A stretch of 64,000 nucleotides of DNA, from positions 37,068,898 to 37,132,897 of the forward strand of contig NC_092577.1 in the NCBI RefSeq assembly GCF_037975245.1, in the 5' to 3' direction. The notes under the pieces were generated by a model. It made no database searches, was not told where the DNA came from, and was given only the letters and a program-made list of their open reading frames with translations. Shown here one piece after another: positions 1-64,000 of the stretch. Positions within the stretch are counted from its first letter, which is position 1. Each line of letters opens with the position of its first letter. The DNA is from Apostichopus japonicus (taxonomy: Eukaryota > Echinodermata > Holothuroidea > Aspidochirotida > Stichopodidae). The translations under genes were made by a program, and so were the position numbers.

Positions 1-400
1 ACTTGGTAAGAAGGTGTATATCATTATGTAAAAGAAGCCTATTAATTTTGGTGGAGGTTAAAGGTCAGTTGAAGACAACAAATACCAAACGTTTGTTTCA
101 CTCCCCTCTTACCTGTCCCTCTACACTAAAGTTCCTTCCTTAACATAATATCGCAAAGGAAGCCAGTTGGACAGATCGTATATTTGGTATGTATTTGTAC
201 TACATTAAGTACAAGAAGCCCAATGTTGTGGGGGGAGGTCAATGGTTGTTTGAGTTCACCAGGGGTCAAACTGTGTAAATCATATTTTAGACAATATTTC
301 AACAAGAACAGATTTCGTATTTAGTATGTTGATGTATCACATTTAGTACAAGAAGCCTGTTGTTGAGGTCAACGGTCATTTCAGGACAGCCTGTGTCACA
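1..400 (+). repeat. Dispersed repeat family (AAGAAGCC/AGGTCAA type), diverged copies
   Basis: About three diverged units of roughly 150 bases share the order 'guide' words TTTGGTATG, ACATTNAGTACAAGAAGCC, GGAGGTCAANGGT and CACCAGGGGTCAAA. The same family occurs at 4826-5402, 8680-9240, 28790-28970 and 42780-42890, so it is a high-copy interspersed or satellite-like repeat of this genome. No coding potential is visible. Confidence 0.7.
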
Positions 401-639
401 CTGCTTGTGACCGTTACATTATATGATTGATAATATTAACATCCCGAATCCCAGATTTATGGAACGCCAATAGGACCACAATGATGATGGTTTTATATGG
501 CTATGTAGTCATTTTATACTATAATATACTGATTATGCATGAACATGTAGGATACACGACGATAATAAGAATCTACACAATCATAAAACAGTTCATGATA
601 ATAATAAGGAATTGTATGTCTATAATAAGAAAATGAGTC

Positions 640-745
640 ATCACTCACTTTAATCTTGGAGTGACTCGAACTCGGGACCTTTTGATTGAAGGGCACCGGC
701 GTTTTAACGCCGGTTATAACCACTGAGCAAAAACTCCCTTATCAT
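640..745 (-). mobile_element. tRNA-derived SINE, 5' head fragment
   Basis: On the minus strand the segment reads GCTCAGTGGTTATAACC followed by GGTCCCGAGTTCGAGTCACTCC, that is, A-box-like and B-box-like pol III promoter blocks spaced as in a tRNA. It matches the head of the longer SINE at 11322-11555. The body is missing, so this is a fragment. Confidence 0.7.
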
Positions 746-3076
746 AAGTTCATAAGTAGTAAGTTGTGCTTGGTTATACGAGTAAACGCGTCACACACAC
801 GAACAACATTCTACGTCAGTGAAACAACAACAATAAGCTAACCTGTATGTGAGTCGTTAGGTCCACTTTATGATTAATATGAATACGCGTCTTCAACGGA
901 TATGGATATCCGTGTTTTATATCGTGAGCAGCTTTAATAGTATCGTATATTTCGATTATTATCATCGTGTATTTTCTTATTAATATCGTGGACTTATTAT
1001 TGTCATCGTGTAAAATGTTATTATAACCGTGTTAACTTAATATATTATGTTGTATTTTCTGTGTATTATCATATAAATTTATATTATTATCATATATTAT
1101 CACATTATCATCAGTTGGGGTCCTTTTGGCGTTCCATACAGATTTGGAAACACTGGTTTACACAATGTGTCGAAATCTTTTGACGTCATGTCCATTGCGT
1201 AATCAAGAATGGCCTAATAATTTACATTTTACTTTCCCAGCTGCGTATACGTACATACAGTACTATGGTACATACACATTGTATAAACGTTTATGTGTAC
1301 AATATTTTATAGCATTGGCCTAGTTAGACCTGTAGCTTCTTCGTTACACTACCGCATTATCCTCGCGGCCACGGCTGTCATCACCTGCTTTTCAAACCTG
1401 AAATACCTTACTCGGTAAGTAGACTAAGTTGTGATTAATGCGGAACAATGGCATAACGACGTAGGAAAGACGCGTTCATAATTAATATACCTGCAAAATA
1501 AGATTCATAAGACTAGAACTTAAATCACGGAGACTGACTTCGGTCAGCTTGTGGCTTTGATAAGCCAATGATAGCTTCTTCGCGAGTTCCTGCTTGCAGG
1601 AGGATCTAAAATATATACTTTAGGCAAGACCTGCAGTGGCCTAACTTAGGCCTACCGCCTACTGTAGGCTAGCGTATATCGACATCACTATTCAAAAGGA
1701 TTGTCTGGTAGCCATAAGAAGTTACCTTAAAAAACGATCAATAATTTTCCAAACATGTTGTCAAAGTATGAGAACGCTAATGTTGCGTTTGACAGAGAAA
1801 CGATTTGTTAATCGTTATAGGATGGAAATTCAAATATGATTTGAACAGTAACGAACGTGACGTCACCTTCGCAAATGCAGATTGCGACATAACCCACGCT
1901 CCGTAAAGTACCTACAGTAATCACGACAAAAACCGCGTTTGTATACAGATTAAATTCTTCCTTAATTTTCGGGGGAAATTTCTTATAAATAAGATGTTTT
2001 AAAAACTCCTTAAGCCGCCATATATGTAGTAGATAGGTGGTTTTGTGGTCTTAACACAAGATAAGTTTGAACAGCAGACTCTTCGTTGTTTACATTGCGA
2101 TGTCCAGCTCCAAAACGCAGACAGTTATGAATACCTTGTTATCTTTAGCTGGACCTGAGATGTCTATCGCTGTATCGTTTGTAAACTGTGCTGTGGGTAT
2201 TGACCGCAGCTGTATGTACTGACTGTACACTAGTGTCTAATTACCGACGATAGCAAGCTGTGTGTGTGTATTTTCTGGGATCGATAGTGGTGTCTAATAC
2301 TTCTGTTATACCTCATTCGAAACTAGGTCAGATTACCAGCATTAGACGTTTCTTTTTGCGCGAGTCTTCACACCCTTTAATCCCGGCCGAGCGGTAGCGT
2401 GGGTTATCAGACAGCTGGAGGCCACCGGATGTCAGGGAGGGGAAAGGGGGAGGCGAAGACTAATGCCAGCAGGGCTTGAACCAATACACAAAAATAGAGA
2501 AGAATATAGTCTAGAGAACTAGATCTCATTCACCAATTAAATTAATTAACTTAAAAAAACACTTGACCAGAATAAGGCAGTGTCTTTCTGCCTTACACAA
2601 ATAAGAGCAATCTACGAGCAGAGATTCAAGTTAACTAAATAACAAATAAACTACGGCTCGTAAATACCCGACACGGGGTGCCAAAGGTAGACTGTACAAA
2701 TACTGTGCAATGTGGTCCCGCCCCGATTAGCTTGTACAACACCTCGGGGAGGGCCCTTATTTGACCCTAACTCCGGTGTCTATAACATGCAACGAGGCCA
2801 ACCAGGACGGGAAGTTGTCAATTACAAAATACAATATAAGAAATGGCGCCCCGTACTTCAATTTCAACCTGTGATGATCTATTGCATCCCTCACCCCAGC
2901 CCTGCCTCCTCCCTACCTCAAACAAAGAGGAAGGTTATAATTTGTAGGTTAATTAAATTCTTCAACATTCCAAAGTGCATGTTATTAGTTTTCATTCAGG
3001 TACTTAACACTACTAGGATTTTAATTATGATTGCAATCATCACTTCTCTGCAGATTGTACAGAATATTTACAAAAT
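746..3076. other. Upstream region of RIOK3, no gene recognised
   Basis: No convincing coding exon was found. The region is AT-rich on the left. At about 2383-2480 a stretch beginning GGCCGAGCGGTAGCGTGG looks like a degenerate tRNA(Leu/Ser)-type SINE head. A pyrimidine-rich acceptor-like CTCTGCAG ends near 3055, so a noncoding first exon of RIOK3 may lie in this interval; its position cannot be fixed from sequence alone. Confidence 0.4.
1518..1615 (+). mobile_element. SINE 3' body fragment
   Basis: The words GACTGACTTCGGTCAGCTTG, GATAAGCCA and CGCGAGTTCCTGCTTGCAGG match the 3' body of the SINEs at 11322-11555 and 55866-56110. The tRNA-like head is absent. Confidence 0.7.
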
Positions 3077-6000
3077 ATGGAAGCTAAAGGAGAAGTGAGA
3101 GTAGCACACCCATCACCCAACCCAGTTGGGCAGAGGAGCCCATGGGGTACCCCAGTGACGGCACCAGAACCATGCTCCTTAGCTGCTGTAATGGATGAAG
3201 AATTTGCCAAAACACTTCAAATAGAAGAGGAGGCTGCACTTAAGGACCAGTTTGGGTAGGTTGAAGGAGATTAAACCCAACCAACATGACTGGTCTACAG
3301 TATGTAATAGAGATAACCAGCATTAACAGCTTCCCAAACAGCTAAGGAAAATCTTATTCCATTTGAAGATACCATAGATTTAATGTTTCCTCACACACAC
3401 TGCCGTGCCTAAATATGACACTTGATCAAATCTTGATCAAGCATAATATTAACATCTGATGGGTTTTCCAAATGCAGAAAATAAAATATTGAATCTCTGA
3501 ATTGAAGTTGGTTTGAGTATCAAACTGTTTATATTCTACCAGAAACCTAAACTGACAAGCAGTACAAGTGTGTAAAAGTAAGTTGACCTGACGTTTCGAT
3601 AGTAGCAGGATCTTCTTAAGAGGCTAAATGACAAGTAATGTAGTAACAGGTATTACCCTACTTCTATCGCGTTATAGAAAATCCTCACCTGTATTCACTT
3701 GTATCCCATGGCAGCAATCAGGAAGATTACTCTTCTGCACTGGAGCTTGGCAGTAGCACAGAGACAGATACATCCAATGATATGTTACTAGCACAGATGT
3801 TACAGCTACAATTTGACAGGGAGCACGACAACATGCTAGCAAAGGAAGAAGCCAAATATAATGGAGAGAGCAAAGGTACGACACTCTGTGAATTTGCTCT
3901 AGACTAGCAATCTGTGGTAGGAGTAATAAGGGTGGTGGAGGGGAAGGGTGTGGTATTGGTTACAGGACAGGTTGGCAATAGCTGAGGTGATACATGTACA
4001 AATTGCTTGCCTGAGTACAGTATGATTTATCCTATATCTATTCTGGTTTCTATATATTCACCTTTAAAATATCCAGAATGCTCCTAAATAAATGATGATG
4101 TCAGCTCCTCAGTACAGGTGTAAATGTTAAATTGTTAATCCTCTGTTTAAGTCATTTTAATAACTCAAACAAGACATGGTCCTTTGAACTAACAAAGCAC
4201 TGTTAGGTGACATTCAATGCCATTCTTCTTTGACAAAGCTGTAATGTATAGTAGAGATATCATTTGCAGCCTGGGTTAAAAACTAGAAAGTCTCTTGGTT
4301 TGGTGTTGATATTTCTGTTGCTGGTCTGAGGAAATGACCTAATGATTTTGTGCTTTACACTAAAGTATCTCAGCCACTCGATGAGCCTTGCATGTTTGAA
4401 AGGTCATTATGTCACTGTTCTCACAAAGTGGCTTAGGATACAACCTGGACTGATAACAGTGTTTAATACCATGTAGTGTTATGTAACCATCTACAGCTGC
4501 ATATTCAAGTTACTTGAGGTCCTTATGTGCAGTCATCCTTTAATTTGGATAAGCTAGTAACCAATGGCCAGTAATGAGAATATTCCATGAGATCCATATT
4601 TAACACAAGCATGTGCTTTGTGTCCTTCATGGTATGGTTTGCTATCTCTTCTCCCAGTTTCAATCTCATGGTCAAAGTACAAGACAGCCTCATCTTCTCT
4701 TAAAGACCCTGATTATGAAGAGGATGATGTTAGCTCAGAGGATGATGGTAGGTTTTTGGTTTGGATGATAATCGAAACATATGCATTTATGATGACATGT
4801 GTGGGTGTGTGTGTGTGATTCCCAGCTTGTAAACACGATATCTCAAGAAGGGAAGGTCAGACCAATTTCATGTTTGATGTGTCGAAGTACCACATTGAGT
4901 ACAAGAAGCCTATTGTTTTCGGTGGAGTTCAAAGGTCATTTGGGGTTACCAGGGGTCAAATTGTGTAAACCTTGTAAACACGATATCTCAAGAAGGGAAG
5001 ATCGGACCAACTTCATACTTCGTGTGTAGAACAACCACATTGAGTACAAGAAGCCTATTTTTTAATGGAGGTCAAAGGTCATTTGGGGTTACCACGGGTG
5101 AAATTGTGAAAACCTTGTAAACACGATATCTCAAGAAGGAAAGCTTGGGAGGACCTCATATTAGTGTGTTGAAGTACCACATTGAGTGCTAGAAGCCTTT
5201 TGTTTTTGGTGGAGGTCAAAGGTCATTTGGGGTCACCAGTGGTCAAATTGTGTAAACCTTGTAACAGGATATCTCAATGCTGGAAGCTTGGGTGACCTTT
5301 AATTTAGTATGTAGAAGTACCAAATTGAGTTAAAGAAGTCTATTGTTTTTGGTGGAGGTCAAAAGTAATTTGGGGTCATCAGAAGTCAAATCATGAAACC
5401 CTTGTAAACATGTACACCCTCACTATACATTACGTCAGATTCATGAAGAAAATTGCTCATGTTACATCATCGAAACCACAATGCATATTTGCATTCTGTT
5501 TGTTTATAAAGTCTTCTTATTTTTTCAGTAATTTCTCCATCCCTGTATGTAGAGTGGGGGGGGGGGAGATGGGTTGGGAGGGTAGAGAGGATAAGTAGGG
5601 GATGCTGATGAGGGTATTGAAAGGATCTCGACTGGAGAGATCTATATAAGTGCACATGTTGCATTTCAATGTCTCATGAATATGTGATTAATTCATTATT
5701 CTAGTTGGTTTAATGAATCATTAGGAAAGATTGATTAATGATACAAAACATGAAATTCAGCATTATAAGTTGATTTTCGTGACCACCTATCATTGTCAAT
5801 CATCGTTATTCTGATTTCCACTAATTGTTCAGCAGATTTTCCAGTCATGAATTCATCTTCTTCAATGAAGAAAGGAATGTCTCCCTCCAAGAGCAAATCC
5901 ATCCTCACCAAACATGATGCTGGTGTTTGTGGCAAGAGAAATGCATCTCGCGTGATGGAAGAGGTAGTGTATAAACCTGTCAATGCATGTACATGGCATT

Positions 6001-9000
6001 TTCTTAAGTGTATGCATATATATGTAATATATATGCTAATTTCCATATACCATTATGTGTGATAAATAACTCACATATATGTGCATTTTGCCATTTCTAG
6101 GTTGTGACTCTTGCTAAGCCCCTCCCCCTCTAAACCCCATTCCCCCTCTCTCCTCCCTCAAGTACCATTTGGTTACAAGAAAACTTCAGAAGAGTTCCTC
6201 TGACCAACTGCAATCCTAGTTTTAGTCAAAAGTTTTGGAAACCAAATGAAACAGCTTTTTATGCCAAAAATATTTGTTTTCTCTATTTTGGATAGTTTCC
6301 ACCAGAATTTGCATCTGGGAAAGATCTGGATAAAGATATCAAGCTATCCAACTCTGTGTACAACTCTTTGAAGCTGCATTCATTAGAAGAGGAGAAGAAA
6401 TCACATCGTGTTCATGAGAAGAAGGAACATTCAACTGTGGTATGTGGCTAGGTATGGTTAGCTGGGGGGGGGGGGGTGGGGGGGGGGGGGGTTTGGTTAG
6501 TGGGCGTGGTAACTGGTAAGGTGTGTTGTAAGTGGGCGTGGTAAGGTGTGTTGTAAGTGGGCATGGTAAGGGGTGTGGTGAGTGGGTAATTATGGCAGAA
6601 TACTAATAAGAGTACAGGTAACTATGGCAGAATACAAATATGAGTACAGGTAACTATGGCAGAATACAAATATGAGTACAGGTAACTATGGCAGAATACT
6701 AATATGAGTACAGGTAACTATGGCAGAATACTAATATGAGTACAGGTAACTATGGCAGAATACTAATATGAGTACAGGTAATTATGGCAGAATACTAATA
6801 TGAGTACAGGTAACTATGGCAGAATACTAATATGAGTACAGGTAACTATGGCAGAATACTAATATGAGTACAGGTAACTATGGCAGAATACTAATATGAG
6901 TACAGGTAACTATGGCAGAATACTAATATGAGTACAGGTAACTATGGCAGAATACTAATATAAGTACAGGTAACTATGGCAGAATACTAATATGAATACA
7001 GGTAACTATGGCAGAATACTAATATGAGTACAGGTAACTATGGCAGAATACTAATATGAGTACAGGTAACTATGGTAGAATACTAATATGAGTACAGGTA
7101 ACTATGGCAGAATACAAATATGAGTACAGGTAACTATGGCAGAATACAAATACAAGTATCATCTCACTTTCAAGTCTGGTAAGATGGTGTGGTAAGTGGA
7201 CATAGGTGTGGTGAGGGGTTATGATAGGTGGGCATGGTAAGTGGACATTGAGTTTGCATCTTTTGTTTTCTTAGCCTGGTTTTTCTGTTTTTGACTTTCT
7301 TTTTACTGTACAGCACTTCAAGATTTTTGGGAGGCGCTTTATAAGTAGTATTTATTATTATTATTATTATTACATATGTGTGGTGAGCGGTTATGGTAGG
7401 TGGGCATGGTAAGTGGCCATAGTGGGTGCGGTTAACGGTTATGGTAGGTGGGTATGGTAAGCGGACAAAGTGGGTGTGGTAAGCAGTTATAGTAGGTGGG
7501 CCTGGTAATTGGATATGGTGGGTCTGGTGAGCGGTTATGGTAGGTGGGCATGGTAAGCGGCCATAGTGGGTGTGGTAAGCGGTTATGGTAGGTGGGCATG
7601 GTAAGTGGACATAGGTGTGGTTAACGGTTATCGTAGGTGGGCATGGTAAGTGGACATAGGTGTGGTGAGCGGTTATGGTAGGTGGGTATGGTAAGCGGAC
7701 ATAGTGGGTGTGGTTAACGGTTATGGAAGGTGGGCATGGTAAGTGGACATAGGTGTGGTGAGCGGTTATGGTAGGTGGGTATGGTAAGCGGACATAGTGG
7801 GTGTGGTAAGCAGTTATGGTAGGTTGGCATGGTAAGTGGATATGGTTGGTGTGATGAGCGGTTATGGTTGGTGGGTATGGTAAGCGGACATAGTGGGTGT
7901 GGTTAACGGTTATGGTAGGTGGGTATGGCAAGTGAACATCATGGGTGTGGTTAGCGGTTATGGTAGGTGGGAACGGCAAGTGGACTTGGTAAGTGGGCAT
8001 AGTCAGTGGGAGTTAGGACATTGCAAAATTGTTAAGTTTACTTTTTCAACATTTAATTTCATTTTAATTGTAAACCTGCTCATTTTATAATTTGGACAGG
8101 AAATGGCAGTGGATCCCAGGACTCGAATTCTTCTTTTCAAACTGGTCAATGGTGGTATCTTGGAATCAATAAACGGTACCATCAGCACAGGCAAAGAAGC
8201 TGTTGTCATACATGCCAGTGGAGGGAGGTCAGTAGTTGAATAAAAATAAAATCAATTTAAATTAAATGCTTACATTGCAACATCCGTTCATGTTGAGAGA
8301 TATCAGTGGTTGAAATAAAAAATTGAAGAATTCATTCCTAACATTGCGACATGCGTTCATGCTTGAAGATCTGAAATTTGTTATTAATCAGTATATCTTT
8401 ATATAGTTACTTTTTGTTGTTGTGTCCCTTTCATTATTTTTATTATTCATATCTGTAACTGATTAAATGATAACATTCATGGACATCAACTGATTGACCA
8501 GTTGTACCAGATCTCCATTCCAACATTATTGACCTGAGCCATATCCTGTCTTTGTACAGGAGGATTTCCCAAGTTGTGGTTTTTTAGCTCATACCAGCAT
8601 GCTGGTGTGAGCTATTGTTACAGTGCGGTGTCTATCACTCTATCATTCTATCACTCTATCACTCTATCCGTCAACAATTGGTAAAACCGCTCCCACTCGC
8701 ACAATGTTTGATGGAATTTCATGAAACTTGGACACAAGGACCATTGGGTCAGAGATGGTCCGAAATATGGGGTCAAAGGTCACCTGTGGGCCGTAATGGG
8801 CCATTTTGTGGAAATACGCAAAATGCTTCTTCTCCTACAGATTCCATGGTACAATGTTGAGGGTTTGTCACGATAGTTCTATGGAAGTTTTACCTTCAGG
8901 GTGTTCATGAATTTCAGATCAAAGATCAACTAGGGGTCTTTTGTGGCCCGGGCCGGGGCCCAATATTTTCAAATTGCTCCTGTTCGTACAGTGTATGGCC

Positions 9001-12000
9001 AGTGATAATGAAACTTGGTCACAACGTTCCTCGGGATAGGAGTTACGAGGGTTGTTCGGAAAATTGAGGTCAAATGTCATTTAGGGGGTCATCGGGGATC
9101 ATTCTTTTAATATTTTCAAATATCTCAATCTCCTCAAGATTTTGATGGATCATATTCAAAGTTGAACTGATGATTGTTGGATTGTGTATGAATAAGGTGA
9201 TGCCTAATAATTTTTGGTCAAAAGTTAATTAATTACAATTAATCCCCATTGTTTATAAAAATCTGAGCCTTCACCTTTTGCTAAAGCTCCTTTAATTTGT
9301 CTCCCAGTTTCTGCAGTGTTTGTTTACATTTGTGGTTAAGCTCTGCAGAGGCTGTTAGTGGAATTAAAGCAGGACTGGGAGTTGTTATTAACTGTTGAAC
9401 TGTAAGCGTGAGAGCCTTACAGCCAATCAGCACTTGCCGATTCTTAGAAGTCTTTGAGCCTGAGGTATGTAGGCAGCCAGCCAAAATTTTGGCAAGGAGT
9501 GCTTCAGGTCTGCTCAGGTAGAGGGGAGAAAGTTTAATAGGGGAGGTCAGTGGTATTGTTTGAGAGAGTGGGTAAAATAGGAATTAAAGGGGGAAAATAG
9601 GAATTATAGCCAGTGGTGTGGCCAGGATTCTGCTAACGGAGGGAGGGGGGGGGGGGTTATCCCTCATGGGCCCAAAATTGGTGGAATCTGAAAAATGGCC
9701 TGAAATTTGGTGGGCTATAAATTTTTGTGGGCCCTACATATTTAAGCTCGAAAAGGTATGAGCTTCTGCACCATTGGTGCTCTAGTCTTAAAGTAATGAT
9801 ACATCTCTTCTCCTTCCCCACATTCTCCCTTTTTCTTCTCTCTCCCTATTTCTCCCCTTCTCCATCTCCCCTCCCCCATCCCTTTCTTACTTTGGTCGGT
9901 TCAGATTTTCGGGGTTTACACAATCCTAACGTGTACACATCTTCAGTTTATTGTAGCAATGAACTGTTAACTGTCAATGAGAATTATGTTACTTAATTGC
10001 ACCACAGACTAGATCAACAAATTGTGCCAGTTGAGTGTGCCCTGAAGGTCTTCAAGACCACCCTGAATGAATTCAAGAACAGACAGAAGTACATCAAGGA
10101 TGACTACCGATTCAAGGACAGGTTCTCCAAGCAAAACCCAAGACGGACAATCAGAATGTGGGCTGAAAAGGAAATGCATAATTTGAACAGGTGAGAAACC
10201 TGCATCTCATTGATAATATGATTACTATGACTACAGTCTATGATAGTATGAAATGGAAATATGCATAATCTGAACAGGTGAGAAACCTGCATCTTATTGG
10301 TAATAATGGTTACTATTACTACAGTCTATGATACTGTAGTATGAAGTGGAAAAAAGCAAGGTTAACGTGCTGTTACACTAAGAATGAAATGTATTTTATT
10401 GTGCTATTAGGTAATTGTTTCATTCCCATTACTGTCTACCTGAAAATGTTGTTATTAATCTTTCACCAAAACTTTCTTTCGCCCGATTTATCCCAACGGT
10501 CTCACAATCTATCAGTAATATGGTTAGTATTGTGTAACTGTTGACACTAATTATTAAGTACATGATCCAGTTTGATGAAACTAAGAAAACCCTCATGTTC
10601 CTCCATGACAGGAATTCGTAAAATAAAGCATATTTTAGGACCATTTCTTCTAAGAAAAACACATGGTCAATATGAAAAGGTTAGCCAAGGTAAATGTTCA
10701 TAGAAAGGTTTCTTGGAGTGAGTTTGGTTAAACTTCAGAAGATTTTACTCAAAGTGATTTGAATTGTTGTGACTGTTTCACTCCTCCTTCAAATGTTTTC
10801 TTCATCAAATGTTTATGAAACTCTGCTTTTCCTTGCAAAGTTGAAAGAGAATTGTCAGATTAAGGGCTGAGAATGAAATGTGTATTAAAATTGACCTCAC
10901 AATGAGAATTGAATTAATCTTTCAGAATGAGGGAAGCTGGTATTCGCACACCAGATGTAATTCTTCTGAAGAAACACATTCTGGTGATGACTTTCATCGG
11001 TGAAAACCAAAAGGCTGCACCTAAGTTGAAGGATGTACCATTGTCCACTGCTGACAAACAAATTGCTTATGAGCAATGTCTGGAGGTAATTATGGAGAAA
11101 TGCTTTTCACCAAGTTTTTTTTTTTTTTTTGAGTTTAAGAAAAATAAAGAGAAGGTATTATTTGTATGTGAAATTAGATAAAAATTACATAACATCTATA
11201 GATTCACTTTGCTTTTCACTCACGAAACTATTGTGCTGTTTGGTACAAGTATTTATTCTCTCATAAAGTTATGCAGCAAATGGCTGGTACTTAGCCTTAA
11301 TCCCTTGGTGACAACTGTGGTGTGGAGTGTTAGCTCAGTGGTTAACGCCGGTGGCTTCCAATCATAAGGTCCCAGTTCGAGTCACTCCAAGATTAATGTA
11401 TGTTGTCCAGTTACAGGGTTGTTGACAATTCATAATCATGGACGTTAAATATGAATCTAAGAGACTGACTTCGGTCAGCTTGCGGTTTGATAAGCCACTG
11501 AGGCTTCTTCGGGAGTTCCTGCTTGCAGTAGGTTCTAAAATACATACATACAACTTTAGCCCCTTTTCTTATATGCAAAGGTGGCTTGTCCCTTGTACAT
11601 ATGCTTTGAAGGTGTTGACAATTAGCCAACATTTTGTAAGAGAATGTTTCAGAGAATCAAGCTTTTGTTCCGACACCAGGGCACAAAACTAATGTGGCAT
11701 TTTGAGCTTTAACTAACTTGTCAATTGGGTTGAATTAATGATGAATATTAATGACCTCCTTCCACAGATGATGGAACGTTTATATCAAGTCTGTAACCTT
11801 GTTCATGCTGACCTGAGCGAGTACAATATGCTCTGGCACCAGGGTCAGGTATGGTTTATTGACGTCAGCCAATCAGTGGAGCCAAACCATCCACATGGAC
11901 TGGAATTCCTGTTGAGAGATTGTACCAATGTCAGCACTGTGAGTGTAACTAATGTAAATCTATTAGCTATCTATTATGTCAGTCGAAGTATAGTGATACA

Positions 12001-13518
12001 AAGATTATATGGCCAATAAACTGCAAGATGGCAACTATATGTATGGTAGCATATGGTAACTTTGTGTGTCCCTCAAATTTCCATATATCTATCTATATAT
12101 ATTTGTTGCATGTTCTATGACAAATGAATAATAAAATATTATAGATCAACACACCAGAAAATTCCACATCTCTACCAGTTTTGTAGTATTAGGATTGATC
12201 AGGGGAAAGTATGAATCAAACCTTGGACCTTTGAGTCTGTAGTAAAATTTTATATATATATATTCATATTCATATATATTTGGCTGAAGAAAGCTGAACA
12301 GTAAACGGACAGCTTCTGATATGTGCATTGTGTCATCCGTCGTTATGTTGTTGAGTTTCACTTTCCATTTTACACAAGATTCTGCATTTGCTGAGTTTGA
12401 AATCAAATTGTAAGCATTATTTTGTACAATATTTAAATATAATTGCTTTTCATGTTAGTTAACATTTGCAGAATATCCTGGTAGGATCCCAACTCCAGAC
12501 CCCCTCAACCTTTACTTATATACCTACAAAGGCTATTGCAGTAGATTATAGCAGTCTGTTAGCAGTTGTTTCTCTCTTAGTCACAATGTCAACAATTTAA
12601 AGCACTTGCTAATACAACATTAACTGTTTATGCTGCTAACTGTAAAATCTTGAGGTTTGTTGGAACTGCTTCGGAGATTTTCAATAACCTGATACTTGTC
12701 ATTTTGTTATTTTAGCTGTATTATTTATTTTATATTAAATCACATTGAATTATCAGTTTCCCAGCAAACTCTGATAAATTGACAAAATTTGATTGGATTT
12801 TCCATTGATGATGTTTCCACTCTGTCACGTTTTCCTTTCCTTTTGCAGTTCTTCTCAAACATTGGAGTTCATGGAGTTTTAAAGCCTCATGAATTATTCA
12901 ACAGAGTAACAAAATTGGATTTGAAACCTGGAGACCACCAAGAATTTTTGGCACAGGTCAGCATCGTCTTTGATTATTTCCCTTTAAAGAAACTGTTGAA
13001 TTTATTTGCCAATGTCTGGCAAATTTTCACTCATTCATTAATCTGAGACCCCACAAAGAGTTCATCATCAAACTGTTGTTCTTTGAAGTGTGAAGTTTTT
13101 CTATTGTTTCCATACCTTAATTTCTATGTTATAGACAATGCTATCAGGTGAGGTATTTGCATTTTTCTAAGCATTCTGCTCGAATCATCCATTCACGACC
13201 GTATATTTGGACAATGCTATGAGGATGTGGTATTTAAATTTTTCGAAGCATTGTGCTTGAACCACCCATTCATGACCTTATGAACCATTCATGACCTTAT
13301 GACCTCATGAACCATTCATGACCTCACATTTTCTTTTCACGCAGATCGAATCTCTTCAGAAGTTTGCTGATGATGAGAAGCAAGGAAAGGATGTAGACAA
13401 TTTTGCTTTTGACTATTTCTTTGAACAGACAAGAGCAGAACAAGAAGTGAACGAAAGGTCTGCAAGAAAGAAGCAATCAGCAGACCAAACAGAGCGGGAA
13501 CATTTAGAAGGGGATTGA
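3077..13518 (+). CDS. RIOK3: Serine/threonine-protein kinase RIO3, 11 coding exons
   Basis: Exons: 3077-3255, 3715-3875, 4658-4747, 5836-5963, 6296-6439, 8100-8227, 10008-10190, 10926-11085, 11768-11938, 12849-12956, 13345-13518. All joins are GT-AG and keep frame, giving 541 aa (human RIOK3 is 519). The N-terminal part is low in conservation but retains the block [20 protein letters not shown]. The RIO kinase domain has the glycine loop ISTGKEA (about 262-268), the ATP-binding lysine in [16 protein letters not shown] (Lys 290), the catalytic loop HADLSEYN (404-411) and the metal-binding IDVSQ (about 422-426). RIOK3 acts on late pre-40S particles and also has signalling roles in vertebrates (family knowledge). 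The start was chosen because it aligns with the vertebrate N terminus. Intron 5 holds two minisatellites; the exon 7 donor and the stop region are locally duplicated. Confidence 0.96.
3555..3620 (-). ncRNA. Degenerate hammerhead-ribozyme-like motif, diverged copy
   Basis: On the minus strand the order is AGCCTCTTAAGAAGATCC, loop, a broken stem partner (CTATC in place of GGATC), GAAACGTCAGG. This is a mutated copy of the motif at 25380-25443 and 54687-54745 and is followed by the same AACTTACTTTTACAC tail. Stem II is broken here, so activity is unlikely. Confidence 0.4.
4826..5402 (+). repeat. Tandem repeat, about 4 units of ~150 bp in RIOK3 intron 3
   Basis: Each unit starts with TTGTAAACACGATATCTCAA and continues through a CACATTGAGTACAAGAAGCC block to GGTCATTTGGGGTNACCA. 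Units drift by about 10-20 percent. Same family as at 1-400. Confidence 0.85.
6590..7165 (+). repeat. 32-bp minisatellite, about 18 units, RIOK3 intron 5
   Basis: The unit contains GAGTACAGGTAACTATGGCA and GAATACTAATAT; the spacing between successive GAATAC words is 32 bases. Every unit carries CAG/GTAACT on the sense strand, one mismatch from the metazoan 5' splice-site consensus. Confidence 0.95.
7166..8010 (+). repeat. Imperfect 45-48 bp G-rich minisatellite, RIOK3 intron 5
   Basis: Units alternate the words GGTTATGGTAGGTGGG, TATGGTAAGCGGACATAG and TGTGGTGAGC or GTTAACG. At least eight units carry GGTAAGTGG, a strong 5' splice-site match on the sense strand. The opposite strand happens to be open for about 276 codons because the repeats lack stops; this is not a gene. 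A foreign insert at about 7250-7375 interrupts the array. Confidence 0.9.
7255..7375 (+). mobile_element. SINE/LINE-type 3' tail inside the minisatellite
   Basis: The segment ends ACAGCACTTCAAGATTTTTG, GAGGCGCTTTATAAGTA and then (TTA)n. A GCGCTTTATAA-(TTA)n ending is typical of many animal non-LTR elements and their SINEs. It splits the G-rich array, so it inserted after the array had formed. Confidence 0.5.
8578..9240 (+). repeat. Dispersed repeat beginning with a palindromic hairpin
   Basis: At 8586-8613 there is a nearly perfect palindrome, AGCTCATACC-AGCATGCT-GGTGTGAGCT. It is followed by a (TATCACTC)n stretch and diverged blocks of the type GAAACTTGGACACAAGGA and GGGGTCAAAGGTCA. This arrangement is common in interspersed repeats of marine invertebrates. 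Lies in RIOK3 intron 6. Confidence 0.6.
10170..10345 (+). repeat. 87-bp tandem duplication of the RIOK3 exon 7 donor
   Basis: The exon end ATAATTTGAACAG with donor GTGAGAAACCTGCATC (donor at 10191) recurs 87 bases downstream as ATAATCTGAACAG plus the same donor (10278). Flanking words ACTACAGTCTATGAT also recur. Use of the second donor would place an immediate in-frame TGA after the exon, so the upstream donor is the coding one. Confidence 0.9.
11322..11555 (+). mobile_element. tRNA-derived SINE, near full length
   Basis: The head has TGTTAGCTCAGTGGTTAACG (A box) and GGTCCCAGTTCGAGTCACTC (B box). The body includes ATGGACGTTAAAT, GACTGACTTCGGTCAGCTTG and GGGAGTTCCTGCTTGCAGTA, and the tail is a short CATA run. 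Located in RIOK3 intron 8. Confidence 0.85.
13130..13335 (+). repeat. Local duplications just before RIOK3 exon 11
   Basis: The words GACAATGCTAT, GGTATTT and TTCNAAGCATT recur once about 75 bases apart, then ACCATTCATGACCT recurs several times up to the acceptor CACGCAG at 13344. Confidence 0.7.
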
Positions 13519-13587
13519 TTATGTATCCCATCATGCATCACTGTATTTAGAAGGGGATTGATTATGTATCCCATCATGCATCAAATG
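13502..13587 (+). repeat. 43-bp tandem duplication over the RIOK3 stop codon
   Basis: ATTTAGAAGGGGATTGATTA with its downstream 20 bases occurs at 13502 and again at 13545. The first copy codes for the last residues and carries the TGA; the second is untranslated. Confidence 0.9.
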
Positions 13588-13762
13588 AATCAAGTGCTGG
13601 TTCCTTTCTGGTTACAGGTACTCAGGCCTGTCTCTTGAAGAAGAAGGCACAGACAATGCCCCTCTGAAATGTTAGGAATTAAGTGGTTACTAACCAGCTT
13701 TCAGACGACTACATGATCAGCATCTGTAAATTACGTAGTAAACCCCATTCATAAATTCTGGT

Positions 13763-13768
13763 AATAAA
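13763..13768 (+). terminator. Polyadenylation signal candidate for RIOK3
   Basis: AATAAA lies about 245 bases after the RIOK3 stop. Other candidates further downstream are possible. Confidence 0.45.
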
Positions 13769-16028
13769 ATTAAAATGTTGTAATGTCAAAGGTCATTTGC
13801 ATGTCATTAATAGCTTAATGAATACTTCACAAAGTGGTGGAAAGAACAACTTATGGCAAACCTAGGACTATTATGTTTACCCAAAGTTGTTGGACATAAC
13901 AAATTACCATACTGTGTTCTAAAATCTTTTATCCTCATTATGAAATAAGATTAGTATGTATATCATAGTTTTATTCTGTTGACAAACCATTATGGTGTCA
14001 TTGTAGTAAATAGGGACACAAACTCAGCAAGAAAATATTTGTAGGCATTTGAAATGGTATATTCCAATACTATTGTTGTTTGCACTAAATATGTCATATT
14101 ACATCACTTGTGATAGTGTAACAAATTAACCAGAACATGATGTCCGAATGTTCACTCAACAGTCTCAATCACAATTGGGTATAAGTTATCTTGGGTTATC
14201 TGTTCTGTAAATGTCCAGCTGGAACGATGGCTTGTGGCTTGTTTTAACGATATCCTCATAAAGTGTCAGTGCTGTTATATAGTGCACTGTGTTTTATTGG
14301 CTCTTTAAACTCGATGGATTGACTTAGTTGTGCCATCTTCTTGACAAAGGGAAATCATTTCTCATGCCAAATCTCTTTTCTTTTTACAGTTTTAAATGTT
14401 TGAAACTAGCCTACAATTTAGTATAATATCGTTGTTCTACAAATAATACTTTACCTGTGATACTGTTTCCAGGCTCGTTCATAGAAAGAAGAGACATTTA
14501 GGATATATTAGGAAAAGTATTCGGTCTCTTAAAATAGATGACCATATAAATGAAGTAAGTATTACTGGATTGAATTGTATTTGAAATTAGAATTTAGTAC
14601 TTTGTAAGGCTTGAAATGAGAGAATAAAAGATTAGTACATTTTAAGGCTTGAAAAGAAAGAATGAAAGATTAAACATAAGTGACATAAATTGTACTTCTT
14701 GTTTGTTTTATTTACACAATTTTTGTACATCTTTACTTTAACTAATTGCAAAATGGAACTAGTTGCTGAGTGTAACTAATGCTTACCCAGTCCCTATCAG
14801 TGTTCAGCCCAAACCACTTTTCAGAAGTTTATAATACCGAATCATATCAGTAAACATTGGTTGCTATGGAGACACCTAATGAGTTAAAGATGATTATTAG
14901 TAATTGCAAAATAGAACTACCTGCTGAATGTAACTAATGCTTACCCAGTCACTATCACTGATCAGCCCAAAACACTTTTAAGGAGTTTATAATACCCAAT
15001 CATGTCAGTAAATATTGGTTGCTATGGAGACACCTAATGAGTTTAAGATGATTATTACTCCTATAGGGAAAGCATTTCTTATCTGTATATATCTTTAACT
15101 TTGTCCATTCCCTATTCTTCCTTGACCCCCCCAACTCCCCCCCCCCTTAGAAAAATATCCTAAGTAAAAACCCTCCATCACTTGGCAATGACCACCACTT
15201 CTCTCCCCTTGGTAAAATCCTACCCTCTTCTTTCATAAAAAAAACCACATTCCCTCCCCTTTGTGAACAAAAATCCCCATCTCCTTCCCTCAATTCCTTT
15301 ACCCCTTTCCAAAATCAGGTAAATAGTATTTTAGCCACAGGTATTGATTTGTGACTAATGCATGTCATGAGCGTCACTGTAATCACTATCAAAATGGCTG
15401 TATGTGATGGCGCCATTGTACCTTCACACTCTATAACAGCAGCTGGTTTTTTGCCATCACTTCAACTTCAGCTGACCACACAAGGCCAGCAGTAGGAGAC
15501 ACTTGAGCTGACCACACAAGGCCAACAGTAGGGGATGCTTCAGCTGACCATAATGCCAGCAGTAGGAGACACTTGAGCTGTCCACGCAAGGCCAACAGTA
15601 GGAGACCTGGCACTGCTCATCATACTCCACCTTCAGTACATGGAAAATCATGGAGGAAAGTACCACAGTTTGCCTGTGCTTGAAGACTACTGATCAAGAT
15701 CAAGAACTGATCAAGATATTGCCACCTTTAAGTCATGTTGCCCCCATAGCCACAAATGGACAGCATTTAACATCCCAGGCCACAGCATTGGGCCCCAATA
15801 GCCACAAATGGACAGCACTTAACATCCCAGGCCACAGCATTAGGCCCCAATAGCCACAAATGGACAGCATTTAACATCCCAGGACATTGGGTGTACTAAA
15901 AGCAATGTCTCAGAGACCAATGCTACAGCCCTTCCTAGATGGTGCAGTCCAAAGCAGGCTCAGTTTGTAACTTGAAAGTCAAGTATGGGATTTCTATCAC
16001 GATTGAGGTTTAGCAACCAAAAGAATGC
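13769..16028. other. Convergent intergenic region between RIOK3 and SNRNP40
   Basis: No coding exon is supported. Contents: a ~175-bp tandem duplication at 14745-15058 (each copy with GCTTACCCAGTC and GGTTGCTATGGAGACACCTA); about four ~42-bp units at 15465-15610 built on CAGCTGACCACACAAGGCCA; and three ~58-bp units at 15738-15885 with TAGCCACAAATGGACAGCA. The 3' UTRs of both genes end here. TTTATT at 14707-14712 is one possible minus-strand polyadenylation signal for SNRNP40. Confidence 0.6.
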
Positions 16029-16402
16029 TTGCACAATCATTGATGCTTGACAGGTAGCTACTGAACTGATGCTTGACAGCCATTGACCGGTAGCTACTGA
16101 ACTGATGCTTGACAGCCCTTGACAGGTAGCTACTGAACTGATGCTTGAATCCCTTGACAGGTAGCTACTGAACTGATGCTTGAATCCCTTGACAGGTAGC
16201 TACTGAACAGATGCTTGAATCCCTTGACAGGTAGCTACTGAACAGATGCTTGAATCCCTTGACAGGTAGCTACTGAACTGATGCTTGACAGGTAGCTATT
16301 GAACTGATGCTTGAATCCCTTGACAGGTAGCTACTGAACAGATGCTTGAATCCCTTGACAGGTAGCTACTGAACTGATGCTTGACAGGTAGCTACTGAAA
16401 TC
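16029..16402 (-). repeat. 35-bp minisatellite in the SNRNP40 3' flank or 3' UTR
   Basis: About ten units, read on the plus strand as CTTGACAGGTAGCTACTGAA plus CTGATGCTTGAATCC, some shortened. It begins 27 bases beyond the SNRNP40 stop codon, so it is probably transcribed in the 3' UTR. Confidence 0.9.
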
Positions 16403-16428
16403 AATGGCATCTCACCTATATCTTCTTT

Positions 16429-19400
16429 CTATGCGATCTCGCCGAGATAAATCTGCTTATCACTGGACCCTGATACAACTGCAGGTGAAACAATGGAACA
16501 GAATTAATTACATCACAGGTACTTCAAGAAACGAAAAGAACAAGAAAAGTATCCATGGACTGTTCTTACACATGTTTAGAAACAATTCCGGCTCAGTACT
16601 GTAAACAGACTAAATATGTAAAAATATTTGTGATTATTTTCATGCTGGTTATTCATTTCTTTACAGAGAAATAGTTTGACTGTACTTACTAATGGGAGTA
16701 ATGGATTCCGTTGGGTGTAAACTGTGTTACAATTATTGTACTGGGAGCGTCCTGGTTTGACTGTACTTACTAATGGGTTCCGTTGTGTGTATACTGTGTT
16801 ACATTTATTGTACTGGGAGCGTCCTGGTTGGACTGTACTTACTAATGGGTTCTGTTGGGTGTAAACTGTGTTTCATTTATTGTACTGGGAGAGTCCTGGT
16901 TTGACTGTACTTACAAATGGGTTCCGTTGGGTGTAAACTGTGTTACATTTATTGTACTGGGAGAGTCCTGGTTTGACTATATTTACTAATGGGTTCCGTT
17001 GGGTGTAAACTGTGTTACATTTATTGTGTTGGGAGCGTCCTGGTTTGACTGTACTTACTAATGGGTTCCGTTGGGTGTAAACTGTGTAACATTTATTGTA
17101 CTGGGAGCGTCCTGGTTGGACTACTTACTAATTGGTTCCGTTGGGTGTAAACTGTGTTACATTATTGTACTGGGAGCGTCCTGGTTGGACTGTACTTACT
17201 AATGGGTTCCGTTGGGTGTAAACTGTGTTACATTTATTGTACTGGGAGCGTCCTGGTTTGACTGTACTTACTAATGGGTTCCGTAGGGTGTAAACTGTGT
17301 TAAATGATTGTACTTGGAGCGTCCTGGTTGGACTGTACTTACTAATGGGTTCCGTTGGGTGTAAACTGTGTTACATTTATTGTACTGGGAGAGTCCTGGT
17401 TTGACTGTACTTACAAATGGGTTCCGTTGGGTGTAAACTGTGTTACATTTATTGTGTTGGGAGCGTCCTGGTTTGACTGTACTTACTAATGGGTTCCGTT
17501 GGGTGTAAACTGTGTTACATTTGTTGTACTGGGAGAGTCCTGGTTTGACTATATTTTTTAATGGGTTCCGTTGGGTGTAAACTGTGTTACATTTATTGTA
17601 CTGGCAGCATCCTGATTTGACTGTATTTACTAATGGGTTCCGTTGGGTGTAAACTGTGTTACAATTATTGTACTGGGAGCGTCCTGGTTGGACTGTACTT
17701 ACTAATGGGTTCCGTTGGGTGTAAACTGTGTTACATTTATTGTACTGGGAGAGTCCTGGTTTGACTGTACTTACTAATGGGTTCCGTTGGGTGTAAACTG
17801 TGTTACATTTATCGTACAGGGAGAGTCCTGGTTTGACTGTATTTACTAATGGGTTCCGTTGTGTGTAAACTGTGTTACATTTATTGTACTGGGAGCATCC
17901 TGGTTGGACTGTACTTACTAATGGGTTCCGTTGGGTGTAAACTGTGTTACATTTATCGTACAGGGAGAGTCCTGGTTTGACTGTATTTACTAATGGGTTC
18001 CGTTGTGTGTAAACTGTGTTACATTTATTGTACTGGGAGCATCCTGGTTGGACTGTACTTACTAATGGGTTCCGTTGGGTGTAAACTGTGTTACATTTAT
18101 CGTACAGGGAGAGTCCTGGTTTGACTGTATTTACTAATGGGTTCCGTTGTGTGTAAACTGTGTTACATTTATTGTACTGGGAGCATCCTGGTTGGACTGT
18201 ACTTACTAATGGGTTCCGTTGGGTGTAAACTGTGTTACATTTATTGTGTTGGGAGTGTCCTGGTTTGACTGTACTTACTAATGGGTTCCGTTGGGTGTAA
18301 ACTGTGTTACATTTGTTGTACTGGGAGAGTCCTGGTTTGACTATATTTTTTAATGGGTTCCGTTGGGTGTAAACTGTGTTACATTTATTGTACTGGCAGC
18401 ATCCTGATTTGACTGTATTTACTAATGGGTTCCGTTGGGTGTAAACTGTGTTACATTTATTGTGTTGGGAGCATCTTGGTTTGACTGTACTTACTTATGG
18501 GTTCCGTTGGGTGGAAATCAACGTCATTGACTGACCCAGAGTGGCCAGGTAGTTTGTACAAGAGTCTTCTTGAAGTGGTATCCCAAACATACACAAACCT
18601 ATCTGCGGATCCAGCAGACACTTTACTGCCGTCTGGAGACCAGGCACATCTTAATAAATTCTGAAAGATAAATAAATGACTTAATTAATAAATCATAAAC
18701 TAAATGAGTGACACACCAAATGACACAGAAAGACCAATGGTAAAATCCTTCAGCAACTGTCCAAGATACACTAACATTGCTATTATACTTGTAATCAAAC
18801 AAGGACTAACATTGCTATTGTACTTGTAATCAAACAAGGACTAACATTGCTATTATATTTGTAATCAAACAAGGACTAACATTGCTATTATACTTGTAAT
18901 CAAACAAGGACTAACATTGCTATTATACTTGTAATCAAACAAGGACTAACATTGCTATTATACTTGTAATCAAACAAGGACTAACATTGCTATTATACTT
19001 GTAATCAAACAAGGACTAACATTGCTATTATACTTGTAATCAAACAAGGACTAACATTGCTATTATACTTGTAATCAAACAAGGACTAACATTGCTATTA
19101 TACTTGGAATGAAACAAGGACTAACATTGCTATAATACTTGTAATCAAACAAGGACTAACATTGCTATTATACTTGTAATCAAACAAGGACTAACATTGC
19201 TATTATACTTGTAATCAAACAAGGACTAACATTGCTATTATACTTGTAATCAAACAAGGACTAACATTGCTATTATACTTGTAATCAAACAAGGACTAAC
19301 ATTGCTATTATACTTGTAATCAAACAAGGACTAACATTGCTATTATACTTGGAATGAAACAAGGACTAACATTGCTATAATACTTGTAATCAAACAAGGA

Positions 19401-22400
19401 CTAACATTGCTATTATACTTGTAATCAAACAAGGACTAACATTGCTATTATACTTGTAATCAAACAAGGACTAACATTGCTATTATACTTGTAATCAAAC
19501 AAGGACTAACATTGCTATTATACTTGTAATCAAACAAGGACTAACATTGCTATAATACTTGTAATCAAACAAGGACTAACATTGCTATTATACTTGTAAT
19601 CAAACAAGGACTAACATTGCTATTATACTTGGAATGAAACAAGGACTAACATTGCTATTATACTTGTTATGAAACAAGGACTAACGTTGCTATTATATTT
19701 GTAATTAAACAAGGACTAACATTGCTATTATACTTGTAATCAAACAAGGACTAACATTGCTATTATACTTGTAATGACACAAGGACTAACATTGTTATTA
19801 TACTTGTAATCAAACAAGGACTAACATTGTTATTACACTTGTAACAAACAAGGACTAACATTGCTATTATACTTGTAATCAAACAAGGACTAACATTGCT
19901 ATTATACTTGTAATCAAACAAGGACTAACATTGCTATTATACTTGTAATCAAACAAGGACTAACATTGCTATTATACTTGTAATCAAACAAGGACTAACA
20001 TTGCTATGATACTTGTAATCAAACAAGGACTAACATTGCTATTATACTTGTAATCAAACAAGGACTAACATTGCTATGATACTTGTAATCAAACAAGGAC
20101 TAACATTGCTATTATACTTGTAATCAAACAAGGACTAACATTGCTATTATGCTTGTAATCAAACAAGGACTAACATTGCTATTATACTTGTAATCAAACA
20201 AGGACTAACATTGCTATTATACTTGTAATCAAACAAGGACTAACATTGCTATTATACTTGTAATGAAACAAGGACTAACATTGCTATAATACTCAGCGAC
20301 GTAGCCAGGAATTTGAAAGGGGGGAGCACTTTTTGCATTTGATATGGGGGAGGGGTCTAAGGGGAGGGGATAATCAAACAAGGACTAAGTCTACGGGGCA
20401 CCAAAAGGACACACAGTTATTGTTGTTCCTTTGAAATGACAGTTTGACAGAAATAAGGCAGTTTGGTAAGATTGTACACAATGTACAGTATTTATCATAT
20501 TATTATGCGATCTGGATATTTACCTTCTCAAAGTTATGTGTATGACCTTGAATCAACTTTACACATCTCTCAGCCGGAGCAAATGGTCTGATGTCCCATA
20601 TACGCACTGTATAAGAACAAATGTTTCTTTTGATGAAAGAGTGAACAAACTTATGGGAAACATTTTGTTAATTTTGCTGAAATTCCAACGAAAGAATGAA
20701 AGAGATTATGGGATTTACGTGTGATTACAGTGATTACTAAGAGCATGAGAGGCTTGCCTGAAAAGAAAATGAGAAGGAATGTGTTTTCTCTCCATGAATT
20801 TCAAGATTTCTTTATCTGTTGTCAGAGAATATTTGCAAGCTACAAGATTCAAGGCGTCATAACCAGAACAAGCTACCACCTAAACGAGCACTGGCTGATA
20901 ACAGCAAATAAATATATGAACTGGGCAAACTGGTTGTCCCTGGACAATCAGGTCTAATGCAACTGGGCAAACTGGTTGTCCCTGGACAATCAGGTCTAAT
21001 GCAACTGGGCAAACTGGTTGTCCCTGGACAATCAGATCTAATGCAACTGGGCAAACTGGTTGTCCCTGGACAATCAGGTCTAATGCAACTGAGCAAACTG
21101 GTTGTCCCTGGACAATCAGGTCTAATGCAACTGGGCAAACTGGTTGTCCCTGGACAATCAGGTCTAATGCAACTGGGCAAACTGGTTGTCCCTGGACAAT
21201 CAGGTCTAATGCAACTGGGCAAACTGGTTGTCCCTGGACAATCAGGTCTAATGCAACTGGGCAAACTGGTTGTCCCTGGACAATCAGGTCTAATGCAACT
21301 GGGCAAACTGGTTGTCCCTGGACAATCAGGTCTAATGCAACTGGGCAAACTGGTTGTCCCTGGACAATTAGGTCTTACTTTCTGGTTATAATCTAAACAG
21401 CAAATTCCATATAGAATCTCACCTGTGTTATCCATAGAATTTGACATAACGTATGAGCCATCAGGACTAAGAGTGAGACCTGTTATGGAATCCATGTGAC
21501 CTGTCATCTTATACAGAACATCATTCTTTCTCATGTCCCATATCTACATAGACAAATAAACAGACAGACAGATAGATGAAAACGATTATGATAGACCTAT
21601 ATGCAGCGATGGTATGCTACAAGAAAACAATGGTACTTTCAAACTTGCTAAAAACCCACTAAAATATATCAATTTACATTCTTTTACATTTATCCAATAT
21701 TCTTCCCAACTTTCATAAACTTTATTAACTGAATCAATATGCAAATATTTATGAATATATTAGAATACCAATCTATGACATCCAACATCATATCACCTTG
21801 GCAAACTTTTCATACATTGTAAAAATCTCATTTAAGAATGTGAACATCCTGATTAGCAATGAGACCTTGATTCATGACCCTCTTATTTTCAAAAGCAAAG
21901 TGGTACAAGCCACCTCGACTGATAGCTGCAGCTCTTAATATCCTGTCACACATAGACTATACAGCTGAGAGAGTGATCAAAAGCACCTTGATTTATGAAC
22001 CTCTAATGTTCACAGGGTCATTATCAACAACAAAAAAAGAAAGGAAAATGGTGCAGAAAAGCCATCTGGACTGATAGCTGCAGCTCTTAACAGCCTGCAA
22101 AACATAGACTTTATGTTTACAGCTGATATATTTAATTTGGACTGATAGCTGCAGCTCTTACCAGCCTCAAACATAGACTTTATGTTTACAGCTGATATAT
22201 TTAATCTGGACTGATAGCTGCAGCTCTTACCTGCCTGTCAAGCATAGACTTTATGTTTATGTCCAAATATGGACCATATTATTAGAGTCGTTATTTATTC
22301 TGTTGAGAAGGGGAATCTGGTTATATTCCTTTGGTCATGAGAAATGAACGAACGTGGCAGAGACAAAATATGAATAAAATAGCCACTCACTTTAATGGTG

Positions 22401-25400
22401 TTATCAATGCCTCCTGATATAATTTGGTCACTGGTATCATTAAATGACACAGCTAGAACTTGGTAGGTATTCTGGAATGATTGGATGTCTCCTTTTCTTC
22501 TACTGTCCCAGACCTGGAATGAGGAAGTCATTTTTGAGGGAATAATAGGTTAACAGTTTCTTTTTCTTGCACATTACGTACATAATATTACAGCATGGCA
22601 TTACATGGATGGAATAATAGCATTACATGGAATTGCAGTATGACAATACATGTATGGAATAACAATACATGAATTTACACATTGAAGTACTCTGCAGGTT
22701 AAATACATGAAATATTAGCATGTATATTACACAAGTGAAATTACAGAATAACATTACATACATGGAATTATCTTATCTATGACTCACAAACATGGAATTA
22801 TCTTATATATGACATCACATACATGGAATTATCTTATAAATATATGACATCACATACATGGAATTGTCTTATATATGACATCACATACATAGAATCATCT
22901 TATATGACATCACATACATGGAAATATCTTATGTGACATCACATACATGGAATGATGGAATTATCCTATATATGACATCACATACATGGATGCATCTAAT
23001 ATATGACATTACATACATTGAGTATGATAACTCACATACTTGCACATATGACATCACATACGTGGAATTATCTTATAAATATATGACATCACATACATGG
23101 AATTATCTTATAATATGACATCACATACATAGAATCATCTTATATGACATCTCATACATGGATACATCTATGACATTACATACATTGAGTTTGATAACTC
23201 ACATACTTGCACACAGACGTTTTAAGTTTTCTTTCAAGACTTCATAATGGAGTTGTTCATCACAATCCAAAAACAGGGAGATGATGTTTGGATTTCTAAT
23301 TTCTATAAGACAATATCATGACAACCTATTTTAATACATCATGTGGGCATAACTTTAATCACTGAAATAGTGCAAGCTACTTCTTTTCACACCCATGGAC
23401 TAATGTCTATTTATAAGTAATTAATTATAAACAATACCAAAACAAAGATTGCCAATTGGTTGTAGTTCAATTGAACACTAATATGCAAACCCCTTAAGGT
23501 ATTTATCTCTAGAGGTCTAAATACTTTCCATCAGCTTTATCACAGACTCTAAGCTACTAATTGTCGGTAACAAAATTAGCATCAACATTCATGGGTCCAA
23601 ACACCAACAAACCTTCTTTGTACAGTCATACCGACTAGACTTGGCCAAAAATTGTGCAAATTGTTTGACAAACTCTTTAAGCAGCTGGAAACTGTGAACA
23701 TGTTTCATTCTTCCAAATGAACTCATTGATGGGATGCAACCTGCACTGTGTAACCAGTATCACTATATAATAAACCGAGGATGTCAATTTACATGTCTGA
23801 TTTACAATCTGAGAGGACAATCAAAGACTTTCCTGCAGACTTTTCTTGGATATTTCCAACTTACTTTAATAGTACTGTCATCACTTCCACTGACTACCAG
23901 AGGAGGACCTCTCCTTGCAGCCTTACAAGAGTTGACAAAAGAGGTATGACCCTTCATCTGTTTGATTCTGCTACCTGACTCCAAATCCCATAAACAGACC
24001 AGCTTATCTGTACCGCATGTCACAATGTTGCTGCCAAAGGTAAAACATATTTGGCAGAAGTCAATAAATTACTGGAAATTAAATAGGTGGATTTGAACTG
24101 TATCAAAGGATAATCAACGTTTTGATTGCAACTATCAACTGACAAAGGGAAACTGCAGGAAGAAAGTTAGTTTCAATGTTTTCTTAAAAGCGTCAAAGTT
24201 GCTAACATCAGTACATGTTGCATTTCTACACTATTCTATACCACTGTTACACTTCCAGAAACGACAGTTTATCGTCCATTTAAGTGTATGGGCTTCTACA
24301 GTAACTTTACCTCACAGACCATTCAGATAGAAGTTAAGTCAAATCAAATGGCAAATTAGCCATCTTTCGTTTTCTGAATACAGTAAGTATCAAGAAAACA
24401 AAAAGGCTCTGGAATAAAACTATTTTAATCCTTGTTATATATTTTCATTGATAGCGTTGAGTTGAATGAACATAGTCACACAACTGTTTAAGGATGCTTC
24501 TCAGTTTAACATTGAGTATATTAAAGACATCAAGCAGTTAATTGCTTTTCTTAGCAAATAATGGTTAGATGTTTGTAACATAAACCATGTATAAAGATTC
24601 AGGGAGATTATTTTGAATATTGTCCTCACAGTATAAGAGCTATTAAAAGTCCTATAATTAGTAGATTCAATGTTTTCCTTCATTTTTTACTTCAGGTCTG
24701 TTATGTAGAAGGGGGACTGCTGAGATCCAAATGTTTATTGCTCAATGTTTGTGACATTACATAATGCAATACTGGTATTTTTAAACAAAATGAAATTATC
24801 TGTTGCACACTTGTATAGGTACAGTAGTCTCTAGGCCATAACTGAAGCTGTACAAGATGGGGGAGATCTGTTCTAGACTTTAACATACTACATGATTGGA
24901 TGAATTCCTCTCCTTCATACATGCTATCTTACCTTCCATCTGTGTTAAACTGTAATTCCATGATGGCTCCTTTATGTCCTCTAAGCACTGCATAGTTCTC
25001 ACAGTCCCCATAAACATTCCACAAAACTAGAGGTACAGTAACAAAGACAACAAATATGAAATGACCAGTATCACTGGCAGAGGAGGTAAAACCTCAATAA
25101 AGACAATTATAACAATAACAAGAAAATATACAATATTTAGTAAATATGCAGCAGTTAAACCAAATGGGAAATGATGAACTTTCATAATCTATTTATCTCT
25201 TTGTCCCTCCACTGTTTATCTCCTACCTCTCCTCTTCCCCTGTTGGTTTCTTTCTCTCTTCTCTCCATCCCTTGTCTACTAATCCCCTTACATCTATCTC
25301 TTTGTGTTCACCATGCTCATTAACATGTCTGTATTCTGTGCATGTTTTTGTCCCTTCTGTTGCTGTTACTTGTCATTTAGCCTTTGAAGAAGATCCTGCT

Positions 25401-27350
25401 AGGATCGAAACGTCAGGCCAACTTACTTTTACACAATCTATTGATATCAAAAGGTTTTTTTCTTTGCAGCCCAAATCTGACAAGTACTCTACTTATGTCC
25501 TGTGTAATTTCTCTGGATCAAAAGCCTAACTCTAAATCAAAACTGTAAGCAAATGATTTCACTGTAACATAATTGCTTTTAATTTGTATGCATTTTGGAA
25601 TGAACATGTTTCCTGCTTAATCATGCCCCTCTCATTGACTGTTTTCTTAAACTGTAAAGTTTGATGAAGAATCAATAGTACAACCAACCAATTGTAACAT
25701 GTTTTGCAGTATAACTTACATATAGTTCTATCAAAAGAAGCCGAAGCCAGGAGTTGTCCATCAGGATGAAATTTGCAACAGAATACTTCTCCTTCATGTC
25801 CATTGAGTACAATTATGGGTGAATGTAGACCAGACGTTCTTGGTGGACCCTGGGCAAATAAACATAACCACATGTAAACTTCATATGTTGTAGAGCTGGA
25901 GTATGGGAGTTCACGATAAACTTACAGGTCATCTAACATGAGACATAAACAAGCATACAGTTTAATGTACCACTCTCAGTTTTACCACAGAGGTTGGGAG
26001 CACCTCAGTCTGAGGAGTCTGTTTTGGCAGGTTTGTAGGTCCTATGGCTAGTCTGTGCCAAGTGAGAACTATTACTATTAGTACTAGTAGAAGCACATCT
26101 GCAAGGTAGTATAGCCATAGGCCTATGAAGTATCATTAGCAGGGTTTTCGTTAGTAGCCGGGACCCGGGTCAAATGACCCGCTTACTGCACGTACATGAC
26201 CCGGCTACTTTGCGACGCTCAGTAAAAAAAAAATAAACTTTTAGCTACGGCTAACGTTTTTGGCCCATTCACGAAGTACAGGCAGTGACACGCTCACATC
26301 TTTACAACTACACTTGAAAAAGTAGTTCATCATACAATAGGCCTAAACGCAATTGGTGTTCGATCGGGACGCAAGCTTTTTTTTAACAAAGTGGCTATTG
26401 TTACGACTAGTCGTAAGAATAATTCCCGACTACGCATGCGCAGTTGCTATTTTCATTACCAGGAGTACTATTTTTACGACGAGGAGAAACAATAATTTCC
26501 GGTTAGGGTTAGGTTAAGGGTTAGGATTGAGGTTTAGGGTTATGTTTAGGGTTAGGGTTACCCCTACTACGTGCGCAGTTGCTTTATTTACTTTACTGCG
26601 CTTGAATTTGCCTTTGTCGTAAGAATAGTTTATAAATAAGGCCGTGGCTATTCTTACGACTAGTCGTAACAATTATTTATAAACTATTCTTACGACAAAG
26701 GCGAATTCAAGCGCAGTAAAGTAAATAAAGCAACTGCGCATGTAGTAGGGGTAACCCTAACCCTAACTTTAACCCTAAACCCCAATCCTAACCCTAACAC
26801 TAACCCTTACCGGAAATTATTGTTACTCCTGGTCGTTAAAAATAGTGCTCCTGTCATAAAAATAGTAACTGCGCATGCGTAGTCGGAAATTATTCTTACG
26901 AACAGTCGTAAGAATAGCCACTTTGTATAAATAATTGTTACGACTCGTCGTAAGAATAGCCACGGCCTTTTTTTAATGGAACGCAAACTTCTTGGGGGGC
27001 TTGCATCCCTTGGATGCAAATTTTTTTCTCTAGTACATTACTGAGACTACTGAAACCCGGCTTTTCCGTTCAAACTCAAAGCCTAAATCAGGCTAGGATC
27101 CTACTCCTAGTCCAAGCATAGTCCTAACATTAGGCTATAGGCCAAGCGTATTGCTTAGTCTAGCCTACGTCTTACAGTTATACTACAGTACTGCAGACAA
27201 GCGTAGTGCGATTGGCAACGTTGAGAGAAATGTATTCACCGAATTTGCAAGTGCCTGAGAACCTTTATCGACAGCGACCAAATCGTGTCTAGGCTTCTTC
27301 AATGGAACGAGTGCCCCTGATTCCATAGATCGCTTGTTTTCAACTGGCAT
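16429..27350 (-). CDS. SNRNP40: U5 snRNP 40 kDa WD40 protein, 9 exons
   Basis: Exons in coding order (minus strand): 27350-27240, 25849-25720, 25026-24933, 24030-23865, 22513-22391, 21543-21423, 20606-20524, 18660-18495, 16478-16429. All splice sites are GT-AG and frames join to give 347 aa (human 357). The short N terminus has the basic PLKKPRH block, followed by seven WD40 repeats: landmarks are GHEGEVFCCKFHPDG, LWNVYGDCENYAVLRGHKGA, MKGHTSFVNSC, SGGIDNTIKIWDMRKNDVLY, IRPFAPAERCVKL, GSADRFVYVWDTTSRR and the C-terminal SSDKQIYLGEIA. The family protein belongs to the U5 snRNP and the catalytic spliceosome, in the nucleus. Introns 4, 6, 7 and 8 contain minisatellites; the intron 8 array repeats the end of exon 8 with its donor. 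The 50-base last exon is separated from exon 8 by that array. Confidence 0.97.
16673..18512 (-). repeat. ~72-bp minisatellite of SNRNP40 exon 8 end plus donor, ~25 units
   Basis: On the sense (minus) strand each unit contains CACCCAACGGAACCCAT followed by TAGTAAGTACAGTC. The true exon 8 ends with the same 17 bases followed by AA and donor GTAAGTAC at 18494. Thus about 17 exonic bases coding HPTEP plus the 5' splice site are amplified through the intron. Most units retain GTAAGT or GTAAAT; a few (TTAAAAAATATAG type) have lost it. Longer-period identities among neighbouring units show later amplification of two-unit blocks. Confidence 0.97.
18770..20293. repeat. 35-bp minisatellite, about 43 units, SNRNP40 intron 7
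   Basis: Plus-strand unit: ACTAACATTGCTATTATACT followed by TGTAATCAAACAAGG. Very homogeneous; sporadic variants (GGAATGAAAC, CTATGATAC) recur, showing block-wise spread. Confidence 0.97.
20293..20375 (+). mobile_element. Short remnant of a hAT-like element end
   Basis: CAGCGACGTAGCCAGGAATT followed by a G-rich run resembles the left end of the 46186-46497 element. It abuts the 35-bp array and no right end is evident. Confidence 0.35.
20918..21374. repeat. 42-bp minisatellite, about 11 units, SNRNP40 intron 6
   Basis: Plus-strand unit: GGGCAAACTGGTTGTCCCTG followed by GACAATCAGGTCTAATGCAACT. The 42-base period is a multiple of three and both strands stay open through the array. The exon 6 reading frame also stays open through the intron start into the array (see findings). 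Confidence 0.97.
21890..22260. repeat. Imperfect ~65-bp repeats, SNRNP40 intron 5
   Basis: The words GGACTGATAGCTGCAGCTCT, AACATAGACTTTATGTTTA and CAGCTGATATATTTAAT recur three to four times with drift. Confidence 0.8.
22780..23215. repeat. Imperfect ~30-bp repeats, SNRNP40 intron 4
   Basis: ATATGACATCACATACATGG followed by AATTATCTTAT recurs a dozen or more times with indels. A longer block ending AACTCACATACTTGCACA is itself repeated about 170 bases apart. Confidence 0.85.
25380..25443 (+). ncRNA. Hammerhead-ribozyme-like motif
   Basis: Sequence order: AGCCT, TTGAAGA (hammerhead core CUGANGA with C to U), a five-pair stem GATCC-TGCTA-GGATC, GAAA, then ACGTC and AGGC pairing with the initial GCCT. 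That is the layout of a minimal hammerhead with a very short stem III. An almost identical copy is at 54687-54745. Motifs of this type are carried by Penelope-like retroelements (established). The altered core base suggests reduced or no activity. Antisense within SNRNP40 intron 2. Confidence 0.5.
26387..26967. mobile_element. Two nested 286-bp TIR elements with telomere-like blocks
   Basis: The outer copy (26387-26639 plus 26935-26967, inverted) is interrupted by an inner copy (26640-26925). The inner copy is flanked by a perfect 9-bp target duplication TATAAATAA at 26631-26639 and 26926-26934. The outer pair is flanked by TTTTTTTAA at 26378-26386 and 26968-26976. Ends are GGCCGTGGCTATTCTTACGA and the inverted GTAAGAATAGCCACTTTG; the left end includes the 16-bp palindrome TTACGACTAGTCGTAA. 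The centre holds several CCCTAA/TTAGGG-like units. No transposase. The 9-bp duplication resembles Mutator-like elements. Lies in SNRNP40 intron 1. Confidence 0.92.
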
Positions 27351-29519
27351 GGTGAAGTTTGAATTATAGAAAAGCGTGAACACAATGTCAGGTTTCGTTA
27401 CAAAGTTCAATGTGATACTAGCCTAGCTAACGTTATTATAATACCTAACTTACGGCTAGGCCTACGCTTCGGAAACGCGATTGTTGGTTGTAAACTATGG
27501 GACGCCAAAAGACCGTCCTTTGTAAATGTACACGTTTGAAATTTCGATATGAAACATCCCCAAATCGCGGAATACAAAGTCGAAGTTACGTTCTAATACA
27601 AAGAAATAGTTAAAAATTAGGGGAGACAAAATGTCAACCTCGATAAAAAGCTGACATTTTTAGATTTAAGAGTCTTCATTTGGAATAAGAAGTCGAAAGT
27701 TTGATTCAAGTCGGAAATCGAAGTTCTGAGATCAATAGTAGCAGATTTTCGATATAAACATCGAAATTTTGACATTCTATAAGGAAAAACCGTGTAAAGG
27801 TAAAATATAATTTGGAGTAATTAGTCAAAGTTTGATAAGAAAATAATTCGAACTTTGCAGAAAAATAAATGCAATGAATAGGTTGAAATTTTAACATAAA
27901 ATCACAAGAAAAAGCCGAGAGTTTGAGGATATGGTAGAAATATCAGAAAGAAGTAGAAATTTCGAGATTTTAGTCCATGTTCCATCCGGCATATTCGCAA
28001 AATATATTAAAATTGAAGGATTTGTGACACAAGTTTGCTGCTAGTTATTTACTGCTAGGATTTTTTGGGAAGATAGATGCCCTTTAAACCATAGATTTTC
28101 ATCATGCGTGAAAGATCGATCGCCTTCGCTTTGATTTAGGCAGTGTAATGGATAATAGCGATAATATTCGCACACCAATCTGCAGCTAAAAAACGAGATA
28201 AATAATTGGGAAATCGTACGAATCGCACTTATCAAGTAGCGTTTCAAAGTAGCAGTGAGCTATACTGTATAGGCTTATATCTCGCACACCCATAGCACAC
28301 TGTAGTATATGCCTATACTAGTTGAGCCATGGTGTAACGTTACTGTACAGAAGCCAATTAGCTATCTTCGTGAATATTTTGGCAGATGTTTTATCTTTAT
28401 TTGTTTGAGACACTACAGTAGACCTAGCTGCGTATTACAATTCGGCGACATGTTTTACTTTGTTCATAACTTACTTTTTGTGGAAAAAAGTTTATAATCC
28501 AGACGGCACAGAAACATACTTTTCCAATGTGCAATTACTTATCACCATGTCACTGTCCAGGTGCCTAGCATTTTGCTCATATAGAAAGTATTGATGTTGC
28601 AGATATGTACTATGCATGGAGATTTGAACAGCAGTCTAGCGGCGAGTGAATTTTGCGTTTTGCCGAGTAGATTTTTAGTCACGGTCGCCAAATAGCGCCT
28701 ACATTTAAGAACATTTGTCAGACCTGAAAATCTTTAAAACATGATTTATCATGGCTAGTCTTGGATACTTTTCATAGGCTACATATGTTCAATGGATTTG
28801 CCATATAGTATAAGAATCCTGTTGATTGTGAGGTCAAATCTCATTTGAGGTCAAACTGAAATCTAAAAAGCCTTTTCCAAATATATCTAACGATTGGAAT
28901 CGTTGATACTTCTCATACTTGGTGTATGGATGCATCACATTGAGTACAAGACTGTTGTTTTTGATAGAGGTGTGTATTGCCACGTGTGTTTACAATGTCA
29001 TAGTGTAATTGTTCATCAACATATTGGTTCGGGCCATTCATATTGTAACATTTATTTCAGTGGTTAACAAGCAGGAGTCTAGTGCAATGAAGTCATCGAA
29101 ACCTCAATGCATTTTGCGCTGACAATACCAGTGCTTTGAGAAGGGAGTTGTTATGGAACTCTCTGCTTTGAGAGCATGATATTAGAGTACAGTTTAGAGA
29201 GGTACCAGCATTAGGAAATTGTCCCAACTGGCTGAATTGTTTGTCACCGTATCTGAATATTCAATGTGACATCACCATGGTTTGTTGGTTACCGTGTCCA
29301 AAGAATGCAATAGCTTCATGACATATAGTTGTCACATCGATTAACATGTGATAGCATCACGGGCAATTGGGGTCATCTACTAAATTTTACAATATTTTAT
29401 GCTCATAGAGCACCATAACGACAAGTTTACGGTCTCTTCACTTATAATGAACATGTCAAGAAAGGGGATTTCCATCCATCTGTGAAAAATAGTTAATTTT
29501 TTCTTCTTTATTCCAGTAT
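27351..29519. other. Upstream region of SNRNP40, no gene recognised
   Basis: It should contain the SNRNP40 promoter just right of 27350. A diverged member of the GTACAAGA/AGGTCAA repeat family lies at about 28790-28970. No further exon is convincing; short reading frames here look like chance. Confidence 0.5.
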
Positions 29520-29659
29520 GAAAAATTTATACAAAATTTATAAAAAGGACACGTAATAATGATACATAAAAGACGTAAAAATGTACAATCATGAAAACAT
29601 GAGCAAATAAGAAATAAGATGGAGGATTAGAAGTTTGAAAGATTAAAAGGATTATAACA

Positions 29660-30650
29660 GAGATTCTAAAAAAAAACATTTTGAATATAAATGGCTGCTC
29701 TGTAGATAAATGAGTTCTTAAAAAGCATAATTCTTAAAGTTGGCAAGATAGTAGGATTTCGTAAATTGTACTTGTTGGTTCTATTGCACAGAGAGATCAA
29801 CTCGGAGTGAAGTGGGTGATCTTTAGAACTATGTATATTCTTAGCTAGTCTTATGAATTCATTTTTCCAGCAGTGTTTACAATTACCAACCAGGCTTTCA
29901 TAGTCAAGTAGAAGGTGATACCAGACAGGAACTGCATACACAATGACTGGCAGAATTGATGAGTTGAAAACCTTATCTCTTACATTAGAAAGAAAATAAG
30001 GAGTAATGTATGCCAACGTTGATACAATATAATACAACTTGGCGTCAATGTCAACTCCTAAGTACATAGTATGAGATACCCGCTCAACAATGGAGCATTG
30101 AACATAAGTTTTTTGATCCCTGGTCTGAATGAGACCTTGATGTTTAATGTTAATGTTCTCAAAAATGATTTCTTTAGATTTCTTAGGATTAAGTAAGAGG
30201 TTCTTCTGCTCATATACAAATTGGCCATATTATCAATACATGATTTATAGTCATTTTGATTTTCAAGGTGTGTCTGCTTTGAAATGGTACGGGATATAGC
30301 TGTATCATCAGCGTACTTAATTACATTACACCCCAGAGAAGAACGTATATCCTTTGTGCATATTGTAAAGAGTAGCGCAGATAGAGGACCTCCCTGGGGG
30401 ACTCCCACTGTAATCTTTGATTCCCCTGAATAACCTTTCTGTAGCTGCCTTGACTTGTCGGGACCATCCTTGTACAAAATTAGCCTATAATAAGCCATGG
30501 CTCATCGATAAAACTACACAAACCTTGGATTAAACGATTTGGTAAACCCGTATTAAAAGCACTTGAAAAATCTAAAAATTAAAACTTTAGTGACTGTTGT
30601 GTCACTCTGATTTAAACCAGAAACAACAAAATGTACGAGCTTGAGTATAG
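29660..30650 (-). pseudogene. Non-LTR retrotransposon reverse transcriptase, frameshifted
   Basis: On the minus strand, out-of-frame pieces give a DFSSAFNT-like motif A (near 30570), GVPQGGPLSALLFTI, the catalytic YADD in VIKYADDTAI, then YLGVDIDAKL and RDKVFNSSILPVIVYAVPVW. These are reverse transcriptase palm and thumb motifs of a CR1/L2-type LINE. At least two frameshifts and missing ends show that it is dead. Confidence 0.85.
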
Positions 30651-30889
30651 CATCTGTGCAGGACACGTCTTAATGAAATAAACAATCAAATATCATTAAT
30701 AATTGCGACACGAGTTTATTGAAAGCACAAGGCACTGTCCTCTTGCTGCAATGTTACCAGATTCAAATATTGCAATTAGTCACCATCACTCATAGGCTGT
30801 GATATCACTAGAATAAAAAAACAAATCGCTGTTTTTCCCAGCAACTAGATCGCAGTAGAAATAAGCAGGCAGCAAGCACACATACTTAT

Positions 30890-31185
30890 TCACATATGAA
30901 AATGAGAACTTACATGCAAAAAGTTTGTCAAACTAAAACTCAACCAGCTATGGTATTTCCTAAATACATTTGGCATGGCAAAGTTTTGTCGAAAGCTACA
31001 AACTGCCTTACACGAAATGCACATAAATTTAGGTTTGCTGTTGTGTTTTGATCCAGGAACAATGCAACATGACATTTCTTGTTAATTAAACAAACATGTC
31101 TTTGCATGGTGACTTGACTGTCAAGATTGACTGAAACAACATGATATGTTTGACAAACAATGGTTGAGTTCATTTTCTGCAACGT
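30890..31185 (-). pseudogene. Possible piggyBac-type transposase C-terminal remnant
   Basis: Across two frames the minus strand gives CLINKKCHV, then KPKFMCISCKAVC and FRKYHS. The spacing of Cys and His resembles the C-terminal cysteine-rich domain of piggyBac-family transposases. No DDD catalytic core or TTAA ends were found. A chance match is possible. Confidence 0.25.
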
Positions 31186-31663
31186 TCAGAAGATAGCATA
31201 ATATGAACCCTGCTGAAGGATAACTAGTTCATGCCACAACAAATTCCTTTTCACAGTGAAGGAAACCATTTTAGACTAAATTGATCTGTCAATAAATGAA
31301 CATAACATATGACACCTGTGATTTGCAAAGGGCATATTTCTAGAGCAATTTATTTTAATATTTAATGACTTATTTTAACATTGTTTACTAATAATTAGGC
31401 TAGTAGCAAACTTCTTCTTGATTAACTATATGATTAGTTGGCAAAAATATGATAATTATGACGGTAACATGAGCCTACCTACATACCTACAAATATCTAC
31501 AAACCTTTTCTGCCACCCCCTTTTCTAATCATCATTGAACAACCATTGCAATTGTTATTCTGCGGCATGCATACAGTGTTTTCTCAATTGACTTGAATTG
31601 CAATAAATAATAACATTGAGTTGCTCACAACCAAAGAAATTCCATGAGGACTTAGACAGGACC
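31186..31663. other. AT-rich intergenic sequence, nothing recognised
   Basis: No coding, RNA or repeat signature was recognised in this stretch. Confidence 0.5.
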
Positions 31664-31672
31664 CACCGGGAC

Positions 31673-32327
31673 GCGAATTTGTTTTTCCCAAACAGGTTTG
31701 CAATTACGGAGTTTTCAGCCAATCAGATTGCCCGTGACGTCAGCATCAATAATGACCATCGCTTGGAAGTTCGAAGACATATACTGAGTTACACACTGAC
31801 ACTTGATTCAGTCTAGTTAAGGGGTTTCCCTTCAACGCCCTAACTTTACTTTTAATGATTGGATTGCATGTTGACCTCACTTATATGATACATATACGCT
31901 ACATTCTATTTGGTTCGTGTTTACGTGATCCAAGTGAATATACGAAAAACAGTATAGTGTATAGTATGATATATTTCCGTCACTGCACTGTGTACATAGT
32001 TATAATACATATAGGCCTACAGCGCATGTGTGATGCACCCTGTACGAAACTTTCACTGTGCGATGTTATCGATTAATGCCTTCACAGAAAACTCGCGATC
32101 AAAGTAGATCATAAATACTAGTGTGCTAAATATGTCTAAACCAATTTCAAACATATCTAAACATGTGCGAAAAGCTACGGATAATATTGAACGGGTATAT
32201 CTTCGTTGCAACAAATGGATGCAGAACCTCGAAGTGAAGGTTTCTATGGTGATGACGTAGCTTTTCCGACCAATCATGAACGACTATTTACGCACACTTG
32301 CAAACCTGTTTTGGGAAAAAAAATCGC
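31673..32327. mobile_element. 655-bp non-autonomous TIR element
   Basis: Left end (31673-31703) GCGAATTTGTTTTTCCCAAA with CAGGTTTGCAA is matched in inverse by the right end (32298-32327), with small indels. A 9-bp direct repeat CACCGGGAC flanks it exactly at 31664-31672 and 32328-32336. There is no transposase frame. A 9-bp duplication fits Mutator-like or related superfamilies. Confidence 0.85.
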
Positions 32328-32463
32328 CACCGGGACACTTAACCATCAGAATTAATCAATACTCTGAATGTAAGCTAGGTTAGACTATGAAAGTGATGTT
32401 AAAAGAATAAATAATTGATCTCCTTCAGCAAGCTTCGAAAAATGTAGATGTATTTTCAGACGT

Positions 32464-32664
32464 CTAGAAGAAAGCCTGGGGTCGCGCCTCATGATAATTT
32501 GCGTACCGTCGATCTAAATAAACAAAAACGGCTTGCCATAGTTGCTCCCCGGATGAAAACAAACCACCCTGGCTAGCACATGCAGACGACGCAGCAATGT
32601 TAGCGTTTAGGTACGAGCGCAACTTCTCTACGTTGTCTCGTGTACATTCAATGTTGCGAGACAT
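32464..32664 (-). CDS. Possible first exon of an unrecognised minus-strand gene
   Basis: A 66-codon frame opens with MSRNIECTRDNVEKLRSYLN and continues ASQGGLFSSGEQLWQAVFVYLDRR. Composition looks protein-like and the local CpG content is higher than around it. A GTACGC donor follows the LDRR codons (about 32506), so the remaining codons may be intronic. No downstream exon was found between here and SNRNP40, and no family was recognised. It could be a gene start, an alternative leader or chance. Confidence 0.3.
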   Translation of the reverse strand: MSRNIECTRDNVEKLRSYLNANIAASSACASQGGLFSSGEQLWQAVFVYLDRRYANYHEARPQAFF

Positions 32665-32906
32665 AAAATTAAGTCTAGAACCACAGACTGCTAATGAAAT
32701 TAATGCATTATTCAGGTGATGAGATCACAGCTGGGTATCTTAGTACATAGACACAATGTTAATTGACCTGAATAAGGGTATTGCAGTTTAGGCTAGGTAA
32801 TAGTAACAAGGCTACTGATATTCATGCAATACTAGCTTAGGCCTAGCCTGTCAGTGTTACTTTTTACTAGGCTTAACTAATAATACTCAAATAGTAATAC
32901 TAATTT

Positions 32907-33181
32907 GGCCGTGGCTATTCTTACGACTAGTCGTAACAATTATTTGTAAACTATTCTTACGACAAAGGCGAATTCAAGCGCAGTAAAGTAAATAAAGCAA
33001 CTGCGCATGTTGTAGGGGTAACCCTAACTTTAACCCTAAACCCCAATCCTAACACTAACCCTAACCGGAAATTATTGTTACTCCTGGTTGTAAAAAAATA
33101 GTTCTCCTGTCATAAAAATAGCAACTGCGCATGCGTAGTCGGAAATTATTCTTACGAACAGTCGCAAGAATAGCCACTTTG
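32907..33181 (+). mobile_element. Third copy of the telomere-like TIR element
   Basis: Runs from GGCCGTGGCTATTCTTACGA to AATAGCCACTTTG, 275 bases, with the same CCCTAA-type centre as the copies at 26387-26967. Flanks TACTAATTT (32898-32906) and TACTACTTT (33182-33190) form a 9-bp target duplication with one mismatch. Confidence 0.9.
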
Positions 33182-33190
33182 TACTACTTT

Positions 33191-34728
33191 TGCCAACCCA
33201 GGCTATTTCATGTTTTTTTTGCCTCTTTGAAGGATGGGTTGGGGGGGGGGGCTAGGGAAAGGAGGGTGCTAGGCTATAATCTCTCAACCTCGGTCCTCCC
33301 CCAGCTCCTTGGAACAAAAGCATACATGGTTTTAATTTCTGAATAATTTCACAAAGTGTCAAGCATTCTTTTCTTGGAAGTTCTTATGCACTTGTTATTA
33401 GGAAATGTGCTTTGAGGATGGTAGTAAAATGCTCGTTTAAGTTTGAATATGGGTGACCATGATTTGATTGCATATTTTATCTGTGGGCAATGCTTTTGAA
33501 CTTTGAACACTGTCATTGCCATCCAATGTAGCAAATAGACTAAAACTGTCTGACAGATTATATGACAACTTTGGTGCTTCAAATACAAGTGCCAAAGTAA
33601 CATCGTCAATATGTTTCTTTGTAGCTGATTGAATAAAGCTGAAGTACTACTTCCTGGCACTTGCATGGTATCATTAGTATGGTCTTTTGTGAGAATGGAG
33701 GCTGGTGCCACAAGTGGGATCTACCATGAAACTTCACTAGAAGTAAGCTTTGGTACTCCCCTCTTCCTGTTTTGCTGTTTTCGAACTACTGGCTCAAATC
33801 TCTTAACTGATGAAGTATCCGAAGTTGCAATGAAATGTTGGCCATATCAAGAGCATGTCCCCAGCTTCCACTACCAAATTCTTACTCATCAGACCACATA
33901 CATTGGTAAGCAATTGTACTCTACTCTTGTATGTGGTTAGAAGAAATGCACAGCTACTGGGAGTTATTGAAGAGATTATGTGTGTGGAGGACCATTCTCC
34001 CACTGTGATCCTGCTACGTGGACTAGTTGCAGGTTTAGCCAGTCAAAATAGATTGTGTTCAATCAACCATATTTCGAGTTATGGAAAATGTATTGAGATG
34101 GGGTTTTCAAGTTTTATATTGTTTGCCACCAGAGAAGCCCTTTAAGCCATGTAGAGGATTGGGCCACAAACACTAAATTGTCTTCAAAGGTGATATCTTT
34201 GCTGCCTAACCATGATGCATTGCACAAGTTTATAACTAGTTCTTCTGTAGTTATATATCCGGGCAAAATAAAAACCTATGAGGAAGGATGCACATTTTAA
34301 ATACCACAAAGAAACATGAAATTCTTACTTTTTTGATTAAATGATCAAGTTTCTTTCTGTTTCTGAGCCTCTGGATTTTGGCAACATTTGATCCTTAATT
34401 GTACCCATTCTCCTTCAGCAAAGCTTTCTGTTGAGAGTGCTTTCATTCAAAATGGTTGCCTCTTACATGTGTAGCTTTTCAAGCTGTCAGAATCTTGTGA
34501 ATTCTACTTTATATTAGTTCTTTCTCATAACATACATATATCACCTTTGTGTCTTGGCTACTTTTCTAGACGCTGCATCAACATGAAAGTGCATCACTGC
34601 TTCATTATGGGTGCATGTACTTTTACCTCAATAATTACAATTTATATATTGAGATATGTCATATAGATGGTCAACGTCCATGGGAATTACTAATTTCTCT
34701 GCTTTTTTAACAATTTGTGATCATTTAG
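33191..34728. other. Region upstream of the unnamed gene, exons uncertain
   Basis: The 5' exons of the gene starting at 34729 probably lie here, but none is convincing. Short frames at 33629-33940, 33855-34145 and (minus) 33349-33711 show no recognisable domain and no clean chain of splice sites. A G-run lies at 33239-33250. Confidence 0.35.
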
Positions 34729-37700
34729 CTAGTAATTGTAAGAAACATGGCCGGTTACCGCATGCTGTGAGGGAGCTGTGCTTGTGGATAGAGAGAACTG
34801 TGAAGGAGGCGAGTGTGACCTTGCAAGAAAACCTGTACCCAGGTAAGCATATAGAAGGTAGACATGATAAACATCATCTTGTTTATTCTCTTGACCGAAA
34901 ATTCAAACCTCTATCTAGTTTATATCTTACAACAGGAATTTCTAAGAATTCACTCTCATGTACATAAAATAACACCTAACTTGACATAGACTATCAGAAA
35001 AAAGGAAAATACATAGGTAACTGTGCTTTAGAGGATGGATTTTTTCCTGCATTTTAAGCATCTATAATGACAAAATTTTCAAGTTATTATCAGAATTGAT
35101 CATTCATTTTCTTTTCTGTTTTTTCTTTCTTTTATCATCTATTCATATGACATCTTGATTTGAAGTTTTGCTTTCTCACGGGGGCGATAGTGTGGATTTC
35201 CTCTTTTTCTTCCGGAGTCTTGCCAAGCAAGGACTAGATTTGTCATGTTTGGCCAACTTGAAGATTCATTTCACTGATCCTGTCCCACTTTTAGAGTTGG
35301 TAAGTCCATTGATATCAAAATGAACTCTGCTTTGAATTTCTAGTTTTTTTTTTATTTCTAATTTAAGGAGTGTATTTAATTTAATAAAAAAATTAAAACA
35401 TTTGACAACCTGTCATCATGAAACATAAAAATATTGCAAAAGTGGGACAATAACTGCAGGAAAATGACCCTACGAATACATATCTCAGAGGTGATGAGAG
35501 TCTAAATAAGGAGCTTGGATTTGGCATTTTTACCAGACAACAGCGTTTTTTGGACATTTGTAGATATTTTTGTGATTCCTTTTGCATTCCTTCATGTTAT
35601 ACTCCTTACTCTATGAGTCTGTCTATCTTTGCAGCTGAAACTTCGACGCCATCCTCTGATTGTTGAAAGCAAATACCTCACACTGGGATCCCTCCTAAAT
35701 GACTGGTTTCCAGGTCACTTTGACCCTGCAGGTAAGACATACTTCAACACTGAATGGCAGTGATTCCTAGTGCTTTGACTCCTGGTGCCATATTACTTAT
35801 TCAACTGCATGGTTTTCAGCTTTTCTTGAACCCTGGCTATAAGGCATACTGATCAGATACTGATAGTTGATTTTTTTTAAATCTCGCCATATGGAGTCTC
35901 TACTCCATGACAGCTCTTCCGCTGATCTCTGACCTCACAGGTAGAACAAACTTTATCTCTGATCTAAAGTCATTTTGAATATCTTATCTCCCGGTGTCCA
36001 AAATTCAGTGGACCCCAAAATATGATATACTTTACTTGTGATCAGGGTGACCCAGGATCTATATCTGTCCACAGAAATGCAAGAAACAAAAGAAGGAAGA
36101 ATTGTTCCTCTTCAGTTATTATTTGAATGTAATCTTTGGGTAGTTGTTAGTTAGTCATAGCTAGCTCTCTGACTGTCCATCTCTATGCCAAAAGAAAATG
36201 AGTACGTAACTGAATTAACTGAATTAACAAATAAAATGAAAGAAACGGTCTTGAAATGATTAGAAGACTATCAGTTATTTATAATTGCATGTGAATTGCA
36301 GGTAAATACTCTTTGCCTTTCAGATTTGAATCATCTTCCATCCAGAGCTGCTCTGACTGCCCAGCTATATACACAGACTTCTCTTTATCCAGTACTAAAT
36401 AAAGTGCCAATATACAACATTGCCGAATGGAATCAATACTATCAAGACGCAGTCAATTACAAACAGGATAAAAGAGAACTTGAATGTGAGTAAAGGTCAA
36501 GTAGTCAGCTCCTTCAGGGAGTACTTTATCTGGTGACGTATTACAAAGTGCAAAATGTTGATGTCGCATGACTTGATCAGAGTAACCAACGGATACGACC
36601 CAATGAGAAAGTAGTACTTTAATCTTTTAAAAGCAAAAGTAAAAGGGTCACCCTATTTCTGTAGGATTTTGTTGATCAACACCAAACTGAAGACATGTTA
36701 CTATAGATATACACCTATGCAATATAAAATGGATTTCATGATTATCCAGAAAAAAAATGTTCAAGTTATGCAGACAGGGGTGTCAATAGCCAGGTTAGAA
36801 CCCTAGGACAATTATATTTTCAGATCCCCGTAATTTTTCCTTAGGTATATTTTGAAAACACCAGTTATAATGCCTTGTTACAGTCGTAGACTTTGTACAT
36901 GACAGTTATTGTTCCTATCCAAGTTATTTAGGTATACGTGCTAAGTGCAATATTTTAGTAAAGAAAGAAATTCCTTCTTTGGTTTACAGCTCATATGCCT
37001 AAACACATCAAGGAGGTTCAGTCAAAGTTTGCTGTTCGCTCAATACTGAGGGCGGGCTATAACTGGACAAAGTTGTTGGAGCTTTACAAGTCGTGTTCTT
37101 CTCCGCTGCAATTCCGCCAAGAGCTACGTGACATGGATGTTCAGTCTTCCACTGCTCGAGCTATTGCTTGGATGGTGACCGACATGAAACTGGAACAAAA
37201 TGGATCAAGACCAGTAAGTCATTTAGTAAACTTAAAAGGTACTTGTGTGTCCCTGTATCTACTTCTACTGCTGTAATGGATCAAGACCAGTAAGTCATTT
37301 AGTAAACTTAAACGGTTCTTGTGTGACCCTGTATCAACTTCTACTGCTGTAATGGATCAAGACCAGTAAGTCATTTAGTAAACTTAAACGGTTCTTGTGT
37401 GTCCCTGTATCTACTTCTACTGCTGTAATGGATCAAGACCAGTAAGTCATTTAGTAAACTTAAACGGTTCTTGTGTGTCCCTGTATCTACTTCTACTGCT
37501 GTAATGGATCAAGACCAGTAAGTCATTTAGTAAACTTAAACGGTTCTTGTGTGTCCCTGTATCTACTTCTACTGCTGTAATGGATCAAGACCAGTAAGTC
37601 ATTTAGTAAACTTAAACGGTTCTTGTGTGTCCCTGTATCTACTTCTACTGCTGTAATGGATCAAGACCAGTAAGTCATTTAGTAAACTTAAACGGTTCTT

Positions 37701-40700
37701 GTGTGTCCCTGTATCTACTTCTACTGCTGTAATGGATCAAGACCAGTAAGTCATTTAGTAAACTTAAACGGTTCTTGTGTGTCCCTGTATCTACTTCTAC
37801 TGCTGTAATGGATCAAGACCAGTAAGTCATTTAGTAAACTTAAACGGTTCTTGTGTGTCCCTGTATCTACTTCTACTGCTGTAATGGATCAAGACCAGTA
37901 AGTCATTTAGTAAACTTAAACGGTTCTTGTGTGTCCCTGTATCTACTTCTACTGCTGTAATGGATCAAGACCAGTAAGTCATTTAGTAAACTTAAACGGT
38001 TCTTGTGTGTCCCTGTATCTACTTCTACTGCTGTAATGGATCAAGACCAGTAAGTCATTTAGTAAACTTAAACGGTTCTTGTGTGTCCCTGTATCTACTT
38101 CTACTGCTGTAATGGATCAAGACCAGTAGGTCATTTAGTAAACTTAAACGGTACTTGTGTGTCCCTGTATCTACTTCTACTGCTGTAATGGATCAAGACC
38201 AGTAAGTCATTTAGTAAACTTAAACGGTTCTTGTGTGTCCCTGTATCTACTTCTACTGCTGTAATGGATCAAGACCAGTAAGTCATTTAGTAAACTTAAA
38301 CGGTTCTTGTGTGTCCCTGTATCTACTTCTACTGCTGTAATGGATCAAGACCAGTAAGTCATTTAGTAAACTTAAACGGTTCTTGTGTGTCCCTGTATCT
38401 ACTTCTACTGCTGTAATGGATCAAGACCAGTAAGTCATTTAGTAAACTTAAACGGTTCTTGTGTGTCCCTGTATCTACTTCTACTGCTGTAATGGATCAA
38501 GACCAGTAAGTCATTTAGTAAACTTAAACGGTTCTTGTGTGTCCCTGTATCTACTTCTACTGCTGTAATGGATCAAGACCAGTAAGTCATTTAGTAAACT
38601 TAAACGGTTCTTGTCGGTCCCTGTATCTACTTTCTACTGCTGCAATGGATCAAGACCAGTAAGTCATTTAGTAAACTTAAACGGTTCTTGTGTGTCCCTG
38701 TATCTACTTCTACTGCTGTAATTTCTAGGACAACTTCCTTAATGTTTTTGAATGCCCCCATACACCTATCATTTGCCCCATAGTCAGTGTTGTAGCCGAG
38801 TACAGCACATTTAGAGTCATATTCAATGTCTGAGTCCTTGACGTCTGAGGTTGATCAGAGTCCGATCAGAGTTGAATCTAAATCCTTATTGACTGAGTCC
38901 AATTACCAGTTAACAATTCTTCAAGTGCTGACTGTACATGTCTCTGTTTCTACAAGTCCCAGTCCTGATTCTTCACCTAAGTCTGTTGAAGTATTTTAGT
39001 AAACTTGTTCAAAGTACAACAGTTGTAGCCTGTATATAGTCAGAGAACACAAATAATGCATTGTCTGGGAGTAATGTCTGTTGTGTATACACCAGTTACT
39101 GAAATCCACTGATCAGCAGATATCTAAAATATTTGACCAAGGGCACTATACACAGCATGTGTTGGAGACAATAGGAAGGAGATGGGGGTGGGGTGGGGTA
39201 ATGAAATATCTGGCTTCATGTCATCATTGAGTTTGATACTTTAATATTCTTTTCTGACAACCTTTTCATATATGTTTCCTTTTTCCCCCTCTTTTACAGT
39301 ATGTTTTGAGGATCAGAAAGCAGATGTCTCCCCAGGAATATATTGGATTTAAGGATCCCAGGGCTTACTATTTTGTATTAAGAGTTGCTAATAAGTTTCC
39401 AAAGTGTTTTCTGACCTTGGCAGATTTGGAGTTTTCGCTTGAGGATAATCCTATCGACACTCCTGAAGGGTTTTCTTTCACTCAACGTCTCTCACCAAAG
39501 TCCTTCTGTGCTACTTGTGGAGGTACCAGCCCAACTAATCCATATGGATATGACGTCAATGGCAGTAAGTGGAGAATGTTACCCACAAATCATTATTCTT
39601 TGCTATACCATGGTGATGTCATCTGTGTGGGTGTGTCGTATATGACTCCCAAGCTTGTTAAGATGTAAACTATCTCAAAGTACATCTTGGTTGAAGTTCA
39701 TACTTTTATAGATATTATATTATTATTATTATTAGAGACCCTCCATTGTGAGTAGTAGAATCCTATTGAAATGGTTGGAGTTCAAAAGTCAAAGTCTGAA
39801 AAACTCATAACATAAAGCTTGAATTTAATTGATAGTTGATGTGGAGTTCTTAATGCCCCTTGTTGATTTCTTTGTATGTGTAAGTGAAGTTGTGGTATGC
39901 TGCTTCATATTAAAGCCTCACATCCCTCAGCCCCTCAAATTTTGTACCCCTTCCCCTAACCTTGCATCAACCCTCCTCTGTTGCCTCTTGTTGATGTCTG
40001 AAAGTTCTTTGAATGTACTGTCATTGTTTATCTGGTACAAACCTTGCTTTCTTAATTATCTTTTCTACCTGGAAGATGAAGTCTTTGGTCTGAATTTTGT
40101 TGATCCTGCAACATCTCAAGAATGGGAAGAAGAGGAAAAGGGTTCAATAGAAGATGTCGAGGAGAGGTTTGAGGCTTACTGTCGTTTTCAGCTAGAGAAG
40201 GAAGAGAAAGAACACAAAATAACATCCTTTGTGATGGGTTCCACGTTCAAGAAGAGCTTGCTGCTGAATCGGATGGAAGAAGAGGACTTGGAAGATGACC
40301 CAGAACCAACAGGTAGTTTTATTAAATGTCATATACACACAATTCCCTTTTCTCTATCCCTCTTACTCCCACCCCTTCGCTCTAATCTTCCCACCTCCCC
40401 CCCCCGCCCCAAAAAAAATTAGAATAGAAAGTCTTCATTGGAATACCAAATGAGTGTCAGTTATCGCCTACAAAAAAGATTTAAAAAAGTTTTATGAACA
40501 TTTCTAAAAGTTTTATTTACTTCTGTGTCTTAATTTATATTGACAAATTGTTTGGAATGTGCTCCAGTGTAGTGATGACATGATTCACTCGGTCCACTGT
40601 TTAGAATGTGCTCCAATGCAGTGATGAAGTCATTCACTCGGTCCACTGTTTAGAATGTGCTCCAATGCAGCGATGACAAATTCCACTCGGTCCACTGTTT

Positions 40701-41597
40701 GGAATGTGCTCCAATGCAGTGATGAAATCATTCACTCGATCCACTGTTTAGAATGTACTCCAATGCAGTGATTACATGGTTCACTCGGTCCACTGTTTCA
40801 AATGCACACATAATCTGAAAATCACTGAAATAAAAGAAAACATTTCAAACTTTTACCATACAAGTCTTGTAGTTTGAAACATAAAGATGCTTAATAATTA
40901 CAAGCAGTCTTGTGTTTCTTTTAAGATAAGATCTATCAGTTTCTTATTCTTCTTATCTTCAGTTTCAGAGGAGGTCAGACAGAGAGGACTTCAGGCTTGG
41001 TCATCAATGATGGAGTCCATTACAAAGCATGCAACTTCTCAGCCTAGCAAAGTACTAGAATGTGACCTGAGCTATTCTAAGAAAGGTGCAAGTAATGTTG
41101 AAGAAAGTCAGTCAAAGCCATCAAGAAAAGGTTCACGGAAAGGTGCGAGAAGAAACTTTACAAATGTCAAAAAGTGGAATAATTGCCAGGATATGAATAG
41201 GAGTAAATTGCATCCAAATCTGGAACTGGCCAAGAATGTGCCAGTGGCATTACCAAAGGAAAGAGTGGGTTGTTGGAACATTGTGAATCAATCAGAAACA
41301 GAAGAAATGTCGGTAATGAGCAAACCATCTGGGATGAGCAGGTCTGTAGGTGATAGTGGTGCATCAAAGACAGTAAGTAATAACAGAGGGAAATTATGCA
41401 AGGTCAACAAGGTCATAGAGAAGCAGAGAATTCTATTCGTGGAACATCAGTTTGGTTTAGGGGTGGACATCATATACCCTTCACTCATGAAGGTTGAATC
41501 TGAGAAATGTGAGCAAGAAAGTATTTCACTGGTCAATAAGCATCAGGCAGCAGGAAAAGTTGTTGGACTTAAGCAGATCCGCAGTCAAATTGGTTAG
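34729..41597 (+). CDS. Unnamed multi-exon protein with exonuclease-like N-terminal part
   Basis: Exons that join in frame: 34729-34842, 35166-35299, 35635-35731, 36324-36485, 36990-37213, 39300-39564, 40076-40312, 40963-41597; at least 622 aa, with the 5' end missing. Protein-level signals: VLLSHGGDSVDFLFFFRSL followed by IHFTDPVPLL and YLTLGSLLNDWF has the order of the ExoII and later segments of DEDDh exonucleases, but the final His-x4-Asp is not present, so the fold, if real, looks inactive. A CATCGG turn occurs near the end of exon 6 of this list; exon 7 is acidic (QEWEEEEKGSIEDVEERFEA), and the last exon is basic and low-complexity (SRKGSRKGARRN). I do not recognise the family. A 76-bp array after 37213 repeats the donor of the fifth exon. 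The stop is at 41595-41597, although a weak donor just before it leaves a further exon possible. Confidence 0.8.
37198..38722 (+). repeat. 76-bp minisatellite of exon end plus donor, 20 units
   Basis: The exon ends AATGGATCAAGACCA at 37213 with donor GTAAGTCATTTAG. The same words recur every 76 bases (donors at 37214, 37290, 37366 and so on to 38659). One unit has GTAGGT instead of GTAAGT, one has a single-base insertion. The units are otherwise nearly identical, pointing to recent expansion. Only the first donor keeps the reading frame; a TAA follows within the first unit. Confidence 0.98.
40555..40800 (+). repeat. Five ~49-bp repeats in the unnamed gene's last intron
   Basis: The unit reads GTTTAGAATGTGCTCCAATG followed by CAGTGATGANNTNATTCACTCGGTCCACT, with small differences. 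Confidence 0.9.
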
Positions 41598-43511
41598 TAT
41601 ATCAGTATACCCATTGTTACCATGGTAACTGGTATTAAATAACATTCCTCCATCTGATGCAACTTGTTTTCTTTGTATTTTTGTTTAATCCGAGCAGGTT
41701 CTGTCAGTATATTTACAGCAGCTGTATGGTTTTGTTATCATTCCATATTTATCATCATAATCATCTTCCACTTATTCTCATGTTTTGGTAGATTTCTACT
41801 GAACTGTCAGCTGCATACAATTAAGCTCTGTGACTGGACACATTTGGGCAGTTTGTCATTATACCTGTAGAATCTAACCCATGTATCAGATTGATACCTA
41901 AGTATAACTCGAGAAAGATATATATTTTGCACTTTTTGTTGATGTCATGAAATATTAAGCAATCTTTCCTCAAGTTTTTCATTTGGATTTTGCCACACAG
42001 AGGCAGATTTTAGGGAAAAAATGATTCTTAACATTAAATTACTCAAAATTAGATTATATTTGATCAAGCTAGGGTACTCATCTAGAGTCTCAACCAATGA
42101 AGTTTCATTAATAGGTAAATAAAGAACTTGAGTCAAACCTGAACATTTTGTCATCCCAGAACTTCTCATTGTAACATTAAATGTAGATTAAAACAACATT
42201 GAATATTTCAAATATTAAACTGTTACCATTTGAAATGAAGTTTGAGTAGTGAAGCCAATGAACCCTAGATCTTTAATATTAAACAGGACTCATAAAATAT
42301 AAGAACCAACTCAGAAAGCTGCTTTAAAAAGGGAGAAATATGTTAACAAGATTCATATCTATAATCATCATAATAACAGGGAGCAATGTCATCTTTATCT
42401 TCCATTTATTCTCATTTTCTTTTAATTACAAGTTTTATGGTTTACCTTTAGCTCTGTGACAGACCACATATTTGCAGTCTGTCATAATCTGCAAAATCAA
42501 ACATATATATATATAACATGAGAACATAGGTGTCATCACTTTGTTGAACCCACAATAGTTCAAACCATAGACATCCTTACTTTTATCGCTACGATTTTGC
42601 CAAATGAACTAAAACAGCATTTCAGGTAGTAACAGTTGGTGATGTCAAAGGTTATTTAAGGAAATAACAGTTGTCAAATGTGAAAACTATATGTATCTCT
42701 CAAAGACCAGAATTTGGTCAAGGTTTATATGTGCACGGAAGGTTACTCTTATGATGGACAAAATGTTTACATATATTTATGCAGGTCAAACGTCATATGA
42801 AGTCAACAGAGATGAATACCTGAAAACAGAGTAAACATGATATCTCAAAAAGGGAATAGTGACAGTCATATTTTACACCAAGGTTATAAGGATTCACAGT
42901 GTTAAAGATTTTGATACCTTATGGAAATTCATCTTCATCATGTGTGCTGCACCTAATGTTGATCAGTGTTGGCAACTTTTATCACCTGGTAGTGCAAAAA
43001 AATGGTAAAAGAGATCATTTTAAAGTTTCCTTAAAATTACTCAAACTTACTTCTGACTTAGAGACATGCTCAGGTAATGATAAGATAATGTCTTGGTTTC
43101 AATGCTCCAATATCTGAAAAGACACAGTCTATAGTAAATAACATTCATATGATATCATGACTTAATTGTATTTACAAACATCTACTTTCAGTAGTATTTC
43201 CCTCTCACTATACCATATCACTGTACATAACAGCTGTATGTCGTTGCTTATTTCAGCTAACCAAGATTAACAGCAAATTACTATTAAAGGAGATTTCCTT
43301 CTGACCATTAAATACAGGCGGTATCCAGAAGTCATTTCAGCAATTTTCACCACTTGACAGATCAACCATTATCTAATCATCTGTAGATGTAGTGACAGAA
43401 ATTGTCACAATATTTTCTTTCTGATAGAAATGGGATGTCCATTCTGGTGGCAGACTTCATGTGTTAGCCAATTCTGACAAATTAGACAAAACTGATACGA
43501 TGAGCTAGTGA
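41598..43511. other. 3' flank of the unnamed gene, noncoding
   Basis: AATAAA at 42118-42123 is a candidate polyadenylation signal about 520 bases after the stop. A diverged member of the AGGTCAAACGTCAT/ATATCTCAAAAAG family is at 42780-42890. No gene was recognised. Confidence 0.5.
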
Positions 43512-45312
43512 GTAAACTGGTTCCTTTAGAGCAATTGGGTCATTGATAATGATCTTGTTGACAGTGTTTATAAACTGGTTCCTTTAGAGCAATTGGGTCA
43601 TTGATAATGATCTTGTTGACAGTGTTTATAAACTGGTTCCTTTAGAGCAATTGGGTCATTGATAATGATCTTGTTGACAGTGTTTATAAACTGGTTCCTT
43701 TAGAGCAATTGGGTCATTGATAATGATCTTGTTGACAGTGTTTATAAACTGGTTCCTTTAGAGCAATTGGGTCATTGATAATGATCTTGTTGACAGTGTT
43801 TATAAACTGGTTCCTTTAGAGCAATTGGGTGATTGATAATGATCTTGTTGACAGTGTTTATAAACTGGTTCCTTTAGAGCAATTGGGTCATTGATAATGA
43901 TCTTGTTGACAGTGTTTATAAACTGGTTCCTTTAGAGCAATTGGGTCATTGATAATGATCTTGTTGACAGTGTTTATAAACTGGTTCCTTTAGAGCAATT
44001 GGGTGATTGATAATGATCTTGTTGACAGTGTTTATAAACTGGTTCCTTTAGAGCAATTGGGTCATTGATAATGATCTTGTTGACAGTGTTTATAAACTGG
44101 TTCCTTTAGAGCAATTGGGTCATTGATAATGATCTTGTTGACAGTGTTTATAAACTGGTTCCTTTAGAGCAATTGGGTCATTGATAATGATCTTGTTGAC
44201 AGTGTTTATAAACTGGTTCCTTTAGAGCAATTGGGTCATTGATAATGATCTTGTTGACAGTGTTTATAAACTGGTTCCTTTAGAGCAATTGGGTCATTGA
44301 TAATGATCTTGTTGACAGTGTTTATAAACTGGTTCCTTTAGAGCAATTGGGTCATTGATAATGATCTTGTTGACAGTGTTTATAAACTGGTTCCTTTAGA
44401 GCAATTGGGTCATTGATAATGATCTTGTTGACAGTGTTTATAAACTGGTTCCTTTAGAGCAATTGGGTCATTGATAATGATCTTGTTGACAGTGTTTATA
44501 AACTGGTTCCTTTAGAGCAATTGGGTCATTGATAATGATCTTGTTGACAGTGTTTATAAACTGGTTCCTTTATAGCAATTGGGTCATTGATAATGATCTT
44601 GTTGACAGTGTTTATAAACTGGTTCCTTTAGAGCAATTGGGTCATTGATAATGATCTTGTTGACAGTGTTTATAAACTGGTTCCTTTAGAGCAATTGGGT
44701 CATTGATAATGATCTTGTTGACAGTGTTTATAAACTGGTTCCTTTAGAGCAATTGGGTGATTGATAATGATCTTGTTGACAGTGTTTATAAACTGGTTCC
44801 TTTAGAGCAATTGGGTCATTGATAATGATCTTGTTGACAGTGTTTATAAACTGGTTCCTTTAGAGCAATTGGGTCATTGATAATGATCTTGTTGACAGTG
44901 TTTATAAACTGGTTCCTTTAGAGCAATTGGGTCATTGATAATGATCTTGTTGACAGTGTTTATAAACTGGTTCCTTTAGAGCAATTGGGTCATTGATAAT
45001 GATCTTGTTGACAGTGTTTATAAACTGGTTCCTTTAGAGCAATTGGGTGATTGATAATGATCTTGTTGACAGTGTTTATAAACTGGTTCCTTTAGAGCAA
45101 TTGGGTCATTGATAATGATCTTGTTGACAGTGTTTATAAACTGGTTCCTTTAGAGCAATTGGGTCATTGATAATGATCTTGTTGACAGTGTTTATAAACT
45201 GGTTCCTTTAGAGCAATTGGGTCATTGATAATGATCTTGTTGACAGTGTTTATAAACTGGTTCCTTTAGAGCAATTGGGTCATTGATAATGATCTTGTTG
45301 ACAGTGTTTATA
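43512..45312. repeat. 58-bp minisatellite, about 31 units, intergenic
   Basis: Unit: TAAACTGGTTCCTTTAGAGC followed by AATTGGGTCATTGATAATGA and TCTTGTTGACAGTGTTTA. Units are almost identical; recurrent variants are GTGATTG for GTCATTG in several units and one TATAGC. It lies between the unnamed gene and BYSL. Confidence 0.98.
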
Positions 45313-46177
45313 ATCCTTCACCTAAAGATGATTGAGAAGAATGTTTGAAGAGTTAACTCCCAAGTAGCAGTTCCCTGATATAACATTCTGCGAGACAAAC
45401 ATGTTTTAAACATTGTATACAGACTTTGCCTTAGGTAATTTCTTTGTACTGTTTGCTTATTGATTAGCTGTCTTCTGTAATTAAAGCAATTCACACTGAT
45501 GTGTTTTGTTTTGTTTTGTTGATGTGAAGTGGGTGAGTAGTTGTGAGGTGGGTGATGTCTTCCAATTTCCAATTATTTTCACATGTTTCATAGTACCAAA
45601 ACTTGTGTTCTTCAAACTTTTACATAAACTTTATTATTTGATGTAAATAATTAAGCCAAAATCCAGGGTTTAACCTTCCAAATAACTATTCTAAGATATA
45701 TTTTGTGTTAATTTTTTGTTCTACAGACAGATAAGAGTGTTGCCTAATTGTGTGTCTTCATAAATTACACAGTAGTTGGTTTAATAACTGTTGATACAAG
45801 GTGACAAGATAAATATGGAAACATTACTCCATTGCTTTGTACTTGTCTTGTCAGCTTGATTTGCTGAAAGTAAACATAAAATGTTTCTTGTAATGAGTAG
45901 CAGAAAGTGACTATAAATGAAAGTCAAATAATGTAGAGGAAGTGAGGTGTCCTCCTCCTCCTCCTCCTCCTCCTCCTCCTCCTCCTCTATCCTTTCAGCT
46001 GATATACTGTTATACAGTGTAAGGTGACACAAACCAACCATCATCTTGGCTTATATGACACAGATCTATGTTAAGAAGTCCCCAAAACCCCGAAGACAAA
46101 ACAAAGTTATATTTGGGAGATATTCTCGTTTCAAAAGCATGTGTTGTAATTTTGTAAATTATCTGTGATGTCATAGT
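45313..46177. other. Intergenic sequence with a (CTC)n microsatellite
   Basis: A pure CTC trinucleotide run of about 11 copies is at 45954-45986. Nothing else was recognised. Confidence 0.6.
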
Positions 46178-46185
46178 GCCACTAG

Positions 46186-46497
46186 CAGGTGCGTAGCCAT
46201 GAATTTGCCAAGGGGGGGGCGAAAATGTAGAAAAATGATCAGAGCCGTAGATATGGCATCGCAGACTATCTAAGCGTAGCGCCACCATGGTTGGCGCGAA
46301 ACGTACAAGAAAATTTTGGCTAAAAATGCCTCCCAGATCGCTGGAAATGGCACTTCCCAGGCCTTGTAAGTTGCATCTTGGCATTTTCTCTTTTGAAATT
46401 ACTAGCGATATCCTAAAAACATGAATTAAAAAAATATATATATGCTCAAGGGGGGGGCGGCTGCCCTCTTCGCCCCCCCTCCCTTTGCTAGCGCCTG
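46186..46497. mobile_element. hAT-like non-autonomous element, 312 bp
   Basis: Ends are CAGGTGCGTAGCCATGAATT and, inverted, CAGGCGCTAGCAAAGGGAGG; both continue into G-rich runs. An exact 8-bp duplication GCCACTAG flanks it (46178-46185 and 46498-46505). CAG-type ends with an 8-bp duplication fit the hAT superfamily. No transposase. Confidence 0.75.
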
Positions 46498-46505
46498 GCC
46501 ACTAG

Positions 46506-48436
46506 GATCTTACACTGTTGCTTTCTCTTTTGTCTTTTATTTTGAGCTTGAAAATTTTCAAGGGAAGAAATGATATCATTATGTAACATACTACCTGAAT
46601 AACAAACATTCCAGTAGTTTTTTATATACATTTTGCTTACAACTGATCATTGTCATGCATGTATGCTCTTTGTTCCTTAAGAATCACAACTAAATTATGC
46701 ATGTTGCCAGTAAACTAAAGATCAAACCATCATTATGTTATATAATATGTATGTTATATACTATCATCGTGTAACTTAAAGCTTGAAAATATTCAGCAGG
46801 GCATTGTTTAGCCATTTATATTCACTTTTTATGTCATATTAATGCAGACATTTAAGTCAATCTTTCTCAGGCTTCATTTGAATGTGACTAACAAAAGACA
46901 TTGAAGAAAAAGAAGAGAATGTGTTGAAGTTGAGATGAAATCAGAAATGTGTTGTCTTTGTGTGTTTTTATAGTACTAGCTGCTAACAGGCAGACTTTAT
47001 ATTTAGTGTTGAAACTCAAATAATGGTCACTCTTGAGCTAACTGAACCTTAGTCTCAGCATTCATACCCACCTGCAGTATCCCCCTCCTGCCCTCCCGCC
47101 TTATTTCACTTTCGAAGATACCTTAAAAAATACATAAAGCAAACTGCTCATTTAATGAAATTGTTTTCCCTATATTTGGCTAAACCTTTGAGCTCTGCAG
47201 TAAAGAACTAAAGTTGTGATGTCCTTCACACATTCAAAAGTTTTCCGGGGCGTTTTAGCGCAGCAAAGACAATCAATGTTCGGTAGCATAAAGGACCGTT
47301 CGTCCCCCGGCTGCTTAAATATATGCCCTTTTAGACATTAAAATCAATTACAGAAAAACAGAATTTTCCCTTATTTTGGAGAAGGCGGGGGGGGGGGGTG
47401 GTGCAGCCTATTGACACATAAACAGAATAGTCTTTGTCAGCTGATGTCTCGTTGATGCTTGGTTTACCATGAGAAACCTTTCCATGTATAAACGTCCATG
47501 GTGAAACAGTACAGTTCGCAAGAAAAGTTTGCTGATCATGTCTGTTAGTTGATGGCCATGATAATCCTCATATTGCTAGGTACTGTTCTTGAAAATGTTC
47601 TCTTAGGTCAGAGAACACCGAGTCGCCGACGGTGTGAAACACTTCTAACTGAATTGACTTTATTATTTCATTGGATGTTTTCAGCGGTAAATTGCGGGAC
47701 GTCACTAACGTTATTTGATGTTAAAATCGAATGAACGTTTTTGTAATAATCAATCTGCAAAGCTGGGGGAAATGCGTGCACGCTTGGGTTAGAAATGTTA
47801 ATAAAAATCAATAAGAAGAAGTGATAAACCCGTTTTACCACATGCACTCAGAGATTTATTGAAATGGCATTTTCGAAAGATTACCTATCCGGGCCCTCCC
47901 CCCTCACTCTCCCACTTCCTCACTCTGAAAAGTGCATAACTAGTGAGAAATAACTGATATGCGTCGCCAAATTAATGGCTTTCGCGTTTATCTTTTCATT
48001 TCAAAAGATGAGAGGGAGAAAAAGAAACTGGTTTTTCTTTTTGGGGGGAAAGGAGGGGGGAGGGGGTATAGGAGATAATGCTACCAGCAGATTGATTAAA
48101 CATCGTTCATCCACCGGAATATCACATTCATTAACTTCGCCACAAAGAAGGATACCTTGTACGCCAACCTTAAGAAAGACATAAAAATGAATTACAATTG
48201 TTTTTAAAGCTATAATGAGACTTTACACATATATGATATTATGCTAATATCCTTACACTTATGAATGGAAATACCACTTCCTCTACTTCCCCAGATGGTG
48301 CAACCGAATGCAATGCAAGATTCGGGCAAATTCTGCGAACAACTAACGACAGTTTGGTCAGTTGTTAGTAACATTACTGTGTGTTGAACATAAACAGTAC
48401 GTGAGCAGACGACGCTCACAACTTGCCCGGTTTGGT
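46506..48436. other. Intergenic region upstream of BYSL, no gene recognised
   Basis: Poly-G tracts at about 47386-47399 and 48041-48065. Short open frames on both strands show no domain or splice chain and are probably chance. Confidence 0.5.
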
Positions 48437-48445
48437 AATGGCGGC
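48437..48445 (+). promoter_or_regulatory. YY1-like core upstream of BYSL
   Basis: AATGGCGGC lies about 150 bases upstream of the BYSL start codon in a locally GC-richer stretch. Such a core fits a YY1-type site often found near starts of ribosome-biogenesis genes. The transcription start is not determined. Confidence 0.3.
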
Positions 48446-48591
48446 GGGGTCTCGATATTATTTCGGTCAGTCCGCCCTCTATTCTTATATTCTGCTCTAA
48501 GCCCACTGATCTACATAGATCAGTGTCTAAGCTTAACCCTGAGTACAACATTATTGCGCAATTGTACGTTTGACAGAAAACTTAAACAGCA

Positions 48592-51500
48592 ATGGGTAAA
48601 TCAAAGAAAAGGCAGAATTCACGAAAGGTTGGGGATCCAGTCGCAAAATCTGAACCTTTAGCAGAGCAAATTTTAGGAGATGCTTCAGTGAGAGATTCTC
48701 AACGAGTAAAATTTAGGCAACATGCAGAAGAAGATACGGTAATAAGCGTGCTGACCACGTTTTTAATTGACAGTGCTGTTCATATACTAGGTTGTTAAGG
48801 GTGTAGTTTCGCGACATATCAAACTTTTACTTTTAAGACATGGTTACAAGCCCCGTCTCTCTTTACTCTAACAAAAAAAGTTGCGTCATGTTATTCAGTC
48901 GGCCGAGTAAAAAGAATTTCCTACAATATGACAATGTTTCACTGTATATAATATTCTTTATTTCTTGAAGGCACTACTACTTCCAGTTATTCACCTAGCC
49001 GAAGCTAGTTGTAGGCTACTACTACTAGTACTAGTACTGCAGTAGTACTACCTAGTATAGGCCTGTATTATGACATTGTCAATGTGGTTCCAACTGACTT
49101 TCAGCTGTTTGCTGATGATTGTGTCTGCTATTGGGAAATAAATAGCGTCAGCGACTGTCATAAGCTTCAGGATGATATAATTACTGAGGACAGTGTGCTA
49201 ATTTTTTTCCATAAATTTATTGTACATTTCAAACTAAGGAATACTCTACACTACAGATTGCCCATGCCAGGGTCCAAGATAAATAACACACAGGTAATAA
49301 CTACATTGGCATGTAATATTATCAGGCTAATTTGTTTGGCAAATTTGCTATACCCAGGCATAGATTTCTTTCACCATTTGAAGATACAAAATGTATGTAT
49401 TCCACATGCAATCAATAAGCTACACTATGAGTATGACTGATTCACCTTTGCAAACAGCACTATACAGAGATTTAAACAATGATAACAAAACAGGGGGTCA
49501 TGCGAATGACAGCAAATACCAGCAGATTACAAACCATAAAGGATAGCATTAGCTAAATGTTAATTGGAACATACAAATAATGCATTGTGATTATTCTTTC
49601 TCTCTTTTGCAGTTTGTTGATGACAAATTATCCAAAAAGATTCTCGATCAAGCGAGACAACAGCAAGAAGAACTTGAAGAAAATCATGGAGCAAAAAGGT
49701 TAGAATTTGTACAACCAATACTGTAGTACATAGCAAATGCAGTGTGTTATAGAAAACTCGATTCATCTGGATTTTATGACACCTGATCAACCTGGGCAGG
49801 TCCAAGCTATTGTATCCCTAGAAGCCAAATTTCAAACTTTACTGAAACACCCTAAATGTGGTCTCATGTTAAAGCTGAATTATTGAAGTTTCAGATTTTC
49901 ATAATTTTTTTGAATTTTTTTCCCTATTCAAACAATTACAGCCAGCTAATTTGCATAAACTCAAATTGCAGTGTGACGTACGGGACATTTGGAATCCTAT
50001 TTCGCTGCCAGCAATATGAACTTATTGAATATAAGTTATGTGGGACATGATACACAGTTCCTTCCAATAAGTTTGACATATTATGTTTGGGGGTTCATTA
50101 ATTAAATATGCTAATTAGCTAGTGTCCAAATACTGATGTCCCGTACGTCACAATTTTCAGCACTTTTTTCAAGTTTTGATATGGAGGAACAATTTTTTTT
50201 TTGGTGATATTCTATAAAGTTCTAATTAAGAACATTGCTCAACAATTTCCATCCCCAAAAAATTGAAATAATATTCACTGCAAATCTAATTATCAAATTT
50301 TAAAATGTGACGTACGGGACAAAATGTGACGTACGGGACATAGTGTGGTGGAAACCCTGTATTTATACATAATAAACATGCATGGGCTCCAATGGGGACC
50401 TCTACTGGAAACCTTCCAACGCTTACAAGTTTATTTTGTTGAAAGCTGGTAGTTGCAACTTATAATCCCTGCATGCCTGAAGAGCACATCATGGCAGCAA
50501 ATAAACTATTGACTGATGACCACCAACAGCCCGGGTGTTGTTTGACTATTGGGAAGTCAATTGTGCGTGTGGGGGATACAGAATCATCTACAATGCTATT
50601 CAACATTGACACTGAATGAGGACGACTTCAAGAATGTTGAGTTTGCATTTCGTAGGCCTATTGTGAAGTGTGACTATGATAATGTGCAACTATGTTCTTG
50701 TTTCCTGAACTTAGATAGTAGACATTGAGATTTTTAGTTACAAGTGTAGAGTTTCCCATTAGTGGGGAGTATGGTACAGTGTTGTACAGTATACTGTACA
50801 TACCAAAACAGTTTTGCACCAAAACTTTGCATCTTGAATCATTTGTGGTCTAACAAAGCAAGAATTGATGTTCTGACTATTTGGTCTGGTAACCAGTATT
50901 AGGTCTATAGAGTTTTCTTTGTTGTACTACTGTAGTTTCATATATGGACATTATGTGGCATTACTGTGGACATTTAGGTATATTTTGAATGGGATGGATC
51001 ATATTTCAACTTCAGGGTCAATAGTGGGGAGTATGATACAGTGTTGTACAGTATACATACCAAAACAGTTTTGCACCAAAACTTTGCATCTTGAATCATT
51101 TGTGGTCTAACAAAGCAAGAATTGATGTTCTGACTATTTGGTCTGGTAACCAGTATTAGGTCTATAGAGTTTTCTTTGTTGTTCTAGTTTCATAGATGGA
51201 CATTACGTGGCATTACTGTGGACATTTTGGTATATTTTGAATGGGATGGATCATATTTCAACTTCAGGGTCAATAGTGGGGAGTATGATACAGTGTTGTA
51301 CAGTATACATACCAAAACAGTTTTGCACCAAAACTTTGCATCTTGAATCATTTGTGGTCTAACAAAGCAAGAATTGATGTTCTGACTATTTGGTCCGGTA
51401 ACCAGTATTAGGTCTATAGAGTTTTCTTTGTTGTACTAGTTTCATAGATGGACATTACGTGGCATTACTGTGGACATTTTGGTATATTTTGAATGGGATG

Positions 51501-54500
51501 GATCATATTTCAACTTCAGGGTCATTAGTGGGGAGTATGGTACAGTGTTGTACAGTATACTGTACATACCAAAACAGTTTTGCACCAAAACTTTGCATCT
51601 TGAATCATTTGTGGTCTAACAGAGCAAGAATTGATGTTCTGACTATTTGGTCTGGTAACCAGTATTAGGTCTATAGAGTTTTCTTTGTTGGATATACTAG
51701 TTTCATAGATGGACATTACGTGGCATTACTGTGGACATTTTGGTATATTTGAATGGGATGGATCATATTTCAACTTCAGGGTCAATAGTGGGGAGTATGA
51801 TACAGTGTTGTACAGTATACATACCAAAACAGTTTTGCACCAAAACTTTGCATCTTGAATCATTTGTGGTCTAAAAAAGCTAGAATTGATGTTATGAGTA
51901 CTTGATGTATGTGTAGAGTAGATTAATACTTTATGCATTCCATTTTTTATGTGGAATGATCTCACAAGTACAGTCACTGCTCTTTTCCGTATCCCAGAAA
52001 GAAGGAAATATGGCATGAAATTACCAATGACATTGTTCTGGCATATCCAAATTAATTTTTTTATGTAGAAATCAGCTTGTTATGGTATATTCAGGAATAA
52101 AAATATGAGTTTTCATAGTCAATTTGTATATGGACAAATTGTCCCGTACGTCACATGTCCCGTACGTCACAGGACAATTTTCATTTGTGTAACCACTGTA
52201 CTGGAATGGCTTCATATTTTTTTCTAATATGTTACAGCTTAGCCCTTGGAAGTTTAGGCTATTCACTAGTTATAACAGCTTGATCACTGCCCTCCTAATT
52301 TCAGAGCGGTTTCAGCTTTGTTCTTTAGTAAAAAAAACACAAAATTCTCTGGTCCCGTACGTCACACTGCACATTAATTAAGATGGGACCTAATTAAAGC
52401 AAGTGTAGGAAATCTTCATGAGTTTGTAATAAAGTAGCAGCAATAACAAATATAAAAAACTGAAAAAGTTTCTGGAAAATAGATTTTATGTAACTTTTAG
52501 ACAAATTTAAGTCTCTGAAATGTCCCGTACGTCACAGTTCAAATAGCTTGGACCTGCCCACCTGCTGTGTGTGTATATGATGTTTATGATCCATATATAT
52601 TCCTGTACCATATTTGGCAAGAGAAAACATTGCTCTTTTCTTCTAATCTGCATGATGTAATTTGTGCTAGATTGTGAAGGAATTCATCAAATGTAGGCCT
52701 ATATTACTCGCATGTGCAACAACAGTGTATAATATGCCTACAGTATAAATCAGTCGCTATTAGCTCTCCATAGAGGTAAAGTATGTTTTCGTAACACATT
52801 TTACATGCAATCTCTCATGGTTGGTTTGCAACGAAAGCAAGGAAATTCTAAAATGAAATATCCAAATTCCTAGCTAACTACTGTAGTATCAAAAACATCT
52901 TGATAGCTTACTTTAAGATATCTTTTCAGTCAATCTCTGAAGAGAAAGACAAATCTAGGTTCCGTAGATGCAGCATCGGATGAAGAAGATGAAGATGGCT
53001 TACCAGAAGATGATCCTGAGGATTTCTCCGAAGGGGCCGTTGTAAGTCCATCAAGATACTCCCTTTTCCCCCATTTTTTTGGTAATTACAGGTAGCTACA
53101 AGCAGTTGAATTTGATCAAATAATACATCAAAAGATTAAAGACAAGAAAACAGAAGTATGAATTTGTTTATGTCTTTCTTAAAAGTGAATCACTAAAGTT
53201 CTATTTAAGTTGGTTTAGATCTAAATAGAATAAATGTTGATATCATGTCACACAATTAAGAGCCATGTTGAGTTATCCAATGTGTCATTCTGTATTTTCC
53301 CATATATGCAAACGACCTACATATTAGTTTGTGCCTTCTACATTGTGTGGCAGGCAAATCCTATATTACTGCTACCTCCAAATTAGGACAATTTACTGAA
53401 TAATGTACTTTCATATCCTAAGCATATTTCAGAGCATTTGTACTACAATATGAGTATCATTTTTCTATCAGATAAAGATTAGGAACTGTTCACACTGTCA
53501 GTACAGGTGTTTTGAAGCATGATATGCCAGGACAGTACAGAGTAGTATAAGCATTAGAATCAGATAAAGGTTAGGAACTGTTCATACTGTCAGTACAAGT
53601 GCTTTGAAGCATGAAATGAGAGGACAGTATGGAGTGGTATTGGCATTAGAAAATTGTCCCATCCGGCTGCTGCTACTGTAAAACTAGTTACTTTCTGAAG
53701 AAATAATCAGCTAAATTTCTGTTGCAATTGTTATCTTTTTTTGCCTGCTAGGAAATTGACAAAGAGGATGAAGCAGCCCTGGAACAGTTTATGAATAAAG
53801 ATGCTCCTCCAAGGCAGACATTAGCAGATATAATCATGGAAAGATTAACAGAAAAGAGAACAGAAGTTGCTTCACAAATGTCTGGTAGGGTTTATATTCA
53901 TGAGAGGTAGAAGAAGCTGTGTATTGTGTGTAGAGTTCTTTATCTACAAGACAGCATTTCAAGAATATTCAAACCACCTTAACTGATGAATCTAGTTTTG
54001 AATTTTGATAAAAAAAAAAAACATTTGTGCTGTTCCATGTGTTATCATTCATTCTAAAAGAGATTCAGGTTTAGCAAATAATGTTCAGTAGATGGGATCA
54101 TTAATGAGGTCACAACAAATGTTATTTCTTGTTTGGCAGGATATCTCACAAGTTTTATCATTCTGTTTGTAGTAAAAGACCACAATGGGCAAGGTGTTGT
54201 CTGACTTGTTTACAAGAAAATATGCAAATGTTGATGTTTTTTAGTAGTTCAAGTAATATTTCTGGTCACATTGATGCATGGAATAATATCACAGCATTCC
54301 TTTCATTTAAATTAAGATTCAAGTTTATATCTGGATTGGAATACTCTCAGTTATAGTATTTTGCCCTTGTTTCTTTGACTAGAGAGTGGTGTATCACTAC
54401 CAGAAGTTGATGAAAGGGTTGTTCAGGTTTACAAAGGGGTGGCGCAGCTTCTTTCAAAGTACAGGAGTGGCAAATTACCAAAGGCCTTCAAAGTTCTACC

Positions 54501-57500
54501 ATCTCTAAGATCATGGGAACAGGTAAGCACTCACAAAACAAGTTAGTTAGCATTTTTTCTTGTATATATTCTGAGAGCTTGTAATGAGGCCTTGTTTAAG
54601 TTAGCTAGAATTATATCCTAATAAAAATATAATAAAACTGTTAGCAAACTGCTTATCCACTAGAGAGCCTGTGTAATAGAATGTTTAGCCTTTGAAGAAG
54701 ATCCTGCTAGGATCGAAACGTCAGGCCAACTTACTTTTACACAGAATTATATCCTGTTTGAATTGAGCAGAGAATTACACAATTTTTCATCTTTTTATAA
54801 ATTTATATAGATCCATTTCATTTAAATATCTGTCCAACTTGTGAGAATTTAGGTTTCCACATTACAGTAAATCATGTGCAGTTCTGATATATATTACTTT
54901 TTGAATGACATAGTGACATTGTTTTGAAAGAACTGAAAGACTTTCATGACATAAAACCCATTCTTACCATCAGCCCTGCCCTTATTAAATGATCCATAAT
55001 ACTGAATTGAAACTTGCTTTGTATTAAAGAAAGGATCAGGAGGGACACTTAAGTCCCCATCAAGGACCCAATAGGAGAGAAAAAAACTGAAGCCACAAAC
55101 ACTCAGACCCGATAACAATGATTAAAGTGCTTGTCCAAAGCATTCTTTAACCCATTCACACTATTTGCAAGTACTACTTTCTCAGGCAAACCGTTCCACT
55201 CATTTACAACCCTATTAGAAAACATTATGCTGAATATTAATCCTACTTTGTGACTTGTGGAGTTTGAAACAATGACCTCTGGTACAACTACTATGAGCAA
55301 ACATGAAAAGTCAGTGAAGAATAAATTGTCAGAACCATACACAATCTTGAAAACCTGAATCAAGTCACCAGGCAACCTCCTAAGCTCCAGTGTGGTGAGA
55401 TTCTACAGCTGTAACCTCATATAATAATGAACACCCTCTAAGGAAATATCTTCGCATTTACTTTTACTATAGATTTTGTACATCACTCAACCAGACAGAT
55501 GGACTGCTGCTGCAGTATTCCAAGCTACCAGGTTATTTGCCAGCAACCTAAATGCAAAAATGGCACAAAGGTTTGAACTTAACATCAGTTAAACTGTTTT
55601 CATAAACTCGGTTTATCTCCTGTCTTTATTTCATCTTCTATGTATTGTCTCCTTTGTTCATTGTACGTTAATATCTGAGAGGATGTATTGTTCACATAAT
55701 CATTCATATTCATGTTGTTTATTGTATGTTAATATCTGAGAGCATGTATTGTTCACATAGTCATTCATATGCATGTTGTTCATTGTATGTTAATATCTGA
55801 CAGGATGTATTGTTCACATTGTGATTCATATGCATGTTGTCTATTGTATGTTAATATCTGAGAGCATGAGGCGGAGTGTCTAGCCTAGTGGTTAACGCCG
55901 GCGTCTCCCAGTCATGAGATCCCCGGTTCGATTCCCCGCCGACAGCAATGTGTGTCGTCTGGCAAGGGTGTTGTTCAATAACAACTTCCCGACATGGACG
56001 TTAAATGGATGTGTGCCGAGAGATTGGCTTCGGTCAGCTTGCGAGTCTATAAGCCTCCATGGCTTCTTTCGCGAGTTCCTGCTTGCGGGAAGATCACATA
56101 TACATACATACATACATACATGTATTGTTCACATTGTTATTCATATGCATGTTGTTCATCGTATGTTAATATCTGAGAGCATGTATTGTTCACATTGTTA
56201 TTCATATGCATGTTGTTCATCGTATGATAATATCTGAGAGGATGTATTGTTCACATTGTGATTCATATTCATGTTGTTTATTGTATGTTAATATCTGAGA
56301 GGATGTATTGTTCACATTGTGATTCATATTCATGGTGTTTATTGTATGTAAATATATGAGAGGATGTATTGTTCACATTGTGATTAATATGTATGTTGTT
56401 TATTGTATGTTAATATCTGAGAGGATGTATTGTTCACATAGTCATTCATATGCATGTTGTTCATTGTATGTCAATATCTGAGAGCATGTATTGTTCACAT
56501 TGTTATTCATATGCATGCTGTTTATTGTATGTTAATATCTGAGAGGATGTATTGTTCACATAGTCATTCATATTCATGTTGTTTATTGTATGTTAATATC
56601 TGAGAGGATGTATTGTTCACATAGTCATTCATATTCATGTTGTTCATTTTATGTCAATATCTGAGAGCATGTATTGTTCACATTGTTATTCATATGCATG
56701 CTGTTCATTGTATGTTAATATCTGACAGTATGTATTTGTTATCAATTGTGATTCATATTCACGTTGTTTATTGTATGTTAATATCTGAGAGGATGTATTG
56801 TTCACATTGTGATTCATATGCATGTTGTTTATTGTATGTTAATATCTGACAGGATGTATTGTTCACATTGTGATTCATATGCATGTTGTTTATTGTATGT
56901 TAATATCTGAGAGGATGTATTGTTCACATTGTGATTCATATTCATGTTGTTTATTGTATGTTAATATCTGAGAGGATGTATTGTTCACATTGTGATTCAT
57001 ATTCATGTTGTTTATTGTATGTAAATATATGAGAGGATGTATTGTTCACATTGTGATTAATATGCATGTTGTTTATTGTATGTTAATATCTGAGAGGATG
57101 TATTGTTCACATAGTCATTCATATGCATGTTGTTCATTGTATGTCAATATCTGAGAGCATGTATTGTTCACATTGTTATTCATATGCATGCTGTTTATTG
57201 TATGTTAATATCTGAGAGGATGTATTGTTCACATAGTCATTCATATTCATGTTGTTTATTGTATGTTAATATCTGAGAGGATGTATTGTTCACATAGTCA
57301 TTCATATTCATGTTGTTCATTTTATGTCAATATCTGAGAGCATGTATTGTTCACATTGTTATTCATATGCATGCTGTTCATTGTATGTTAATATCTGACA
57401 GTATGTATTTGTTATCAATTGTCATTCATATTCACGTTGTTTATTGTATGTTAATATCTGAGAGGATGTATTGTTCACATTGTGATTCATATGCATGTTG

Positions 57501-60500
57501 TTTATTGTATGTTAATATCTGACAGGATGTATTGTTCACATTGTGATTAATATGCATGTTGTTTATTGTATGTTAATATCTGAGAGGATGTATTGTTCAC
57601 ATTGTGATTCATATTCATGTTGTTTATTGTATGTTAATATCTAAGAGGATGTATTGTTCACATTGTGATTCATATTCATGTTGTTTATTGTATGTTAATA
57701 TCTGAGAGGATGTATTTGTTACATTATGATTCATATATGCATATTGTTCATTGTATGTTAATATCTGAGAGGATGTATTGTTCACATTGTGATTCATATT
57801 CATGTTGTTTATTGTATGTTAATATCTAAGAGGATGTATTGTTCACATTGTGATTCATATTCATGTTGTTTATTGTATGTTAATATCTGAGAGGATGTAT
57901 TTGTTACATTATGATTCATATATGCATATTGTTCATTGTAGAATTGCTTTGTGGTACTAATTGAAGGTTTCTTTTCTTTCTTAGGTTTTACAATGTCGTA
58001 TTACTTCCAAGGATACGAGATGACATATGTGAATACCAGAGGTTAAATTATCATTTATATATGGTAAGTGTAACAGAGGTTAAATTATCATTTATATATG
58101 GTAAGTGTAACAGAGGTTAAATTATCATTTATATATGGTAAGTGTAACAGAGGTTAAATTATCATTTATATATGGTAAGTGTAACAGAGGTTAAATTATC
58201 ATTTATATATGGTAAGTGTAACAGAGAAGTGTGGGAGAGATAAGTTATTCAAAGCTTCATAACTAAGCCTTTGATGCTGCTTACACATATGTTATTGAAG
58301 CCAGTTTATTAGTGATTAATTGGAACATATATACATATATAGTCTGTTCAAATTATCTTTGGAGATCCGGCTTAAGGAATCACAATGACTTCGAGTTGGT
58401 AAGCATCATGCTTGATCTCTAGAGTAAGGCAAATATTTCACCAAAACAGAGCTAGTATTATTCGATACTGGTGACAAACGCCTACAGTGGAATTAAAACC
58501 TTCTTTGCTGGTTTTCAAACCTATGCATATACAATCAGCATCCATAGCCTAGTGGGAGGCCGGGGTTCGAATCCCGGTGGAGGCTAGAAGTTTTTTCACT
58601 GTTCTGGATTTTCCAGCTCACTACAATTTCAATTATATATATATATTGATATATATCTATGTTTATTTGAAAGTCCAATAAAGTTGGAAAAAAGTCACAT
58701 TTTCTTTACTTTGGTTTTCTCCATTTAGTCTCTGAAGAAGGCACTGTTCAAACCTGCTGCATTCTTTAAGGGTATTCTTTTACCTTTGTGTGAGGTAAGT
58801 GGATTAGGGTAGTGTCCTCATTATGCCTTTTATCCTGAATCACATTGATTTACCAGTGTGATATAAGCCTTAATGCATCATATTACATTTAGGTATTGTC
58901 AACAATGCCTGATTTCTACCTTTGCAGCAATTTATCTTAGTTTATTGGTAACTAATGGGAACATATCCTATTGTAAGTTGATCGTATGTTAAGCTGTACA
59001 GTCTGCATTTTAGATGTGTTAATTATGAAAGAAATCCAATAGATATCGTTCTGGGCTCATTTTGAAGAAAATGTTATGGTTGTTTAACTTGTTTTTCGGA
59101 CATATTTGGTTGTCCGAAGGATTTTTTTTGTTGTCCAATGAAAGCACCCAAAAATACTACTGTAGTTGCATGATATGGTATATTGCACTCATCCTGTGCA
59201 CAAAAGTTACTAAATATTTGCTCAGGGACAATTATGTTAGTTTATACGTACGTCCTGCGATTTTCCAACGCTTGGATTTTTAAGTGGCGCCAAGCGCCAT
59301 ACATATCTGCAATGCATAAACTTTGCCTTGTAGGTGAGTACCATAACGTTAGGCTGCGCAGGCCTAGTCCATCGGCCTGAGGCTTAAGTCTAGTACTCTT
59401 AGTGACTAGTCTTACCGAGATTGACTTTGTGGAAATTTTGGACAGAATTGTAGTGTATGGCATTGTTACGAAAGCAGGATTCTGCATCTGGGATGCAGTC
59501 TTTTAGCCAGTGGCGCAAAACCATCATATTGCTGCCATCCGGCAAACATTTGGAGGAAGCAAACCCCAAGAACACACTCACAGCTAGGCCTATAAAAAAC
59601 GTAACAAGCAAATTTTTGAATGAATATATTTCTTCCTTTTCAAAACACCACAACTTCTTGTTAAAAGAACCAAAATTCCAGTACTTTGCTCAGATGATTG
59701 AATTTGTTTGCAAACAAATAAATCATAACAATCAACTGCAAGTACAGAGTGAATACAGAGATTTTCATGGTAAAAATAGTCAATGGTGGTTTCCAAATTT
59801 CCTGTGATTCGATTGGCTAATAGCCATTACCATTGTTCACAAGCATTCTTGCATCTATATGCTCAATGAATGCAAAGGGTGTTGTTTAAATGCAACTAAT
59901 TGTAACTATGGTAACTAGTCTACGGCAAACTGTCCGCTTCAGGATTTGACAATAATTTTGTTGTTGTATACTAGTTACAGCTTTCATCATTTGATTTATT
60001 TGTTCACATTATATACATATCACTTTAGGCTTCCGTTTCATACAAGCCAATGTGTGTCTGGTGTTATTATAACTAAGTATTCTGCGTTCCTATCGAGGTA
60101 TTTTAAAGTGCATGTTTTCATGGAGGACTGGTGACGCAAGTTTTTCTGACTGACGCAAACATTGTTAAGACGTTTTAAGTTTAATAATCCTGGCAACAAT
60201 AAATGAATGCAGCAACATAAAAGAACATACGTATGCCCACATTTACAGTATATAACTGCATACACTTTGTACTCCAGCTAGCCTGTCATATGTGGGTGCA
60301 GCTGCCAGGGTCTGTAGTGTACAAAGTATACCATACTTTACGTAACCATTAGTGCTTATGTACAGTTTCCACATTCTGTCTTTACTAATAATGAAAGAGC
60401 TTACTGCATGTTAGGGATGCGAAGGGGTTATGGAACATTCCAAAATGTGATTTATATCTTACGTTGTTTCTAGTATGAATGGGGGCGATACCATCACTAT

Positions 60501-62114
60501 CACTACCACTTTTTCGGGGCTGATTTTGATTTGAAAGAATAGGGATTTTCTGAGCTTTGTTTGAGGTGTTAAACACTTACGACAAATGCTAGTCTTCTGT
60601 CGGACAACAATAAGCAATGTTTAAGGTTGTCCGACGTGCTTTTGGTCGTTCTCGGACAATCGAACGACTATTAAATTTGAGCCCTGCCGTTGCTGAAGTA
60701 TTGTAAGATAGATGCATTGTTGGATAATCAGTTTTTATAATGCCACAATGTGAGTTGAACATGATTGAGTTGGCCTTAAGACTGACATATTTTTCTGTAT
60801 TCTGTAGAATCATGAATTAAGAAGATACATATGATTTAAGTGAGACATTTGTTTTCAAAACGGAAAAGAAAGAATGCACCTTGCATATACCAAACTAGTT
60901 GCAAATATGTTAAAGATAATGAATTTGTGCATTTAGTGATTTTCACATTCCTGTGACTTGATTCTTTGCTCCTTTACAGTGCCCCGTCCTTCCATAGAAT
61001 GTTTTTATCACTTTGTGGCACTTTACTTACCCTTTTTGTTTACAGTCTGGTACATGCACTCTTCATGAGGCTCACCCCCCTCCTTTCCCTAGAATGTTTT
61101 TATCACTTTGTGGCACTTTACTTACCCTTTTTGTTTACAGTCTGGTACATGCACTCTTCGTGAGGCTATCATTGTCAGCAGCATCCTAACTAAGTGCTCC
61201 ATCCCTGTTCTGCATTCAAGTGCTGCTATCTTGAAAGTAGCCGAGATGGATTACACAGGAGCGAACAGCATCTTCTTGAGGACACTGCTGGAGAAGAAGT
61301 ACGCCCTCCCATACAGAGTGATTGATGCACTAGTGTATCATTTCCTACGGTGAGAATTCTTAATCCCCGCCCACGTCCTGGCAGCCTTTCATGGTCTCAC
61401 TTGATGAGATTATCCTAAACCCATGGCAACTAATCATATTAAAATAGGCAAAGTAAACCAAAGAAATTCTTGTCCTCTACTTCAATGCAAAAATAAAGCT
61501 GAATTTGATTCAGAGTGAAAATACCAAACAGTTGAAAACCTGGCATACAGAAAAGAGAGTTCATTTGGAAATGATTTGGGATACATATCTTACAGAAGTT
61601 CCTTTAATATGTCAAAGATTCACGAGGAGAGTAGGATCAGGTCTCAGACCCTTCAAATTATTCAGTTTCTTAATATTCATAACTGCTGATATGGCATTGA
61701 AGGTTGTGTATCTCAGTTTGTAGTATGTGTTTTCTGTTTTGACAAACTGAGGCTCCAATAAAGATGAACATTAGGTTTGAACCATCTTTTATATAACTTT
61801 TGTTGCTTTCAACTCTTTATTCTTTCCCATACTCTTATTTGTCCAGTACTTTTCTCGCTCAATATCTGCACATTTGATTTCTTTGATGTTTTCATTTAAA
61901 TAGGTTTGTGATGGACAAGAGAGAGTTACCTGTTCTCTGGCACCAGTCTTTGTTAACCTTTGTTCAGAGATACAAGGAAGACATTTCTAGCGAGCAAAAA
62001 CAGGCCCTGTTAGATCTCCTTAGGTCCCAGACACACCCCAGCATTACCCCTGAGATCAGGAGGGAGATCATAAACTCTAAATCAAGAGACTCTGAAGAAC
62101 CAATTGTGGGCTAG
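48592..62114 (+). CDS. BYSL: Bystin, 40S ribosome assembly factor, 10 exons
   Basis: Exons: 48592-48738, 49613-49698, 52930-53041, 53752-53884, 54383-54522, 55473-55570, 57985-58063, 58729-58794, 61141-61349, 61904-62114. Frames join at every GT-AG site to 426 aa (human 437). The basic N terminus (MGKSKKRQ) is followed by [15 protein letters not shown], an acidic stretch [16 protein letters not shown], and the conserved bystin domain: [92 protein letters not shown] and [19 protein letters not shown]. Bystin (Enp1 in yeast) is needed for 18S rRNA processing and 40S export in the nucleus (established). Intron 2 holds a 2.77-kb transposon-like element, intron 6 a 61-bp array; the exon 7 donor is repeated five times and the exon 9 acceptor twice. 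Confidence 0.97.
49081..49200 (+). pseudogene. LINE reverse transcriptase fragment (FADD motif)
   Basis: Plus-strand translation gives [20 protein letters not shown] and then DCHKLQDDI, the catalytic-aspartate region of a non-LTR reverse transcriptase. Only this short piece survives, in BYSL intron 1. Confidence 0.75.
49794..52559. mobile_element. 2.77-kb TIR element with GTGACGTACGGGACA motifs
   Basis: Perfect 18-bp inverted ends: GGGCAGGTCCAAGCTATT at 49794-49811 and its complement at 52542-52559. The 4-bp ACCT flanks both ends (49790-49793 and 52560-52563). Eight copies of GTGACGTACGGGACA sit near the ends: 49973, 50137 (inverted), 50307 and 50326 on the left; 52140, 52156, 52351 (one mismatch) and 52521 on the right, all inverted. 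The centre is a ~255-bp tandem repeat. No transposase frame. Superfamily not assigned. Inside BYSL intron 2. Confidence 0.85.
50760..51885. repeat. ~255-bp tandem repeat, about 4.4 units, inside the TIR element
   Basis: Unit landmarks: GTGGGGAGTATGRTACAGTG, CCAAAACAGTTTTGCACCAA, TTTGGTCTGGTAACCAGTAT and GGGATGGATCATATTTCAAC. Units differ by a few substitutions and by presence or absence of CTGTA in the ACAGTATACTGTACATA segment. Confidence 0.95.
53465..53660 (+). repeat. ~100-bp tandem duplication in BYSL intron 3
   Basis: AGATAAAGATTAGGAACTGTTC, CTGTCAGTACA and TTTGAAGCATGA recur about 97 bases apart. The right edge, GCATTAGAAAATTGTCCCA, resembles 29205-29230, so a dispersed element may underlie it. 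Confidence 0.8.
54687..54745 (+). ncRNA. Hammerhead-ribozyme-like motif, second copy
   Basis: AGCCTTTGAAGAAGATCC, TGCTA, GGATCGAAACGTCAGGCC and the AACTTACTTTTACACA tail are essentially identical to 25380-25443. Sense orientation in BYSL intron 5. Confidence 0.5.
54890..55440 (-). pseudogene. LINE 3' end (reverse transcriptase C terminus), degenerate
   Basis: The minus strand gives [17 protein letters not shown], then [20 protein letters not shown] and [13 protein letters not shown]. This is the characteristic C-terminal block of many CR1/L2-type LINE ORF2 proteins. The upstream catalytic region is missing. In BYSL intron 5. Confidence 0.8.
55660..57945. repeat. 61-bp minisatellite with higher-order structure, BYSL intron 6
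   Basis: Unit: ATTGTATGTTAATATCTGAG followed by AGGATGTATTGTTCACATTG and TGATTCATATNCATGTTGTTT. About 34 units, interrupted by a SINE at 55866-56110. A block of eleven units (about 673 bases) is repeated almost exactly, for example 56637-56849 against 57310-57522. The array stops about 40 bases before the exon 7 acceptor. Confidence 0.95.
55866..56115 (+). mobile_element. tRNA-derived SINE inside the 61-bp array
   Basis: The head has GTCTAGCCTAGTGGTTAACG and ATCCCCGGTTCGATTCCCCG; the body has ATGGACGTTAAAT, GATTGGCTTCGGTCAGCTTG and CGCGAGTTCCTGCTTGCGGG; the tail is (CATA)n. It inserted after the minisatellite existed. Its intact A and B boxes make it the best-preserved SINE here. Confidence 0.88.
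58037..58225 (+). repeat. 37-bp repeat of BYSL exon 7 end plus donor, 5 units
   Basis: AGGTTAAATTATCATTTATA with TATGGTAAGTGTAACAG occurs five times; donors GTAAGT begin at 58064, 58101, 58138, 58175 and 58212. The first copy overlaps the exon (RLNYHLYM). The period is not a multiple of three, so only the first donor keeps the bystin frame with exon 8. Confidence 0.97.
58540..58640 (+). mobile_element. SINE fragment with intact B box
   Basis: ATAGCCTAGTGG is followed at once by GGCCGGGGTTCGAATCCCGG, a perfect B box and T-arm, then GTTTTTTCACTGTTCTGG. The distance between the boxes is too short for a tRNA, so this is a deleted SINE head. Confidence 0.6.
59051..60686. mobile_element. Candidate 1.6-kb hAT-like element, BYSL intron 8
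   Basis: The left edge CTGGGCTCATTTTGAA and the inverted right edge CAGGGCTCAAATTTAA match at about 13 of 16 bases. Both sides carry several TTGTCCGA motifs in either orientation within 130 bases of the edge. No clean target duplication was found. A 116-codon frame (59457-59807, plus strand, beginning [14 protein letters not shown]) lies inside but has no recognised domain. Confidence 0.45.
60980..61170 (+). repeat. 95-bp tandem duplication of the BYSL exon 9 acceptor
   Basis: TAGAATGTTTTTATCACTTT through TTGTTTACAG and the exon start TCTGGTACATGCACTCTTC occurs twice; acceptors are before 61046 and 61141. The downstream copy continues into the real exon and keeps the conserved arginine codon CGT; the upstream copy has CAT. 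Use of the upstream acceptor would shift the frame (95 bases). Confidence 0.95.
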
Positions 62115-63604
62115 ATGAGGTTTCTTTCATCCGTGAAATAAAAGACAAGTACAGACATTTTCATCATCCCCTTTCATCGGAACTATTCAATGATTTCTAA
62201 ATTGGTAGAAGAGCATTTGCCCGAAAGGAATACTTGATGTGCTGTCCACACACTGGCAAGAATGAATTGGCTTGGGAAGTATTCAGAAGTTTATTCAATG
62301 CTTCCAATATCTTTAGAAGAACTTTTCAGATTTAAAAACGAGAGGATTGCAACTTGCTGTACATCAGGTTGAGATGCTCGCTTGTATGATTGAGGAGTAC
62401 ATAAGAGGCAGAAAGAGCGAGATGGAATTGTCGCTCAAACCTTTTCATTCTATGAGCAAAACTCATAAGTCTTGAGAAACAACTGACTTTTGTTCACTCC
62501 GGAACAGTGGGAAGGTTTAATAGTAACAGAACCAGATGTTTCCATTAAAGATCATTAACTTCAGACATTACGGTCATGCTAAAATATCGTAACAATATGG
62601 TCCATGGACTTAACTAATCAGGTTCATTGCACAAAGTGAAGATTAAGTCACAAAATGTCTTAAATGGAACAGTGGCTGTTGTGACGAATTGAAAGGTATG
62701 AGACTGTTTGAAGTTGTCATTGATGTTTTAAATAATAGTGGCTTGGTTTGGTAAATAGGTGAACAAATGCACAGTATTAACTTTCAAAGTTTATAGAAAG
62801 GTTACCTTGTATAAAAAAGGCTATGAAGAAAGTCCCAATTATCAGGGTGGGATTACTAGAGAGTGATAACATTACCTTGGTACTTATAGTTTAGTAGTTT
62901 AATAAGTGTAATATTCTAGAGAAAGGAATTGATTTCAAAATGTCAGATGTTCTTCAAATGTGGTAATATTGACAGAAAAAGGAAATGAAAAGTTTCAGAG
63001 GAACCTCACAACTTTATCGTTGACGTCCAAAGCTGTGCGTGGTGCATTTGAAGGGCTATAAAGATGCTCTTGATGCATGGTGTAATGGAAGTGGTGGTAG
63101 TCAAAACATGTCTTAAGTAGAAAATTAACAGTGCCCATCTGTGGCTGTTTTGTCTGCATAATGAACCGTCTTCTAGTTCCATGTCCTTTCTCTTGGAGAA
63201 ATAGACCTCAATATGGAGTCGTCTAGTGTGTAATATATGACCAGAAGAACTCTAATATTGTCCTCACTATGTATGATTCCTTTTTGTATCGACATCGAAA
63301 TTAAACTGATGAAAATATTAAGTTGGCGTGATTTAGTAATAATTGCTATCAATTTAAAATGTTGGTGATGTTTGGAAATTTTTGACATGTGTCTGTTCCA
63401 TGAAGGATTTATGAAAACAAAATTGAGCTGGTAAAGTTTATGTTCGTAGCATAATATAAAATTAAGTGTAAATGTTCGTCATTTTACTGCTCAAGTCTAA
63501 CTCAGTGACAATTTATATACCACATTGAAGAAATAAAGCAGGAGAAGGTACAGGCATGTAAAGGTGACAAACACAAAATAATTGTCCTTTAATTCATGAA
63601 TCCA
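62115..63604. other. BYSL 3' UTR and flank
   Basis: AATAAA at 62137-62142 lies 23 bases after the stop and a second one is at 63532-63537, so short and long 3' UTRs are both possible. No other gene was recognised. Confidence 0.5.
62137..62142 (+). terminator. Polyadenylation signal candidate for BYSL
   Basis: AATAAA directly after the BYSL stop codon. It may be too close to serve as the main signal; the one at 63532 is the alternative. Confidence 0.35.
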
Positions 63605-64000
63605 TCAGCTTCATTGGATAATATAATATCTTATGAAAAATGATCTAACACAGCATGCAAGAGATGATCAACACAAGCGACATCATGCACAGCTTCATTG
63701 GATAATATAATATCTTATGAAAAATGATCTAACACAGCATGCAAGAGATGATCAACACAGGCGACATCATGCACAGCTTCATTGAATAATATAATATCTT
63801 ATGAAAAATGATCTAACATAGCATGCAAGAGATGATCAACACAGGCGACATCATGCACAGTTTCATTGAATAATATAATATCTGATGAAAAATGATCTAA
63901 CACAGCATGCAAGAGATGATCAACACAGGCGACATCATGCACAGCTTCATTGGATAATATAATATCTGATGAAAAATGATCTAACACAGCATGCAAGAGA
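63605..64000. repeat. 84-bp minisatellite running off the window end
   Basis: Unit: AGCTTCATTGGATAATATAA followed by TATCTTATGAAAAATGATCT, AACACAGCATGCAAGAGATG and ATCAACACAGGCGACATCATGCAC. About 4.7 units are visible and the array is cut by the end of the window. Confidence 0.95.

Follow-up and report, generated by a model that had tools for sequence, protein, structure and literature searches.

This study analyzed a window of 64,000 nucleotides from the sea cucumber Apostichopus japonicus, in which six tandem duplications run across an exon edge, namely four splice donors, one splice acceptor, and one stop codon. We consider these repeats probable mirage-type minisatellites, that is, products of random tandem duplication from which the exon-breaking cases have been lost and the cases straddling a single junction survive. 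The class is already known, and the sea cucumber apparently adds a new host phylum to it. A second sample from the same genome revealed that boundary-spanning arrays recur; the counts give no support for strong recurrence beyond chance, and a two-fold enrichment at splice junctions is possible but unproven.

Gene models of RIOK3, SNRNP40, an unnamed gene, and BYSL were built by using solved-structure matches, tblastn, and splice signals, and they occupy the following positions in the window.

3054..13518, plus strand: RIOK3 gene, 11 exons modelled
16429..27350, minus strand: SNRNP40 gene, 9 exons
33695..41597, plus strand: unnamed conserved gene, 9 exons
48592..62114, plus strand: BYSL gene, 10 exons

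The four models comprise 39 exons and 35 introns, the latter in agreement with the approximately 35 estimated in the preliminary description. Translation revealed that all are in frame and have no internal stops, and RIOK3 has one putative 5'UTR acceptor beyond the 35 introns. Over 95% of its length, the BYSL query was 97% identical to a bystin predicted for Apostichopus japonicus. The A. japonicus bystin record P0006 starts at sequence located at 49264 (window 48592-49299), and the likely true BYSL first exon (MGKSKKRQ...) lies at 48592 and matches P0007; judged by these positions, the database start of P0006 looks mis-annotated. For the unnamed gene, scoring of the 7,996 candidates with the most shared words identified five relatives, all of them uncharacterised echinoderm proteins (one sea cucumber, three sea stars, and one brittle star), the best being that of Holothuria leucospilota, and the four pieces of this gene that were scanned had no Pfam match. 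The frame of SNRNP40 exon 6 (20860-21543, minus strand) is open across its donor and a 42-bp intronic array, giving 228 residues in total; this read-through is probably due to chance because the array unit length is divisible by three.

Several further elements were noted by eye. SNRNP40 intron 1 contains degenerate telomere-like TTAGGG/CCCTAA runs at 26503-26811, inverted and in palindromic-looking sequence, and a related stretch lies at 33019-33066; the sequence resembles an element of the foldback or MITE type. A 61-bp array in BYSL intron 6 (55654-57940) is broken at about 55869-56119 by sequence resembling a tRNA-derived SINE, and an element resembling this insert occurs near 11320-11545. 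On the minus strand, 29669-30501 holds a remnant of a reverse-transcriptase-like frame with the motif YADDTAI, probably a retrotransposon.

All six duplications that the preliminary description had placed over exon edges were found at the named junctions, as follows.

10164..10358, plus strand: duplication at the donor of RIOK3 exon 7, a pair of copies spaced 85 to 87 bp and 84.5% similar
13502..13583, plus strand: RIOK3 stop-codon duplication, 39-bp exact repeat at 43-bp spacing
16699..18517, minus strand: donor array of SNRNP40 exon 8, 25 copies of 72 bp, the exon ending with base 18495
37199..38722, plus strand: donor array at exon 6 of the unnamed gene, 20 copies of 76 bp
58034..58226, plus strand: donor array of BYSL exon 7, 5 copies of 37 bp
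60982..61167, plus strand: duplication at the acceptor of BYSL exon 9, 2 copies of 95 bp

In the RIOK3 donor repeat, which has an ungapped core at 10174-10305, the true donor of exon 7 (CAG/GTGAGA, with a slash at the junction) lies between 10190 and 10191, and one decoy CAG/GTGAGA follows 87 nt downstream; the decoy is in frame, but a stop is met earlier. The RIOK3 stop repeat takes in the final coding codons together with TGA (13516-13518), and the first stop terminates the reading frame. The unit of the SNRNP40 array includes 23 nt of exon; its true donor is TAA/GTAAGT, and the 24 decoy copies, which retain GT in 22 cases, mostly read TTA/GTAAGT. The unnamed gene has its true donor CCA/GTAAGT between 37213 and 37214, followed by 19 decoys that all keep GT and that, in 18 cases, are identical to the true-donor motif. 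In BYSL exon 7, the true donor ATG/GTAAGT (between 58063 and 58064) is repeated with the same motif in four of four decoys, and the repeated exon piece codes for QRLNYHLYM. The true acceptor of BYSL exon 9 lies between 61140 and 61141, and a decoy acceptor ttacag is located upstream at 61040-61045.

Self-BLAST as a repeat finder missed several two-copy repeats, and an ungapped offset scan was therefore used; in a check on one first-order Markov resample, nothing passed the applied threshold. The diverged RIOK3 donor repeat had no row in Tandem Repeats Finder and was detected by two other scans. The resulting set comprised 32 tandem loci, or 27 if five weak ones are dropped, against 71 splice junctions, and exactly the six loci listed above touched exon bases. 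For the null distribution, every array was reduced to a single unit, which left 50,445 bases, and the units were randomly placed.

When units were placed over the whole window, the five observed splice overlaps compared with 2.44 to 2.80 expected (P 0.087 to 0.141), and when placement was confined to gene spans, they compared with 3.04 to 3.49 expected (P 0.17 to 0.26). Including start and stop codons raised the observed count to six against 2.70 to 3.08 expected (whole-window placement, P 0.043 to 0.079). These P values are to be read in light of the selection of the window for its striking look. The preliminary description had anticipated well under one such overlap by chance; approximately three (2.4 to 3.5) are expected against the five found, with P 0.09 to 0.26. 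That expectation was an underestimate because unit length counts: approximately 30 duplicated segments, each of tens of bases or more, are set among 71 junctions. None of the 32 loci was wholly exonic, against 2.4 to 2.9 expected under gene-span placement, and none in the window contained a whole exon. The earlier suggestion of selection against exon-invading arrays fits these results, and a lack of wholly exonic loci is what purifying selection predicts.

An independent sample of 200 kb (C2) was then obtained from another contig of the same genome, with the sampling plan fixed before the scan. The same scan identified 57 tandem loci. Nineteen resembled microsatellites, and two of the 57 straddled splice junctions of recognised genes. 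Both belong to one Ldh_2 gene, in which Pfam Ldh_2 matches were found in exons on both sides.

C2 offsets 108366-108706 and 112897-113339: Ldh_2 arrays L012-L013, one donor mirage and one acceptor mirage

The donor array has five copies of 67 bp. The acceptor array carries tacag/GTGG or tacag/ATGG at intervals of approximately 65 bp, and six copies are listed on the upstream side of the true site; its unit was taken as 65 bp, and the scan itself gave 130, twice the apparent unit.

Junctions in C2 were obtained from a gene finder that, under strict settings (-8 to -10), recovered 30 to 32 of 39 exons exactly on its training window. When each gene was left out in turn, it recovered 19 of the 39 exactly and touched 26, and the C2 junction list is therefore approximate. 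From 54 predicted exons, we counted 43 junctions (21 exons and one further edge), and only in Pfam-recognised genes (Ldh_2, DOMON, thioredoxin-like, and polyketide synthase); one thioredoxin-like exon was added with edges from its coding-score segment, and three edges were hand-corrected. Exons excluded before the count were retroelement-like or otherwise unlabelled, both large and small, and included two, at 93156-93186 and 174593-174682, that overlap an array and whose inclusion would raise the observed count. Also excluded were an array-overlapping low-complexity ORF at 171533 and two exons of a gene labelled WD40-like by eye, and a Glu-rich repeat at 46068-46210, possibly coding, was left out of the count. 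For these 43 approximate junctions, two overlaps were observed against 0.59 to 0.68 expected (P 0.116 to 0.149), a three-fold point estimate that comes from two cases only.

Pooling the window with C2 gave seven overlaps against 3.08 to 3.39 expected under whole-window placement (P 0.038 to 0.057) and against 3.63 to 4.08 under gene-span placement (P 0.076 to 0.119). The corresponding ratio of observed to expected has a point estimate of 1.7 to 2.3, which is not secure. The counts of the window (5 against 2.4 to 3.5) and of C2 (2 against 0.59 to 0.68) are compatible with random placement, whereas the pooled excess leaves room for a real two-fold bias.

We further examined where the seven splice arrays, five in the window and two in C2, begin and end relative to their exons. 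They affect five donors and two acceptors and have units of 37 to 95 bp. All seven have their exon-side edge within the exon, at 15 to 44 nt from the junction, and in none does it coincide with AG/GT. Exonic sequence makes up 0.20 to 0.81 of the unit (mean 0.43), a spread compatible with a uniform distribution (P = 0.28, with the Ldh_2 acceptor unit taken as 65 bp).

These edges bear on the proposal that splice junctions, or the transcription structures surrounding them, seed duplication through replication slippage or R-loops and thereby raise exon-edge arrays above chance. The pooled excess (7 against 3.08 to 4.08, with P between 0.038 and 0.119 according to the null chosen) and the predominance of donors (five of seven) are what such seeding would predict, but gene-span placement in the window gave a non-significant result (P 0.17 to 0.26), the window was chosen for its look, and both independent cases come from one gene in a sample that alone yields P 0.12 to 0.15. 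Moreover, no edge lies at a junction, and the exonic share fits random placement. Seeding at splice sites, which the preliminary description had offered as a cause, is thus unsupported, and we regard it as improbable. It is likewise doubtful that holothuroid tandem duplication is approximately two-fold biased to splice junctions, with mirages in a sizeable share of genes and, as the outcome, an extensive natural stock of duplicated splice sites; if this were true, the stock could let exon boundaries shift or new introns arise.

The decoy sites were compared with the true sites. In the four donor arrays besides SNRNP40, GT is present in 28 of the 28 decoys found. Altogether, 50 GT-keeping decoy donors were examined, most of which share the true donor motif, and use of a decoy would introduce a stop codon in 49 of them; the exception is the first BYSL decoy, which shifts the frame. 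In the SNRNP40 array, the sole array tested, the 24 decoy donors have a mean mismatch of 0.065 compared with 0.070 for the rest of the unit. Because the donor positions are as variable as the remainder, the SNRNP40 decoys look neutral, and no selection on decoy donors is visible in that array. RNA structure that might hide the decoys was also considered and rejected: four donor units were folded, and none was notably more stable than its shuffles (z -1.0 to +1.8). Reading frames are intact in the gene models that use the exon-proximal sites, and the three homologous bystins P0006, P0007, and P0008 are continuous across the BYSL donor and acceptor, although these are predicted proteins and their own genes may lack the arrays. 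From the reading frames and these proteins, we infer that the exon-proximal site is the one used.

The position of the partner splice site was informative regarding intron origin. Rogers, as cited in PMC3087553, is said to have proposed in 1989 that introns are gained by tandem duplication of AGGT-containing sequence, a model in which two copies of one exonic duplication supply both splice sites of an intron, and the present arrays share with that model a tandem duplication bearing splice-site sequence. They differ in that one edge of an existing intron is copied here. All five introns of the window that carry an array at one end have their opposite splice site beyond the repeats, and therefore the duplications did not make these introns; the suggestion that they are precursors of intron gain of this type does not fit.

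The arrays were then compared with systems described in the literature. The preliminary description had stated that no established class name fits the pattern; however, PMC3087553 and PMC3902484, which both trace the original report to Canestro et al. 2002, describe such a class in amphioxus genes under the name mirages, defined as minisatellite-like tandem duplications of exon-intron boundaries. The genes named there are Adh3 and the globins BflGb6 and BflGb9 (PMC3087553), to which PMC3902484 adds troponin C and PGBD5, and the mirages are reported to leave splicing undisturbed (PMC3087553). In both animals, the unit consists of an exon end or start and the adjoining intron (here in 5 of 32 window loci and 2 of 57 C2 loci), donor and acceptor edges are both affected (here five and two, respectively), and many but not all copies keep AG/GT (here 22 of 24 in SNRNP40 and 28 of 28 in the other four donor arrays). 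Units of about 10 to 160 bp are given for amphioxus in PMC3087553, a range that includes the 37 to 95 bp found here. For both, a normal gene product is inferred, here from reading frames and homologous proteins. The two differ in host, a cephalochordate there and an echinoderm here, where up to 25 copies occur. PMC2812944 describes, without the name mirage, human internal tandem repeats in segmental duplications that are likewise of minisatellite type and overlap exon-intron boundaries. Those repeats vary in copy number between recent paralogues and often lead to alternative transcripts, whereas the present arrays lie in conserved genes (for example RIOK3, SNRNP40, and BYSL) whose models show no effect on the product. 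Among the matches listed, the name mirage was applied only to amphioxus, and none described an echinoderm mirage; given the thin coverage of subscription journals, this is weak evidence of absence.

Two further explanations were weighed against this background. The arrays could be functional, with decoys that regulate splicing or are en route to new introns or exons, as might be suggested by the nearly intact state of up to 24 decoy copies and by the recruitment of mirages into new introns that PMC3087553 proposes for amphioxus globins. This explanation is very unlikely, considering that the decoy donors of SNRNP40, the sole array tested, are as variable as the remaining unit, that a stop codon results from 49 of 50 decoys, and that the far end of the intron is outside the array in all five affected introns. 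Inflation of copies or misjoining at repeats during assembly has a precedent, in that the supplement legend of PMC3087553 indicates that one mirage in the amphioxus genome draft was seemingly misassembled. Nevertheless, the copies in SNRNP40 and RIOK3 are mutually distinct (about 84 to 93% alike), which misassembly would not produce, and the same pattern was found in another contig; an assembly artefact is therefore extremely unlikely.

The origin as mirage-type minisatellites, which we favor, may be outlined as follows. In a minisatellite-rich genome, tandem duplications would arise at essentially random places, and some would then expand. Selection would remove those that lie within an exon or swallow one, whereas those straddling one splice junction or stop codon could persist because the copy nearest the exon body (the first donor, the last acceptor, or the first stop) would still yield a normal mRNA and protein. 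The remaining copies would pass into the intron or 3'UTR, where they would be free to multiply and leave rows of near-identical decoy splice sites. The exon-proximal site may win by exon definition, as the sole site beside both the full exon body and the partner site; each decoy would be accompanied by just 15 to 44 nt of exonic sequence. In most cases, the occasional mis-spliced product would run into a stop codon.

These findings suggest that mirages may follow simply from a high minisatellite load together with tolerance of junction duplications. Such arrays would also serve as natural experiments on how splice sites are chosen: for the unnamed gene, one donor would have to be selected among 20, with 18 of the 19 others identical in motif, and the preference for the exon-proximal site becomes directly testable. 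Gene annotators should expect false extra exons at such arrays.

Follow-up and report, generated by a model that had tools for sequence, protein, structure and literature searches.

Copies of an exon edge fill most of the last SNRNP40 intron in a sea cucumber, very probably as a neutral minisatellite of the 'mirage' type

The SNRNP40 locus and its intronic array

The window (the whole 64,000-nt stretch of sea cucumber DNA that was analysed) carries the SNRNP40 (U5-40K) gene on its minus strand. The penultimate coding exon (18495–18660, 166 nt), recognized by its translation, its splice with the last exon and its alignment to human U5-40K, ends in CCCATAA/GTAAGTAC on the minus strand and is followed by the last intron (16479–18494, 2016 nt, GTAAGT to CTGCAG) and the coding portion of the last exon (16429–16478), which ends in TAG; intron and last exon were delimited by the spliced translation, which for the exon was read against the sequence. 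The translation spliced over this intron ends in HPTEPIIVSGSSDKQIYLGEIA and a stop, and 70 of the 71 residues of the spliced product can be aligned to human U5-40K (chain 6qdv_N, E 2.6e-54), the HPTEP at the exon edge lying opposite HPDEP of the human protein.

About nine tenths of the last intron consists of a tandem array with a period of 72 bp, located by Tandem Repeats Finder at 16699–18517 (25.3 copies, 91% matches). It begins within the exon, some 19 nt before the exon end (17 identical bases, then a mismatch and one further identical base), and this exon edge (18495–18513, minus strand) is the authentic stretch with which the repeat unit opens. The intronic portion (16673–18494, minus strand) holds 25 units, and 195 nt of intron remain downstream of its end near 16673. 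A donor-like GT is present in 23 of these units, 17 of them with GTAAGT and six with GTAAAT, the other two having AAAAAT; the authentic donor brings the GTAAGT/GTAAAT sites to 24. The last unit has a 9-nt insertion and retains GTAAGT, and all units that keep the GT have T at position -2, where the exon has A. The original prediction of a ladder of about 25 copied 5' splice sites, mostly GTAAGT or GTAAAT, is thus borne out, as is its corollary that the pre-mRNA would carry a dense sense-strand run of candidate sites, here 23 beyond the authentic one. An open frame of 407 aa over the array (17271–18494) was set aside as a by-product of the 72-bp period; it differs from the exon's own frame, which is closed by a stop after 35 nt of intron. 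Minisatellites also lie in the two SNRNP40 introns before this one (18770–20293, 35 bp x 43.6; 20919–21375, 42 bp x 10.9), both free of exon edge, and three consecutive introns of the gene are thus array-bearing.

Direction of copying and growth of the array

The 36 nt of exon edge and donor match the intron at 35/36 positions, compared with at most 22 for shuffled sequences (n=20). Six other SNRNP40 donors, taken as 21-mers, have no copy within the next 2 kb (12–15/21 positions, against 14–15 for the best of ten shuffles). The residues encoded at the exon edge are conserved in U5-40K, so that the edge can be taken as ancestral and the array as derived; as read from the sequence, the direction of copying is from exon to intron, in agreement with the earlier proposal that the exon edge and its donor had been duplicated into the intron. 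A dispersed element, introner or satellite, that bears splice-like motifs and inserted into the intron would also account for units with donor-like motifs, and introner elements are dispersed intronic sequences with splice signals. However, the exon edge, which encodes conserved protein, is itself the first unit, and the SNRNP40 unit is confined to one place: all 12 matches of a 144-bp array query in a genome of 671,581,487 bases (35 contigs, one of them the mitochondrial contig of 16,099 bases) fall in the array itself, with no dispersed copy found by this search, which skips very common words. A 37-bp unit in the bystin gene, described below, likewise matches its own place alone in the genome, and an inserted element has a negligible probability as the source of the array.

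Units are identical in blocks (u1=u12, u2=u13, u4=u6=u8, u5=u7=u9 and u14=u20), which reflects duplication of blocks within the array. The exon unit differs at three or more positions from every unit of equal length, and u23, u16 and u18 also stand three differences from their nearest relatives. Tandem arrays can be mis-sized in assemblies, and one amphioxus BflGb6 haplotype was aberrantly assembled in a draft, according to the globin paper (PMC3087553). An assembly artefact is nevertheless highly improbable here, as the units differ from each other in ordered blocks, and what is presumably the source assembly was built from HiFi long reads, as its description states (PMC10344927). We infer that the array grew by recombination: one tandem duplication would have taken in the last ~19 nt of the exon and the first ~53 nt of the intron, and slippage and unequal exchange would then have expanded it to about 25 units.

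Exon-edge arrays in other genes

Exon edges are also duplicated elsewhere in the window. The bystin gene (BYSL) carries a donor-edge array at 58037–58226 (plus strand), in which five identical copies of a 37-bp unit comprise 27 nt of exon and GTAAGTGTAA. The exon concerned (57983–58063) matches Pfam Bystin with E 5.1e-4, below the curated cut-off, and lies in order between exons with stronger matches. In a different bystin intron from that of the donor-edge array, the acceptor edge of an exon (match E 2.0e-30) is duplicated at 60982–61167 (plus strand, 95 bp x 2), and both copies have TTTTTGTTTACAG/TCTGGTACATGCACTCTT. A third donor-edge array, at 37199–38722 (plus strand), consists of 20 copies of a 76-bp unit with 15 nt of predicted exon and GTAAGTC; the exon (36990–37213) is a prediction based on an open frame that has both an acceptor and a donor, and homology searches found no homologue of it.

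A sample of 83 exon loci from three Pfam families, chosen independently of the SNRNP40 finding, was made up of the best 28 of 70 myosin head, 28 of 126 kinesin and 27 of 57 Cpn60/TCP1 matches; the loci partly share genes, and three of them (L076, L079 and L080) come from one frame. Donor-edge arrays of at least three copies were present at 3/83 loci (95% interval 0.8–10%), with units of 53 bp (L006), 46 bp (L064) and 31 bp (L068), and no acceptor-edge array of at least three copies was found in the 83 loci. Two-copy cases comprise the donor edge of L027 (206 bp, 91%), the acceptor of the kinesin exon neighbouring L047 (168 bp) and the bystin acceptor at 60982–61167; a copy at L055 (71%) is doubtful, and the 21-bp array at L056 lies inside the intron, with no exon edge seen in it. 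In the chaperonin array of L064 (1716–2257), TTTCAG stands a short way upstream of the copied stretch of exon in most units, which thus look like mini-exons with an acceptor and a donor and are candidates for pseudo-exon use. Arrays of all kinds occupy 15,310 of the 64,000 bases of the window (23.9%) and 24,747 of the 268,152 bases of the 83 loci (9.2%). From a small sample, six sites with donor-edge arrays are thus seen in a single sea cucumber genome, one of which belongs to a gene that is only predicted.

Conservation of the copied donors and predicted consequences of their use

The original prediction had considered that an array in the gene of a spliceosome component might act as a self-regulatory decoy, and had pointed to conservation of the GT beyond chance as a check. 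Among 24 body units (17 of them distinct; the exon unit and the altered last unit were left out), the 17 exon-derived positions had a mean identity of 0.983, whereas the GTAAGT hexamer reached 0.917 and the positions that follow the hexamer 0.950. As many as 86% of 6-nt windows were at least as conserved as the donor hexamer (75% with identical units collapsed), so that conservation of the GT does not exceed chance, and the G at +5 is the most variable position of the hexamer. With a hexamer no better conserved than its surroundings in the unit, the decoys show no sign of purifying selection. Arrays of the same kind occur in bystin, myosin and chaperonin genes, and a spliceosome-specific decoy role was rejected as the main reading on these two grounds. 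A decoy function of the SNRNP40 array is unlikely, and the array is probably without function.

Donor strength was scored with a generic donor matrix. Across the six arrays, one of the 113 GT-bearing decoy units was stronger than its own authentic donor, 49 were equal and 63 weaker; in SNRNP40 all 23 were weaker, and in L068 all 38 GT-bearing copies read GTAGTA, against GTAAGT in the authentic donor, every one being weaker. The weaker decoys may give the true site an advantage or may reflect drift; they could hint at selection, although a good donor usually loses strength when it mutates.

All 23 SNRNP40 decoys lie beyond the in-frame stop found 35 nt past the authentic donor. Use of an array donor would give an SNRNP40 protein that lacks its last 16 residues and gains a short foreign tail. 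This stop would precede the junction by 37 nt with the first decoy and by 181, 253 and 325 nt with the three that follow, and by at least 181 nt from the second GT-bearing copy onward. Messenger RNAs are as a rule subject to decay when a stop lies more than ~50 nt before a junction, and decay is therefore predicted for the second and later decoys. These distances, together with the retention of GTAAGT in 17/25 units, would suit a scheme in which array donors are sometimes used, the in-frame stop leads to mRNA decay, and spliceosome activity or array length adjusts the amount of SNRNP40. Yet the donor shows no extra conservation in the units, the same arrays occur in genes without a known splicing role, and the SNRNP40 decoys are weaker than the authentic site in 23/23 cases, which makes such unproductive splicing very unlikely.

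Placement of arrays at exon edges

If exon edges were favoured starting points for tandem duplication, for example through R-loops or pausing at the 5' splice site, mirages would be targeted rather than incidental. The three donor-edge arrays in the sample compare with 0.45 expected under a strict criterion (P 0.011), 0.63 under a second criterion (P 0.026) and 1.64 under the loosest one (P 0.23). Expected numbers derive from how densely other arrays occur within 1400-nt flanks, where neighbouring exons may be included, and the donor position is the end of the family match. An enrichment at donors is possible on these figures, and three donor-edge arrays in one window, one of them being the SNRNP40 finding itself, point the same way as the two stricter criteria. 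Against targeting stand the result under looser array criteria, the lack of any acceptor-edge array of at least three copies in the 83 loci, and the genome-wide counts of triplets of AGGTAAGT (22–52 bases between), which showed no excess over the reversed motif (372 against 465); these triplets are overlapping matches counted regardless of exon edges, and the listed part of them traces back to a modest number of arrays. In a genome so rich in arrays, chance placement may suffice to explain donor-edge arrays. Targeting of exon edges is a weak candidate explanation, which we regard as unlikely.

Arrays of at least three copies number six at donors and none at acceptors (two-sided P 0.03), one of the six being SNRNP40 itself; the sample alone gives three against none (P 0.25), and the absence of acceptor arrays from it compares with 0.85–1.7 expected (P 0.18–0.43). 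These counts are a hint of a bias of arrays towards donors over acceptors. A broader conjecture, which we hold to be possible though rather improbable, is that the sea cucumber has thousands of exon-edge arrays and that long ones are almost only donor-side, since copied acceptors upstream of the true one would be spliced into while copied donors past a complete exon would be ignored. If true, exon context, rather than donor strength or nearness to the intron end, would fix the 5' splice site, and the genome would be a large natural experiment as well as a lasting reservoir from which new splice sites and introns could arise.

Relation to mirages and to models of intron gain

Tandem duplications of exon-intron boundaries have been termed 'mirages' in the amphioxus Adh3 and globin genes (PMC3087553); a second paper names troponin C as a further mirage gene, compares duplications in PGBD5 with mirages, and cites the Adh and TnC mirages as generating no aberrant mRNAs (PMC3902484). 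The SNRNP40 array shares three features with the lancelet mirages of Adh3, BflGb6/BflGb9 and troponin C: the unit spans the exon-intron boundary, with the authentic edge as one unit; the splice signal is present in many, not all, units (a GT in 23/25 intronic units here); and the copies lie inside the intron, with turnover within the cluster, visible here as units identical in blocks. Mirages are further characterized by a boundary unit that escapes homogenisation and by instability of length, either somatic or between haplotypes. The host is an echinoderm instead of a cephalochordate, and unit numbers reach ~39 in the sea cucumber (L068), compared with the 6 units, 3 units and single duplicate given in the globin paper (PMC3087553). 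Intron gain by tandem duplication, proposed for potato RdRp (PMC4974935) and in the globin model (PMC3087553), likewise involves splice signals within the duplication, whereas in SNRNP40 no new intron is seen and the copies stay within an existing one. Introner elements share with the array the presence of splice signals in introns and differ in being dispersed.

The SNRNP40 array is very probably a neutral minisatellite of the mirage type, its neutrality being suggested by the lack of extra conservation in the units. The first donor, the sole one joined to a complete exon, would still be used in splicing, as the continuity of the protein and the lancelet precedents suggest; the copies would leave with the intron and the protein would stay unchanged, which would allow the array to persist. 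Other genes of the genome show the same pattern, and the array therefore appears as ordinary repeat growth tolerated by splicing rather than a control device. It is an ordinary member of a known, if little-known, kind, in another phylum and apparently frequent there. No report of mirages or exon-edge minisatellites in echinoderms was found among the titles and abstract openings of the open-licence literature, and as far as these searches show, the presence and frequency of mirages in an echinoderm are new. Mirages have been described from lancelets, and the present arrays suggest that two deuterostome phyla or more have them commonly. In every long array the real donor is followed by many others nearly identical to it, so that nature itself tests how a 5' splice site is chosen, and exon-edge arrays are a plausible source of new introns.

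Other features of the window and genome

ARAGORN found no tRNA genes in the 64,000 nt. A sequence that by eye looks tRNA-derived (SINE-like) interrupts a 61-bp minisatellite in a bystin intron at 55869–56119. An inverted repeat at 26471–26841 has 169-nt arms that are 92% complementary and 33 nt apart, with telomere-like GGTTAG/TAACCC runs in the arms. At 50305–52171, short inverted repeats (TGTGACGTACGGGACA) flank ~1.8 kb holding a tandem array of 252 bp x 4.5, and the whole resembles a DNA transposon that has an array in its interior. In the wider genome, the cox1 of the mitochondrial contig can be read with the echinoderm code, AAA standing for Asn at places that we take to be conserved, and presumably resembles that of sea cucumbers; another small contig (31 kb; C29, 14745–31219) also has cox1-like matches, which possibly represent a mitochondrial duplicate or a nuclear copy.
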